Assembly: GCA_030549335.1 (NCBI GenBank)
Contig: CM060188.1
Span: forward strand, 6,882,001 to 6,946,000
Source: Pontederia crassipes
Taxonomy: Eukaryota; Streptophyta; Magnoliopsida; Commelinales; Pontederiaceae
Length of the DNA stretch: 64,000 nucleotides
Direction of reading: 5' to 3'
This document shows, one piece after another, positions 1 to 64,000 of this stretch. Within the stretch, counting starts at the first letter, position 1. Each line of letters opens with the position of its first letter. The notes under the pieces are model-generated. The model was not told where the DNA came from. It did no database searches and saw only the letters and a list, made by a program, of their open reading frames with translations. Position numbers and translations under genes: made by a program.

Positions 1-870
1 GAGGAAAGAGTGACTTTGATAAGACTAATTTTACCTACCTAAAAGAGAGAGTTTTCATTTTCCAACCCAACAACTTGGATTGAGACTTGGACATAATGTG
101 GTTATAGGCATTCTTAGGCAACCTCTTATAAGAAATAGGAGCCCCTAAGTAGGTAAAGGGGAAGGAACCAGTGGGTATGTTAAGGATACTTTTGATTCTA
201 TTTTTTCTTCTAATATTTAGCTTTGGGGGAGGTAGATGGCAGACTTATCCAGATTGATAGTTTGATTTGTGAGTAACTTATACTGATTGAAAAGCCTCAT
301 TAGGTTTTTGCAATTTGCAGCTGTGACAGCCATACAGACAATGAGATCATCTGCATAAAGCAGATGATTAACAAATAGGGTACCAATACTAAAGGGACGA
401 ATAGCTCACCTGATTGTCTGTTGATTTAAAAGTGAAGAGAATACTTGAGACATAAGAATGAACAGATAAGGTGATAGGGGGTCCCCTTGTCTAAGCCCCA
501 TGTTGCTCTTAAATGGTGGAGAAAAGGTCCCATTTATATTACAGATGAATGTGGAAGCCTTTATGCATATCATGATCCATGTGATAAACTTGGAAGGGAA
601 TGACATTAGGCTTAATACTATTTGGACTGCATTCCAGGAAATCCTATTAAAAGCTTTCTCCATATCTGTCTTTATGATTAAATATTTTTTCCTACCCTTA
701 GTCATAGAGTAAGAAATCTCCTGCACTAAGAATAGGTTGTCTTGAATAGATTTACCATGAACAAAAGCATCTTGTGATTTATCAATTAGTGTATTTAAAG
801 TAGGCTTCAATTTATTTGCCAAAAGTTTTGTAATGACCTTATAAATGATTGAGCATAAGGAAATGGCTTC
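1..870 (-). mobile_element. L1-type LINE, reverse transcriptase fragment
   Basis: The minus strand encodes part of an L1-clade non-LTR reverse transcriptase. From about 869 downward it reads the palm and finger blocks: an ISLCSIIYKVITKLLANKLK stretch, then a block ending KTDMEKAFNRISW, then GLRQGDPLSPYLF. An in-frame stop lies just after 406. The frame beyond it still reads a YADD catalytic box (near 325-340) and the LDKS and YLGAP-like blocks. The element is cut by the window edge on its 3' side and has no endonuclease on the other, so it is a dead 5'-truncated or broken copy. The family assignment rests on the order of RT blocks; the stop shows it is not active. Confidence 0.85.
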
Positions 871-1181
871 AATTTATATTATGATGATGAACTCATAATG
901 AGTCAAGTATGTATGGCCTATGGACTTTGAGTCATGTACTTTTATTCGAACTCTATTATGTATTATGAATTATTTATTGAGTCTTGATGTTAGAGCTTAT
1001 GTGACACATGGACTAGAATTGTCATCTTAAAATTTTATTCGTTATGAAGTCTTCCGCTATGTTTTATGTTATTTGTTTTTATTATTTTGATATTTTCGCT
1101 GCAATATTTTTATAAAATTAGGTAATGTAATTGACGCCGCCTAGAATTTAATTAAATTGGAATCGAATTTTGGGACGTTAC
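871..1181 (+). mobile_element. 3' end of a large Gypsy-type LTR (fossil fragment)
   Basis: An AT-rich stretch ends in GGGACGTTACA at 1181, a typical 3' terminus of large plant Ty3/Gypsy (Tekay/Del-like) LTRs. Sequence from 1182 onward matches the P450 spacer seen again from about 16690, so 1181/1182 is an element-to-host junction. A similar terminus ends at 47841. It is a broken fragment, and its left limit against the LINE is approximate. Confidence 0.5.
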
Positions 1182-3502
1182 ATAATAGATGAGTATAAAA
1201 CATATTGGAGATGTGTTAAATGGAAGAGTACAAAAATATATTAAGAAACATGTACAGTTCATGGATCTCAAATAAAAAATTATTTAGAAAATCGGTTCAT
1301 TTTATTTTTCAAATTTTGATTAATTCACAGAACCTAATCAATTGAATTTAATTAATAAAATCGTTGATTCGCAAATCGAATCGAAATTAAATAAATAATG
1401 GGCCCGATGTGTGGTCCTCGGTAGATCCACCAACTCGTAACAGGTCCACAACTCAGGCACGTGATCATTTAACCATTGGGCCTTCGGGCCTTGTTAAAAC
1501 TCACGCAACTCGCTGTCAATTTTATTTTTTTATTTTTTAAATGCCCCACTAAAAGGGTGTTGCATGGAGGGATGGAATGATATAGATTACTTAAATTTTA
1601 TTTAGATAATTCTTCATTTTAATTCATCGGATGGAATGGAGTAACTAAGTTCTTCAAATATAGCATTTTCCCATTCCATCAATAATTTTTCTCTCCACTG
1701 TTAAAACAATTTTGATTTATATTTATCTGTCATTTACATTTTTTATTTTTTCTCTTATATTTATATTGCATTGACAAAATATTCTTTTTATAAATATTTA
1801 TATATCTTTTTTTACTTTTAAAAGTATATGAATAAAATAGTTATGATAAAAAAGAATGTAATAAAATCAGGAAAATAGGCTAAACAATAAATAAAAGATA
1901 GAAAAAATAAATGATAAAAAACTTTGTTACTTATTAAATATTATAAATAATTTGTATGTCACAAAGAGTAAAAATAACTTTACATAAATCAAACTTTCGT
2001 TCTTCAATTATGACTTTGATAATTAATAATTTAAATATGAACTTTTCAATTCCACACTAGCCCATTATCTCATCTCTCACCACTTCAATCATTTCATCCA
2101 TAAATAAATAAATAACCAAAATTTAACATAAAGATTAGATATTCTTAAATAAATAACCAAAATTTAACTTAAATACATACTATCCATTTTCATCTATTTA
2201 ATAATTATTCAAGTAATAAATAAATATATAATATTCCATAAAATATAATAAAAAATATTTTGACATCTAATTTAATTAATTATAATAAAACATATGTAGT
2301 GCTTGCAATTTAATAATATAAGGGTAAATTGAAATAAAAAATTTACCCACCATCAGAATTCTAATCAAATTAACATAACTAAAATATCTAATTAATCAAA
2401 ATTTACCTCCTCCCCCACCCACCCCCCACCCCATCAGAATTATAATCAATTTAAAATGTCTAATTCATCCCATAAACTATCACTAAATCAAATGACTACT
2501 TTTTTCTGACGTTTTTTTTTGCCTTTGAATTACGGAGTATGGATGTATTTGAATGGAAAATTTTAAATTGAGAAATATAATGATTGATAATTGGAAAAGC
2601 TAATTTGATAGATAAATTTTAGTGGGTGTTTGAATAAAAAGTAAAAATTAAGAATATAATTTATTATTTTATGAGGTACAAAATTATAAAAATAAAAATA
2701 TTATATGTATTTAGTTATTTAAAATAATATTTACTAGCATAATGAAATATTATACGTAATTATTAACTTAACATTATTATAAATAAAGTTGTGCCGTAAG
2801 ATATTAATATTAATTTTGATTAAATTTTTACTTAGTTATTAATATTATAATTTACCAAAAATAGCTATATTGAATTAAATAATTTATTTTATAATCTGGA
2901 TGATAATATATTAATAAATGAAATATTATAACTGATTATTATTGAAGATAATATAAAAATAATTTAATGAATTATACTAACATTAAATAGTAATTAATAA
3001 TGTGTATTCTAATTAAAACATATTAAATAATTGAAAAAAAAAAAGAAAAACGCTTTGTTCGAAATTCTATTTTCGATCAGAACTTGTTTTCCGTGTTTGA
3101 CAAAACTTATGGAACTTTGGAAAGTTCTTGCATAAGTTTATAGAATCGCAATATTTATCGACATTGGACGTCTTGCGACCTAGATTGAATTTGACGACAA
3201 AAGCACGACTCGATCCATTAAAAAAAAATATAATCAAATTGGTTCATATTGAATCATTTGTACTCTCTTTTAATTAGAGGTATACAGAAAGGTTAAAATA
3301 AAATACGATTAATGATCATGAAAAGAAACAAGATTCGAGGGTAATAAGTACTATATTATTTTATTTAATATTAATAATTAAAAAAGACGGGAAAGTTTAT
3401 TAATTGTCACACACACAGTCGCACGCATGAAAACGATAGGCTAAAAATACAGTTTATTTAGCCTTTAATGTTAATTAATTAATTAATATTATATAAATTA
3501 AT
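1182..3502. repeat. P450 array spacer, copy 1
   Basis: No gene is seen here. This AT-rich DNA is homologous in order to 16690-18208 plus 21940-22753, and partly to 50930-51400 and 55990-57001. Shared blocks include the AGGTCCACAACTCAGGCACG segment near 1442 and 16955, and the tract just downstream of each P450 stop codon. It is the spacer between the 5' end of a missing P450 to the left and the 3' end of the gene at 3503. A C-rich tract lies at about 2406-2432. Confidence 0.75.
3453..3458 (-). promoter_or_regulatory. Candidate polyadenylation signal of the intact P450
   Basis: On the minus strand this reads AATAAA, about 45 bases past the TGA stop. That distance suits a plant near-upstream polyadenylation element. 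The corresponding positions of the other two full-length copies lack an exact AATAAA. Confidence 0.45.
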
Positions 3503-5109
3503 TCATGTACTGGTCCTCGGAAAGGCGTAAGCTTTCAACGGAGACGCCATGGAAACAGTGACCCCATATTTCTCACTCATGTCTACATCAGCCGGAATCA
3601 TTCCCTCCGGCAGATTCCACTCAAACTTCTGGAGCAGCGTCGCGAGCGTCAGGTGTATCATTCGGACGGCCAACGGCAAACCAGGGCACATCCGGCGTCC
3701 AGCGCCGAAAGGAATGAGCTCGAAATCTCGGCCGCGGAAGTCGATGTCCTTCCCCGTGAGGAACCTTTCCGGCGAGAACTCGTCTGCGTCCCGCCAAAGT
3801 TCTCCGTCTCGTCCCATGGCCCAGACGTTGAAGAGCACGCGGGTGCCCTCGGGTATCCCGTAGCCGTGAAGCTCAACGGCGTTTCCGGCTTTACGAGGCA
3901 CCAGGAACGGCGCCGGCGGGTGGAGTCGCAGGGTCTCCTTTACAACAGCTTGGAGATAAGGAAGTTTGTCAATGTCGGACCACTCGACTTCTTTTGCTGG
4001 GTTAATCACGCGAGTAATCTCTTCCCGGGCCTTCGCCACGATCTCGGGGTTCCGAAGCATCTCCGCCATCGCCCATTCTACTGTGATAGAGCTCGTGTCG
4101 CTCCCTGCTGTAAACAAGTCCTGACAAAAGGATGATTCTTTAGACTAATTAAGTTTACATAGAAATTTTGCACAATGCAATTAGATATATATCTGGTATA
4201 TATAGATTGATCTACCACAAGCATGGATCTTATTGTGTCTCTATCAAGATAATTAGAACCGTCATCTTGTGCTTGGATTTGGAGGATCGTGTCCAGGAAG
4301 TCATTACAACCCGGGGAGGCCTCGTTTTCTATGCTACGCAGCCGCCTGTCGATCTGCTCGTCGAAGAAGGCGTGCATCTTCTTGTAGAGGTGTTCCATCC
4401 GACCACGTAGGCCTTGGAGATCAAATCTTGCGAGAAATGGGAAGAAGTCCGAGACGTTCGGCGTTCCCATTTCAATCATTATTTGCAGCAATACATCCAT
4501 GAACTCCTGAGTCGACTCGAGGTTGAGGTCGACGAAGTCGACCGAAAAGGTGGCGCAAGAAATCAAGTTGAGCGTCGTGGCGAACACCGATACGCGGATC
4601 TCGACGAGCCGACCCTCGGAGGATCTGCCGACGACGTAGCGCACGAGCTCCCGCAGCTTCTGGCGGCGGAGAGGCTCCTGGGCGTCCAGCCGTTGTGGCG
4701 TGAATAGCTGGGTATTGGATAACCTGCGGAGTTTGCGCCATTGCTGCGCCGGGGGCAACCACCCCATGGACGTCCTGTGATGGTTGCAGGCGTGGACCAC
4801 GGCCGGAGGGAGGCGATGTGAGAACACCGCGTCCTTCTTCTGGAGAGCTTCTCTTGCTGCCTCTGCGGAGGAGACGACCACCGTCGTCTCCGTGCCTAGG
4901 CGCAGGGTCATGACGGGGCCATGGAGCTTGGCGAGGCGAGTGAGGGAATGGTGCGGGTTCTGGCCGAGCTCGAGCAAATTTCCGATAATCGGAAGTGGCC
5001 ACGGCCCCGGCGGCAGTCTTGATAGCCTTCTCTCGACTTGCAGGAGGAAGCCGAGGAGAGAGACGGAGAACGACAGCCATAGAAGCCATTCAAAGACGGA
5101 GGAGTCCAT
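3503..5109 (-). CDS. Cytochrome P450, CYP76 family (intact, two exons)
   Basis: Exon 1 is 5109-4216 (298 codons) and exon 2 is 4120-3503 (205 codons plus TGA). The 95-bp phase-0 intron has a GTAGAT donor and a TTTTGTCAG acceptor, giving 503 residues, a normal P450 length. ATG 5109 is chosen because it gives the acidic start MDSSVF and lies about 42 bases from a TATA box. An upstream in-frame ATG falls in the likely leader. Visible features are an N-terminal membrane anchor (about 8-23), the PPGP hinge (33-36), helix-C WRKLR (124-128), I-helix AGSDTSS (303-309), K-helix ETLR (360-363), PERF (415-418) and the heme loop FGAGRRMCPG with ligand Cys443. The sequence pattern fits CYP76, whose members hydroxylate monoterpenols, diterpenes and other small molecules at the ER with electrons from P450 reductase. 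Substrate and subfamily are not readable. It is the only unbroken copy of the array. Confidence 0.93.
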
Positions 5110-5150
5110 TTCATTATTTCGTAGCATGCATGCCCTTTGCATGGGCCGCT

Positions 5151-5159
5151 TATATATAA
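5151..5159 (-). promoter_or_regulatory. TATA box of the intact P450
   Basis: TATATATAA-type box on the minus strand, about 42 bases upstream of the ATG, implying a leader of only 10-20 bases. A GGCCCA motif lies between it and the start. The same arrangement is kept upstream of the copy at 27475. Confidence 0.6.
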
Positions 5160-5564
5160 TGACATATGATTTGAAATGATTTATTTTTCCTTCGATTGGG
5201 TGAATGTATATGTCACTTTTATTTTTACCTCACAAAAATATTTCAAAAAAATGTCTTTCGTTTCGTGTCCACATCCTTCAAAGTTCCTTCCACTACAAAG
5301 TACATTGTTAATTACGGGGAAGGAAAAATTGCTTTTTTAAGGAAAAAAACGTGCTATTAAGCTAGAACATACTTGTTATGATATAATATCTAGGCTAGAT
5401 GAGGAGGTCCAACAAACAAAAAATATATGAAGACAAGGAAAGAAAAATTATTGGATCTTTGGTGGTTTCTACGGTTTGGCTGCATGTCTTTGCGAACAAT
5501 AAAGTTGGCGTCATGGATTAAGTAATCATTTTTGTCTCACGTAGAACTTTATATAGATAGCAAC

Positions 5565-8072
5565 TTATGCTTTAAATTTGTACCAAATGTATTTAAAGTA
5601 GAGCTTAGAGTGTTAGAATTTATGAAGAATTAGTTAAATCTAATGTATCTTAATAATTTATTGTTGGAATATGAATGTTTCAAATTTTAAATATATTATT
5701 TTGTGAAAATTGATAAATGTATTCATACTAATTAGTTAAGTATAAAATACAACATCACATCTTTTCATTAATGAAGTGTTATAACATTGAATGAAAAGAT
5801 ATATTCACATGTGTTATAAGTGAAATGATGTCATGAATGATTTATTTCATTAATAAAATAATATTCTTATATGAAAGTCGCATCACTTCATAAATGAAAA
5901 GATATGTTCACACTTGAATATGCGTGTTCATATTTTAAGAGTTATATTCACACTTGAATAGATGCATCATTTCATCATAAGATATATCCCTTGATATGTG
6001 TTCACATACCAATAGATGTGTCATTTTATCATAAGGTGTGTCCTTATATGAAAAAAAATAATTAAGTGAACTCTTTTATTAATAGGTGTGTTTTTTTACG
6101 AAAAGACACTAGACACATCCCTTCGTGAAGTACCATTTCAAGTCTATAAATAGGTTTCTCCTTCTTTCATTTTCAATGAATCGAAAGCAATTGCAAGTGA
6201 GAAGTAATGAACTTGTGATGAGTACTATGTATATAACACATGAAAATGCATTCAAGTCATTACAAATTACTAGAATAAGAGACCGAGTTCTTCAACAGTT
6301 ATTAGTTGGCGAACTCTATGACTTCGTTATATCCTGGAGTATTATTGTCGCAAGCCCAATAACAAACTTCGTGTGGGGACAAATAATTTTTTAAAGATAG
6401 TGATTCATCGTGCCTCGAAGCCTTGATCTTTGTTTATTCTCTTTCCATCTACCCACTATTTCCAACATTTATTAGGAGGAGAAAATGATGGTGTGAAGTG
6501 AAGATAGAAAATAAATGTGTAAAAAAATTAAATAATAAAAAATAAAATAAATGAGTGTTGAGTCTAAAGAAGATGGATGATTAAAAATAAGGATTAACTA
6601 GCACGAACAATGATGATTGAATTATAATAATGATAAACGAATTCAACTCTTAAGACATATTAGGATTACATAAATTAATGACATCTACGTTGAGTAGATT
6701 AAACTATCCTAATTCCCGCAAAATTTAAGACCAGAAACGATGAATTAACCTTCAGTGAAGCAAAAATATTAAGATGTATTAAGTTGTATATCTTAAACTA
6801 ACACTCATCCACGCTGGGTGAAAACTAATAGACCACACAAAATCTAATACAAACAATGAATTACTAGTTTTGTGATATGATTGTTTCAACTTTAAATTAC
6901 AAATCAACTCGTTGAGAATTATCAAATTCTAAAACTAACCACTCCACACCTGATTTGTAGTCTTATTTAAGAGCATAATAATCTCCGTAAAAAAATGTTA
7001 AGCACAATAATCTTAATAAAAAGAAATCGAAATAATTATATTAAACCAAATCTGACAACCGAGTTCATAAAGCTTTCTCCTAAACAATACAAATCTCTTT
7101 TACATAAAAGGTACAAATAATGAAATCTGAGTAAAGAGCATTTAAACAATTATAAGAGGACAGAATTCTTCGCTTTCAATGATCTTTGGATTGCTACATA
7201 GTACACGCGCTGAGTTGTTACGCAATTTCTTTCGAACAAGCACCGGAAAACTCTAAAATCCATTCTTTGCAGTGTAGCATAGTTCACAGGACTCAAGCAC
7301 CCCATTTTTTTATCTCCTAGAACTTTTATTTATAGCCTTCAGGTGTCCCAAGAGTTTTGATAAAGTTTTGATTTGATTGAGAGTTTTTTATATAAAAATA
7401 ATAAAAATTTAGAATTGACTTTTATTAGCTTTTAAAACCATCCAAAACTCCTCTAAATATGAGTAAATATGTTTTCTAATGATGCCATGTCTTTTATGAT
7501 AAAGTTTAAAATTGATTTGCAATTGAAATTTTCAAGAAAAGTTGAACAAATTCTGAAATCAACCTTCCTAACGTCCCATAACATCTTCGTAATGGTCTGA
7601 ATATGACTTTTCACGATCCGTAACACTATTTTCACTATCTTTACAATGTTCAAATCGGAGTAAAAGTTTGGTTTTAACAGCCCGTAATACTTTGGTCACG
7701 GCACGTAACTCGGGTAAGTTTTTGAACGAATCTGGACATTTTAATGTGTTGTTACAGACCTATAATGCCCTTTCTGTTATGACCATTACAACTTCATCAT
7801 AGTCCGTTACATTCAATTTTTAATCTTGGCAGTTTCCACTAATTAATTTGTAATTTCTAGCTTCATTTTAACTTCGATTTGAGTGTCATTTTTTCTAGTA
7901 GCTTCTTAATTCAAATTTCTTATTTTTCTGCAATAAAGCATAGAATTTGGGTATATTTCTATTTTTATAAAATTAAAGCAAATGAGGTCAAAAAATGATG
8001 TATGTTATATGAAAATGAATCAAAATGTGATTAAATGCATGACTAATTATATGTTATATTCTACATATATCA
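5565..8072 (-). mobile_element. LTR fossil, TGATGC...GCATCA family, copy A
   Basis: On the minus strand this matches the solo LTR at 44843-46439: the promoter region with a TATA-like box near 7330, the downstream leader, the sequence around 6480-6720, and the 5' end at about 8072. It is broken and interrupted by a younger solo LTR at 5662-6467. A related copy sits at the same place relative to the second P450 (27931-29069), so it probably predates the duplication. The superfamily is uncertain; the end sequences resemble Ty3/Gypsy Tat-type LTRs. Confidence 0.65.
5662..6467 (+). mobile_element. Solo LTR, Copia-like, nested in LTR copy A
   Basis: This 806-bp unit begins TGTTGGAATATG and ends TTTCCAACA, with inverted TGTTGGAA/TTTCCAACA termini. 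It is flanked by a perfect 5-bp duplication TTTAT at 5657-5661 and 6468-6472. The surrounding LTR resumes exactly across the site when compared with 28030-28070, which lacks the insert. A TATAAATAG promoter box lies near 6147. There is no internal coding region, so it is a solo LTR left by recombination between two LTRs. Its absence from the paralogue dates it after the segmental duplication. Confidence 0.85.
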
Positions 8073-9830
8073 GTAATAAAAATTAAAAATTGAGCAATTT
8101 GTTTATCACAAGTACAACTTACATACTTACAGCTGTAACTACTTGAAAATTCAAAAGAATTTAAAATTTTCTAAATTCCTAACATCAGACTTTTGGACGC
8201 CCAAAACTGGAGCGAGCGCCCATTGTTGCCGCGAAGACGACAACTCAGCTGACAGTCGATCGGACTATCGAAAATATTTTGTGCAACAGACAAGAACAAT
8301 TTTTTTCTCCTCTATGATACCCTAATAAACTTTGAGGATTTGTAACTTACCTCCACCATGTTCATTAAGGAATTAATGTACCAAAACCTCCAACATTATG
8401 TCCTTTAAGCCTCATTTATTTTCTTTTGGAATTCCCCTCAATTAATTTTTCCCCTTTGGTGTGTTCTACCTCTATCATTTTTACTCGGCCAACAACTTTT
8501 GGAGGAGGTCCAGATGAAGAAGAAGACGCAGAGGCGGATAAGGAATACTAGAGCGTGAGGCTTCGAAGAATCAACCGAAAGACCTACAAAAAGGTGCATT
8601 TTTGGGATCTAGGTTATAGGATAGTTCCTGAATGATTTGCATGTTTTAAGACTAGTTTGAGATTAAAATTCATGCTAGAATGCGTAGGAGAGTATGTTTG
8701 GTTCACCCGTGGATGTTTAATTTGATTTTAGAGAGCATGCCAATACTTAAATCAACTCTATTTTTTCTCTGACGATTATTGTTGGCCACACTCAAATTTG
8801 TTGGGTTGGGTGCTACTCCTCTTACATAATACATAATCAGTCTCATCGTGTTCTCACGAACTGCAACAAAAACATTCATATAAGTCCACACTGATATGAT
8901 GATCATGAGCATTGACTTGATGTCTTCAGTCTTATTATGTTGTTCTGGGTTCAATACCCTTGACATTAGGCTGTAGTGTGTTGTCACGGTTAAAATGATT
9001 TGATTTAGTGTTGAAGAGGTGAGGATTATGATAGGTTAATTATGTCCTTACTTGTACCTTATTATTGTTCATTTTTATTTATGAATGTCTAGAACGCCCA
9101 CATGCTGAGCTCTTTTATGCGATACATGAATAACATGTAGGTCCCCAAATCTTATATAATTACATGGATCATTGTTTCTTTATACATATTTGATTAATAT
9201 ATCCTCACTTAATGGATAAAGATTTCCAAGCGTGCTGTACAACATAGATATACAGAAGTCATGAGAAAATGTGATACTTGCTATGACTCATGCTGGAGGT
9301 ATGATCCATGTATTGGAATCATGAGTATTTAGTTGTTATCCATAAATAAAAATGAGAACATAATATACGCGGAGGCCTGCCAAAGACAAGACTTTAATAT
9401 TAAGAGATTAATTATTAGAATGTTGTGATGTGACTTAGTTATGAATGAGATAATTCGCTTATAAATATATAGTGATTTTATGATGTTTATGCTAAGGATG
9501 CTCCTCTGAATTATACTGTAAGATAGAACATGTTAGCTAGCATTAGATTTATATTTTTCGTGGAAAATTGATTGAAAAGTTAAGGATTTTCGCAATGACT
9601 TGCGGCTCTACTGATATGCAATTGACGACCCAATCCCTTTCGGGCGTCCGATTCGCCTCAACAGAAGTATAGCAAGTACTATATCGAACAACCGATATGG
9701 ATCAGAATGGAAGTTCGAAACTCGATAGGACGATCGATATGAACCAGAATTAATGTTAAAACTCAAAAATATCAATTTCGCAAAATACGTCACGGAAACT
9801 TAAAATCGATTTGCTCAACTCTAAATCAAT
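8073..9830. repeat. Duplicated non-coding segment (pairs with 29070-30850)
   Basis: No credible gene. The segment is collinear with 29070-30850, sharing for example the tract with the GATGAAGAAGAAGACGCAGA stretch near 8513 and 29521, and the blocks around 8780-8990 and 9600-9740. It follows directly on the LTR fossil in both copies, so it is probably part of the same old element or its flank. Differences are scattered substitutions and small indels. Confidence 0.7.
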
Positions 9831-10690
9831 GCAAATCAAATCACAAGCATAATAAAATGAGAGGGAGAAGAAAATCAAACACAAAGAACACATTGATTAT
9901 TGACGAGATTCGGCCACACCTTGGCCTACATCCCTGCTTCGACTTCTCGACATTGAGACTGCCGAATATTCCACTAACTCTTCCTTTGTTCCAAATGGGT
10001 CAAGAAAGAATATTTTACATTAATTACCTTTTCTCTGCTTCGAGAGATAAGGTACACCTCTCCTCTTAGGAAGCTTATCTTTTTTTCTCTCTCAAGATGT
10101 AAGATGTGAAACTTCTTTTACACATAAGCTCTCTTAATTTTTCTGAATAATAGTTTCTCTCTTTTACAATATCATGCTCACAAGAAGGGAAATAAGAGAA
10201 ACTAAAACAGTAATTTTAAGAGAATGATATTCTTTTGATAATTTGAAGTTTTCTTTAATGTTTTAATGGATGCTTTTGCTTCTTACTTTGACACTCTTTT
10301 TATAGGCTTCTGTATGTAAAAATTTCGTCCAATTTTTTTTTTACAATTTTTTCATTCAAAACCGGCTGTTACTGTTCGTCACAATCGGGGATCGGTCAAT
10401 CAAATGAATGGACCGGTCGACCAGTCTATATGACCATTGTGCGATTTCTTCAGTGTCTGTGCTTGATTGGTCGACCGGACTATCGAACGGTCAGTCGATC
10501 GGTAGTCTCGACATTTTGATTTTCGTTCGTTGAGCTGATTGATCGGTCGGTGCATCAACCGGTCTGTCGGCCGGTATAGTAATATTGTCCAATACAATAC
10601 AACTCTAATTTCACTAGTAATATTGTCCTTCTCTGAACTTTCTTGTGTAACAGTCAACTAAAAGTAGAACATAATATCTTGTAGTTGAAT
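9831..10690 (-). mobile_element. LTR-like fossil with minus-strand TATA
   Basis: This stretch has the look of a retroelement LTR in reverse. A CCTATAAAAAG box reads on the minus strand near 10297-10306, and a tract near 9903-9935 resembles the downstream end of such LTRs. A cluster of GGTCGACCGG-like motifs lies between 10385 and 10580. Its ends and family are not resolved, and it has no counterpart in the second duplicated unit. It is broken or partial. Confidence 0.35.
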
Positions 10691-13251
10691 TAATCTTCTC
10701 AATTGATGATGTGATACTAAATCAATATTCAATTTATTTTGACCTCTCAAACAAATATTTTGACTCTGCCATGCAAAAGACATTGTGAGAGTAGAGTAAT
10801 CAACTGTAACTGGTCCAGTTTCTGCAACCACTGAACTCCTAAAACCATATCATCCCCGTCAATTGATAATACACGAAAATCATCCTGAAAAACCATTCCC
10901 TGAATATGAAATTCCACCTGTGAACATAATCCTGCGCATTGTTACTTATCTCCATTCTCAATCATTACCTCAAAGTGCCTAGGAGTAATAGACAGATATA
11001 ACTTTGAAATAGTGGCTTCTCTTATGAAATTATGAGTATAATCACTATCTATTAATATCGTGATTGGAATTCCTATCACAAAACCCCACATTCTTAGAGT
11101 TTGAGGTTTAAGCACTCCTGATAGGGCATGTAAATTGATTTCCAATAAATCCTGTTGACATTCTTTAGCATCAAGTTCATCAATTCCTTCAATAAGTTGG
11201 TCTTTCAAACTTGTTAGCAACAAAAATTTAGGTTTACATTTGTGCCCCTTATGAAATTTTTCATCGCAATTGTAACATAAACCTTTCTCTCGTCTGTCCA
11301 TCATTTTAGAGGGAGTGAGTCTTTTAATAGGAAGTGCAGTTCTGGTTCCTTGATTAGAACCTTGGGCATTATTTGTAGTAGAGCTTTGTACAGAATATGT
11401 GTTAGGAACAATTTGACAATTGGTTCATGAAAACTGTAGTGGTTTTGTTGAGAACTGAGGTGAAAAATATTGGGGTCTAGAGTGTGATTGTCTAGGTATA
11501 ATAGTAGCATCCATTAATTTTTCTTCTTGTAATTTAACCAATCCAATTGCTTGCATCAGAGATTTGGATTGAAATGCCATCAATTCTCTTTTGATCTGTG
11601 ATTGCAATCCAGAAATGAAGCAAGAGAGTAGAAATGTTTCTGATAAGCCATTAACCCTATTAGATAAAGCCTCAAATTTGGACTGATATTCAATAACAAT
11701 ACCAGTTTGGGTTAATTTTGATAAAGCTCCTTGGTAATCTTCAAACTCTGAAGGACCAAATCTGATTTCCAAAGCTCTAACAAAGTTTGTTCAAGAACTT
11801 AGTTACTTATTTTGATACATCCACCTGTACCACTGTAAGGCCACTCCATCAAATGCAAAAGATATCACTGTAATTCTAGATTCCTTAACTATATTGTAGA
11901 AATCAAAGAATTGTTCATCTTTGAATATCCATTCCAATGGGTCAGAACCAGAGAACGTGGGAAGTTCTAATTTGATATTCTTGGATAGAATAGATGAGTC
12001 AAGACCTCAGTTGGATGAGCTTGGGGAATGGAATGAAGTATTATGGTTTCCATTGTCATTATTGTGTCTAGGATGTTGTAATCTTGCATTTAGAACATTA
12101 TATTTCATCCCAAGAGCTGCAATGGATTCATTTACAGAAGTAAATTTGTCATTAACAAAAGAAAACTGTTGTTCCATCAAAGTCTAAAGTCTATTCATAG
12201 AATCCTCCATTATGGACCACCTTGTACCATCTGCCATCTTAGAAATCTCATAAAAAACAAGACAAAAATGAAGCACACCAACTGTTCTTTAGAATTGCTC
12301 TATGAATTATTATAACAATTCAGACTCAATTAGAGATCAGAAATCCAAGAATCTCTCCTGATGTATATCAGGTGCAAAGCTGATCAAGAAATGTAGAAAT
12401 CCATATCAGAAGTTGTAGAAATTCAACAAAAACAGCAACAAAAGCACCAATGTTATATCTTCAGTAGCCCAGCCCACTGCCTCCAGGCCCACCAATCCAA
12501 TCCTCACACTAACTTGTCAGATCCCCCTTTACAGACCCACCGATAAGTATAAAAGGCAAAATGAGTGAAGTGCTGACCTATTTTTCTCTTTGTTGTGAAC
12601 AGTCTTGCAAGGCTAGGGTTTGTTCTTCTTTCTTTTTCCTTTTGATTTGTAGATCCTTTCTCCTAGCTACTTATCTCTGTCCCTGTAGGTAGATGTGTCT
12701 TGTGCAGCTTCAAATGTCTCTCGTCTTGACAGCAGTCAAGATCCTTTGCTTCCTTTCTTCACTTCACAGCATGGTACAAACACCTTGATCTTCTCTTGAG
12801 TATTAGATACTTCCACATCTCACATATTTTGCTCTTTTGCTTCTCTAAATGTTGCTGAATGTTGGAGATGCAAGGAATCTTGTCCCTATTGACAAGCACA
12901 GCTAATAGGGAAGAAAAGAAGAGGAGATACACAAAAAGATAGGGATTTCGAGCACCCTTCAGCTCCAAGCAAACAAGAAGTTGGATTGTAAAAGTGGCTC
13001 AGAGATGAGTCTCTTCCCGGCCTTCATTCTATTTATATGCCTCCCTTTCAAATTGTCATATGATGTCATATGAAATCACTAGAATTATATGCTGTTACAT
13101 TATTATTACATGTCATACATCAACTATATTGCTGATATGTACATATCATTTTGTAATAAAATCCTTCAAGTAAGATGATTTCTTTATATTTCTTCTAGTC
13201 TTCTCTTCTTCTACCTTGTCGATTGCTGTCACCTTTTGGTTATTTATAACA
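10691..13251 (-). mobile_element. Ty3/Gypsy retrotransposon fragment (LTR, gag, protease region)
   Basis: The LTR is 12451-13251, with TGTTAT/ATAACA ends. Next to it is a TTGGTGCTTTTG-type primer-binding region as in Gypsy elements. Then, on the minus strand, come a retrotransposon gag domain (about 11430-12230), a CCHC zinc knuckle (CYNCDEKFHKGHKC, near 11240-11290) and an aspartic-protease-like region (about 10800-11100). It resembles plant chromovirus Gypsy elements. It is an incomplete, broken fossil with several breaks. Its right end lies against the P450 exon-1 remnant, so it inserted into that copy. Confidence 0.75.
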
Positions 13252-13431
13252 CATGAATAGCTGGGTGTTGGATAATCTGCAGAGATTGCGCCACTATTGT
13301 GCCGGTGGCAGCCACACCATGGAGGTCCTGTAATGGTTGCAGGCGCGGACTACGACTGGAGGAGGGCGATGCGAGAACACTGCGTCCTTCTTCTAGAGAG
13401 CCTCTCTTGCAGCTTCTGCAGAGGAGACGAT

Positions 13432-16252
13432 TGTCACACCCCACTCTGTGACTAAGTTCTAATTCCAACTATTACCTTCCTTAATTATGTTTAACAATTC
13501 TATAAATAAAATCAGTAAAACATCCTCCCTTATTCATCTTATGTCGTTTGTCAATACATACAAATGATGCATATATATTCATCAAGGTCAAATAAACAGT
13601 TATAAGATATATCATTCACATATTGCCATTATAATTTTTTTCCACTAACCACCTCACATATAACACTCCACAGGATCAAGTTTTATACAACCTTACAAAA
13701 AATCTCTCACAAATTTAATTACAACATCTAGGATTATCTATTACATACATGTTTCAAAAATAAAAATGAAGGGGAAAATAAAAGTGAAAGAAAAATATCA
13801 ATGCTCCGACGGTTCGACCTCTTCTATATGCATCAAACCAAGCTTCGAGTCAACTCAACTCGAGAACTTAGAATCATCTGAAAAAAAAATCAACAAGGGT
13901 AATGTGAGCAACAATCCTTTGCTCAGTTAGTGAAATAAATGTACAACATAGGGGAAAAATACGAGTGCATATGACATTTAAATAATCATATTTCTTTTAT
14001 ATGAGAAAACATTTAAAGCATAACCCATTTCACATAACATTCCAAATCATATGAATTTTTACATAAATACAAATTATTCAAGATATCATCATATTCACAG
14101 TTAAACTCCACACATGTGTCATTGCACATACTCCTCATGGATCAATACGTATCCCTCTATGATCATGTTTCATACAGTTACGCAGAGCTTCATAATCAAG
14201 AGTATCAGATATGTAGAGCAAATCATAGATTAATACATATCCCAATCATGATTGTGTGCCACCTAATCATGATTCTCGGATACGCAGAGCATATCATGAG
14301 TCAATATGTATCCCAATCATGATTGTGTGCCACCCAATCATGATTCTTAAATACGCAGAGCATATCATAGGTCAATACGTGCACGCAGAGCAGCCCCCAA
14401 AGGGCAAATACACCCGATATACGTCACAAAGGCTTCATGTATATCGAATGCGATCCCAAAGACCTTTTTCAAATAGCATGATTAATGAACACATGGAGTT
14501 TAAAAATATCAAAATACACATGTCATAATCTCATATCATTATCAAGTAAAACTTATTTTCACTTCACAAGCATTGTTCCCTGAAAATATTTTTGTATAAG
14601 ATGTTACTCCATCTCATATGAACTCCTTGAAACATATCATAAATACTCTTCATAGCTCAAGATATGATTCAATAATAACAATAATAATTTTTGCTTGAAG
14701 TAATACTATAAATAAAAGAACTAACATATAATATTTTGCTATGTTGTAAATTTACCCACTCACCTTGTGCTTTATGTTTTCAAAGAGGTTACTAGATTTT
14801 CCTCCTTCCACTTGTAGCTTGTTGGTTTTCTACAAATAATTATGATATTTTATTTTTGAATTACTAATAATAACAATATGCAATGCATGCATGAACACTT
14901 ATTCACCTTAAAATGCATATAATTCCTTCTAATACTAATGTGTAATTTCAGGTGTTTATGTTCATATGCTACCTCACACTCTCAACTATTCAATTTTTTA
15001 AAGTTTAACTAGGTGTTGTCTTAGGATTTCATACTGAGTACTTATCAATGAATAATTCATAATTTCTTAACCACAAAGGCAAATCTTATAATTCTGGATA
15101 AATTAAAAATTAAACGTACTAAGATTTCCATCCCCCAAATATAATTAATTAAGTCCAAGTGAGAAATTCAAAACTTCCCAGAAAATCTGACTTAGAGTTT
15201 GTGTCCGCAGACTGTGTGTCACTGAATGATTAATTTATATCTTTAACAATACTTATTCATTTGATAAGATCCTAATTTTTCTAGAATCTAGACTTCAGTA
15301 GCGTGTAGGAATAAAAATTGTAGAATCTAACTCCTTGTATGAACTTATAACAAAAATAATTAATTATGGTCGTGATCTATCCATGTCCTGGAATATGATA
15401 GAAGCATCATTATGAAATGAAAAAAATTCATTTCTCCCAAACTACAAGTCCAAATAGGATGATTCTACTTCTCGCCGAACTCAGAATGCCTAATTAATCA
15501 TATCCAATTTCCAAATCCTAATTCATTATATTTGAACCGTGCCCTAATTCACAAGTTGAACATGTATCAGACTCGGGATAGGATGAGTGACCAACAAAGT
15601 TAAGTACATAACTTCCTATATAAAACTCTTTTTTAGGTGATTTCAGAGGCCATGGAAATCTAACTTCGAATGAATTAAGCATACAAAATTTCATAATTTG
15701 TGGTGCAGTAATCATGAATGAAAAATCCTCTCAATCAGAAGAATAATTTACGGATCGAAACCTCACCTTGAACAACTTATGTTGTCGATTTTTCCCAGGA
15801 CGTTTCGCTCGAATTCTTCCTCTGGAAATTTTTGGTCCGTCAAAGGATAGAGTTAAGTTGTTTATATATTGTTTTCAGAATTTTCGGACGTCATATGGAG
15901 GTTTGAAAAAATATCCATCTAAGCAGTTGTTCACCGGTCTACTTCAGCTGCTTAGAACTTAAGTGATGGTCAAGCACATTTTTTTATCATAATTAAATGT
16001 TTTAATCCTAATTAAACTTACTTAATACTATTTAAACATAATATTATAATATTTAGAAATTTTACAATTTATTTCTAATAAACTTATGTAATTACTTTTA
16101 TAAAATTTATCGACAGTTAAATAATCATTATGCTCTAATTGGAATATTAATTACTATATACAAATATCACTAAATGAACATCCAAACTAACTTAATATGT
16201 TATTAAATGCATGATTATGCAGAAATGATGTTTGTAAAGAACATCCGTGACA
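13432..16252 (-). mobile_element. Large solo LTR (Gypsy, Tekay/Del-like) inside the P450 remnant
   Basis: This 2821-bp unit has TGTCAC/GTGACA inverted ends and is flanked by a 5-bp duplication with one mismatch (ACGAT at 13427-13431, ACGAC at 16253-16257). Comparison with the intact P450 shows the exon is simply parted at this point. No gag or pol is recognisable, and the length suits the very long LTRs of Tekay-type Gypsy elements. The orientation is inferred from resemblance to the LTR at 40519-44059. Several subrepeats occur near 14110-14400. Confidence 0.75.
14110..14400. repeat. Subrepeats inside the solo LTR
   Basis: A unit of about 75 bases containing CAATCATGATTGTGTGCCAC and ATACGCAGAGCATATCAT recurs two to three times. 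Such internal arrays are common in long plant LTRs. Confidence 0.7.
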
Positions 16253-16487
16253 ACGACAACCATCATCTCTATGCCGAGGAGCAGGGTCATGACGGGGCCA
16301 TGGAACTTGACGAGACGCACGAGGGAACGGTGCGGGTTCTGGCCGAGCTCCAACGAATTTTCGATGATCGGAAGTGACCGTGGCCCCGGGGCAGCGTCGA
16401 TAGTCTTCTCTCGACTTCCAACAGGAGGAAGAGGAGAGAGACGAAGAATGAAAACCATAGAAGCCATGCAAAATCGGAGGATTCCAT

Positions 16488-18208
16488 GTTAATAATACGT
16501 CCCGTGCATGACATTTCATTTTATATGTCTATATATATATGGACATATACAATATGCCGGCGCCCCTTAACGAAAATTAGGTTAATTATTCAAATTCAGA
16601 TTAAAAAAACTATTATTCATTAGATTCAAAATTTTCAGTTCGGTTGGGCTAAAGCATCATTCCATATAATATTATTCACACAACAATAATAGCTGAGTAT
16701 AAAATATATTGCAGGTGTGTTATATGAAAAAGAGTACAAAAATATATTAAGAGGCATGTACAATTTATGGATCTAAAAAAATATTATTTAACATATCGGT
16801 TAATTTTATTTTTTATTCTAAATTTTTATTAATACACAGAATCTAATCAATTGAATTTAATTAATAAAACCATTACTCGCAAATCGAATCGAAATGAAAT
16901 ATTAAATAAATAATGGACCGTTTGTGGGCCTCCGTAGAACCACTAACTATTAACAGGTCCACAACTCAGGCACGTGATCATTTATTTAACCATTGGGCCT
17001 TCGGACCTTGTTAAAGCTCACGCAGCTCGCTGTCAATATTTGTTTTTTAAATGCCCCGCTAGAAGTAGGCCTGAGCACGGTCGGACCGCCCCGACCCGAC
17101 AATTCAGAAAAATAACCGGCTCGGATCTAATCCGGGCCGGATCCGGGTCTAATATATGAGAAATCCGCTGGTACCGGGTCAGGACCGGGTTTGCAATCCG
17201 GATAACCGATCCGGACCCGAACCGGATGATTAATATATAAAAGCTCAATCCCCCATTCCATCACCTCATTTCACGTTTGCTTTTCTCTCTCTCCCTCTCT
17301 CGCCCTCTCCCTCTCTCTCACCCCTCTCCTTCTCTCTCACTGCAGCGGCGGGCCGGCGGCGAGTCGATGACTTCGACGGCTTGACGGTTGCGACCTCTCT
17401 CCCCTCTCTCTCTCTACTCGGCCTCCGACGGCCGCTAGGCGCCGGATCTGACGCTTGACAATCGGATCGGCCGCCAAGTGCCGAATCCGATGCCTGGCGG
17501 CCGATTCGGTCGTCAGGCGCGGGATCCGGCGCCTGGCGGCCGATCCGGCCGCCAGGAGCCACGATCCGGCTACCAGATGCCTGATACGGTCGCCAGGCGT
17601 CACGATCCAGCCGCCGGGTCAGGATCGGGTCCGCCTAGACTCGGACCCGGTCCCGGATTTGCTCTGCCCTAGCTAGAAGGGTGTTGCATGGAGAGATGGA
17701 AAGATATAAATTACTTAAATTTTATTTAGATATATTTTTTATTTTAATTAAGACGATGAAATAGCGTAACTAAGTTATATTTATCTTCAAATATAGCATT
17801 TCCCATTCCACCAATAACTTTTCTTTCCGCTGGTAAAACAATTTTGGTTTATATTTATCTATCATTTTCATTTTATCTATTATATTAATATTACATTGAT
17901 ATAATATTTTTATAAATATTATATATATTTTTTACTTTTAAATGTAGATGAATAAAATATTTATGATAAAAATAAAGCAAATAAAAATAGGAAAATAGGA
18001 GGAACAATAAATAAATAGAGAGAAATAAAATAAATGATAAAAAAATTTTGTAAGTCATTAAATATTATAAATAATTTATATGTCACAAAGAGTATAAATA
18101 ATTTTTTCATAAATCAAACTTTCGTTCTTCAATTATGATTTTTGATAATTTATTATTTAAATATGAACATTTCAATTTCACCCTATATCCCATTATCTCA
18201 TCTCACAC
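16488..18208. repeat. P450 array spacer, copy 2 (left part)
   Basis: No gene. Outside the hAT MITE at 17066-17671, the sequence from about 16690 follows 1182-2090 in order, including the shared CACGTGATCATTTA block and the AT-rich stretch after the MITE. It is the 3'-ward spacer that would separate the exon-1 remnant from the next P450. Confidence 0.75.
17066..17671. mobile_element. Non-autonomous hAT element (MITE), 606 bp
   Basis: The ends TAGGCCTGAGC and (inverted) TAGGGCAGAGC form 11-bp inverted repeats with two mismatches. A perfect 8-bp duplication GCTAGAAG flanks it (17058-17065, 17672-17679). The paralogous spacer near 1545-1555 lacks the insert, giving an empty site. The 8-bp duplication and TAGG ends are hAT hallmarks. 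The inside is GC-rich, with many CCGGATC-like repeats and no transposase. Confidence 0.9.
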
Positions 18209-18527
18209 CAGTAGCAGTGGCACCCAACCCTCTTAAGGCCGAGGGACACTCCCCCGTCCTTACGTCCCCACCCCCGCCCTCGACTCCAATTTGAATCCCT
18301 GATGCGAGAGAAATATGATCCCCCGTCCCGATCCTATGAGCCCCGAATCCACGTGGGGATCGCGATATCCTGATGATTTTCGCCCAAGAAGAGGGTGTTG
18401 TCACTGTCTTTGAAGCTTTCCTTCGTCGGAAAGTGCGATGGCAACGTTGGCGTTCTGGAGCTCGACACTTGATCGGAGGTTGTCCACGAAGTTCAACCGC
18501 GAGGAGAAGGATCACAATGCCGTGGAC

Positions 18528-18690
18528 CCACCTAGAAGCTCATCGATGACTCCCTCTTGGAGATCACATCAGACGCCAACATGAAGACAGACAAGTTCTA
18601 TGAACTCATGCTCGCGCTGCCGGAACAAGCTAGGGTGTTTCGGCCTCCACACCAGATTTGTTGCCAGATGGTAGGGGGGTAATCGATAGT
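18528..18690 (+). pseudogene. NPH3/RPT2-like gene fragment
   Basis: The plus strand reads a KLIDDSLLEITSDANMK stretch followed by KFYELMLALPEQARVF. This matches the conserved part of the NPH3 domain, where family members read roughly LVDxYL...KF..LA.ALP..AR..DDGLYRA. A frame slip follows at once, and a GLHT stretch in the next frame fits the expected continuation. Upstream 18200-18520 is GC-rich but I cannot place it. NPH3 proteins are BTB adaptors for CUL3 ubiquitin ligases in phototropin signalling. This fragment of about 55 codons is not functional. The match is by motif memory, hence the moderate confidence. Confidence 0.5.
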
Positions 18691-18765
18691 GAAGGATCGG
18701 CCATTTTTTATGAAATCAAGCCCTTTCGCCTTTCTAAGTTTTTTAAATCTTTTTTCCCAGGACAC

Positions 18766-19280
18766 TTATGTATTTAAGCCATAGCAATTGTTAAGCTTGA
18801 TGCATCCCTTAACTAATACAAATGATATTATCATTCCAAGAAGTAAATACATAATTTTATCTCTCTTTACAACATCTTCATAGGCGATAATTTTATTGAG
18901 CAATCCTATTAAAATATTCTTATATTTATCCGATCTTCGTCTTTGAACTTTTTCATCGTCCTTTAGCAAGCTTCTTAAAATATTCTTATGCCAGTCATCC
19001 ATAGTTGGATCAAATCACTCAAAAAAATTTACAATCTTCGTGTGGGGGCTTACCCTGTAAGAACATTATATACAAAATGAACATCAGACGATGAAACAGA
19101 AATGAAGACCAAAATACATTACTTATTGGCAATGGAAATGTTTACCCGATAATGAGAGCACCCCCAAAATTGTCTCCCAGGTTTATTATTTGTCCATAAA
19201 GTTTGTAATATTGCCTTATCACCACATGCACAAAAAGGAATATCTAATTGACATGATATGAAAGAGGTAGAAGATGACAT
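18766..19280 (-). pseudogene. GRF-type zinc finger / transmembrane protein, broken
   Basis: Exon 1 (19280-19146, 45 codons) starts MSSSTSF and carries the GRF zinc-finger core: CACG, then TLWTNNKPGRQFWGCSHYR. A GTAAAC donor follows. The acceptor CTTACAG ends at 19055, and exon 2 (19054-18766) begins GKPPHEDCKFF, the last zinc-ligand block. There one extra T in a T-run shifts the frame, and the next block reads E-stop-FD where the family has EWFD. The remainder codes MDDWHKNILRSLL, a short charged helix and a C-terminal hydrophobic segment (about YLLLGMIISFVLV), the layout of small plant GRF membrane proteins. With a frameshift and a nonsense change it is a pseudogene or captured fragment. Confidence 0.7.
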
Positions 19281-19389
19281 GGCTGACCTGTGAAACAATA
19301 AGACATGCATGCATACATGAACACGATGAAGTAACATGAAACAAATAAGTACAATTTACGATAAACATAGTTTCATATAGATGTGACTT

Positions 19390-20340
19390 CGAAAGATACC
19401 GTGAGGGCGTGGCGGGGGCGTGCGAGAACGGCAGGGCGTGCGGGGGCAGAGTGCGATCGGGGTCGTGCGTTTGCGGAAGGGCAGGGTGCGGCCGGGGTGC
19501 GGGTGGGGTCGGCGTGCGTGCGGACGTTGTCGTGCGAGCGCGGCAGGGTGGCCGGCGGCATGCGGCGGCGTGTGGGCGGCGACGTGTGATGAAGGGCGGT
19601 GGCGGGGGCGTGCGTGCTACGGCGTGCGATGAAGGGCGGTGGCGGGGGCGTGCGTGTGTGAGATATCGGTTAAGCGGCGGCGGGCGGCGGCGTGCGTGCG
19701 TGAGATAGCGGTTAGGCGGCGGCGGCGGTCAGCGAGGGCGTGCCTGCGACGAAGGGCGATGGCGTGCGTGCGATGAAGGGCGGGGGCGTGCGACGAAGGG
19801 CGGCGGCGTGTGACGAAGGGCGGCGGCATGCGGGCGTTGTCGTGTGAGTGGGCAAGGCGGCCGGTGGCGGATCTGTCGGCAAAGACAAAGGTCAGCCCGA
19901 GATAAAAACCGGCAAAGGTATAGAGGACATAATGGGGAAAGTACCTTAGGTCGTAGATCTAGTCGGTGGTCGAAGTTCGGTGGATCTGGTCGAAGTCGCG
20001 TGGATCTAGTCGGCCGACGGTCGAAGATCGACGGATCTCGTATGGATCTGATCGAAGTCATGCAAATCTATTCGCCGGCGGTCGTGGTGGACCAAATCTG
20101 GTCGGCCAACGGTCGTGGTGGCACGGATCTGGTCGGCGGCGAACGTCGTCATCGAACTCATGGTCGCGGCCAGTTGTCGTCGCGCAAGAAGGGGAGAAAG
20201 AGGGAGAAAGAATGGTGAAAATGAGGGTAAAGGGCGAAATTTTTTACTGCAACCATCGTTTTATTCTCGGCCGATAACCGGTTCACGTGCGAAACCGGTT
20301 CACGCGAAAATTTAACCGGTTCATGGATGATTTTTAGTTT
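19390..20340. repeat. G-rich low-complexity and motif-repeat tract
   Basis: On the plus strand, 19390-19850 is built of GGCGGTGGCGGGGGCGTGCGTG-like pieces. From 19860 to 20170 there are repeats of GATCTGGTCGAAG/GTCGGCGG type, and from 20275 to 20320 ACCGGTTCA is repeated three times. Long open frames occur in several phases on both strands. That is what such composition gives, and no domain is visible. An (AAAT)n run follows at about 20402-20431. Confidence 0.6.
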
Positions 20341-22753
20341 CTCCATCAGCGCCCGTCCGATTTAGTGACTTTGCCAAATGAACCATATCTATACGAAAAT
20401 GAAATAAATAAATAAATAAATAAATAAATAGTACGCGCCCATGAGGCAATAGAATTGTTTTGATTTTGATTAGTTTAAAACTCACAATTGCGTTTTTACT
20501 CGACCAAAATATTATTCGCAACTTAATACTCTAGTTTTTGTAGGTGCGAAATAGTGCCTAAGTGTCATTTTGTTTAACAATTAAAGATATTTACTCTTTT
20601 ATAATTTTCATGATATTGGGTATAATCCGATACCCTCAGTTCATGTTGGAATTATTCTTTTAACTTTTGGAGTTGAAAGTTTTGACAAAATTATTTTAGG
20701 CTGCTAAACTTGACGTGTGACAGAAGAATTTTTGGACATAAGATTATTATTTTTTAGATCTTTTCTGACAATTAAGTGTACATATACATTTATGTCGGCT
20801 TGATTGTCTCGGATTTGAGAGTAAACAATTTCTAAAACCTATTCAATTGGAACCTCGTTTGGTCAAGCTGGAGCAAGCCAATTGCTCAAATTATCCAACT
20901 GATTCTGATTTTTAGGCAATAACCAATATTGATTAATATGCTAAAGCAAGAATAACTTATTTTCCATTTTTTTTAAAATAATTCTCAAAGTTGCATAGTA
21001 TTTATTTTAATTTTACGCTTGAAATCAAATAGGCAGCGTGTGGATTGAAACTTCGGTCGAGAAAAATAAGCATAGTTCAACTAAACATGAAGTTCTAATC
21101 AATGGCCAATATTCGTGAAAGTTCTCGCGTGAAAGTTTTCGGCCGAAGTCAAAATTTTGTGTCCTCTTCCTCCCTCCTCGCAAGAAGATTCCTAAGTTCT
21201 AATTATTTAGAACTTTCGTCCAAATGCTCGACCCAAATATTTTCATCATGTCACAAAAGTTTGGAGAACCTAGGAAAACATTTATTCCCCGATCTATAAA
21301 GAAGTTAATATTCTTTTTGTTAATAATGTCTTAAATTCTACCTCTACTAGGAATTGTTTGAAATTTATGAGATATTCTGTATATGATTCAGAATTAATTT
21401 ATTTTTTTATCATGAGATAGATGTTTTAATTTTGAAGGAATAATTCAGAGTCTCAATCAATATGAAATTTCTATAATATGTAAAGGAAGTACCTATATAA
21501 ATTTCTTAGAGTCCGAATAGAAAATTATCTGATTTATAATTCTCTTATGTTTTTCATCAAATAAAACTCCGTGTCGTCTTAAATTCTCAGTTCGTTCTTC
21601 GCTGCATAATTTCTTCCGTGCGGAAATCCTAATACTTTTTTTTCTAAGCAGGTTCATTTTTTTTCAAAGTTTGACTATGTTTGAAAAACTTATCGAGTGA
21701 ACAACAGATAACAATTTGATGAATAAATAGCGAGTTGATTAGGGATTAATGATCAGAAGACAGAGGCTAAGATTTACATATTCAATAAAATAATTAAATA
21801 CACAAGTATTTTATAAATGTAATGAATGAATTATTATATAAAATGACATAAGTTGACAGATAATATGTAATTCAATTTTGGATATTACACAAAATTAAGT
21901 TATTTGTAATCTAACTTTTTTATTTCTGTTACCCTAAATGTTAGACATTGTTAAATAAATAACCAAAATTTAACTTAAATACGTACTATCCACTTTTCAT
22001 CTATTTAATAATTATTCAACATAAAATATAAACATTAATAAATGTTAGAATCAATAAAAATAGTATGACATCTAAATTAATTAATTATAGTACACACACA
22101 GACAGACACCAGAATTCCAATCAAGTTTAACATAATTAAAATATCTAATTAATCAAAATTTACCCCATATCCCATCAGAATTCTCATCAAATTGACTTAT
22201 TTAAAATATATAATTAATTCATCACAAAAACTATCACTAAAACAAATCTCTACTTCTTTTTCAATGTTTTTTTGGGCGCCTTTGAACACACTAGGGTTCA
22301 TGTTTGCCCCTATTGAATACACTATAGAATCGCAATATTTATTGACAATGGGAGTCGATTCTAGTGACCTAGATTGACTTTGACGATAAAAAAAAAACGA
22401 CTCGATCCATTAAAAAATATAATCAAATTGGTTCATATTGAATCATTTGTAATCTCTTTTAACTCAACCCCACAATTTACAATCGAACATGGCCACAAAT
22501 TAATTCGAACCATTAATTATGTTAACTATTAGAGGTATACAAAAATGTTAAAATAAAATATGTATAATGATGACGAAAAGAAACATTATTCAAGGGGATA
22601 AATACTAAATTATCTTTTAATATTAACAAGTAAAAAAGACGGAAAATTTTATTAAATGTCACACACAGTCGCATGCACGAAAACGATAGGCTAAAAAATA
22701 CAGTTTATAGATTTAGCCTTTCATGTTAATTAATTATTAATATATAGAATAAT
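20341..22753. repeat. P450 array spacer, copy 2 (right part)
   Basis: No gene. From about 20540 to 20710 it resembles 51450-51670, and from about 21950 to 22753 it follows 2100-3502 and 56160-57001 closely, ending at the stop codon of the second P450. The region 20720-21940 is AT-rich and I see nothing in it. Confidence 0.7.
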
Positions 22754-22837
22754 TCATGTAGTGGTCCTCGGAACCGGAAAGGCGTAAGCTTTCAACGCAG
22801 TCGCCATGGAAACAGTGAACCCATATTTCTCACTCAT

Positions 22838-22854
22838 GTCTACATCAGCCGGAA
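22838..22854. repeat. Target-site duplication of the LINE, left copy
   Basis: GTCTACATCAGCCGGAA, identical to 26025-26041; both are P450 exon-2 sequence that occurs once in the intact gene (near 3580-3596). Confidence 0.95.
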
Positions 22855-22936
22855 ACTCCGCTTATATTTTATAGCCGATCCCAAGCTCGGATAAAGGAGG
22901 AGGGTTGTGTTAGGCCCCGACAGCCAACATAAAATC

Positions 22937-24058
22937 ATGTCGAATTTTATGAACATGGATCAACGAATATATTATGTTAATGCTAGGTCGTTACCCGTAA
23001 GTAACGCGCTGTACAGCTCGGGTACAGTGATAAGAGAGCAAGAGCCGCTGCATCCTCGCCTGAATGCAGTGTTAAATGAGCAAGGGCTACCGCACTCTAA
23101 TAGACGGAGGCGGTTAAAGAAGCTAGTTCATGAGACTAAGGTCAGATTAGGTTCTTGGAACATTGGGACATTAAATGGGAAGCGCCTCGAGGTGGCACAA
23201 GTAATGGATCAATGTAAGATTAGTATCTTATGCTTGCAAGAAACTAGATGGGTAGGAGAGGGAAGTAAAGAGATTAGGTTAAATGGTTCCAAACTTTGGT
23301 ACACAGGTAAGGTAAATGGAAGGAATGGTGTTGGTATTATCGTGGATGCAGAATGGAGGAAGAATGTTGTGGAAGTTAAAAGGATTGATGATCGAATCAT
23401 ATCTGTGAAAGTAATTGTTGGAAAGAAGACTATGAACATTATTAGTGCATATGCACCCCAAGTAGGAGCAGAATCACATCTCAAGGAGAAGTTTTGGGCA
23501 GATATGGAGGGTTTGATTGAAAGTATACCAATAACCGAAAAAGTTTATATTGGGGGAGACCTTAATGGACATGTTGGTAAAGAGGCAGGACCACATGCAA
23601 GGGTTCATGGTGGTTTTGGTTTTGGGGAGTTGAATGAGGAAGGACAAACTATTATTGATTTTTCTTTAGCATACGACCTTAAGATTATCAACACTTGTTT
23701 TAGGAAGAGAGAGGAACATTTAATCACATACAAAAGTGAAACTCATAGGTCTCAAATCGATTTTTTCTTGACAAGAAATACTGATAAAAGACGTTGTACT
23801 AATTGCAAAGTAATTCCTGGGCATGGGGTGACTACACAACATAGATTGTTAGTTCTTGATATGCAAATAAAATATATAAAACCAAAATCCCGAACAGTTT
23901 TTGATCGAAAGATCAAGTGGTGGCAGTTAAAAGGGGAGAAGCGAGAGACTTTTAGAAGTAAGTTATTAGAGGAAAGTGTGTGGGAGTTAAAAGGAGATGC
24001 TAGTATCATGTGGAAGAATGTGGCAAAAAGGTTGAAATTGTTGCTAAAGTCATTTTAG
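22937..24058 (+). pseudogene. RTE LINE endonuclease region
   Basis: The first ATG in this open frame is 22937. Visible endonuclease/exonuclease/phosphatase motifs are LGSWNIGTLNGK, LCLQETRW (catalytic Glu), NIISAYAPQVG, GGDLNGHVG (Asp-x-Asn), RSQIDFFLTR and a TTQHRLLVLD end block in place of SDH. Such enzymes nick the target to prime reverse transcription. The frame runs out just after WKNVAK, where the protein should continue into the RT; the downstream part lies in the next frame. The reading is otherwise uninterrupted. Confidence 0.9.
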
Positions 24059-25995
24059 GAGAATCAAAAGGTTTTGGACCACGAGATAAGGAGACTTGGT
24101 GGTGGAATGAGGAGGTCCAAGAAAAGGTGCGTAATAAGAAGAATTGTTTCAAGGCGATACACTTGGACAATAGTTTTGACAATTGGGAAAAGTATCGTTT
24201 GGTGAAAAGGGAAGCTAAAAAGGCAGTTAGTGATGCTCGTGCTAAAGCATATGAGGGGTTTTATAAGGAGTTAGGGACAAAGGCTGGTGAACAAAGGATT
24301 TACAAGATTGCAATGAATAAAGAGAAGGAGTTGAGAGATTTGGATCAAGTAAGATGCATAAAAAATGAAGTTGGCAAGGTTTTAGTTACTGAAGGAGATA
24401 TTAAGAACAGATGGGAAGAGTATTTCTATAAGCTATTTAATGATGGATGTGAAGGTTCCCGTTGTGATTTGGAGGACTTGACAGTTAGCGAATGTGAGCT
24501 TAATAAGTCATTTTATCGTAGAATTAGAGTTTCGGAGGTTAACGAAGCTCTTAAGAAAATGGAGAATGGTAAAGCCGTTGGACCGGATGGTATACCGATT
24601 GAAGTTTGGAAATGTTTAAGAGAAAAATGTGTGTTGTGGTTATGTAAACTATTTAATGAGATTTTACGGTCGAAAAAGATGCCTGATGATTGGAGATTAA
24701 GTACATTAGTTCCTATTTACAAAAATAAAGGGGATATTCAGAATTGTGCAAATTATAGAGGGATTAAACTTATGAGTCACACTATGAAATTATGGGAAAA
24801 AGTGATTGAGCATAGATTGAGAATGAAGACTAGTATTTCTAAGAGACAATTTGGGTTCATGTCAGGAAGATCCACTACAGAGACGATTTATTTACTAAGG
24901 GGGATGATGGAGAAGTATCGAAGTAGGAGAAGAGACTTACATATGGCTTTCATTGACTTAGAGAAGACGTATGATCGGGTACCAAGGGATGTACTTTGGA
25001 AAGTCTTGCAAAAGAAGAGGGTGAATGTTGCCTACATTAAGGTAATACAAGATATGTACGATGGGGCATTGACTAGGGTTAGGACACCCGGAGGTGAGAC
25101 AACTGAATTTTCTATAGGAATTGACCTACATCAAGGATCAGCTTTAAGCCCGTATCTATTTAACTTAGTTATCGATGCTATAATCGAAAGTATCACAGAG
25201 GAGGTACCTAAGTGCATACTATTTGCGGATGATATAGTACTTTTAGCGGATTCAAGAGAAGAGATTAATACAAAATTGGAAATATGGAGAAATACGTTGG
25301 AGTCAAAGGGTTTTCGTTTAAGTAGGAATAAAACAGAATATATGCATAGCAATTTCACAAATAAACAACTTAGAGACGATTTGAAAGTTAGATTAGGGGA
25401 GGATATAATTCCTCAAGTGACAAAGTTTAAATATTTAGGATCAATTGTAAGACAAGATGGTGAGATTGATGATGATGTTAATCATAGAATTCAAGCTGAT
25501 TGGTGTAAGTGGAGAAAAGCCACTGGAATTCTTTGTGATAGAAAAGTACCCAATAAAGTTAAAGGAAAATTCTATCGTACTGCTATAAGGCCAGCAGTGT
25601 TATATGGTAGTGAATGTTGGGCTATGAAGGGACAACATGAACATAAAGTGGGGGTAGCCGAAATGAGGATGTTGAGATGGATGTGTGGTCATACAAGATT
25701 AGATAAGATTAGGAATGACCATATACGTGAACGAGTCGGAGTGGCTCCTATTAGTGAGAAAATGGTAGAGAATCGCTTGAGATGGTTTGGTCATGTTCAG
25801 AGAAGACCATTAGATGCGCCAGTAAGAAGAGTAGATCAAATAATCTGAAGTCCGATTAAAAAAGGGAGAGGGAGGCCAAGGCGGACACTTGACGAACTAA
25901 TAGAGCAAGATCTATTGGTGAATAATATACCGAAAGGTTTGGTTACTAATAGAGCGGAATGGCGTCGTATGATCCATGTAGCCGACCTCACCTAG
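24010..25995 (+). pseudogene. RTE LINE reverse transcriptase region
   Basis: Open from 24010 to 25848, then, past one TGA, to a TAG at 25993-25995. RT blocks appear in order: KAVGPDGIPIEVWK, NYRGIKLMSHTMKLWEKVIE, RQFGFMSGRSTTE, AFIDLEKTYDRVP, DLHQGSALSPYLF, the catalytic FADDIVLLAD and FKYLGSIV. A C-terminal RWFGHVQRRP segment follows. After the stop the same frame keeps SPIKKGRGRPRRTL and NRAEWRRMIHVAD, the usual RTE tail. The 5' overlap with the endonuclease frame is about 49 bases. Plant genome annotations often mislabel such frames as craniofacial development protein 2-like. Confidence 0.9.
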
Positions 25996-26024
25996 TGAGA
26001 TAAGACTTTGTTGTTGTTGTTGTC

Positions 26025-26041
26025 GTCTACATCAGCCGGAA
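26025..26041. repeat. Target-site duplication of the LINE, right copy
   Basis: Exact repeat of 22838-22854. P450 exon 2 continues directly from here. Confidence 0.95.
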
Positions 26042-27515
26042 TCATTCCCTCCGACAGCTTCCACTCAAACTTTTGGAGCAGCGTAGCGAGCGTCAGGTGA
26101 AGCTCGGCCGCGGAAGTCGATGTCCTTCCCCGCGAGGAACCTTTCCGGCGAGAACTCGTCTGCGTCCCTCCAAATTTCTCCGTCTCGTCCAATGGCCCAG
26201 ACGTTGAAGAGCACGCGGGTGCCCTCGGGTATCTTGTAGCCGTAGAGCTCAGCGGCGGTTCCGGCTTTATGAGGCACGAGGAATGGCGCCGGCGGGTGGA
26301 GTCGCAGGGTCTCCTTTACAACAGCTTTGAGATAAGGAAGTTTGTCAATGTCGGACCACTCGACTTCTTTTGCTGGGTTAATCACGCGAGTAATCTCTTC
26401 CCGGACCGTCGCCATGACCTCGCTGTTCCGAAGCATCTCCGCCATCGCCCATTCCACTGTGATAGAGCTCGTGTCGCTCCCTGCTATAAACAAGTCCTGA
26501 CAAAAGGATGATTCTTTAGACTAATTAGGCTTGCATAGAAATTTTGATATATATATATATATTTCTGGTATAGATTGATCTACCACAAGCATGGATCTTA
26601 TTGTGTCTCTATCCAGGTAATTAGAACCATCATCTTGTGCCTGGATTTGGAGATCGTGTCCAGGAAATCATTACTACCTGGGGAAGCCTCGTTTTCTATG
26701 CTACGCAGCCGCCTGTCGATCTGCTTGTCGAAGAAGGCGTGCATCTTCTTGTACAGGTGTTCCATCCGACCACGTATGCCTTGGAGATCAAATCTTGCGA
26801 GAAATGGGAAGAAATCCGAGACGTTCGGCGTTCCCATTTCAATCATTATTTGCATCAAAACTTCCCTGAACTCCTGAGTCGACTCGAGGTTGAGGTCGAC
26901 GAAGTCGACCGAAAAGGTGGCGCAAGAAATGAAGTTGAGCGTCGTGGCGAACACCGCTACGCGGACCTCGACGGGCCGACCCTCGGAGGATCTGCCGACG
27001 ACGTAGCGCACGAGCTCCCGCAGCTTCTGGCGGAGGAGAGGCTCCTGCGCGTCCAGCCGTTGTGGCGAGAATAGCTGGGTATTGGATAACCTGCGGAGTT
27101 TCCGCCATTGCTGCGACGGCGGCAGCCACCCCATGGACGTCCTGTGATGGTTGCAGGCGTGGACCACGGCCGGAGGAAAGCGATGTGAGAACACCGCGTC
27201 CTTCTTCTGGAGAGCTTCTATTGCTGCCTCTACGGAGGAGACGACGACCGTCGTCTCCATGCCTAGGCGCAGGGTCATGACGGGCCATGGAGCTTGGCGA
27301 GGCGAGTGAGTGAATGGTGCGGATTCTGGCCGAGCTCGAGCAAATTTCCGATGATCGGAAGTGGCCACGGCCCCGGCGGCAGTCTTGATAGCCTTCTCTC
27401 GACTTGCAGGAGGAAGCCGAGGAGAGAGACGGAGAACGACAGCCATAGCAGCCATGCAAAGACGGAGGAGTCCATTTCATTATTTAGTGGCACGCATGTC
27501 CTTTGCATGGGCCGC

Positions 27516-27524
27516 TTATATATA
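27516..27524 (-). promoter_or_regulatory. TATA box of the P450 pseudogene
   Basis: Same TATATATAA-type box and GGCCCA spacing as the intact gene, about 41 bases from the ATG at 27475. Confidence 0.55.
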
Positions 27525-27930
27525 ATGACATATGATTTGAAATGTTTTGTTTTTCCTTCGATCGGGTGGATGTATATGTCACTTTTATTTTTGCCTCACA
27601 AAAATATTTCAAAGAAATGTCTTTCGTTTTGTGTCCACATCCTTCAAAGTTCCTTCCACTACAAAGTACATTGTTAATTACGGGAAAAGAAAAAAATTGC
27701 TTTTGTTTTAAGAAAAAAACATGCTATTAAGCTAGAACATACTTGTTATGATATAGTATCTAGGCTAGATGAGGAGGTCCAACAAAAAATATATGAAGAC
27801 AAGGAAAGAAAAACTATTGAATATTTGGTGGTTTCTACGGTTTGGCTAGCCATGGACTTTGCCAACAAAGTTGGCGTCATCGATTAAGCAATCATCTTTG
27901 TCTCACTTAGGTAGAACTTTATATAGATAG

Positions 27931-29069
27931 CAATAAATTTGTAAAAATATAATTGCTACAAAATGTAATAATCTTATCAAGTAATAAAATAGAGAATAGA
28001 ACGTTGAACTCATGAAGAATTAGTTAAATATGATATATTTCAATAATTTATTAGAAGAAGAAAGTATAGATGTGATGTGAAGATAGAAAATAAATGTGTA
28101 AAAAATAAAATAACAAAAAATAAAATAAATAAGTGTTGAGTCTAAAGATGGTGGATGATTAAAGATAAGGATTAACTAGCATGAATAATGATGATTTAAT
28201 TATAACAATGATAAACGAATTCAGTTCTTAATACAGATTAGGATTACTCAAATTAATGACATCTATATTTAGTAAGTCAAACTATATTAATTCTCACAAA
28301 ATGTAAGACCACAAACGATAAGTTAATTTTCAATGAAGTAAAATATTAAGAAACAATGAATTACTAGTTTCGTGATATGATTGTTTAAACTTTAAATTAA
28401 AAATTGATTATGGGAATTATCAAATTCTAAAATTAGCCACACCACACCTGATTTGTATCTTATTTCGGAATATAATAATCTCAGTAAAAAACATTAAGCG
28501 CAATAATCATAATAAAAAGAAATCAAAATAACTATATTAATTCAAATCTAACAATCGAGTTCATAAAGTTTTCTCGTAAACAATACAAATCTCTATTACA
28601 TAAAACGTACAAATAATGAAATCTGACGCCTTCGATTATCTATAGATTGCAACAAAGTACACACGTTGAGTTGCTACGCAGTTTCTCCCGAACAAACAAT
28701 GAAAAACTCTAAAATTCATTCTCTACAATGTAGCACGGTTCCCATGACTCAAGCACCTCAAGCACTCCTTTTTTTCGTTTCTTAACATCTCTATTTATAG
28801 CCTTCAGGTGTCCCAAAAGTTTTAATAAAGTTTTAGCTTGATTGAAAGTCTTTTTTATGTTAAACTAACAAAAATTTAGAGTAGACTTTGATTAGCTTTT
28901 AAAACTATCCGCAACTCCTCCAAATACGAGTAAATAAGTTTTTTTGCAATAAAACATAAAATTAAGGCAAATAAGGTCAAAAAATTATGCATGTCATATA
29001 AAAATGAATCCAAAAATAATTAAATGCATGGCTAATTATATGTTATATTTTACATACATCATCAACAAA
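27931..29069 (-). mobile_element. LTR fossil, TGATGC...GCATCA family, copy B
   Basis: Counterpart of copy A at 5565-8072, at the same distance upstream of the paralogous P450. It shares the promoter region (near 28800), the downstream leader, and the 5' end at about 29069 (TTACATACATCA on the plus strand). It lacks the nested Copia-like solo LTR. It is broken and shorter than copy A. The shared site supports one insertion before duplication. Confidence 0.65.
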
Positions 29070-31404
29070 AATTAAAATTGAGCAATCTGTTTATCACAAG
29101 TACAACTTACATATTTACATCAATTGTAACTCCCCAAAAATTCAAAAGGATTTAAAACTTTCTAAATTTTTGACATCGGACTTTTGGATGTCCAAGACTA
29201 GAGCGGGCACCCGTTGTCACCATGAAGACAACAACTCAATTGACGGTCGATCGGACGATCGAAAATATTTCGTGCAATAGAAAAGAATGAAGAGGGGTCA
29301 GTTTCGATTTGTTTTCTCCTCCATGATACCCTAATAAATTTTGAGGATTTGTAACTTACCTCCACCATGTTCATTAAGCAATTAATGTACCAAAACCTCC
29401 ACCATTATGTCCTTTAAGTCTCATTTATTTTCTTTTGGAATTCCCCTCAATTAGTTTTCCCCTTTGGTGTGTTCTACCTCCACCATTTTTGCTCGGCCAG
29501 CAACTTTTGTAGGAGGTCCAGATGAAGAAGAAGACGCAGAGGCGGATAAGGAACTACTAGGGAGTGAGGCTTCGAAGAATCAAACGTGCGAAAAGGTGTG
29601 TTTTTTGGATCTAGATTATAGGACAGTTTCCTGAATGATTTGAATGTTTTAAGACTAGTTTGAGATTAAAATTCATGATGGAATGAGCACGAGAGTATGT
29701 CTGGATCACCCGTGGATGTTTAATTTGATTTTAGAGACCATGCCAATAATTAAATCAACTCTATTTTTTTCTCTGACGATTATTGCTGGCCACACTCAAA
29801 ATTGTTGGGTTGGGTGCTACTCCACTTACATAATGCATAATCACTCTCATCGTGTTCTCACGAACTGCACAACAAAAATGTTCACAAGTCCTCACCGATC
29901 TGATGATCGTGAGCATTGACTTGATGTCTTCACTGATCTGATGATCGTGAGCATTGACTTGATGTCTTCAGTCTTATTATGTTGTTCCGGGTTCAATACC
30001 CTTGACATTAGGTGTTGCATAGTTAAAATGATCTGATTTAGTGTTGAAGATGTGAGGATTATGATAGGTTAATTATGTCCTTACTTGTACCTTATTATTT
30101 TCGTTTTTATTTATGAATGTCTGGAACGCCCATATGCTGAGCTCTTTTATGCAATACATGAATAACATGTAGGTCTCCAAATCTTTTTGTGATTATATGG
30201 ATCATTGTTTCCTTATACCTATTTGATTAATATATCCTCACTTAATGGATAAAGATTTGCAAGTGTGTTGTACAACATAGATATACATAAGTCATGAGAA
30301 AATGGAGATAAGATTGTCTTCTTTTTAAGAGGTTTATGTACATATTTGTATATTGCCAATGTGATACTTGCTATGGCTCATGCTGGAGGTAAGATCCATG
30401 TATCGGAAACATGAGTATTTAGTTGCTGTTTGTAAACAAAAATGATATAACATGATCTACGTGGAGGCCTACCAAAGACAAAGACTTTAATGTTAAGAGA
30501 TTAATTATTAGAATGCCGTGATGTGACTTAGTTATGAATGAGATAATTTGCTTATAAATATATAGAATGATGTTTATGCTAAGGATGCTCCTCTGAATTG
30601 TACTATAAGATAGAACATGTTAGCTAGCGTTAGATTTATGTTTTGCGTGAAAAATTGTTTGAAAAGTTAAGGATTTTTTTGATGACTTGTGGCTCTGCCG
30701 ATTTGCAATTGACGACCCAATCCATTTCGGGCGCCCGATTCGCCTCAACAGAAGTATAGCAACTACTATATCGAACGACCAATATGGATCAGAATGAAAG
30801 TTCGAAAATCGATCGGGCGATCGATATGAACCAGAACAGAAGTTTGAAACTCTTTCGGATGATCGAACTGAAAAATGTCGAGACTCGATAATGATGATCG
30901 ATATGAATCAAAATGAAACTTTGAAATATTTTCGAACGACTGGATTATCGCGTAGGAAAATCTTCTGACAGTCAACAGATATCTCCAATCGACTAAGGAA
31001 AATAGAACTGGGCAGCGGATGACCGATCGAAACTCTCGATTGAAAGTTTGAGAACCTCCTCATGTTATAATGGATGATTGAATCTCTTTTGATAGACCGA
31101 TCGTATATGGCCTTGGGATGGACGATGGATGAACTCAGAACAGACGACCTCACCATTTTCGATTGACTGATGATTATAGACAAAATGAACGTCCGATCTT
31201 CTTTCGGACGATGAATGAATCTCAAATGGACGACTACTCGACCTTTCGGACATCCAATCTGTCGACAAAAAGAATATGACATTAACTTGAACCACCAATT
31301 TGATAAGTTTCTATTCACGTGATTGTTAATGATTGTTAGGAACCTAAAGATGATTCGGAGCCGCCTTTGCTTCCTACGACTTTGGTCGATCCAAGTAATC
31401 GAAA
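29070..31404. repeat. Duplicated non-coding segment (pairs with 8073-9830)
   Basis: No credible gene. The segment is collinear with 8073-9830 as far as about 30840. A short direct repeat of 45-50 bases occurs within it around 29893-29970 (TGATGATCGTGAGCATTGAC twice). From 30690 to 31270 there are many GATCGATATGAACC- and TTCGGACGA-like repeats, which create long but meaningless frames on the minus strand. Confidence 0.65.
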
Positions 31405-31409
31405 GAGAG

Positions 31410-34400
31410 TGTTGCGAATAGAACACCGAGAATCGATGAATAATCAAAACAACGAAAGAAAGAGAAGATGAACACGGAAATTTAACGTGGTAAAACTCTC
31501 TTGATCAATGTGAACAAGAGAGAAACATCCACGGGCAAAGGAGGCCGCCACCAGAAATTTATTCTATGAGTCAAAAGAGAATGTACATCATATAAAACCC
31601 TAACTCTCATATAACGGCCCAAGCCCTCCGCTTCCGCCACAGATTCTCATTCTTCCTCCTTTTTTTCATTTTTTTTTCATAATTTTGGGTACATGGTACA
31701 TAATTCAAGGCACATCAACAAATCTCCACCTTGGCTTTAATTTCACAAAACTCTCAAAAAAATAAAATGCTCAAACATGCTCTCCTTTGCCAAATGGCCC
31801 ACGAGGGCCTAACTTGATCTTTGCGTAACGCCCGCCAAGTCTGAACAATAGTCGAACTTGGCAACAGGTAAGCTCTTTGTCATCATATCTGCTGGATTGT
31901 CATGTGTGCTAATCTTCTGAACTTGAACATCTTGCTTTTCCACAATATCTCGAACAAAATGTTATCTCACATCTATATGCTTTGTTCTTTCATGATGCAT
32001 TTGATCTTTTGTAAGATGTATTGCACTCTGACTATCACAATATATGACAGTAGCTTCCTCTTTCATAGTGAGCTCTCCAACTAATCCTCTCAACCAGATA
32101 GCTTCTTTCACAGCTTCAGTGATGGCCATGTATTCAGCTTCAGTAGTGGATAATGCTACTGTATCCTGCAAAATAGCTTTCCAACTCACAGCACAATCAG
32201 TAATAGTAAAGACATAATCAGTTAGGGACCTTCTTCTATCAAAATCTCCTGTAAAATCTGAATCAATATAGCCAACCAGTCCAGCTGAATTTTTACCAAA
32301 TTCCAAGCATACATCAGAAGTACCTCTTAAATATCTCAGTATCCACTTAACAGCTTCCCAGTGCTTCTTTCCTGGATTAGACATATATCTACTAACAACA
32401 CTGACAGCATGAGATATATCTGGACGAGTGCAAACCATTGCATACAAAATGCTACCAACTGCACTACAGTAAGGAACTTTTGACATATACCTTTTGTCTT
32501 CATCAGATTGAGGTGAACATGAAGCTGAGAGTTTAAAGTGTGCTGCAATCGGTGTACTGACAGTCTTAGCATTCTGCATTCCAAAATGCTCTAAGACTTT
32601 TTCAATATATTTCTATTGAGACAGAAATAATCTTTCTGAACTTCTATCTCTAGAAATTTCCATTCCCAAAATTTTCTTTGCTGCTCCAAGATCCTTCATC
32701 TCAAATTCAGAACTTAACTTATTTTTCAAAATATTAATTTCAGATATATCTTTCACTGCAATTAACATATCATCAACATAGAGCAACAAATAGATGAATG
32801 AACCATCGACAAGTTGATTCAAATAAACATAACTATCATATTTGCTTCTAGCAAAACTAATACTCAACATGAATGAATCAAACCTTTTATACCACTGCCG
32901 AAAGGATTGTTTAAGTCCATACAAGGATTTCTTCAGATGGCAAACTTGATCTTCTCTACCTTCAACATGAAAATCCTCTGGCTGCTCCATATATATATCT
33001 TCTTCTAGATCGCCATGTAAGAATGCAATCTTAACATCTAATTGCTCAAGTTCAAGATTCTGCAAAGCAACAATAGCAAGCAAAGTACGAATAGAGGTAT
33101 GTTTCACAACTGGAGAGAACACATCATGAAAATCAACACCCTCCATTTGACTGTACCCTTTTGCCACCAATCTTGCTTTGTATTTTGTCTCTTCATTATT
33201 GATTCCTTCTTTCTTCTTGAACACCCATTTGCAGCCAACAATCTTCTTATTCACGGGTTATTTTACAAGATCCCAAGTGCCATTCTTCTATAGAGATTCC
33301 ATCTCATCCTGCATTGCTATTAACCACTTATTACAATCAGGACTTCGAATAGCTTCAAAATAGGAGGAAGGATCAGATAACTCAATATCTTCAGCAATAC
33401 TTAATGCATAAGCGATCAATTCTTCAAATTCGAGCCTTTAAGGTGCTTTTATTTCTCTCATCGGTCTATCACGAGCTAACATGTATTGCTGCTGAACTTG
33501 AGGTGATGTATGAACTTCAGGAGCATCAGGAGTATCATTCTTTTCATCAGAAGAACTTGACAGTTCTAACTCCACCTTCTCCAAAGTTTTCTGCTTTTCT
33601 GTATCACCAATAATAGACAAATCTTTTCTCGAGTAAAGCATCACAGATTCATCAAAAGTAACATCTCTACTGATAATAAATTTCTTAATTTCAGGACACC
33701 ATAATCTATAACCTTTAACACCAGATTTATAACCAAGAAATATGCACTTCCTAGCTCTAGGTTCAAGCTTTTCATCATTAACATGTGCATATGCAGGACA
33801 ATCGAAAACTCTTAAATGTGAGTAATTAGGAGAATTACCTGACCACATTTCTTCAGGAATTTTTAAGTCTAAGGATCGGTGAGGAGACCGATTCACTAAG
33901 TGACATGCCATGTTAATAGCCTCTGCCCAAAACTTCTTGCCAAGTCCTGCATTTGACATCATGCATCGTGCTCTTTCTATTAGAGTTCTGTTCATTCTTT
34001 CTGTGACTCCATTCTGCTATGGAGTTCTCACAACTGTGTGATGCCTTGCAATACCTTCTTTGTCACAGAATTCATTGAATTTAGAATTATAGAATTCTAG
34101 TCCATTATCAGTCCTCAGCCTCTTCACAACTTTTTCAGATTGCTTCTCTAGCAAAGTCTTCCATAACTTGAATGTTTCGAATACATCATCTTTATGCTTT
34201 AGAAAATAGACCCAAACTTTTCTAAAAAAATCATCAATAAATGTCAGCAAATACCTATTTCCTCCTTTCGAAGGAACCTGAGAAGGACCCATAAATCTGA
34301 ATGGATATAATCAAGGGTTCCCTTCGTCTTATGAATGGCTGAGTCGAAACTAACTCTCTTTTGCTTTCCAAAGATACAATGCTCACACAGCTCTAACTTT

Positions 34401-36086
34401 CCAACTTTTGCACCAGGAAGAAAACCTCTGTTACTGAGAACTTGCATGCCCTTCTCACTCATATGGCCCAAACACATGTGCCATAACTTTGTGCAATCTT
34501 CCTCTGAGATAGATGAGAATGCTGCTGAACCTATCACCGTCGAACCTTGGAGAACATACAAACTACTGATTTTGAGACCTTTCATCAACACAAGAGCACC
34601 ACGGGAAATTTTCATTCCATTAGACTCAATAACAACTTTGCAACCATTTGAGTCTAAGACACCGAGAAAGATAAGATTCTTCTTCGGATCAGGAACACGT
34701 CTGACTTTTGATAATGTCCTAATAATCCCACCATGCATCTTAATCTGGATGGATCCAATACCAATAGTCTTACAGGCAGCATTGTTACCCATAAGAACGA
34801 CTCCATCTTCAACAGATTTGTACATGGAGAACCAATCTCGATTGGGACACATATGGTATGAGCATCCAGAATCAAGAATCCATTCACTTGATGATCTGGA
34901 TTTATTTGATGTCGTTACCAACAGGACATCTTCATTCTCACTTTCTGCTACACCGGCATCTGCAACTTCAGCCTTCTGATTTCCCTTCTCGTTGCCATTG
35001 TTAATCCTTTTATTCTTATTATGTAATTTGTAACACTCTGCTTTGATATGACTCTTCTTCTTGCAATAATTGCAGACTTTATCTCTATTCTTCGACTTGG
35101 ATCTGGATCTATCTTGATTTTGATTTCTCGTCTGATGTCTGCCTCTTGCGATCAGACCTGAGGCTTGATCATTAGATTTGCTGCTTGATCCCAATTCATT
35201 ATCCAACTTTTGTTTGCTCAACAGTCTGCCCTTAACATCTTCAAACGTGAGTTTGTCCCCACCGTAGATCATCGTCTCCTTAAAGGTTTTATATGAAGAT
35301 GGCAGAGAACAAAGAAGTAATAGGGCCTGATCTTCATCATCAACCTTTGCATCTATGTTCTTCAAATCATTGATTAGGGCAATGAACTCACTGATATGTG
35401 ATTTGATCCACGTACCTTCGGCCATACGAAAGGTGTACAGCCGCTGCTTCAACACAAGTCAATTCGATAGGGTTTTCATCAGATACAGACTTTCCAACTT
35501 CGTCCAAAAACCGACTGTCGTCTTCTCTGCAAGAACTTCCTAAAGAACATCGTTCATCAGGCACAACTGAATCGCAGACATGGCCTTCTCGTCGAGATCC
35601 TCCCAGACGGACGCCTCCATGGCGTTAGGCTTTTGACCCGACAGCGCCTTCTTCAACTCATTCTGAACCAGGATGACATGCATCTGAACCTGCCACAAAC
35701 TGAAATTTGTGTTCCCGTCGAACTTCTCGATGTCGAACTTCGTTGTAGTCATCTTCGCGGAAAGAAACTCGGCTCTGATACCAGTTTGTTGCGAATAGAA
35801 CACCGAGAATCGATGAATAATCAAATCAACGAAAGAAAGAGAAGATGAACACGGAGATTTAACGTAGTAAAACTCTCTTGATCAATGTGAACAAGAGAGA
35901 AACATCCACGGACAAAGGAGGCCGCCGCCAGAAATTTATTCTATGAGCCAAAAGAGAATGTACATCATATAAAACCCTAACCCTCATATAACGGCCCAAG
36001 CCCTCCGCTTCCGCCACATATTCTCATTATTCCTCATTTTTTTCATAATTTTGGGTACAAGGTACATAATTCAAGGCACATCAACA
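31410..36086 (-). mobile_element. Copia LTR retrotransposon, nearly full length
   Basis: LTRs at 31410-31720 and 35787-36086 start TGTTGCGAATAG and end ACATCAACA, and are nearly identical apart from a few substitutions and a small length difference. A perfect 5-bp duplication GAGAG flanks the element (31405-31409, 36087-36091). Next to the 5' LTR is TGGTATCAGAG, the initiator-Met tRNA binding site; next to the 3' LTR is a purine-rich AAGGTGGAGATT tract. On the minus strand, in Copia order, come gag (about 34.9-35.76 kb, with a CCHC knuckle), protease, integrase (about 33.4-34.4 kb), reverse transcriptase (about 32.6-33.3 kb, YVDDM box) and RNase H (about 31.9-32.6 kb). It resembles Tork-type Copia. 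The coding part is broken, with roughly half a dozen breaks, while the LTRs look young. Confidence 0.93.
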
Positions 36087-36320
36087 GAGAGGTTTATGAT
36101 TTAATAAAAATAAAAAGTTTTGTCATTGCCTACATAGATGAGAAGTTGTGACAATCTTGTGTGAGATACTTCTTTGAGGAGTTATTGACAGCTTTGTGTG
36201 AGGCGCTCTTCCTACGGATGTTGCCGCATAATGCGAGGTCATCTCCATCGAGGGATGTTATCGCCTAGTGCAAGGTCATCCTTTCCTATGGGGTCATGGT
36301 CCAGGTAGTTACACACTTTA

Positions 36321-36952
36321 GGCCTCGTTTGGCAACTGGAACCAGACGCTAGTTCCGGCTAATTTCGCCAAACGATATGACGTTTGACGGAATCGAAAAT
36401 AGAACTCAGTTCCAAAAAACGGATCACGTGATCCCTTTTTCTTTGCCTTGGTTCCACCAAAATACCATTCACTGCAACAACCGTCATCTTTTTTTTTTAC
36501 ATCACGTGATGACATTTTTTTTCAATTTCATTTATTCTTTTCTTCTTTCTTTATTTTCTCTCTCACACATGCATCTTATAAAATAATTTATTTAATAAAT
36601 GTAAATTATTTATTATAACATATCAATATAATATTATTTCTTACTTATTATTTCATTAATTTTTTTAATATTTTACTACATATAATTATTAAAAACCAAA
36701 TTTTTTTATTTAAATAAATTATTTTTAACAAAATTTTTAATTTTTACTTTAATTTTTATTTACTAAGTTTATTTTATATGCCTTATAATATCAATTTTTT
36801 ATTTTAAAACCCACCAAAAATTAATCCATCGCATCTATTTTTTTCTATCACATCAACTACCTTATTTTTCATCATCAAATTTCACTTCATCCTAACACAA
36901 CTACAACTACGGGAACTTGATGGAATTCCAATTTCTATTGCCAAACGACCCC
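36321..36952. mobile_element. Tourist-like (PIF/Harbinger) MITE, 632 bp
   Basis: The left end GGCCTCGTTTGGCAA and the inverted right end GGGGTCGTTTGGCAA form inverted repeats with two or three mismatches. The left flank is TTTA and the right TGTA, so a TTA-type duplication is only suggested. The inside is very AT-rich with no coding potential. The TCGTTTGGCAA core is common in plant Tourist-like elements. Confidence 0.6.
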
Positions 36953-37065
36953 TGTATGTTTACAATGGTATTTTCTAAAAGTGGAGAGCTCTTCAAACTC
37001 ATGGATAAGATAAAAAAAATTATGAATGGCTAAAGATTAATGGAAGGACTTTGTATTATGAACAT

Positions 37066-37834
37066 TGTTGCATGTAAAATTAATAGCAAATTCTAACAAG
37101 TGCACTAGTCCCTCAAGTAATAAAGTGAATGAGTAAAGATATCGTTCACATGAGGATGATTAATAAATTAGATTCTGTTTTAACCTTCTTAATTAAGAAA
37201 TTAAGAAAAAAATTGTTTTCAAGTGCAAATAAAATAAAATGATAAAAATAAAGTAAATGATCACTTGGATAAATAAGGATTTGATTAGAGCACTTAATTA
37301 TCGCCATTAAAATGCAATGAATCTTTTCAACTTTAATTAGTTGAATTAATAATAAAGTTGAATTTCCAAAATTAGTTAACCAATGTTTAAAGCTTTAACT
37401 ACTATCTTAAGTATAATTAGAATAAATTAATCATCTCAGTTTTTAACTTATTTAATTAATCAAGAGATGCATTAAATTAAAATTAAGATTAAAGACTTTC
37501 TCAAGCCACCTTAATAAGTACACAAATTAGGTCTCTTTTGATTTATCTAATTATGGCATGCAATGAATAAGATTGGTTCTAGAAACTATTAAGAAAATAA
37601 TTACTTCTTCTCATATAGCAATCAACTCATAAATCATGAAATTAAAAGAAAGCATTAAATATGAAATTGCAATACTATTAAAGATTCAGACTAAAGTAAT
37701 ATTGAGAAATATTACAAAACACAAATAGGGTTCCATTAGGATGACCCTAATGAAAGAATAAATCTAAGAAGAATAATATCAAATCTAATATAAAAGAATA
37801 GGAAAGAAAACAAAGAACTCTTGCGGCTGTTGCG
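37066..37834 (-). mobile_element. LTR fragment of the TGATGC...GCATCA family
   Basis: The start TGTTGCATG and the tract with AAGTGCACTAGTC and CAAGTAATAAAG match the inverted 3' end of the solo LTR at 44843-46439. The promoter part is not seen. It abuts the LTR of the next element. It is a broken fossil. Confidence 0.5.
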
Positions 37835-38482
37835 TGTCACGAGGTCATTCTCAAACACGAGACCTCGTACGGAAACTAGGCGGATTGGCACCTAGCCAAA
37901 CCTATTTTGAATAACGACAGAAGTTTTATGATCGAAATGACTATGTCGAGAGTCACTCTTATAGTCATTTGATCATGGACATGACTAAAGTATTAGACTA
38001 CTCGTCATGGGTTCGTGACATTAGCGCATTTCGGCACTAATGCAGGCGTTTGAATACTTAATGTTCTAAGGGGCAGCCGAGGTACCACGGATATCCAAAA
38101 GGTTCATCGATGTGGATTTCCACCTCGCGCTCAAGGTCAGACACTAGAACTAAAAAAACTGATATGATAAAATATAACATACATCTGGGCCAGAAAGGCG
38201 CTAGTGAACTCTTCCCTAATGTACCATAGGTATAGAAGTCTTATTACAAAATGAGAAATGTAAAGGGCGTACCCTAAGGGTATCGTCACTTGTCCATTCA
38301 TAAATATGACCTTACAAGATAATGCCCTAAGAGCGGATAACTTGATACTCCGTAATACTACGCAGTGCGGGGCGACTACATGTGTTCTATGATTTGGCGC
38401 CAAGCGGTCGAGAACTTTGAGTTGAGTGGCACTGGTGCCACGAGACTTTGTGTGTCGTATCACGAGAAAACACTCTGTGACA
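37835..38482 (-). repeat. Left (3') LTR of the composite element
   Basis: Matches 44350-44842 plus 46445-46597 end to end. The two LTRs differ at many positions, so this element is clearly older than the Copia element at 31410-36086. Confidence 0.75.
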
Positions 38483-40518
38483 TTCTCCCCCATCAAAGTC
38501 GATGACGCCCCTATGTCGTTGTCCGTGGCTTCTTCGTTGACTTTGCATGTCTAGTTGGATTCCATCTTCTTTGCCTTGACTTCTACTTCACCAGCATCAC
38601 ACAGTGTTAGGAATGTCCACATCATTTTGGGACTCACTAAAGACTGCTCCCTCAGGCCTGCTTTGCTTACTGATCATTTGTCCAATCTGGGGTCATCACT
38701 TGTGTAGCGCCAGTGGAATCTGCCATCTATGTGATCTGGCTTCATCGGAGGTAGCACAAGTCCTTTAATGAGAACATTTGTAACTTATCTTCTTCGGGTG
38801 CTTTAGGTCTCTATTGAGAGCGACAAGAGTCTCTCCACATTCGCCATAGTTCAAGTCAATGTCTCCATGTTGCAGATGACTGCAACGTAGAGTCATCCAT
38901 CCGTCGAATACATAGCACATGACCACCTCACTCTTGGTGGTCATTTGAAATTTCGACGATCTGAGATGGAGAAAGGCTTTTTGATACAACACTCTATATA
39001 TTGTCCGCTTCGAGTTGCTATAGTGAGCGACGAGAATCTCCCCACATTCCCTTGTGGTTCAACACAATCTTCCTGCTTTGATGGATTTTGTCTTTGTCTT
39101 GGTAGAATAGTTTTTCCCTTGCAACTTAAGCTTCTCTCCCTCATCATTGCCCTTGCCCGCCCAAGGGCTTTGGTGGCATGGCACTTGTCATGGCATGAGT
39201 GATTGACAGTGGCAACTAGCGAATGGAGGTTGGAGCAATTCCATCGTTGCAACTTCGTCCTAGTCCAAAACTTCAACCTCTTTGCAGAAGACCACCAACG
39301 TTGGGTCTTCGTCCACCTAGGAACACTATAGGTGGAGCTCGGTGATACCTTTCATGTCCTCCAACATGCTATTTTGTCTAATGCTGAACAATGCGATCTT
39401 AACCTCCAGTCCTGACTTGTTAGGGCATCCATAATTGATGAACTAACATCTGCCTTTGTCCTATGTCCTATGTCTCAATGGGACCAATGTTGCAACGTTT
39501 CTCATTGTCACGATGACAGTGCCATCATAAGTTCGTCACATCTTGCAGGATTCTTGGGATATGCTTTCTTCCGATCTTGAGACCTCCTATAATCTTCAGC
39601 CACACTTTTGAAGTATGGACGGGGTAATGTCATTGTGCTCGTTAATGAGGATGATGCACCTTTGATACTCGTTCCTTTGCAACTCGAACGAAGTAATATC
39701 ATTGACAGAGATCATGCACCCTTAACATACTTGTCTATCGGGTGATTGACTCTCGCAAAAAAGTAACCGTTCCGGGTCTTCACTGATTCATGGGGATGCT
39801 TGTGAAGACACTCCGCTTAGGCAAGCGGATTGTTATTGGAGAGCTCATGGCAAGAGCTCCAAATGTCATCTCCATCTTCATTTGAAGGGATGATATCGTT
39901 AGTGTGTCCTTCGAATCTTTGGACTTCGATCTTTGGAGGCCGCTTCGATTACTCCAGGCATTGGTCGAGAGCAAAGGACATGCCTTCCTTCGATTGGCAG
40001 TGGAACACTTGACAACAGCATGTCAAAGTTCACCAAATGCTTGAAGCTCAGACCATTTGGCAAATTGGTCATTGGGGTTGAGGCGTCGATTTGTGTTGGC
40101 ACATAGTAGTTCGTCCCAACTCTTGATGGGTGATATTACATCGCTTGCAGAATGACACTTGACGAGGCAGGCAAGACTATCAGCTCATCTTCAAGTGTTC
40201 GTAAGTAATCAATACTTTGCCCCATTTGTGAAAGTCATCTTGGCGCGGTAAGGCTGAAAGCATGACAAGATGCTTGTGAATGATGCTCCGTAGCTAAAAG
40301 AATGATATTTCTTAGCCGAAAGGGACCATGAACCTTGATGCTTAACCTTAAGCCAACTTCTTGCGTGGAGCAATTTTGTGCTTAACGTTGCATGGCTGGG
40401 CATGCGATGCGACATCACAAGATACAAGATATCGAGCAGCGCAAAATTATCATGATACGATAGTCCCTGAATTTAACACGGAAACTTTGAGTTACACGGC
40501 AGTTGTGTAATATGATCT

Positions 40519-43500
40519 TGTAATATGAGGAATGCCATCACGGTGGAGCATGAGGACACTCTTCCTGACGTGACATTTCAAGATTCCTGATTGGATATTT
40601 GAGGTAGTGATTTGCTCGAGTGAGCGACGTATGACTATCATGACCTCGAATTAAATCTTAGTTTAATCCAAAGTTTGCGACTCATTATGGATGATCAAAT
40701 AAAAATATGAAGAAATGCGAAAACATGATATAATTTACTCTTCTTTTATAACATAAGACTAAAAGTATATGATTAAATAAATTACATAATATGTGATGAT
40801 CATTCAGAGCAAACTGATACTCCTTAAGTTATACATTTTACAAAATATATAATTTTATTTTCGATACAACTTATTGTGTCATAAGTAATAAACATGACTA
40901 GTTCTCATGACATCTTAATAGAAAGATACGAAAGATATAAATCTTCTCATCATACCACCGAGGATATTATAAAATTCTTTTAAGACTATCACCTCGCACA
41001 ATCCTCAAAGAGCTATATGAATCTGAAAAATATTAAAAACAATATTATGAACAAAAATAGTTCGGTAAGTTAATAACCCATAATCTATGTGTTACCATCT
41101 AATTAATTCAGAGAGACATGCAAAGATATGAAATCATTATAATATCACAATCAGTGTTTTCATATATTTGAAAATAATATATATAATTTCCTAATCAAAA
41201 TCATTACACTCCAATTGTAATCAATATCAGTCAAATCATATCAAATAGATGTATGCAAATGTAAGACTCTCGTATGAATGCACGGATCATCAACTGACCA
41301 GTGTCGGTAGGTGAACTTTAGAGGTGGCTTCCATCGTGATAAGCGATGTAGGACTTAACTCCATTCTACCTCATCCCTTTCGGGGAACAAATCATATAGC
41401 GATAGGTGAACTCTAGAGGTGGCCCATACGGATTCTAGAGGTGACCTCCATCGCAACTACTCACGGTGGCACTTAACTCAACATGACACTTAGCTCCAGT
41501 ATATCTCATCACATTATTGGGGAACAAAATGATGTATTGAGCTCTAGAGGTAGCTCCCATCGTGTTCAGCGATGTAGCACTTAGCTCCAACCATTATACA
41601 AGCAATGCAGACAAATGCAGATGCATGATTCATCATATAATAATTGTATCTCAAATATCAAAAGATGAATCGTATCAAATATCATTTCAAATAGAACAAG
41701 ATTGCACTTCTCGTAATCCGTTCATATCATATCACATATGCTTTTCAAATGTGCAATTATATAATCATTCAGATATACTTTTCATAACTATATTTCTCGA
41801 AATCAATTCATAACATATCCAAAACATATTCAATACATATAATAATCGATGTCACACTGAATTAAAAAAAGGTAAAAACATAGAGTATGAGAAATCAACT
41901 TACCTCTTATGGCAACCGAAAGACTTTTCCCTTTTTCCTTTCCCCTATTACTCTTCCAATCCTATAACGTTCTTATCAATACTATGGAGTCCATGCCAAC
42001 ATGTCCTATGGGGACCCAACAATGATGCATTTAGCCTTATAACTTAATTAATTGGTCAATCATAAGAGTTCATCTTGTATCCTGACTTAGCGTACTTTTT
42101 GAAACAAAATTCATATCTTTTATTAAACATAATCCAACCTTATGATTCTAATCTTATATGTATAAAAATTTCTACATAATTGTGCATAAAAGTTTGAGAC
42201 TTTATTTCCTAAGGGTTGATTCGCAGAAAAATTTCAACCTGGATTTCTATTGCATTTGTGTTCTGCTAGATTGACTGACCTTGATTATATAATTTATATA
42301 AATATAACTCATATTTCTTCATTTTCAATTTCTTCTGAAAGAAGACTTTATCAGATTTGAATCGCAAAAGTTTTAATAATTAATAGAATGCTCTGCTCTA
42401 AATTCATTCTGACTGAATATGGCTCGGTCAAGAATTCATTAATTTCACTAGACATAACCTTTTCAAGTGATTCCATTTATAAATAAAACTTAACTTCGGT
42501 ATCCTTACCTTAGGTTATAAAATAATTATATAACATATTTGATTTAATACACAATTTACAAGATGAGGTAATCATTTTGGTGGACAGAATAATAACACCT
42601 TAAACAAGAACATAACTCTTTCTGCAGACCTCGAATTAACTTGATTCCCAATATCAAAGAAACTAGACACATAAGAGAGTGAACATGATTAATTTCATGA
42701 TTTATATCATATTTTATAATTCACAAAAAATTTCATGGTGGCATACACCTAGATTATGTTTCAAAATTTAATAGATAGATGTAGTGATTGCAACATTTAT
42801 ATCATTTTAGTTAAAACTTAGTTTTAAGTGCTTCCAATTGAATTGGAACCTTATTTATACTAGGCATAAGACATAAATATAATATTATAATTATAAGAAT
42901 ATGATTTATAGTTTAATTTATAATATGTTCCAGTTCTGTCCGGACAGCATGATATATGTGTATCTGTTTGTACATAACTTTTCGAATGCATAAAATTTTG
43001 AGATAATTCTTTCTTCCATGGAAACTAAACTTCTATGGGGACAAGTGACCCACTTTTTATAATTTTTGGATCACCATAGAATATTTCATTAGCTGGCTAA
43101 GCACTCAGCTCCTAAAATTTAAAGTTGACACATATCATATGCTACGCCAATTAATTTTGAGTTTCTAACAACTGTTCTAATTTTCATTATTAATTCACAA
43201 TCGGGATGATATAGTTGCTTCTCCATACGCATACTCAAAATATTATAATAAAATTAAATAAATTCATTTCTTACGTACCTGAATTTGTTAACCTTCTATG
43301 TTTTTTTTCTTTTTTTTTCTTCTCCTTTCATCTTTCCTTGTTCGGCCGGCAATTAACCTAGCTCTCTTTTTTTTTCTTCCCTTTTTTTTCAACTCTGTGA
43401 TCATTCGATCCGCATCTAACAGGGGTATAAAGACATACATATTTCTCTCTCCTGTTTTTTTTCCTTTTTAGCTTGAGGCGGTGGGGAGATAAGCATATCT

Positions 43501-44059
43501 ATCTAAATAAGTGGCAAAAGATATCACCAAGAGGTAAGGCGGTTGGTGGTGGCACACGTACAATCCAATTTTTATGAAGTTGGTCAAATGGAAAAGGAAA
43601 CAAAGGCATTTGTCATTTAATTAGAAGATGAATTATTATAATTTTATTATGTCCACGATTGAATGCCTAATTTAAATAATTATCTTAAAATGAGGTTTAT
43701 TTTTAGTTGTATTAAATTCTGAAAAAAATGCCCATCTATGTATTCACGAGAATAATCAAACTAATTAACTGAAATATAATTGATTTACTTTGCTAAGATA
43801 AACGATAGTAATTCAATTAAACTAAACTTAAATCGAATGGCATAATTGACAAAATAATTATATAGCTTCCTCCCACTTAGATTAAAATAATTAGGATATC
43901 TTCGTTATTAGTTACTTTGAAATCATTTATTATGCTCGAGTATCCATTAAAATTAATATACAATATTATAATTAAACTAATTCAGATAGAAGAGAATTAT
44001 TCATCTTATTAATTATCAATTAAGTTAATTTACATGAAAGTAAATCTTAAGATATTACA
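40519..44059 (-). mobile_element. Large solo LTR, TGTAATATC-type (Tekay/Del-like)
   Basis: The right end GATATTACA and left end TGTAATATG form short inverted termini about 3.5 kb apart. ATGAT occurs on both sides (40512-40516, 44060-44064), though two extra bases separate the left copy from the terminus, so the target duplication is tentative. The sequence near 40690-40720 matches (inverted) the LTR at the right edge of the window near 63960-64000. It contains a block of LTR subrepeats and no gag or pol. It lies within the element at 37835-46597. Confidence 0.6.
41290..41600. repeat. LTR subrepeat array
   Basis: Four or so units carry the phrases CTCTAGAGGTGG and ATCGTGNNNAGCGATGTAGC with ACTTAGCTCC. 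An inverted relative of the same array lies at 63120-63385. Confidence 0.75.
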
Positions 44060-44349
44060 ATGATCATCCCGATTAGGCGGGGTGATCAATTCGTCATCAT
44101 AATGCAAACATTCATTGACATGATATGGGTGTATGAGAAACTTACTGCGGAGCACGATTGAGAGTGCGGCGATGAAGCTTGCCAAGCATTCATCGTTGGC
44201 AATCATGATCAGAGACCATGGTACCAGTGCACCTGAGTGTAGTGGAGTTTTTGGGTGTAAGCACTTTTCCTACACTATGACACATTGCGACGACACAAGC
44301 GAGTCATCGTCGCATGAATTCGAGTAGGATGAACGGCTCTTATATCATT

Positions 44350-46597
44350 TGTCACGGTATCATTCTTGAACTCGAGACCTCGTGCGGAGACTAGGAGGAT
44401 GGGCACCTAGCCAAGCTTATATTGAATAGCAACAAAAGTTTTATGGTCGAGACGACTATGCCGATAGTCACTTTTATAGGCATTCGATTACGGATATGAT
44501 CAGAGTGTTGGACTACTCGTTATGGGCCTATGGCATTAACGCGTTGCGGCACTAATGCAGGCAGTTGAATGCTTAATGTTAGAAGGGGCAGCTGAGGTAC
44601 CATAAGATACCAAGAAGGGTCACCGATGTGGGTTGTCGCCCCACACTCAATGTCAGACATTAAAATTAAGAAAGCTTGCTTGTATTAAATATGATGAAAC
44701 ATAACATATATTTGGGCTAGGAATTAGTGAACTCCTCCTAATATACTGTAGGTATAAGAGTTTTATTACAAAATGAGAAATGTAAAAGACGCACCCTACG
44801 TGTATCATCACTTGGCTATTAATAAGGATGACCTTACAAGATTGATGCATGCGAAATATAACATATAATTAGCCATGCATTTAATTACATTTTGATTCCT
44901 TTTCATATTGCATGCATAATTTTTTAGCCTTATTTGCTTTAATTATATAAAAATAGAAATCTACTCAAATTATATGTTTTATTGTAGAAAAAGCAAGAGA
45001 GTTGAGTTAGGAATCTACAGAAACAAATGGCACTGGAATCGGAGTTAAAACAGAGCTAGAAAGTGGAAATGAGTGAAGACTGTCAAGGCTAAATCAAATA
45101 TAACGGGCCGTTATATGACCGTAACAATCGTAACGGCAGAGGCGTGAACAGCCCGCTAACAGGCTCAATTTTGAGCAGAACCTGACTTGGACATTGTAAG
45201 GACCGTTAAATCCAACTTATGGGCCATTACGAAGGTTGTTTTCAAATTTTTTTTGACTTTTCTTGAGGATTTCAAGTCCAGATCAAATTCAAATTTTATC
45301 CTAATCCTCAGAGATGATTATGAAAGATATTTACTCAGATTTAAAGGAATTTTGGATGTTTTAAAGACCTATCAAAGTCCATTTCGAATTTATTTATTTT
45401 AACATGAAAAGACTTTGAATTCAACCGAAACTCTACTAAAACTCTTGGAACCTCTAGAGACTATAAATAGAGACCCTAGGCAAAAGAACTTGTGCTTGGT
45501 GGTGCTTGGAGGTGCTTGAGATCTGGGAGCCGTGCCACATTGCAGAAGATAAATTTTAGAATTTTTTGGTGTTTGTTCGGAAAAAACTGCGAAGCAACTC
45601 AGCGCGTGTACTTTGCAATGATCCAGAGATCATTGAAGGCGAAAAATTGTCTTCTACCTATTGTTTGGATGCTCTTTATTCATAATTTTTATGCCTAATT
45701 AATTTTGTAATAGAGATATTTATTCTTTACGAGAAAACTGCATGAATTTGATTGTTAGATTTGAATTAATATTATTATTTCATATTCTTTTGATTATGAT
45801 TGTTGTGGTTAATGCTTTTTACTAAGATTATTATATTCTGAAATAAGACTACAAACTAGATCTAGGGTGGTTAGTTTTAGGATTTAATAATTTTCAGCGA
45901 GTTGATTCTTAACTTAAAGTTGAAGCAATCATAACACGAAACTAGTAACTCATCATTTGTGCTAGATTTTGTGCAGTCTATAAATTTTTACCCAGCGAGA
46001 ATAACTGTTAATTTATGAATTATAAATTAATGCATCTTAATATCTTTCTTAATTAAAGATAACTCATCGTTCGTGGTCTTAGGTTTTGCGAGAATTAAGA
46101 TAATTTGACTTACTTAACGTAGAGGTCATTAAATTACGTAATCCTAATCCGTCTAACCTATTTATCATTATTATAATTCAATCATTATTATGATTAATGT
46201 TAGTTAATCATCATCATTAATCACCCATAATCCTTAGGCTCAACACCAATTTATTTTATTTTCTACACATTTATTTTCTGCTTTCATATCACAACACCCT
46301 TTTCTTCTCTCAGCAAATTATTAGGATATATTAGATTTAACTTGTTCCTCGTAGGTTCGACACTCTAGTATCTACTTTATTACTTGATACGACTAGTGCA
46401 CTTACTAGCAAATTTATTTGTTATAAATTCTACGCATCAAAGATAATGCCCTAAGAGTGGATAACTTATACTCCGTAATATTACGCAGTGTGAGACGACT
46501 GCATGTGTTTCATAATTCGGCGCCGAGAGCTTTACGTTGAGCGGCACAAGTGCCGCGAAACTTCGTGCGTCATGTCACGGGAAAACACCCCATGACA
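44350..46597 (-). repeat. Right (5') LTR of the composite element, interrupted
   Basis: The pieces 44350-44842 and 46445-46597 together match the left LTR. They are parted by the solo LTR at 44843-46439. Confidence 0.75.
44843..46439 (+). mobile_element. Solo LTR, TGATGC...GCATCA family (type copy)
   Basis: This 1597-bp unit starts TGATGCATGCG and ends CTACGCATCA. It is flanked by a perfect 5-bp duplication AAGAT (44838-44842, 46440-46444). The host LTR resumes exactly when compared with 38300-38320, an empty site. A CTATAAATAGAG promoter box lies at about 45463. It has no coding sequence. The family recurs at 5565-8072, 27931-29069, 37066-37834 and, more distantly, 51815-53473. The ends resemble Tat-type Gypsy LTRs. 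Confidence 0.88.
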
Positions 46598-47841
46598 TGT
46601 GCACGTGCTCTCTCGAGTTTTCGACAAAGCTTCTCTCTTCATCTTTTTCTAGGCTTTAAATCTATGCTCTAGGGATGCCTTCCCATGTATGTGGTCTCTC
46701 TCCTTTATAGATTTTTCGTTCTCCAAAGGAAGAAATCAAAATTATATTCGAAAAAGGGATAAAATCTACTCCATGACCGCCCAACATTCCGCCGTCATGA
46801 CCGCGATAGTATCCACGACCATGGTCGAGATGATGTTTCATTTTCGTCTTCCAATCGTGCTCACGACTGTGAGAGCCGATGTCATGGCCATGACCAAGAT
46901 GATGTGATTCCAACTTGCGTGCTCGTCCATGAACGTTGGTGGAATGGCCGTGGATAAGAGCATGGCCGTGAACTTGTGTGGCATGGCTGCGACTGTGGGC
47001 ATTAGTGACGCGACTCAACTTGTAGAGGCACGGTCGTGACCACATGGGGCACAACTGTGACTGAGGCTATTGTTGTAATTTTCATGTGTTTTCGATCGTT
47101 TTCTTGTCATTTTCATTTCTTACAATAAAATTATCCAAACTTAGGTAGAAATCAAATTTTAAAGTTTTTTATAAAAATAAATCAATTTTCTCCTCTCTTA
47201 ACCACAAAAGACTCCTAATATGCAAATTAAATAACCTAAACTAAGATAAGATTTTTCTTGTATCAAACATGAATATGAACAAATTACTATGGAACAATGA
47301 ACATGAACACCAAGCGAAATGGAACCATGATGAGCCTAATCGATTGATCCTAAATGATGATTCTAATTTATGTTTGTTTGATGCTTATTTTGATGGTGCT
47401 AACTTATGACTTATATGAATTTACACATAGCTTTATGCTAAGGATTGAGCTTGTTCTCCTGTGTGATCTCCGTAGGTACATGACATGGATGCGCCCCCTA
47501 ATTAAGGTGTGTGTGACGACTATAATTCGGATGACGTGTGCACATGACTATTTTAGAGTCTAGATGGAATCTTTCTCTTTCATTATATCGAGTTGTATTT
47601 TCATTTGAATGAGTCGAAGTTGTACTTATGTCATGGACTTTTGTATGTTAGGATTGATGTACTTTTTTTATCTAGCTTTTGCATTTTTATTCACTTGTTG
47701 TAGTATTTTATTTTAAAGTCTTTCACTTACATATTATGAATCTTGTTCATCCAGGTCAACAAAAAAAGTCAAAGAAGGATAAAAAATAATGATTGAAAAT
47801 AGATTCCGTCACGTGGCAGGATCGAATTTTGAGATGTTACA
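46598..47841 (+). mobile_element. LTR-like remnant ending GATGTTACA
   Basis: From about 47270 the sequence resembles the 3' half of a large Gypsy LTR and ends GAATTTTGAGATGTTACA at 47841, comparable with the terminus at 1181. The part 46780-47050 contains repeats of a CATGGCCGTGA-like motif, which give a long His/Gly-rich minus-strand frame I do not believe. P450-flank sequence begins at 47842. It is a broken fossil with an uncertain left limit. Confidence 0.5.
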
Positions 47842-48381
47842 GCAACAAGTAATTGGAATTCCCTTGGAACACTCGATCCGTGTGGCAGAATATATTTTGT
47901 TCTTCTCTCAACGCTTGGCAGCCGCACAGAGATAAGTAATGACGAAGGTGGTGACTTTTTATCTTTTATTTACTGTGAGTTGGTAACGTGAAAGAAAGAA
48001 AGAGGTCTCTGTCGGGCAAAGCTGACAACTCAACAACTGGATTTCATCCTGTGGTAGTCTTGATAATTTCATAAATCAAATTTGTAATTTTTTATCAAAT
48101 TTATAATTATTAGCTCTCATTGGATCTCTAGAAGTAAATTTCACTGACAATTATCCAAAGAATTCTTCGTATAGTCACTTAACTCCAGTTTGTAATATTA
48201 CCGTTATCGAACTTAAATAATATTTCACCATTACAATCGGCTATAGTCACTCATCAGTGGAACATTGAATGCGAATGTGATAGCCCAAAAATATTTCTCT
48301 CTTTTACGTCAAATTTAAAAAAAATAAAAAATATCATATCAATACATTTCTCTTCGACACTCAAATTTAATTTCGTACGTG
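47842..48381. repeat. P450 promoter-side flank, displaced piece
   Basis: 47850-47960 matches 59345-59440, which lies about 750 bp upstream of the third P450 (shared CTCGATCCGTGTGGC). In the second P450 unit it should follow 27930. It has been pushed 20 kb away by nested LTR elements. No gene is present. Confidence 0.7.
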
Positions 48382-48660
48382 CACTACAAGAAATCTATTG
48401 AATAGCCATTGTGACATCAAAACAATGTCCCTATTGTTAGCGCTGCTTTGGCATTTTGTCCACCCCACAGCTAGGGAAACTATAGCGTCTGAATAGTGTC
48501 ATTGCATTTTTAGCACTATGTCGGCGCTAGTAGTGTCGGATGGTGAGTGTCACCTCTCTTGTACGGAGGCGCTAATGTGTAGCTATGCATTTTAGCATCT
48601 TGTTAGCACCACTTTAGAGACACATTGTTGTGTCTCTTATCGTGCTATTTCTTGTTGTTA
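48382..48660. mobile_element. Small CACTA-type non-autonomous element (candidate)
   Basis: It starts CACTACAAGAAAT and ends ATTTCTTGTTGTT, an inverted partner with decay at the tip. The inside holds several GCGCTA/GTTAGCGC-like motifs in both directions, as subterminal repeats of CACTA elements do. A 3-bp target duplication is not clear. Confidence 0.55.
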
Positions 48661-49142
48661 TGCATGAGCATTCAACTTTTCAAAAAAAAAAAAATTTCAA
48701 ACATGATTACCCAATTAACTTTTCAAAATTTTAGTCATAATCATCATAAAAATTTGAAATAATAAAAAAACATAATAAAATAAAAATAAATAAAAAGTGC
48801 AATAGCCTCAATCTACTTAAAGTTGAACTTTCGAGTTGAGTCTTATCGGATTGTGCTCAAGCCGATCAAATTGGCTTTGACTGTGTTTTGGATTGTAGCG
48901 GACCGGCACATTCGTAATCATGTTGTGTCGAGTCATGCTGGAAGGTACTTTGGGCCGACCCGACACGATTTGGGCACGACTCATCTGGGTCAATCCACCC
49001 AAATTTTTTTATCTATATAAAATATATAATAGTATAACAATTTTAACTATTAAACTGGGAAATAAAAATTATTAAAATAAAATATCTATCACATGTTTGT
49101 CCTAAAATTTGGAGGAATAAAAATAATATAATATATGAAAAT
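48661..49142. other. AT-rich stretch without a recognisable gene
   Basis: Low-complexity A/T runs. A short stretch at 48820-48990 contains GGGCCGACCCGACACG-like motifs of the kind found in hAT MITEs, but I found no ends. Confidence 0.5.
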
Positions 49143-49690
49143 TGGTCACATTTTTTTGTTAACCCTAAAACATGAACTCAACATAGGACGTCCCTAAATT
49201 ATAGCACAATTTTCACTTTAGACCAACCATATAATTATGTTAACTTTTCCATTTTTATTTTTCTATTTATTAAAAGTTTAAAATAATGTATAAAAAATAA
49301 AAAATGGCGTTGCTCCTTTCCCTCGTCGGATGGAGGGGGTAGCACCCCATGTCCTCGTCCTCGTCCTCGTCAGTCCCCCTCTTGTCGGCAAAGCTCATGG
49401 AGTCCCTCCTTCTGGAGAGGGTGAGCTCGACAATAGAAGGGAGCGACGACCCCTCCTTTCGGTGCCTCGAGGGAGAGGGGGTAGCACTTGTTTTTATTTT
49501 TTTAATTATTTTTATATATTAATTTAAACTTTTAAGGATTAAATGAGAGGAGAAGGGTAGTTGGGTCTTTTAATAAATTAAAAAAATAGAAAAGTTAAAA
49601 ATTTAGATGAATGGACTAAAATAAAAATTATGATACAATTTAGGGGTTCTTCTATTTAGATGTGAAAAATTATGATAGTTTAATGAAAAT
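49143..49690. mobile_element. Inverted-repeat element, about 550 bp (unclassified MITE)
   Basis: The left arm (about 49190-49280) and right arm (about 49555-49650) are inverted copies: CCTAAATTATAGCACAATTT pairs with the inverse of AAATTGTATCATAATTTTTA, continuing into AACTTTTC...TTATTAAAA. The centre is GC-rich, with a GGGGGTAGCACC motif near 49335 and a close copy near 49480. I could not fix termini or target duplication. Confidence 0.55.
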
Positions 49691-50308
49691 TTAAGAAAAT
49701 ATTCCTAAAATATATTGAAATATGAGATTAAGATGATTATATATATAATGCTATTATAATGTATGATTAAATATTTAAATATATAATAAAAATAACAAAA
49801 ACTTCGTACAACATCCAATCGGGTCAGACCCATGCTCCTTGGGCCCAGGCCTAACACTCCGCTAGGTAGCCGGGTACTATCTGGCTTGAGCCCAACGAAA
49901 TTCAATGCGGGTGCATGCTGAAGTGGGCGACCCACGCGAAAGTTCAGCTATACAACTGCCGTTTCTCATCCTCTCATGATGTCTACAAGAGATGAGAGTC
50001 TCTTTACGAGGTTGTTGCTTTTTTTTTAATATTTATTTATAATTTTAATTTTTAAATGGAGATAAAGAAAATACTAATGCGATATAAAGAATTAAATGAT
50101 GGCAAAAGTTAAATGTTGCTTAAACACTATTTTCGTTATTTTATTTTATCTTTTGAGAAATTTTTTTAATGGCGATAGTGACTGAAACTTTTACAAAGTT
50201 AAACAAAGGATCGTTGTTCATAAAAGAACAATCGTCTCTCGCTAATAATTAGATTTTCATATTATTTATTTTTTATTACTTATTCTGTTTTTTATCATTT
50301 TATTTTTT
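49691..50308. other. AT-rich stretch without a recognisable gene
   Basis: Nothing supportable. 49820-49940 is a GC-richer patch with a GGGCCCAGGCC motif. The rest is A/T-rich. Confidence 0.5.
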
Positions 50309-50846
50309 ACATCCGCCGGAGTCATTCCCTCACGTAGGAAGTTCCATTCAAGTCTATGGAGAAGCGTAGCGAGCGTACTCTACACCATTCTAACTGCCAA
50401 CGGCAAGCCGAGGCAAATACGACGTCCGACGCCGAAAGGGATTAGCTCCAAGTCTCGGCCGCGGAAGTCGACGTCCTTCTCTAGGAACCTCTCAGGCGAG
50501 AACCCGTCCGCGTCCATCCAAAGCCCGCCGTCTCGTCCCAGACGTTGAAGAGCACGCGGGGGCCCTCCGGTGTCTCGTAGCCGTGGAGCTCTACGGTGGC
50601 TCCGCCGTCGTGGGGCTCCAGGAACGGCACTGAAGGGTGGAGCCGCAGTGTCTCCTTTACGATGGGTTGGAGATAATTAAGGCAGATTGCTGATGTTGGA
50701 CAACTCGACTTGTTTTACCGGACGCCCGGACCAATCACTCGAGCGACCTCTCCCGGGCCTTCGCCACGATCTTGGGGTTCTGAAACATCTCCACCATCGC
50801 TCATTCTATTGTGGTGGGGTTCGTCGCTCCCCGCAGCAAACAAATC
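50309..50846 (-). pseudogene. CYP76 exon-2 remnant
   Basis: The minus strand from 50846 reads DLFAAGSDE, then K-helix and PERF-region sequence with frame breaks, then an intact heme loop [10 protein letters not shown] (about 50405-50445) and the following helix. It ends near the counterpart of IPADVD; the last 25-30 codons are missing. At the splice acceptor, CAG has become TCG. No exon 1 is found nearby. It is more diverged from the other copies than they are from each other, so it is probably the oldest relic of the array here. Confidence 0.88.
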
Positions 50847-50859
50847 CGAACAAAAGGAG

Positions 50860-51814
50860 CGGAATGATGCATAAGAAAATAAAATTAGTTAAATTTAGTA
50901 ATTTATTTGGATAATTTTTTTATTTTAATTAAGAGGAATGAGATAGATTTTCCAAATATTACATTTTTTTATTTCACCAATTTGATGGAATAAGAAGGAA
51001 TAAATAATTTCAAATTAAATTAACCTTTTGCATTGATAAAATTTTTTTATTTATCATTTATTTTCACTTTTTACTTTTTCATTCATATAAATATTATGTT
51101 GCTAAAATAAATTTTATTTACAATTATTATTATAAACATTTAACTCTCTTTTTTTTTACTTTTTAAAGTATAATAATAAAATAGTTACGAGGAAAAAAAT
51201 AAAGAATATAATAAAAATAGAAAAAGATAGATGAAACAAGAAATAAAAGTGGAAATAAATTAAGTTGTAAAAAATAAATATTTGTTACTCATTATGCATA
51301 ATAAATAGTTTATATATAATAAAATATAGTTTTTAAACAAATTAAATTTTTTTTCTAACTTATTATTTTCATAACTTACTATTTAAATATGTACGTTTAA
51401 TAATAAACTACATTGTACTACTGTGTGTCACCTACACCAGCGCACTTCACCTCTCCATTAGTTATAATTGTTAAACAGGCTCTAAAACATTATTTTGTTT
51501 AACCATCAAAAGTATTTACTATTTTCACTTAATTTAATTTTAATTATCCTCAACTAATTTTGGAATTATTCTTTTAACTTTGGCATTATTCTTTTAATTT
51601 TGGAATTATTCTTTTAAATGATTTAACAAAATTATTTTAGGTTGCTAATATAGATGTATTATGGAAGAATATTATTTTTAAAACTTTTTTTTCCAAAAAT
51701 TAAGTATATACATATATGCCAATAAGAAATTATCAGATAAAAATGATATTAATTGAAATTGGAGTATACATTTATTATAAAAGGAAAATCTAGGTTTGTT
51801 TCCAAATAGTGAAA
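50860..51814. repeat. P450 array spacer, copy 3
   Basis: No gene. 50890-51400 follows 1590-2040 and 17700-18130 in order (A/T-rich, with the TTGCATTGATAAAA-like block). 51450-51670 follows 20550-20710, including the repeated GGAATTATTCTTTTAA motif. Confidence 0.65.
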
Positions 51815-53473
51815 TGATGCATACATCATCAAACATATATATCATGCGTCATTTTAAGTTTATTTATTTTCATTTTATAAAAACATATATCCAAAATTTG
51901 AGTTTTTGCATAGAAAGCAAAATAAAAGAGTTACGAAGTCATTAGAAAAATCACTCAAATCAAAATTAAAATGAAACCATAAAATAAAAATCAGTAAAGC
52001 TATTATGAACTAAAAATTGAGTGCCACCAGAGACCATGACAGTTTGGTCATGGATCATGATAGGGGCTCATGAAAATTTGATAGTAGGTCATAAAAATAT
52101 TTAATTTCATGTTCAAAAATTGGCTGAGGCACTACTTGTGACTAGTGTGTCACAACAAAAATTCAATTTTTAACTTTGAATCAGACAATGTAATAATTGT
52201 GCAAATGCTTGTCAGGGGTTGTAGAAACCTATTTTAATGTGTTTCAGACATTGCTTAAGTTACCATAGGTTGTTCATGGGGCATGGGACATGACTGAGGC
52301 TGAAATTGATTGGGAAACATACTTTCGAAAGAATTAACAATGCACAAAGACTATTACTCATGTCATATGCCAAAAGGGATCAATTGAAAGATTTTATGGA
52401 AAAATATTTGGAATCTGATAAGACAAAATTTCATATTCGATTCAAATTCAAATTTACCTTATTTTCAATAAAAATGCTTTTTGTTTCTTCTCCAGACATG
52501 AAAATTGGAAACCTTTATAATAAAGGTCTTCTATAACATGAAGAGAGGATGCTAGGACATGTAACTAAAGCTTTGATTCTAAGAATGTGAGAGAGTTCAA
52601 AAGATTTGTTGAGAAGATGTTTACACGATTGACTCTTAACGATGATCTAGTAGCGATTCATCGATGACCAAGACTATTCTCTATTCTAATATATGTTAGG
52701 ATTAGTTTAAGCATCAATTATCTATCTTTTTATTCTTTGTAATTTGGATCATGTAGTTTATTTCTATTTGAGAAAATTATAATAGTTTGAATTGATAAGT
52801 CAAGCTATTAGATTTTTCTTTTGTTATCTATTAAAATTTAGTTTTTTAATATGCATGCTATTATTAAAGATTTTCTAGAGATTAATTATCTTCTTTAATT
52901 AGCTATTATCCTTTTAGAAACATTGACTTTTGATTGCATGATTCATATGGAATTGATTGTTAAATTTTAAGTCAAAATATTGTATGTTGCAATTTGTATC
53001 ATCCTTGATTGAATAGTAGTTGTGCAATCTATTAAGCATTATCATGATTTGGATTACAATAGTTTAAAGACTACAAATTAATACATTTTAGTCTCAAGTT
53101 TGATTAGATTATAATCATACATGAAATAGTCTTAAACTACTTTTAATTAAAATATTTTAGTTGATACTAGATGGAGATCAGTAATATAAGTAGATTTTAA
53201 TCCATTGTTAGAAACTAAGTTATAATTTAGTAATTCAGTTTGCCATCATAAGCCTAACATTAGTATATTAGAACAAGTTAGCTTAATTTATGTTTCAATA
53301 ATTTTATTTTTTTCGCACCTTTTCTATTGAAATTATGCTATTTTTTATTAGTTTCTAAAACTAATTTAGATAAGAAAATTAAATTAATCGACAACTCTAT
53401 ACTTTGTACTTTATTATTTAGTCAACTAATCTACTTTGCTAGCGATATATTATTACTAACCATAGCATAATCA
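51815..53473 (+). mobile_element. Divergent LTR, TGATGC...AATCA (same family, old)
   Basis: It begins TGATGCATACATC and ends with GCTAGCGATATATTATTAC...CATAATCA, echoing the ends of the 1597-bp solo LTR at 44843. Its AT-rich 3' half is similar in order to 45700-46400. No target duplication can be read. It is an old, broken or decayed LTR, and the assignment is tentative. Confidence 0.45.
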
Positions 53474-54370
53474 AATTATTTACGAGCCATCGTTCACTCC
53501 TGATCGAGTTCGGAGGTCACCGGAGTACTACCATAGCCGTCAGTTAATTGGATGTTTATTTTGTGTGACTTAAGTGGAGAAACATGCCATTGGGGATTGC
53601 TCCCATTTCATGTGAATTGATGAACAAAAATCATTTTAATGAATCATTTATTTCTTTGCGGCATCCGAGGATTCCTCTCGTTTTATGTGAATTGATGGAC
53701 GAAAATCATTTTAATGAATTATTTATTTATTTGTGAAAAAATGATGAATGATGATCTTTATGGTAAGGGTCTTCTTTTTTCTACTCTGTTGGATTAAAAT
53801 TGATACGAGTTTAAAATGATGACTAAAAGTGAGAACATTATTAGACATTGTTTGTTTGTTTTAACCCCTTTTTTCGATTTTTAAATTGTTTCAAATTTTA
53901 TTTTTTTCCTTTATAATGAAGCACTATTTTATATAATTCATCATTTTATATTGTCATTTAAAAGAACTTATTATACTTGGTATGTATATAAATGGGTAAA
54001 AAATGAATACCCCGGGAGGGTGACTACTATGTTATACCATGATTTTTAATTGGGCATATAATAAAACGGGACTTCACTCAAATGATTTACAAAGTGTTTA
54101 TTTTAATTTTACACTTGAAATCAAATAAAAAAGTTAATCTTCATTTAATGTGAGTGAGTTAGAGGTTCATGTTTACAAATTCAAATTTTACCTGCGAGCA
54201 CGAGCCAAGTATGAAGTGACTGGCCCTAGTGCATCTGAAGATGGAGGCTCCCTTCCTCACCAACCTCGATCGCCAAATCACGGTGGTCTCAGGGCGGAGC
54301 TGGTCAGACTCGTTCTAGTTATGTGAATTCGTGAGTAAAACTTTCGTGATATAAATATATACCAATAAAT
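53474..54370. other. AT-rich stretch without a recognisable gene
   Basis: Nothing coding. An imperfect direct repeat of about 65 bases occurs at 53610-53670 and 53680-53735 (shared TGTGAATTGATG and AAAATCATTTTAATGAAT). Confidence 0.5.
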
Positions 54371-54371
54371 A

Positions 54372-54423
<52 letters not shown>

Positions 54424-54469
54424 GTTATTATTGTTGTTGTTGTTATTGTTATTGTTGTTGTTGTTGTTT
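54371..54469. repeat. (ATT)n/(GTT)n microsatellite
   Basis: About 16 ATT units pass into GTT-rich units, nearly 100 bp in all. Confidence 0.95.
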
Positions 54470-54506
54470 AATTTTACTTTATAAAATATGCCACATAAGC
54501 AAAAAT

Positions 54507-55750
54507 CACTACAAAAAAAGTTGTCAAATAGCGACGTTCGTTAGTGAATCAAATTGTGTGACGCTATTTCGACACCAATAGCGTCCCCATAGCGACTTCG
54601 TTAGTCGACAAAAGAAGACGTCAATTACCTCTCAGTAGCATTTATTTAGCGTCGCCTTAGCATTACCGATTGTTTATATGGTTATATATTTTTTCTATTT
54701 TGCAGAGGACGTTATTGTTTGGAATGAGGGGGACGACACGAGGGCTCAAGTTCCTAGGAGGATCAAAGAATATGCAGATGATCCATCTACTCTGTCGCAC
54801 CTAAGCTGACGTTGGACAGCGTCAGCGGATTTATCTTGGAGCAGTTTTCTTAATATCTAGTTCTCATCTTGCAATTGATTCAGAGCATGCTCCGACCACA
54901 TATGCGATCCCCACAAGGCCAAGAACTACGTCGGCATTGAATGTCATGAATGACATCGATGATGATAATAATTTAGGATTTTCGTAACATTTTGATACCT
55001 ATTGTGAAGTTTGATATGCGTTTATTATGTTATTAACATTTTGTGATGTTTATTAGTTTTTAACATGCATTACTCTTTATTAATTATTATTATGAATGCT
55101 TAGATCATTGTGTATGTCAAGAATGCATTATATATATGCATTGTAAATTGAATGAGAAGGGAAGGAAAAAATAGGGGTGAAATAGGGCAAAAGAATTGAC
55201 AATGAGCACCTCCTTAGTGTATCAATAGTGACGCATTTGAGCTGGATGCCATATGACCATATCGTATTTAGCGTCACCTTAGCGTCGAGTTAGCGACGCT
55301 AACTTTAGCGTCACTTTAGCATCGATCCCCATAAAGGCTCCATTCGATATCATGTTAGCGTTAATTTAGCATAACTTAGCATCACATGTGCGTCTACGTA
55401 GCGTCGAGATTTAGCGACGCCTTGGCGTCTAAGTAGTGCCACATGCTGCGACAAAAAAAACTACGTTGGAGATTGTCTTACGCCATATTAGCGCCCAAAT
55501 AGCATCTGATTTAGCGTTACACCAAGCTAGTGTTGACAACCCAAGAACCACATTAGCGCTGACGTAGCGACCCATATTATTGTTTTGTAATGCGACTTTT
55601 TGTGTGGAGTAGAGTTGACATGTGACACTAGTAACGTCGTCCGGGTCCTTGGTGTCATCGCAATGCTAACAACTACTGAAGGTCGGCGTCCCAACATTGT
55701 GATATCGTGTCGACGTTAACGTGTGGCTATATTTTTTAGCCACACGATTT
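54507..55750. mobile_element. CACTA (En/Spm)-like non-autonomous element
   Basis: The left end CACTACAAAAAAAGTTG at 54507 is the CACTA terminus; the preceding AAT could be the 3-bp duplication. Near the left end (54530-54660) and across 55195-55590 there are a dozen or more TAGCGTC/GCGACGCTA-type motifs in both directions, the subterminal arrays that CACTA transposases bind. A small exon-like block at about 54710-54810 follows a TTTTGCAG acceptor and reads a short D/E-rich frame. The right end is not certain: 55590-55605 keeps GCGACTTTTTGTG, a possible decayed terminus. No complete transposase is present. Confidence 0.65.
55720..55746. repeat. Perfect 10-bp hairpin
   Basis: CGTGTGGCTA, a 7-base loop, TAGCCACACG. 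It lies at the right edge of the CACTA-like region. Confidence 0.9.
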
Positions 55751-57001
55751 AGTGCCTCGCTAACTGATTTTTATTAATATTTAAAAATTGACGATATCAA
55801 TTGAAAGCATAGTTACTGAAATAAGTTAACTGTTAAAGTACGGTGCCACTGAGTATATAGTTAAAACAAGAATAAAATTCTAACATAGTTACAAAAATTT
55901 ATCCCAGTATGACGAGGTACGACGATGATTGCCAAACTTATCGATTTAACAGTAGCTAATGAATAAATCGCAAGTTCAATAACGACAAAATGATTTTAAG
56001 ACGTGTTAACATTCACATATTCAATTAAAGATTAAAGCAAGCATTTTATAAATTGAATGAATCAATTAATTCATTTATATAAAATGACATAAGTATATAG
56101 AACATAAGTTTGGATAATATACAAAAATGTAACTTTTTTTGTAATTCTTTTACCCTAAAGATTAGATGGTGTCAAATAAATAACCAAAATTTAACGTAAA
56201 TACATACTATCAATTTTTCATCTATTTATTAATTATTCAAATAATAAATATATTTATTATAAGACACCTAAAAATAATTATATTTATTATATAATTTAAT
56301 TTAAATGTTAAAAGTAATAAAAAAATATTTATTATAAGACACCTAATTAAATTAATTATAGTAACACGTATATATGTAGTGCATGAAATTTAATAATATA
56401 AGGATAATTGAAACAAAAAATTTTACCCTCCATCATAATTCTAATAAAATCAACTTATTTAAAATATCTAATTAATCCCAAATACTATCACTAAGTTTAA
56501 TCGCTAAATTATTTTAACGCCTTTTTGTCTTTGAACGCACTAGGGTTCTTGTTCGCCGCTATTGAGCACACTTAATTTCTCAATGGAATCGCAATATTTG
56601 TTGATATTGGGCGTCGAATGACCTAGATTTAATTTGAGAACAAAAAAATGACTCGATCCAATAAAAATGTAATCAAATTGGATTATATTGAATCATTTTT
56701 ATTCATTTTTTCTCTTCTAAATCAACCTGAAAATTTACAATCGGACGTAGCCACAAATTTGAACCATTAATTATGTTAACCACAAGAGGGATACGAAAAT
56801 GTTAAAATAAAATAAAATATGTTTAATTATGATGAAAGAAACAAGATTCAACGACAATAAGCACTATATTATTTAATATTAATAAATAAAAAAAGACTGG
56901 AAATTTTATTAATTGTCACACATAATCACACACACGAAAACGATAGTCTAAGATAAGTAAAATACATTCTTCCAAGTCCATTAATTATTACATAAAATAG
57001 T
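55751..57001. repeat. P450 array spacer, copy 4
   Basis: No gene. 55990-57001 is collinear with 21740-22753 and 2100-3502. It contains the same GACTCGATCCA and AATCAAATTGG blocks just downstream of the P450 stop codon. Confidence 0.75.
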
Positions 57002-58603
57002 TCATGCATTGGTCGCCGGAAAAGCGTCAGCTTTCAATGGAGACGCCATGGAAACACTGAGCCCATATTTCTCACTCATGTCTATATCCGCCGGACTCAT
57101 TCCCGCCGGCAGCTTCCATTCAAACCTATGGAGCAGCGTACCGAGCGTCAGGTGCACCATACGGACGGCCAGCGGCAAACCGGGACATATGCGACGTCCC
57201 GCGCCGAAAGGGATGAGCTCGAAATGTCGGCCACGGAAGTCGATATCCTTCCCAGTTAGAAACCTTTCCGGCAAGAACTCGTCTGCGTCCCTCCAAATTT
57301 CGCCGTCTCGACCCATGGCCCAGACGTTGAAGAGCACGCGGGTGCCCTCGGGTATCTTGTAGCCGTGGAGCTCAGCGGTGGTACCGGCTATATGAGGCAT
57401 CAGGAGGGGCACCGGCGGGTGGAGTCGCAGTGTCTCCTTTACGACGGCTTGGAGATATGGCAGGTTGTCGATGTTGGACCACTCGACTTCTTTTGCTGGA
57501 CCGATCACACGAGTGACCTCTTCCCGGGCCTGCACCATGATCTCGGGGTTCCGAAGCATCTCCGCCATCGCCCATTCCACTGTGATAGAGCTCGTCTCGC
57601 TCGCTGCTATAAACAGGTCCTGACAAAAGGATGATGCTTTAGACTAATTAACCTTACATAGAAATTTTGCACAATACAGTTAATTAGATCTATAGTATAG
57701 ATTGATCTACCAGAAGCATGGATCTTATTGTGTCCCTATCCAGATAATTAGAACCATCATCTTGTGCCTGGATTCGGAGGATCGTGTCGAGGAAGTCATT
57801 GCTCGCTGGCGAGGCCTCGTTTTCTGTCCTACGCAGCCGCCTGTCGATCTGCTCGTCGAAGAAGGCGTGCATCTTCTTGAAGAGGTGTTCCAACCGACCA
57901 CGGTGGCCTTGGAGATCAAATCTTGCGAGAACTGGGAAGAAGTCCGAGACGTTCGGCGTTCCGATTTCGATCATTATTTGCATTGCCCGTCCCTCAACTC
58001 CTGAGTCGATTCGAGGTTGAGGTCGACAATGTCGACAGAAAAGGTGGCGCAAGAAATCAAGTTGAGCGTCGTAGCAAACACCACTTGACCAATTTCGACG
58101 AGCTGACCCTCAGAGGATCTGCCGGCGATGTAGCGCGCGAGCTCCTGCAGCTTCTGGCGGCGGAGAGGCTCCTGCGCGTCCAGCCGTTGTGGTGTGAATA
58201 GCTGGGTATTGGATAACCTGCGGAGTTTCCGCCATTGCTGCGCCGGCGGCAGCCACCCCATGGACGTCCTGTGATGGTTGCAGGCGTGGACCACGGCCGG
58301 AGGAAGGCGATGTGAGAACACAACATCCTTCTTCTGGAGAGCTTCTCTTGCTGCCTCTGCGGAGGAGACGACGACCGTCGTCTCCATGCCTAGGCGTAGG
58401 GTCATGACGGGACCATGGAGCTTGGCGAGGCGAGTGAGGGAATGGTGCGGGTTCTGGCCGAGCTCGAGCAAATTTCCGATGATCGGAAGTGGCCACGGCC
58501 CCGGCGGCAGTCTTGATAGCCTTCTCTCGACTTGCAGGAGGAAGCCGAGGAGAGAGACGGAGAATGAAAGCCATAGAAGCCATGCAAAGACGGCGGACTC
58601 CAT
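57002..58603 (-). pseudogene. CYP76 P450, nearly intact, one frameshift
   Basis: Exon 1 is 58603-57711, the 91-bp intron has GTAGAT and TTTTGTCAG, and exon 2 is 57619-57002 (205 codons plus TGA, same length as in the intact gene). It starts MESAVFAWLL and keeps the anchor, PPGP, WRKLR, ETLR, PERF and FGAGRRICPG motifs. One base is missing relative to both other copies between 57982 and 57995, in the block after LNLESTQE, giving an early stop about 205 codons in. The I-helix motif reads AASETSS instead of AGSDTSS; the Gly-to-Ala change is unusual for the oxygen-binding groove. The TATA box of the other copies is replaced by GCATACATA. If the frameshift is an assembly error this would be a second gene; otherwise it is a young pseudogene. 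Confidence 0.88.
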
Positions 58604-58867
58604 TTATTAATTAGTGACATGTACTTTGCATGGGCCGCTTGCATACATACAGAGAATGCTTCATCCTCCTAAAACTCCACCTAATACTCACATATGCAGA
58701 ACATCCTCAAAATTTCATAAAATTACCACGTACACATTGTGAGATGTAGGATGGCTGAGATGATATGTTGTGATATGATGACATGTGATGTGATATGCTT
58801 TGTTTTTCCTTCTGACGAATGTACACGTCATTTTTATTTTTGTTTTCCGAATATATTTGAAAGCTAA
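58604..58867. promoter_or_regulatory. Upstream region of the third P450, TATA changed
   Basis: The CTTTGCATGGGCCGCTT block shared with the other copies is kept (58625-58641), but the adjoining TATATATA has become TGCATACATA. A further tract with GATATG repeats (58750-58800) is not seen in the other copies. Confidence 0.6.
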
Positions 58868-59131
58868 CACTGTGTTTGGTTAAGAAGAATGGAAGAAAAT
58901 GAAAGCGAAGAAAGAATGAAGAGAAAATTGAGAGGGAAGAGAAAAATGAAAGAAGGGAAGAAAAAATTTACATTGAGTTGAAATAAAATAATACAAATAG
59001 AAGGAAAGGGAGAAAAAAAATGAAGATTTCCGACATTCTCTTTCTTTAAAATTTTATTTAAATAAAAAGAAAAGTTTTTTTCTCTTTTCCTCATCTTTTT
59101 ATCCTCCTTTTATTTTAATCCAAACACAATC
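58868..59131. mobile_element. Tourist-like MITE, 264 bp
   Basis: The ends CACTGTGTTTGGTTAA and (inverted) GATTGTGTTTGGATTAA are inverted repeats. TAA flanks both sides (58865-58867, 59132-59134), the 3-bp duplication of PIF/Harbinger elements. The inside is purine-rich on one half and pyrimidine-rich on the other, and could fold back. The other P450 units lack it at this site. Confidence 0.75.
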
Positions 59132-59134
59132 TAA

Positions 59135-60188
59135 GTCTAGATTTTGTTTCCACACACTTCCAAGTTCCTTCCACTACGGAGGAGTACATTAATAATTACA
59201 GGAAGGAAAAAACGTTGGATGATGGTGGTTTTTACTGTTTGGCTTCATGTCTTTGCCAATAAAGTTGCCGTCATGGCTCGAGTAATCATCTTTGTCTCAC
59301 GTACAACTTTTATATATCTCCATTTATTTGTAGGAACTAGCTAGTAAGTGGAATTCTCTGGGAAAACTCTCGATCCGTGTGGCCAATTATCTTATGTTCT
59401 TTTCTTAGCAGCCGCACACATATGACGAAGGTCGCGATGTCAGGGACGTGCTTTAAAAATATTATTTTTATCTAATCATATATTTAATTAGCATATGAAG
59501 TTAATATGAATATTTATATAATCATCATTAATGTAGTAATTAACTTCTATATTAAAGCATAATAATAATTAAATTATCAACAAACATTATAAAAAATTAT
59601 TTAATATTATTAGGAGTAGATTTTAATATTCATAAATATTGTAATAAACATATTTAATTATGATTAATTAAGGTTAATTAGAAGTTTAATACTAATTTTT
59701 AAAAAATAATATGATTGAATCCTTATTTTAACCAATAAAATTTCAAGAAGCTCAAAGAAGGTAGCTCATCCGCTACTAAAAAAAATGATTTTTTCAAATC
59801 GTCATATGACGTGTCAAAATTCTGAAAATAATATATCAATTAACATCTCTTATAATCTAAAAGTTGAAAAATATTCAAGGGAAAATACCTAGCAGAACCT
59901 TCTAAGGAAATTCGCCAAGGTCGCTTATTATTATTATGTTTTGAATATTAGTTCATTATTATTGATACTCATTGATATTATTACGTTTTGAATATTAGTT
60001 CATTATTATTATTATTATTATCATAATAATATAATTAAAAATATTGATGATTTTTTATTAATAATAAATATAATTATTATATAAGAGCAAAATGAAAGTT
60101 TTTAATTTAGACATCTTCATATACATACAATATTTTGTTAGCACATAGAGACCTACACGTAGATATCTGCACATGCTTTTCTATGTCA
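59135..60188. repeat. P450 promoter-side flank, then AT-rich DNA
   Basis: 59135-59330 follows 5260-5555 and 27640-27925; 59345-59440 follows 47850-47960. Beyond about 59460 it is A/T-rich with no gene and an ATT run near 60003-60025. Confidence 0.65.
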
Positions 60189-60196
60189 GAAAGGAC

Positions 60197-60767
60197 CTGT
60201 GTTATAAGACTCGGCCCGGCTGGTCGGATCGGTGTTCGGACACTAAAACGGTCCGCAAGTCATCCAAAACTCGAGCATGGAGTTGATCCGTTTTGATCCG
60301 GTCAAACTTGGGTTCAATCGGCTGACCCGGTTAGGTCAAGTTGTAAAATAAAAAAAATAAATAAAATATACAAAAAATATTAAAATTTTTAGAATATCAT
60401 TTATTTATATATATAGTTGAAATTTATGTTTCAAGATTCTTTTTTATCACATATATAAAATTCCATTGTTATCTTTATTTTTTATAATTACTCACAATAT
60501 TTTTTATTCAGAAAATATTCAATTGATGATTTAATTTATGCTTACTTTATTATATTATTTGATCTGAATTATTATATTATATTACATCATATTTTTGCTA
60601 AATTATGTATTACATATTAATAATATTACAATAGTCTCTTTAACTTATTTTATTTTTTATTAATTTATATTACCCGGTCCGGTCAATCGATTCGACCTAG
60701 TCCAACCAATCCGACCCGACCTGTTAGACAATCTGAGTCGATGGTCGGGTCGGGTCCTACAACATTG
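60197..60767. mobile_element. Non-autonomous hAT element (MITE), 571 bp
   Basis: The ends CTGTGTTATAAGAC and (inverted) CAATGTTGTAGGAC are inverted repeats with four mismatches, continuing into GGCCCGG/GACCCGAC. A perfect 8-bp duplication GAAAGGAC flanks it (60189-60196, 60768-60775). The CARTGTT start and 8-bp duplication are hAT features. It has no transposase. Confidence 0.88.
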
Positions 60768-60775
60768 GAAAGGAC

Positions 60776-61313
60776 GTCAAGTATATTACTATTTTGGAAG
60801 CAACCTTTATTCATAGCCACAAATATATAATTTAAAAATGTGAATAAACAAATATATATGTTGAAATTTATAACATATATAAATTCTAGAGGTTGCGGAA
60901 TACTTTTTATAGCGAAAGATGGATCATCGGAGCTTTTCCACAAACTCTTGATGAACGCACTTACATCTCGAGATCGAAAATCGAACCTCGGGAGAACGAA
61001 ACTCTTGGCCACAGCATAAGTACCTTTGGAACAACCTCACGAAAGCATATTTGGGACATCTGGTATGGATCCTCTTTTAGAGTGTAGGGAAACTTGGGCA
61101 AGAAATTAGGCAGAACGCATCACGCGCAGACCACGGAACAACCTCTCGAGAACGCATCCATCGCGCGTGATGACGTGTCTGTGCAGACCACAATCCTCGC
61201 GGATCGTGGGATAAGCGCGCACGATCAAATCGCGCGTTTCTCACGCGAGAAGCGCGCGTGAATCGCGCGTTTACGCACGTGATGCCCAAAAGGGCACAAA
61301 AGCCAACAATATA
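60776..61313. other. Unassigned stretch with a CpG-rich patch
   Basis: No gene is recognised. 61095-61285 stands out for density of CGCGCG, GCGCGC and CACGCG motifs in otherwise AT-rich DNA. Confidence 0.6.
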
Positions 61314-64000
61314 TGTAATATCCCAAAACTAATCCCTATGATTTGATATTTGTTAATGTGGTTTTAAGTGATTGATATGCATTATGATATGAATGTCATG
61401 TTATAAGTTCCAACTATGATCGTCGGAACGTCTTAAGCGCTGAAAATTTCGCTTAAGGCATGAAAATGTGATATCGGAAAATAATAGAATTAAGAAAAAT
61501 AAAGTGCCGGTAATTGTTCCTATATATGAATGTATGCTAGATATGATTTTTAATAATTTTTAGAAGATGTTCTAGTTAGGTAAAAATGATGTGTAAAAAC
61601 GGAAAATCTGAAAAATCGTCGTTTTTGTTCTTCGGACCAAAATTTAGATTTTTATTCTCTTGAAATTTATGTTTGAAAATATTTTGTTTGAATCCAAATG
61701 GGGGGTACTTCCTTATTTACATGTAATGTCTTAAGTAAATGAAAAATAAAATAAATAAATAGAAAACCAAAGCCATTTACTTAAATGGCATGGAGTGTAA
61801 ATAAGTACCAAAATCCAAGGGCAATTTTGTACCTTAGTTTGACCACCCTGAAGTCGGTTATTACAAGATCTTATCCACCTATTGTCGGCCCTTAGTTCAT
61901 CCATCCGAAACTTGTAAAAGCAAAATTCAAGGAAGAAAGAAGAACTTGGAGAAGTAAACAAAAGTGGATTTTGGTCATTTTGTGGTAAGTATTACATAGA
62001 TCTTGTAATTATGGTCATACTCTGATTTCACATAGTTCCTCTGGCTTTTTCTTTTTTTTCCCATTCCAAAATCTCAGTGTAGTTAAGGGGTATACTTAGC
62101 TTGATCTCTTTTGATCAAGAACAAGCCCTAGCTACAAGCAATTCTATGCCCGAGATTTGCTAGGTCATCTGGATGCCCTAGTGACCTCCTAAAATTATGA
62201 AATTAATTCTGGAACATTCCTTACGAGCTAGATTTCGTGTGTCTTTGGAATTAGCTTAATTGGATTGGTGTACAAAAAGTTATGCCCTCATGTTTAAGGG
62301 TCTATCAGACTGTTTTGCAGAATTGCTCACCCGAATTGTAAATTATGTAGAAAATTCCATATTATATGATAATTCTTGATATTTAAGGTTCAGATATATG
62401 TTGAAGTTAGGATTCGTCTCCAATTCGAATCACCTTGAAATCAATTGCGTTCTGAGAGTTATGAATTTATTATTGCACCTTGCCCTGTCTGTCAGAACTA
62501 GGAACTATAATTGATATTATGCTAATTGTCGATTTTTCTGCGACCTAATTATGATGAAATAAAATCTGAAACTTTTATTAGTCATTCCTGAGGAACTCTA
62601 GGTTCATAACAAATTATAATATGAATTTTGGCCCTAAATATTCGGAGTTATGAATTTTCTTGCATTAGGTTGTTAATCTGCCATGTGCAACATGAACACT
62701 TCTAAGGATTCAAGTAGTTGAATTATTTGAGTGAAGGGGGTAAATGATATGTATAGTTTATCTGATATGTTTTTCATGTATATTATGTTAGTTCTCAGAT
62801 CATAGTATTTAAATGGACATATGTTATTATTTTAGGATTAAAGGAGTAAGTAAGGATAAGAGGAGGCGATTAAAATTTTCACATCACTTATATAAGGTAA
62901 GTTGGTTCCTCCTATTCTTTGTGATTTCTACATTGACATTTGGAGGGAAAGTATTTTGAACTATTCATTGATCTCTAAAGAGTATTATTGAGTGAGACAT
63001 TGATTTGTATGAATGTTGTATTTGTGTGAATGACTGATTCGAATGATTTGTCAGAATATCTGAATGTGCAATTTGTGTAAGGAATCATTCATTTGCATAT
63101 GTGTGTGTCATGCATTTGCATGAGTGATGATTGGAGCGAAGTGCTACATCGTTGATAGCGATGGGAGCCACCTCTCGAATCCAACCATCAATATATTCTG
63201 ATCCCAAAATGGGATGATGTAAGATGGAGCAAAGTGCTACATCGTGAGAAATCACGGTGGGAGCCACCTCTTGAATCCACTTACATTCTGATTCGTTCTG
63301 TTCCCCGGCAGGGATGAGGTAGAATGGAGCGAAGTGCTACATCGTGAGTAGTCACGGTGGGAGCCACCTCTCGAATCCATCTATCGACTATACAAACTGG
63401 CCAGTTGGTGATCTGTGCATTCATGTGTTTGCTGCATCATTGCATATGTTAAGTGATTTGTCTGATTGATCGGATTTGCAAATTGTATATGATTTTGCGC
63501 TTATGATACTAAAGGTAACTTATCATTTTGCTTCTTACTATTGTATGTATTTGATATCCTTCTGAATTGAAAGGTGGTTAACACATTGAGTATGAGTTAT
63601 CAACTTACTGAGCTGTTGGTTGCTCATTACGTTGTTTCAACATGTTTTAGATCATTAGAGCTTTTGAGATCGTGCACGTGGACTACCTTAGCAGAGTCGC
63701 AGACTCTTTCTGTTGCTAGGGTATTGGAGAGTTTTGGCATCTTCGTGGTGACATAGATAGAAGACTTGTACTTCTTGCATCCTTTGTTGGATGTCAAAGG
63801 AGTTGTGTTTGTAAAATACATAAACGAATATACTTTTGTATCCTAAAAGAATATGGTTTTGTGTGATGTAAACCTTAAGGTTTTCTGTTATGCTCTGATG
63901 ATCAAATATATGAATTGCGTGGATTGTTATGTGTGTTATCCTCTAATGTTTTCTAGGGGAACTATTGCACGTTTCCGCAAAATTTTATTTGATCGTCCGT
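61314..64000 (+). mobile_element. Large LTR, TGTAATATCCC-type, cut by window edge
   Basis: It begins TGTAATATCCC at 61314. It has the same subrepeat array (inverted) as 40519-44059 and, at the window's end, the same TTTTATTTGATCRTCCRT tract, so the family is the same Tekay/Del-like one. By comparison the LTR should end a few hundred bases beyond the window. No coding sequence is inside. Whether it is a solo LTR or part of an element cannot be seen. Confidence 0.65.
63120..63385. repeat. LTR subrepeat array
   Basis: Three units of about 90-100 bases share GGAGCGAAGTGCTACATCGT and GGTGGGAGCCACCTCTCGAATCCA-like phrases. It is an inverted relative of 41290-41600. Confidence 0.85.

Follow-up and report, generated by a model that had tools for sequence, protein, structure and literature searches.

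Graded decay in a tandem array of CYP76-type loci of Pontederia crassipes, read as repeats of a two-gene block

In grapevine, the P450 clusters 92 (CYP82) and 190 (CYP76) contain duplicated multi-P450 blocks that include the intergenic DNA, and cluster 190 holds 11 CYP76 sequences, seven of them complete, according to the sections of the survey drawn on here (PMC6023221). The same sections describe a CYP76M bloom in rice, with 11 genes and two pseudogenes and diterpenoid roles for at least four members (PMC6023221). In the miltiradiene cluster of the Lamiaceae, CYP76AH copies and pseudogenes stand beside diterpene synthases, as stated in the excerpted account of that cluster (PMC9860074).

The array considered here lies in Pontederia crassipes (GCA_030549335.1, CM060188.1, positions 6,882,001-6,946,000, forward strand), in a stretch of 64,000 nt referred to throughout as the window. 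A blastn search of the window with the intact locus A as query (E<=1e-3) returned eight pieces, all on the minus strand and with E values from 0 to 2e-28, which group into exactly the five CYP76-type loci of one strand proposed in an earlier, sequence-only reading: A (5109-3503, 100%), B (16487-16253, 82.6%; 13430-13254, 85.3%), C (27475-26100, 94.2%; 26099-26025, 94.7%; 22854-22754, 90.1%), D (50858-50308, 76.2%) and E (58603-57002, 90.1% over 1610 columns). The piece at 22754-22854 was rejected as a separate copy and belongs to C, from which it is cut off by a LINE; the sole addition made by tblastn (E<=10), 16 residues at 31586-31539 with E=7.7, was taken as a chance match. The same reading was right that 3503-5109 alone is unbroken, as only A keeps an open frame (503 codons plus stop) while those of E, C and B run for 209, 66 and 66 codons from the start codon to the first stop, and that decay is graded, from one 1-nt deletion in E through several lesions in C to exon fragments in B and D. 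These comparisons support a CYP76-type array of shared ancestry and graded decay, which may continue beyond the ends of the window. No features were found in the window by Rfam (gathering thresholds) or ARAGORN, and Pfam gave nothing above the curated cut-off for ten further window ORFs. The features discussed below, with loci A, C and E termed type 1 and B and D type 2, are as follows.

1182..3502, no strand: class-II spacer downstream of A, parts of which align to 16686-22753 and 51044-57001
3503..5109, minus strand: locus A, intact CYP76-like gene, type 1, known by its open frame, splice sites, Pfam match and PDB relatives
5110..9749, no strand: class-I spacer upstream of A, parts of which align to 27476-30836 and 58773-59316
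13254..16487, minus strand: locus B, exon-1 fragment, type 2, in pieces 16487-16253 and 13430-13254
13431..16252, no strand: 2.8-kb insert splitting B, boundaries ambiguous by about 4 nt
16686..22753, no strand: class-II spacer between B and C, with patchy homology broken up by further DNA
22754..27475, minus strand: locus C, damaged, type 1, in pieces 27475-26100, 26099-26025 and 22854-22754
22855..26024, plus strand: RTE-like LINE of 3.17 kb near the 3' end of C, with target-site duplication, PF03372 and PF00078
27476..30836, no strand: class-I spacer upstream of C, aligning with parts of 5110..9749
31410..36086, minus strand: Copia LTR retrotransposon in the C-D spacer, LTRs at 31410-31720 and 35787-36086
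50308..50858, minus strand: locus D, exon-2 fragment, type 2, with several indels and stops
50882..57001, no strand: class-II spacer between D and E, whose match to the B-C spacer starts 24 bp from the D fragment
57002..58603, minus strand: locus E, full length, type 1, with one 1-nt deletion at codon 206 and a frame ending after 209 codons
58147..58603, minus strand: probable gene-conversion tract in the 5' part of E exon 1, limits approximate

Locus A comprises exon 1 (5109-4216), a 95-bp GT..AG intron (4215-4121) and exon 2 (4120-3503), and its 503-aa product matches the whole cytochrome P450 domain of Pfam PF00067 (E=2.3e-111, 373 bits, profile positions 1-447 of 462). The consensus motifs of plant A-type P450s are a PPGP hinge, AGxDT in helix I, ExxR, PERF and the FxxGxRxCxG heme loop, and the translation of A has all of them in the forms PPGP, AGSDT, KETLR, PERF and FGAGRRMCPG. 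Among the best 60 of 340 PDB matches, ferruginol synthase (449 bits) and sugiol synthase (436 bits) come first and the next match scores 252 bits. By convention, a P450 joins a CYP family at about 40% identity or more to a named member; with 208 of 482 aligned residues identical (43%) to ferruginol synthase 5ylw, which we take to be CYP76AH1, A falls within CYP76 on this rule. CYP80 groups with CYP76 in the sections of the grapevine survey drawn on (PMC6023221), and it is absent from the best 60 of 340 matches of A, a comparison with PDB chains. Locus A is a predicted working microsomal P450; to judge from family membership alone, it most likely oxidises a small terpenoid or a related isoprenoid. 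A search with the exon-1 part of A (298 of its 503 residues) gave four pattern matches in a viral contig collection and 48 in prokaryote genome contigs, none of them confirmed, an outcome that has no bearing on relatives in plants.

Comparison of dN/dS across the copies, which had been proposed as a check, gave a divided answer. Under a codon model, the branches of A (0.29; omega=1 worse by 4.93 lnL) and E (0.33; worse by 13.29 lnL) reject neutrality, and that of C (0.90; worse by 0.03 lnL) is compatible with it. Because the gain of three omegas over one is marginal (2 x 2.61 lnL, 2 d.f., p about 0.07) and values from about 0.4 to 2.4 for C lie within 1.92 lnL, support for an early relaxation of C is weak. 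With exon 2 taken by itself, the A-C dN/dS reaches 1.09 (7 synonymous and 24 nonsynonymous differences), a pairwise value that does not say which branch is concerned and that we assigned to C. Locus C carries 1-nt deletions at codons 64 and 275, has lost the heme-cysteine loop to a 68-nt deletion spanning codons 431-453, and shows a 6-nt insertion near its 3' end. The element near that end is a non-LTR retrotransposon, presumably of the RTE clade, with ORFs for an endonuclease (22895-24058, PF03372) and a reverse transcriptase (24004-25848, PF00078), a (TTG)n tail and a 17-bp target-site duplication (22838-22854 / 26025-26041). Constraint on C would have ceased soon after the A-C split, and the gene would then have acquired indels, lost the heme loop and received the LINE.

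The state of E can be read in two ways. It has one lesion only, and its start, splice sites and stop are all normal. Together with the rejection of neutrality on its branch, these features make it possible, if doubtful, that E still works as a second gene, its 1-nt deletion being a rare allele or a fault of the assembly; on this same ground, grapevine curators class P450s with a single lesion as putative pseudogenes, as given in the sections drawn on (PMC6023221). However, the deletion sits outside any long homopolymer, the promoter region holds a 256-bp MITE-like insert, and helix I has AASET in place of the AGSDT of A and C. Given the branch dN/dS of E, its damage is recent or an error. The 5' part of the gene differs from the remainder: as far as nt 420, 9 of 419 sites show E-only differences, whereas 95 of the 1109 sites beyond it do, and the change-point falls at nt 457 (permutation p=0.0004). 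The signal is weaker at synonymous sites only (p=0.010; permutation p=0.012, with another change-point, at codon 334), and a run-based test was not significant (p=0.07 to 0.73). It is therefore probable that the first 420-460 nt or so of E were homogenised with A/C by gene conversion. On the reading that we prefer, E would have remained under constraint until recently, been partly homogenised with its neighbours, and then suffered a single frameshift, if this is not an assembly error.

The type-2 loci are more divergent. Locus B has a 1-nt deletion and in-frame stops, and its second piece (58 codons) shows 15 synonymous and 7 nonsynonymous differences and two stops. The insert that splits it ends in TGTCACACC...GTGACA, is flanked by ACGAT/ACGAC and has LTR-like ends, as a putative LTR-type element would. 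Blastn identity of D is 76.2% to A, 76.4% to E and 74.6% to C. Since dN/dS against A or E is below 1 for both (about 0.5 for the first piece of B and 0.31-0.37 for D), B and D would each have spent some time under constraint before their loss. They do not overlap, B being exon 1 and D exon 2, and their position and greater divergence suggest that they are apparently one older type-2 paralogue. As they keep different exons and differ in breakpoints, this gene was apparently lost independently in both visible blocks.

Shared spacers and promoter flanks had been claimed for all five loci; this holds for A, C and E, whose flanks are common on both sides, but B shares only about 29 nt 5' of the ATG with A, and the spacers form two separate classes and not one common set. 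All six same-class spacer pairs align on the plus strand (best HSP 90-1590 bits), and none of the nine cross-class pairs reaches E<1e-5 on that strand. The best cross-class HSPs score 28-40 bits, where the shuffled controls (six 2-mer shuffles for each pair) together span 24-36 bits; in five or six of the nine pairs the real score lies slightly above that pair's six shuffles, by about 6 bits at most. This small excess and two cross-class 50-bp matches (E 2e-4 and 8e-4) were read as shared simple or repeated sequence; one further cross-class match, of 166 bp, lies on the minus strand. Spacer HSP identity is 76-89% between the A and C blocks and 69-83% between the E block and either of them, save for one 41-bp HSP at 90%, and coding dS (A-C 0.082, A-E 0.227, C-E 0.180) gives the same topology as the spacers. 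The Copia element in the C-D spacer has RVT_2, copia-type gag, gag_pre-integrs and further Pfam domains, a GAGAG target-site duplication (ends read by eye) and LTRs that differ at 11 of 299 sites.

Class-II homology ends 199 nt from the start codon of B and 24 nt from the exon-2 edge of D, which places B and D in matching positions of two blocks. Homology thus runs through intergenic DNA past more than one gene position, the type-2 position being recognised by location only, and the array can be described as a two-gene block repeated about three times in head-to-tail order, as (?-A), (B-C) and (D-E). The loci had been taken as five equivalent copies; two paralogue positions in repeated blocks replace that picture. 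We consider it highly probable that the window records the ordinary birth and death of a tandem CYP76-like cluster built from two-paralogue blocks. The ancestral block would have held a type-2 and a type-1 paralogue and gone through two head-to-tail duplications, the probable mechanism being unequal crossing-over, with an older split setting apart the D-E block and a younger one separating (?-A) from (B-C). The lesions are small indels, deletions and transposon insertions. Single-gene tandem duplication, in which each of A, C and E was copied along with its own flanks while B and D, older in origin, simply lie in between, would account for the greater divergence of B and D from A/C/E than of A/C/E among themselves; B and D cannot be compared with each other, and the A block has no type-2 gene inside the window, where its homology stops at 1182. 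We nevertheless regard this alternative as improbable, as the class-II spacer, starting 3' of C and E, reaches the matching places of B and D.

The sequence-only reading had further suggested a changed or lost terpenoid product in this lineage, with five equivalent copies decaying as a consequence. Damage in four of the five loci and the frequent action of CYP76 enzymes in terpenoid metabolism, as outlined in the part of the source consulted (PMC9953472), speak in its favor. The suggestion is nonetheless unsupported and very unlikely to be correct: A is intact, keeps the P450 motifs and has a branch that rejects neutrality; E was constrained for most of its history; the five loci occupy two spacer/paralogue positions and are not equivalent; and no terpene synthase or other pathway gene is present among the 20 Pfam-scanned proteins (the window has 58 ORFs of at least 100 aa). 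Moreover, 269 of the 579 P450 sequences of grapevine are pseudogenes in the sections of the survey drawn on (PMC6023221), so that damaged copies are a normal background and counting them alone does not indicate lost chemistry. We give equally little credence to a two-enzyme CYP76 module of one pathway that was dismantled stepwise, with near-intact E as a segregating null allele. In that scenario, type 2 went from every visible block first and type 1 then in two of three; if it were true, a metabolic difference would still be polymorphic within the species. If the lesion of E segregates, the locus would lend itself to a test of how P450 copy number affects terpenoid profile.

Under the favored reading of cluster birth and death, the locus is a clear local record of the growth and erosion of a P450 cluster, in which blocks were duplicated, gene conversion probably took place, and copies were lost to indels, deletions and transposons. 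Its tandem CYP76 copies, fragments and P450 pseudogenes among intact genes resemble the miltiradiene cluster of the Lamiaceae, although in the excerpted account (PMC9860074) the CYP76AH genes there adjoin diterpene synthases, none of which occurs among the 20 scanned proteins here. It shares with rice CYP76M a clustered CYP76 expansion with some pseudogenes, whereas the rice genes are mostly intact in the sections drawn on (PMC6023221); a further difference is that the 20 proteins scanned here include no diterpene synthase. The grapevine clusters 92 and 190, within the same sections, show block duplication with intergenic DNA and interleaved genes and pseudogenes, as in the window (PMC6023221). 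Their blocks comprise three to four P450s (PMC6023221), compared with two here, and, unlike in those clusters, only one of the five loci in the window is intact. Gene or pseudogene status is kept between the grapevine blocks (PMC6023221), while in Pontederia crassipes decay varies from block to block.

A BLAST search of the window with the gene at 3503-5109 recovered five CYP76-like loci on a single strand, bearing out the array proposed by the sequence-only reading. An additional 16-residue tblastn match (E=7.7) was put down to chance and was not taken as a sixth locus. The five loci are:

3503-5109, minus strand: locus A, intact gene
13254-16487, minus strand: locus B, 5' part of exon 1
22754-27475, minus strand: locus C, damaged copy
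50308-50858, minus strand: locus D, most of exon 2
57002-58603, minus strand: locus E, complete except for one lesion

Both exons of A are open throughout, they are separated by a 95-bp GT-AG intron, and the predicted product of 503 residues carries all P450 motifs looked for and matches Pfam p450 at 2.3e-111. Among the best 60 of 340 matches, its nearest solved-structure relatives are ferruginol synthase (449 bits; 43% identity over 482 aligned residues), a structure that we take to be CYP76AH1, and sugiol synthase (436 bits), with isoflavone synthase far behind (252 bits). Based on the Pfam match, the nearest structures and the identity to ferruginol synthase, a CYP76-family gene seems the label that fits A best, although CYP80 groups with CYP76 (PMC6023221).

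The graded decay suggested for the other four loci was also confirmed, extending from E, with a 1-nt deletion at codon 206 that brings its frame to a stop after 209 codons, to the exon fragments D and B. Helix I of E (window 57593-57607) has AASET in place of the AGSDT found in A and C, and the glycine that is changed is usually conserved. In locus C, single nucleotides are missing at codons 64 and 275, and a 68-nt deletion affecting codons 431-453 removed the heme-cysteine loop. Besides, the 3' end of C is cut off by a LINE at 22855-26024 that has endonuclease and reverse-transcriptase ORFs and a (TTG)n tail and is bounded by a 17-bp target-site duplication without mismatches, so the piece at 22754-22854 is C's own 3' end. 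Locus B contains a 1-nt deletion and in-frame stops and is interrupted by an insert of 2.8 kb whose ends read TGTCAC...GTGACA. Locus D, with several indels and stops, shows blastn identities of 74.6-76.4% to C, A and E and is 80% identical to A or E over ungapped columns.

The idea that the loci share spacers held within two sets of spacers but not between them. Pairwise comparison of the six intergenic spacers, with six 2-mer-shuffled controls per pair, separated {left of A, B-C, D-E} (class II) from {A-B, C-D, right of E} (class I): all six within-set pairs aligned on the plus strand (best HSPs of 90-1590 bits), against none of the nine between-set pairs at E<1e-5 on that strand. The best between-set HSPs reached 28-40 bits compared with 24-36 bits over all shuffled controls, and five or six of the nine pairs scored slightly above the controls shuffled from them, with a margin of about 6 bits at most; these small excesses and two 50-bp matches (E of 2e-4 and 8e-4) are read as shared repeats. 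One 166-bp between-set match on the minus strand (7846-8010 with 51991-51837) was taken for a mobile element, because the stretch holding it recurs inverted at 44.8-46.4 kb. Spacer homology is patchy (the A and B-C spacers, for example, align over 1681 bp); in class II it starts 3' of A, C and E and stops 199 nt from the start codon of B and 24 nt from exon 2 of D.

The simplest reading of these alignments is an array of about three repeats of a type-2 gene (the paralogue at B and D), a class-II spacer, a type-1 gene (the paralogue at A, C and E) and a class-I spacer, which would give the blocks (?-A), (B-C) and (D-E). In the first block, the place matching B and D falls at the left edge of the window, where homology runs out at 1182; farther left, at 406-873 and near the expected position of the type-2 gene, is a fragment of a LINE-type reverse transcriptase (PF00078). 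The losses of B and D look independent of each other, since B retains exon 1 and D retains exon 2. Other spacer content includes:

6476-8060 and 27936-29061: inverted relatives of the segment at 44843-46439
10942-11790: degraded Ty3-type protease (PF08284) and gag remnants (PF19259, under its cut-off), in the A-B interval
19219-20277: stretch of high G+C content and numerous short tandem repeats within the B-C spacer, with no aligned counterpart in the A-block spacer
44843-46439: 1.6-kb segment with TGATGC..GCATCA-type ends, embedded in sequence with an uninterrupted relative at 37835-38483
58872-59127: 256-bp MITE-like element in the promoter region of E, with ends GTGTTTGG / CCAAACAC

The 1.6-kb segment is probably a non-autonomous DNA transposon. 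The two LTRs of a copia element within the C-D spacer differ at 11/299 sites, corresponding to roughly 1.5 million years at 1.3e-8 substitutions per site and year, a figure that is indicative only as the rate is one used for grasses.

Coding dS (A-C 0.082, A-E 0.227, C-E 0.180) and spacer identities both back the topology ((A,C),E). A three-branch codon model using 477 of 504 codons (27 were left out for gaps or a stop) gave omega values of 0.29 (A), 0.90 (C) and 0.33 (E); setting omega to 1 cost 4.93, 0.03 and 13.29 lnL units, respectively, and the gain of three omegas over one was marginal (p about 0.07). These estimates indicate that purifying selection acts on A and that it acted on E over most of its branch, which spans pre-duplication time, and the C branch is compatible with neutrality within a wide omega range (about 0.4 to 2.4). 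In exon 2 alone, the A-C pair ratio was 1.09 (7 synonymous and 24 nonsynonymous differences), a value that we assign to C. The dN/dS against A or E was below 1 for the first piece of B (about 0.5) and for D (0.31-0.37), so both were constrained during part of their history.

Differences found only in E occupy 9/419 sites in the first 420 nt vs 95/1109 beyond (Fisher p=1.9e-6); those found only in A or only in C show no such scarcity (16/419 vs 53/1109, p=0.49). Since B differs from A by 15-18 mismatches per 100-nt window over nt 1-400, this stretch is not intrinsically slow. This distribution suggests that the 5' part of E has undergone gene conversion; the test restricted to synonymous sites was weaker (p=0.010), and a run-length test gave no significance.

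The changed or lost terpenoid product proposed from the decay of most copies does not follow, because A is constrained and the single lesion in E, the second-best preserved copy, may not have reached fixation. Of the 579 curated P450 sequences reported for grapevine, 279 are complete genes and 269 are pseudogenes, with 11 putative pseudogenes that carry a single lesion and 20 partial genes making up the rest, and grapevine clusters 92 and 190 are described as originating from duplicated blocks of three to four P450s plus intergenic DNA (PMC6023221). Additionally, rice CYP76M includes 11 genes and 2 pseudogenes (cited in PMC6023221), and P450 pseudogenes and CYP76AH fragments are also reported within Lamiaceae miltiradiene clusters (PMC9860074). 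Given the likeness to the grapevine, rice and Lamiaceae cases, the locus is a fresh example of an already known pattern.
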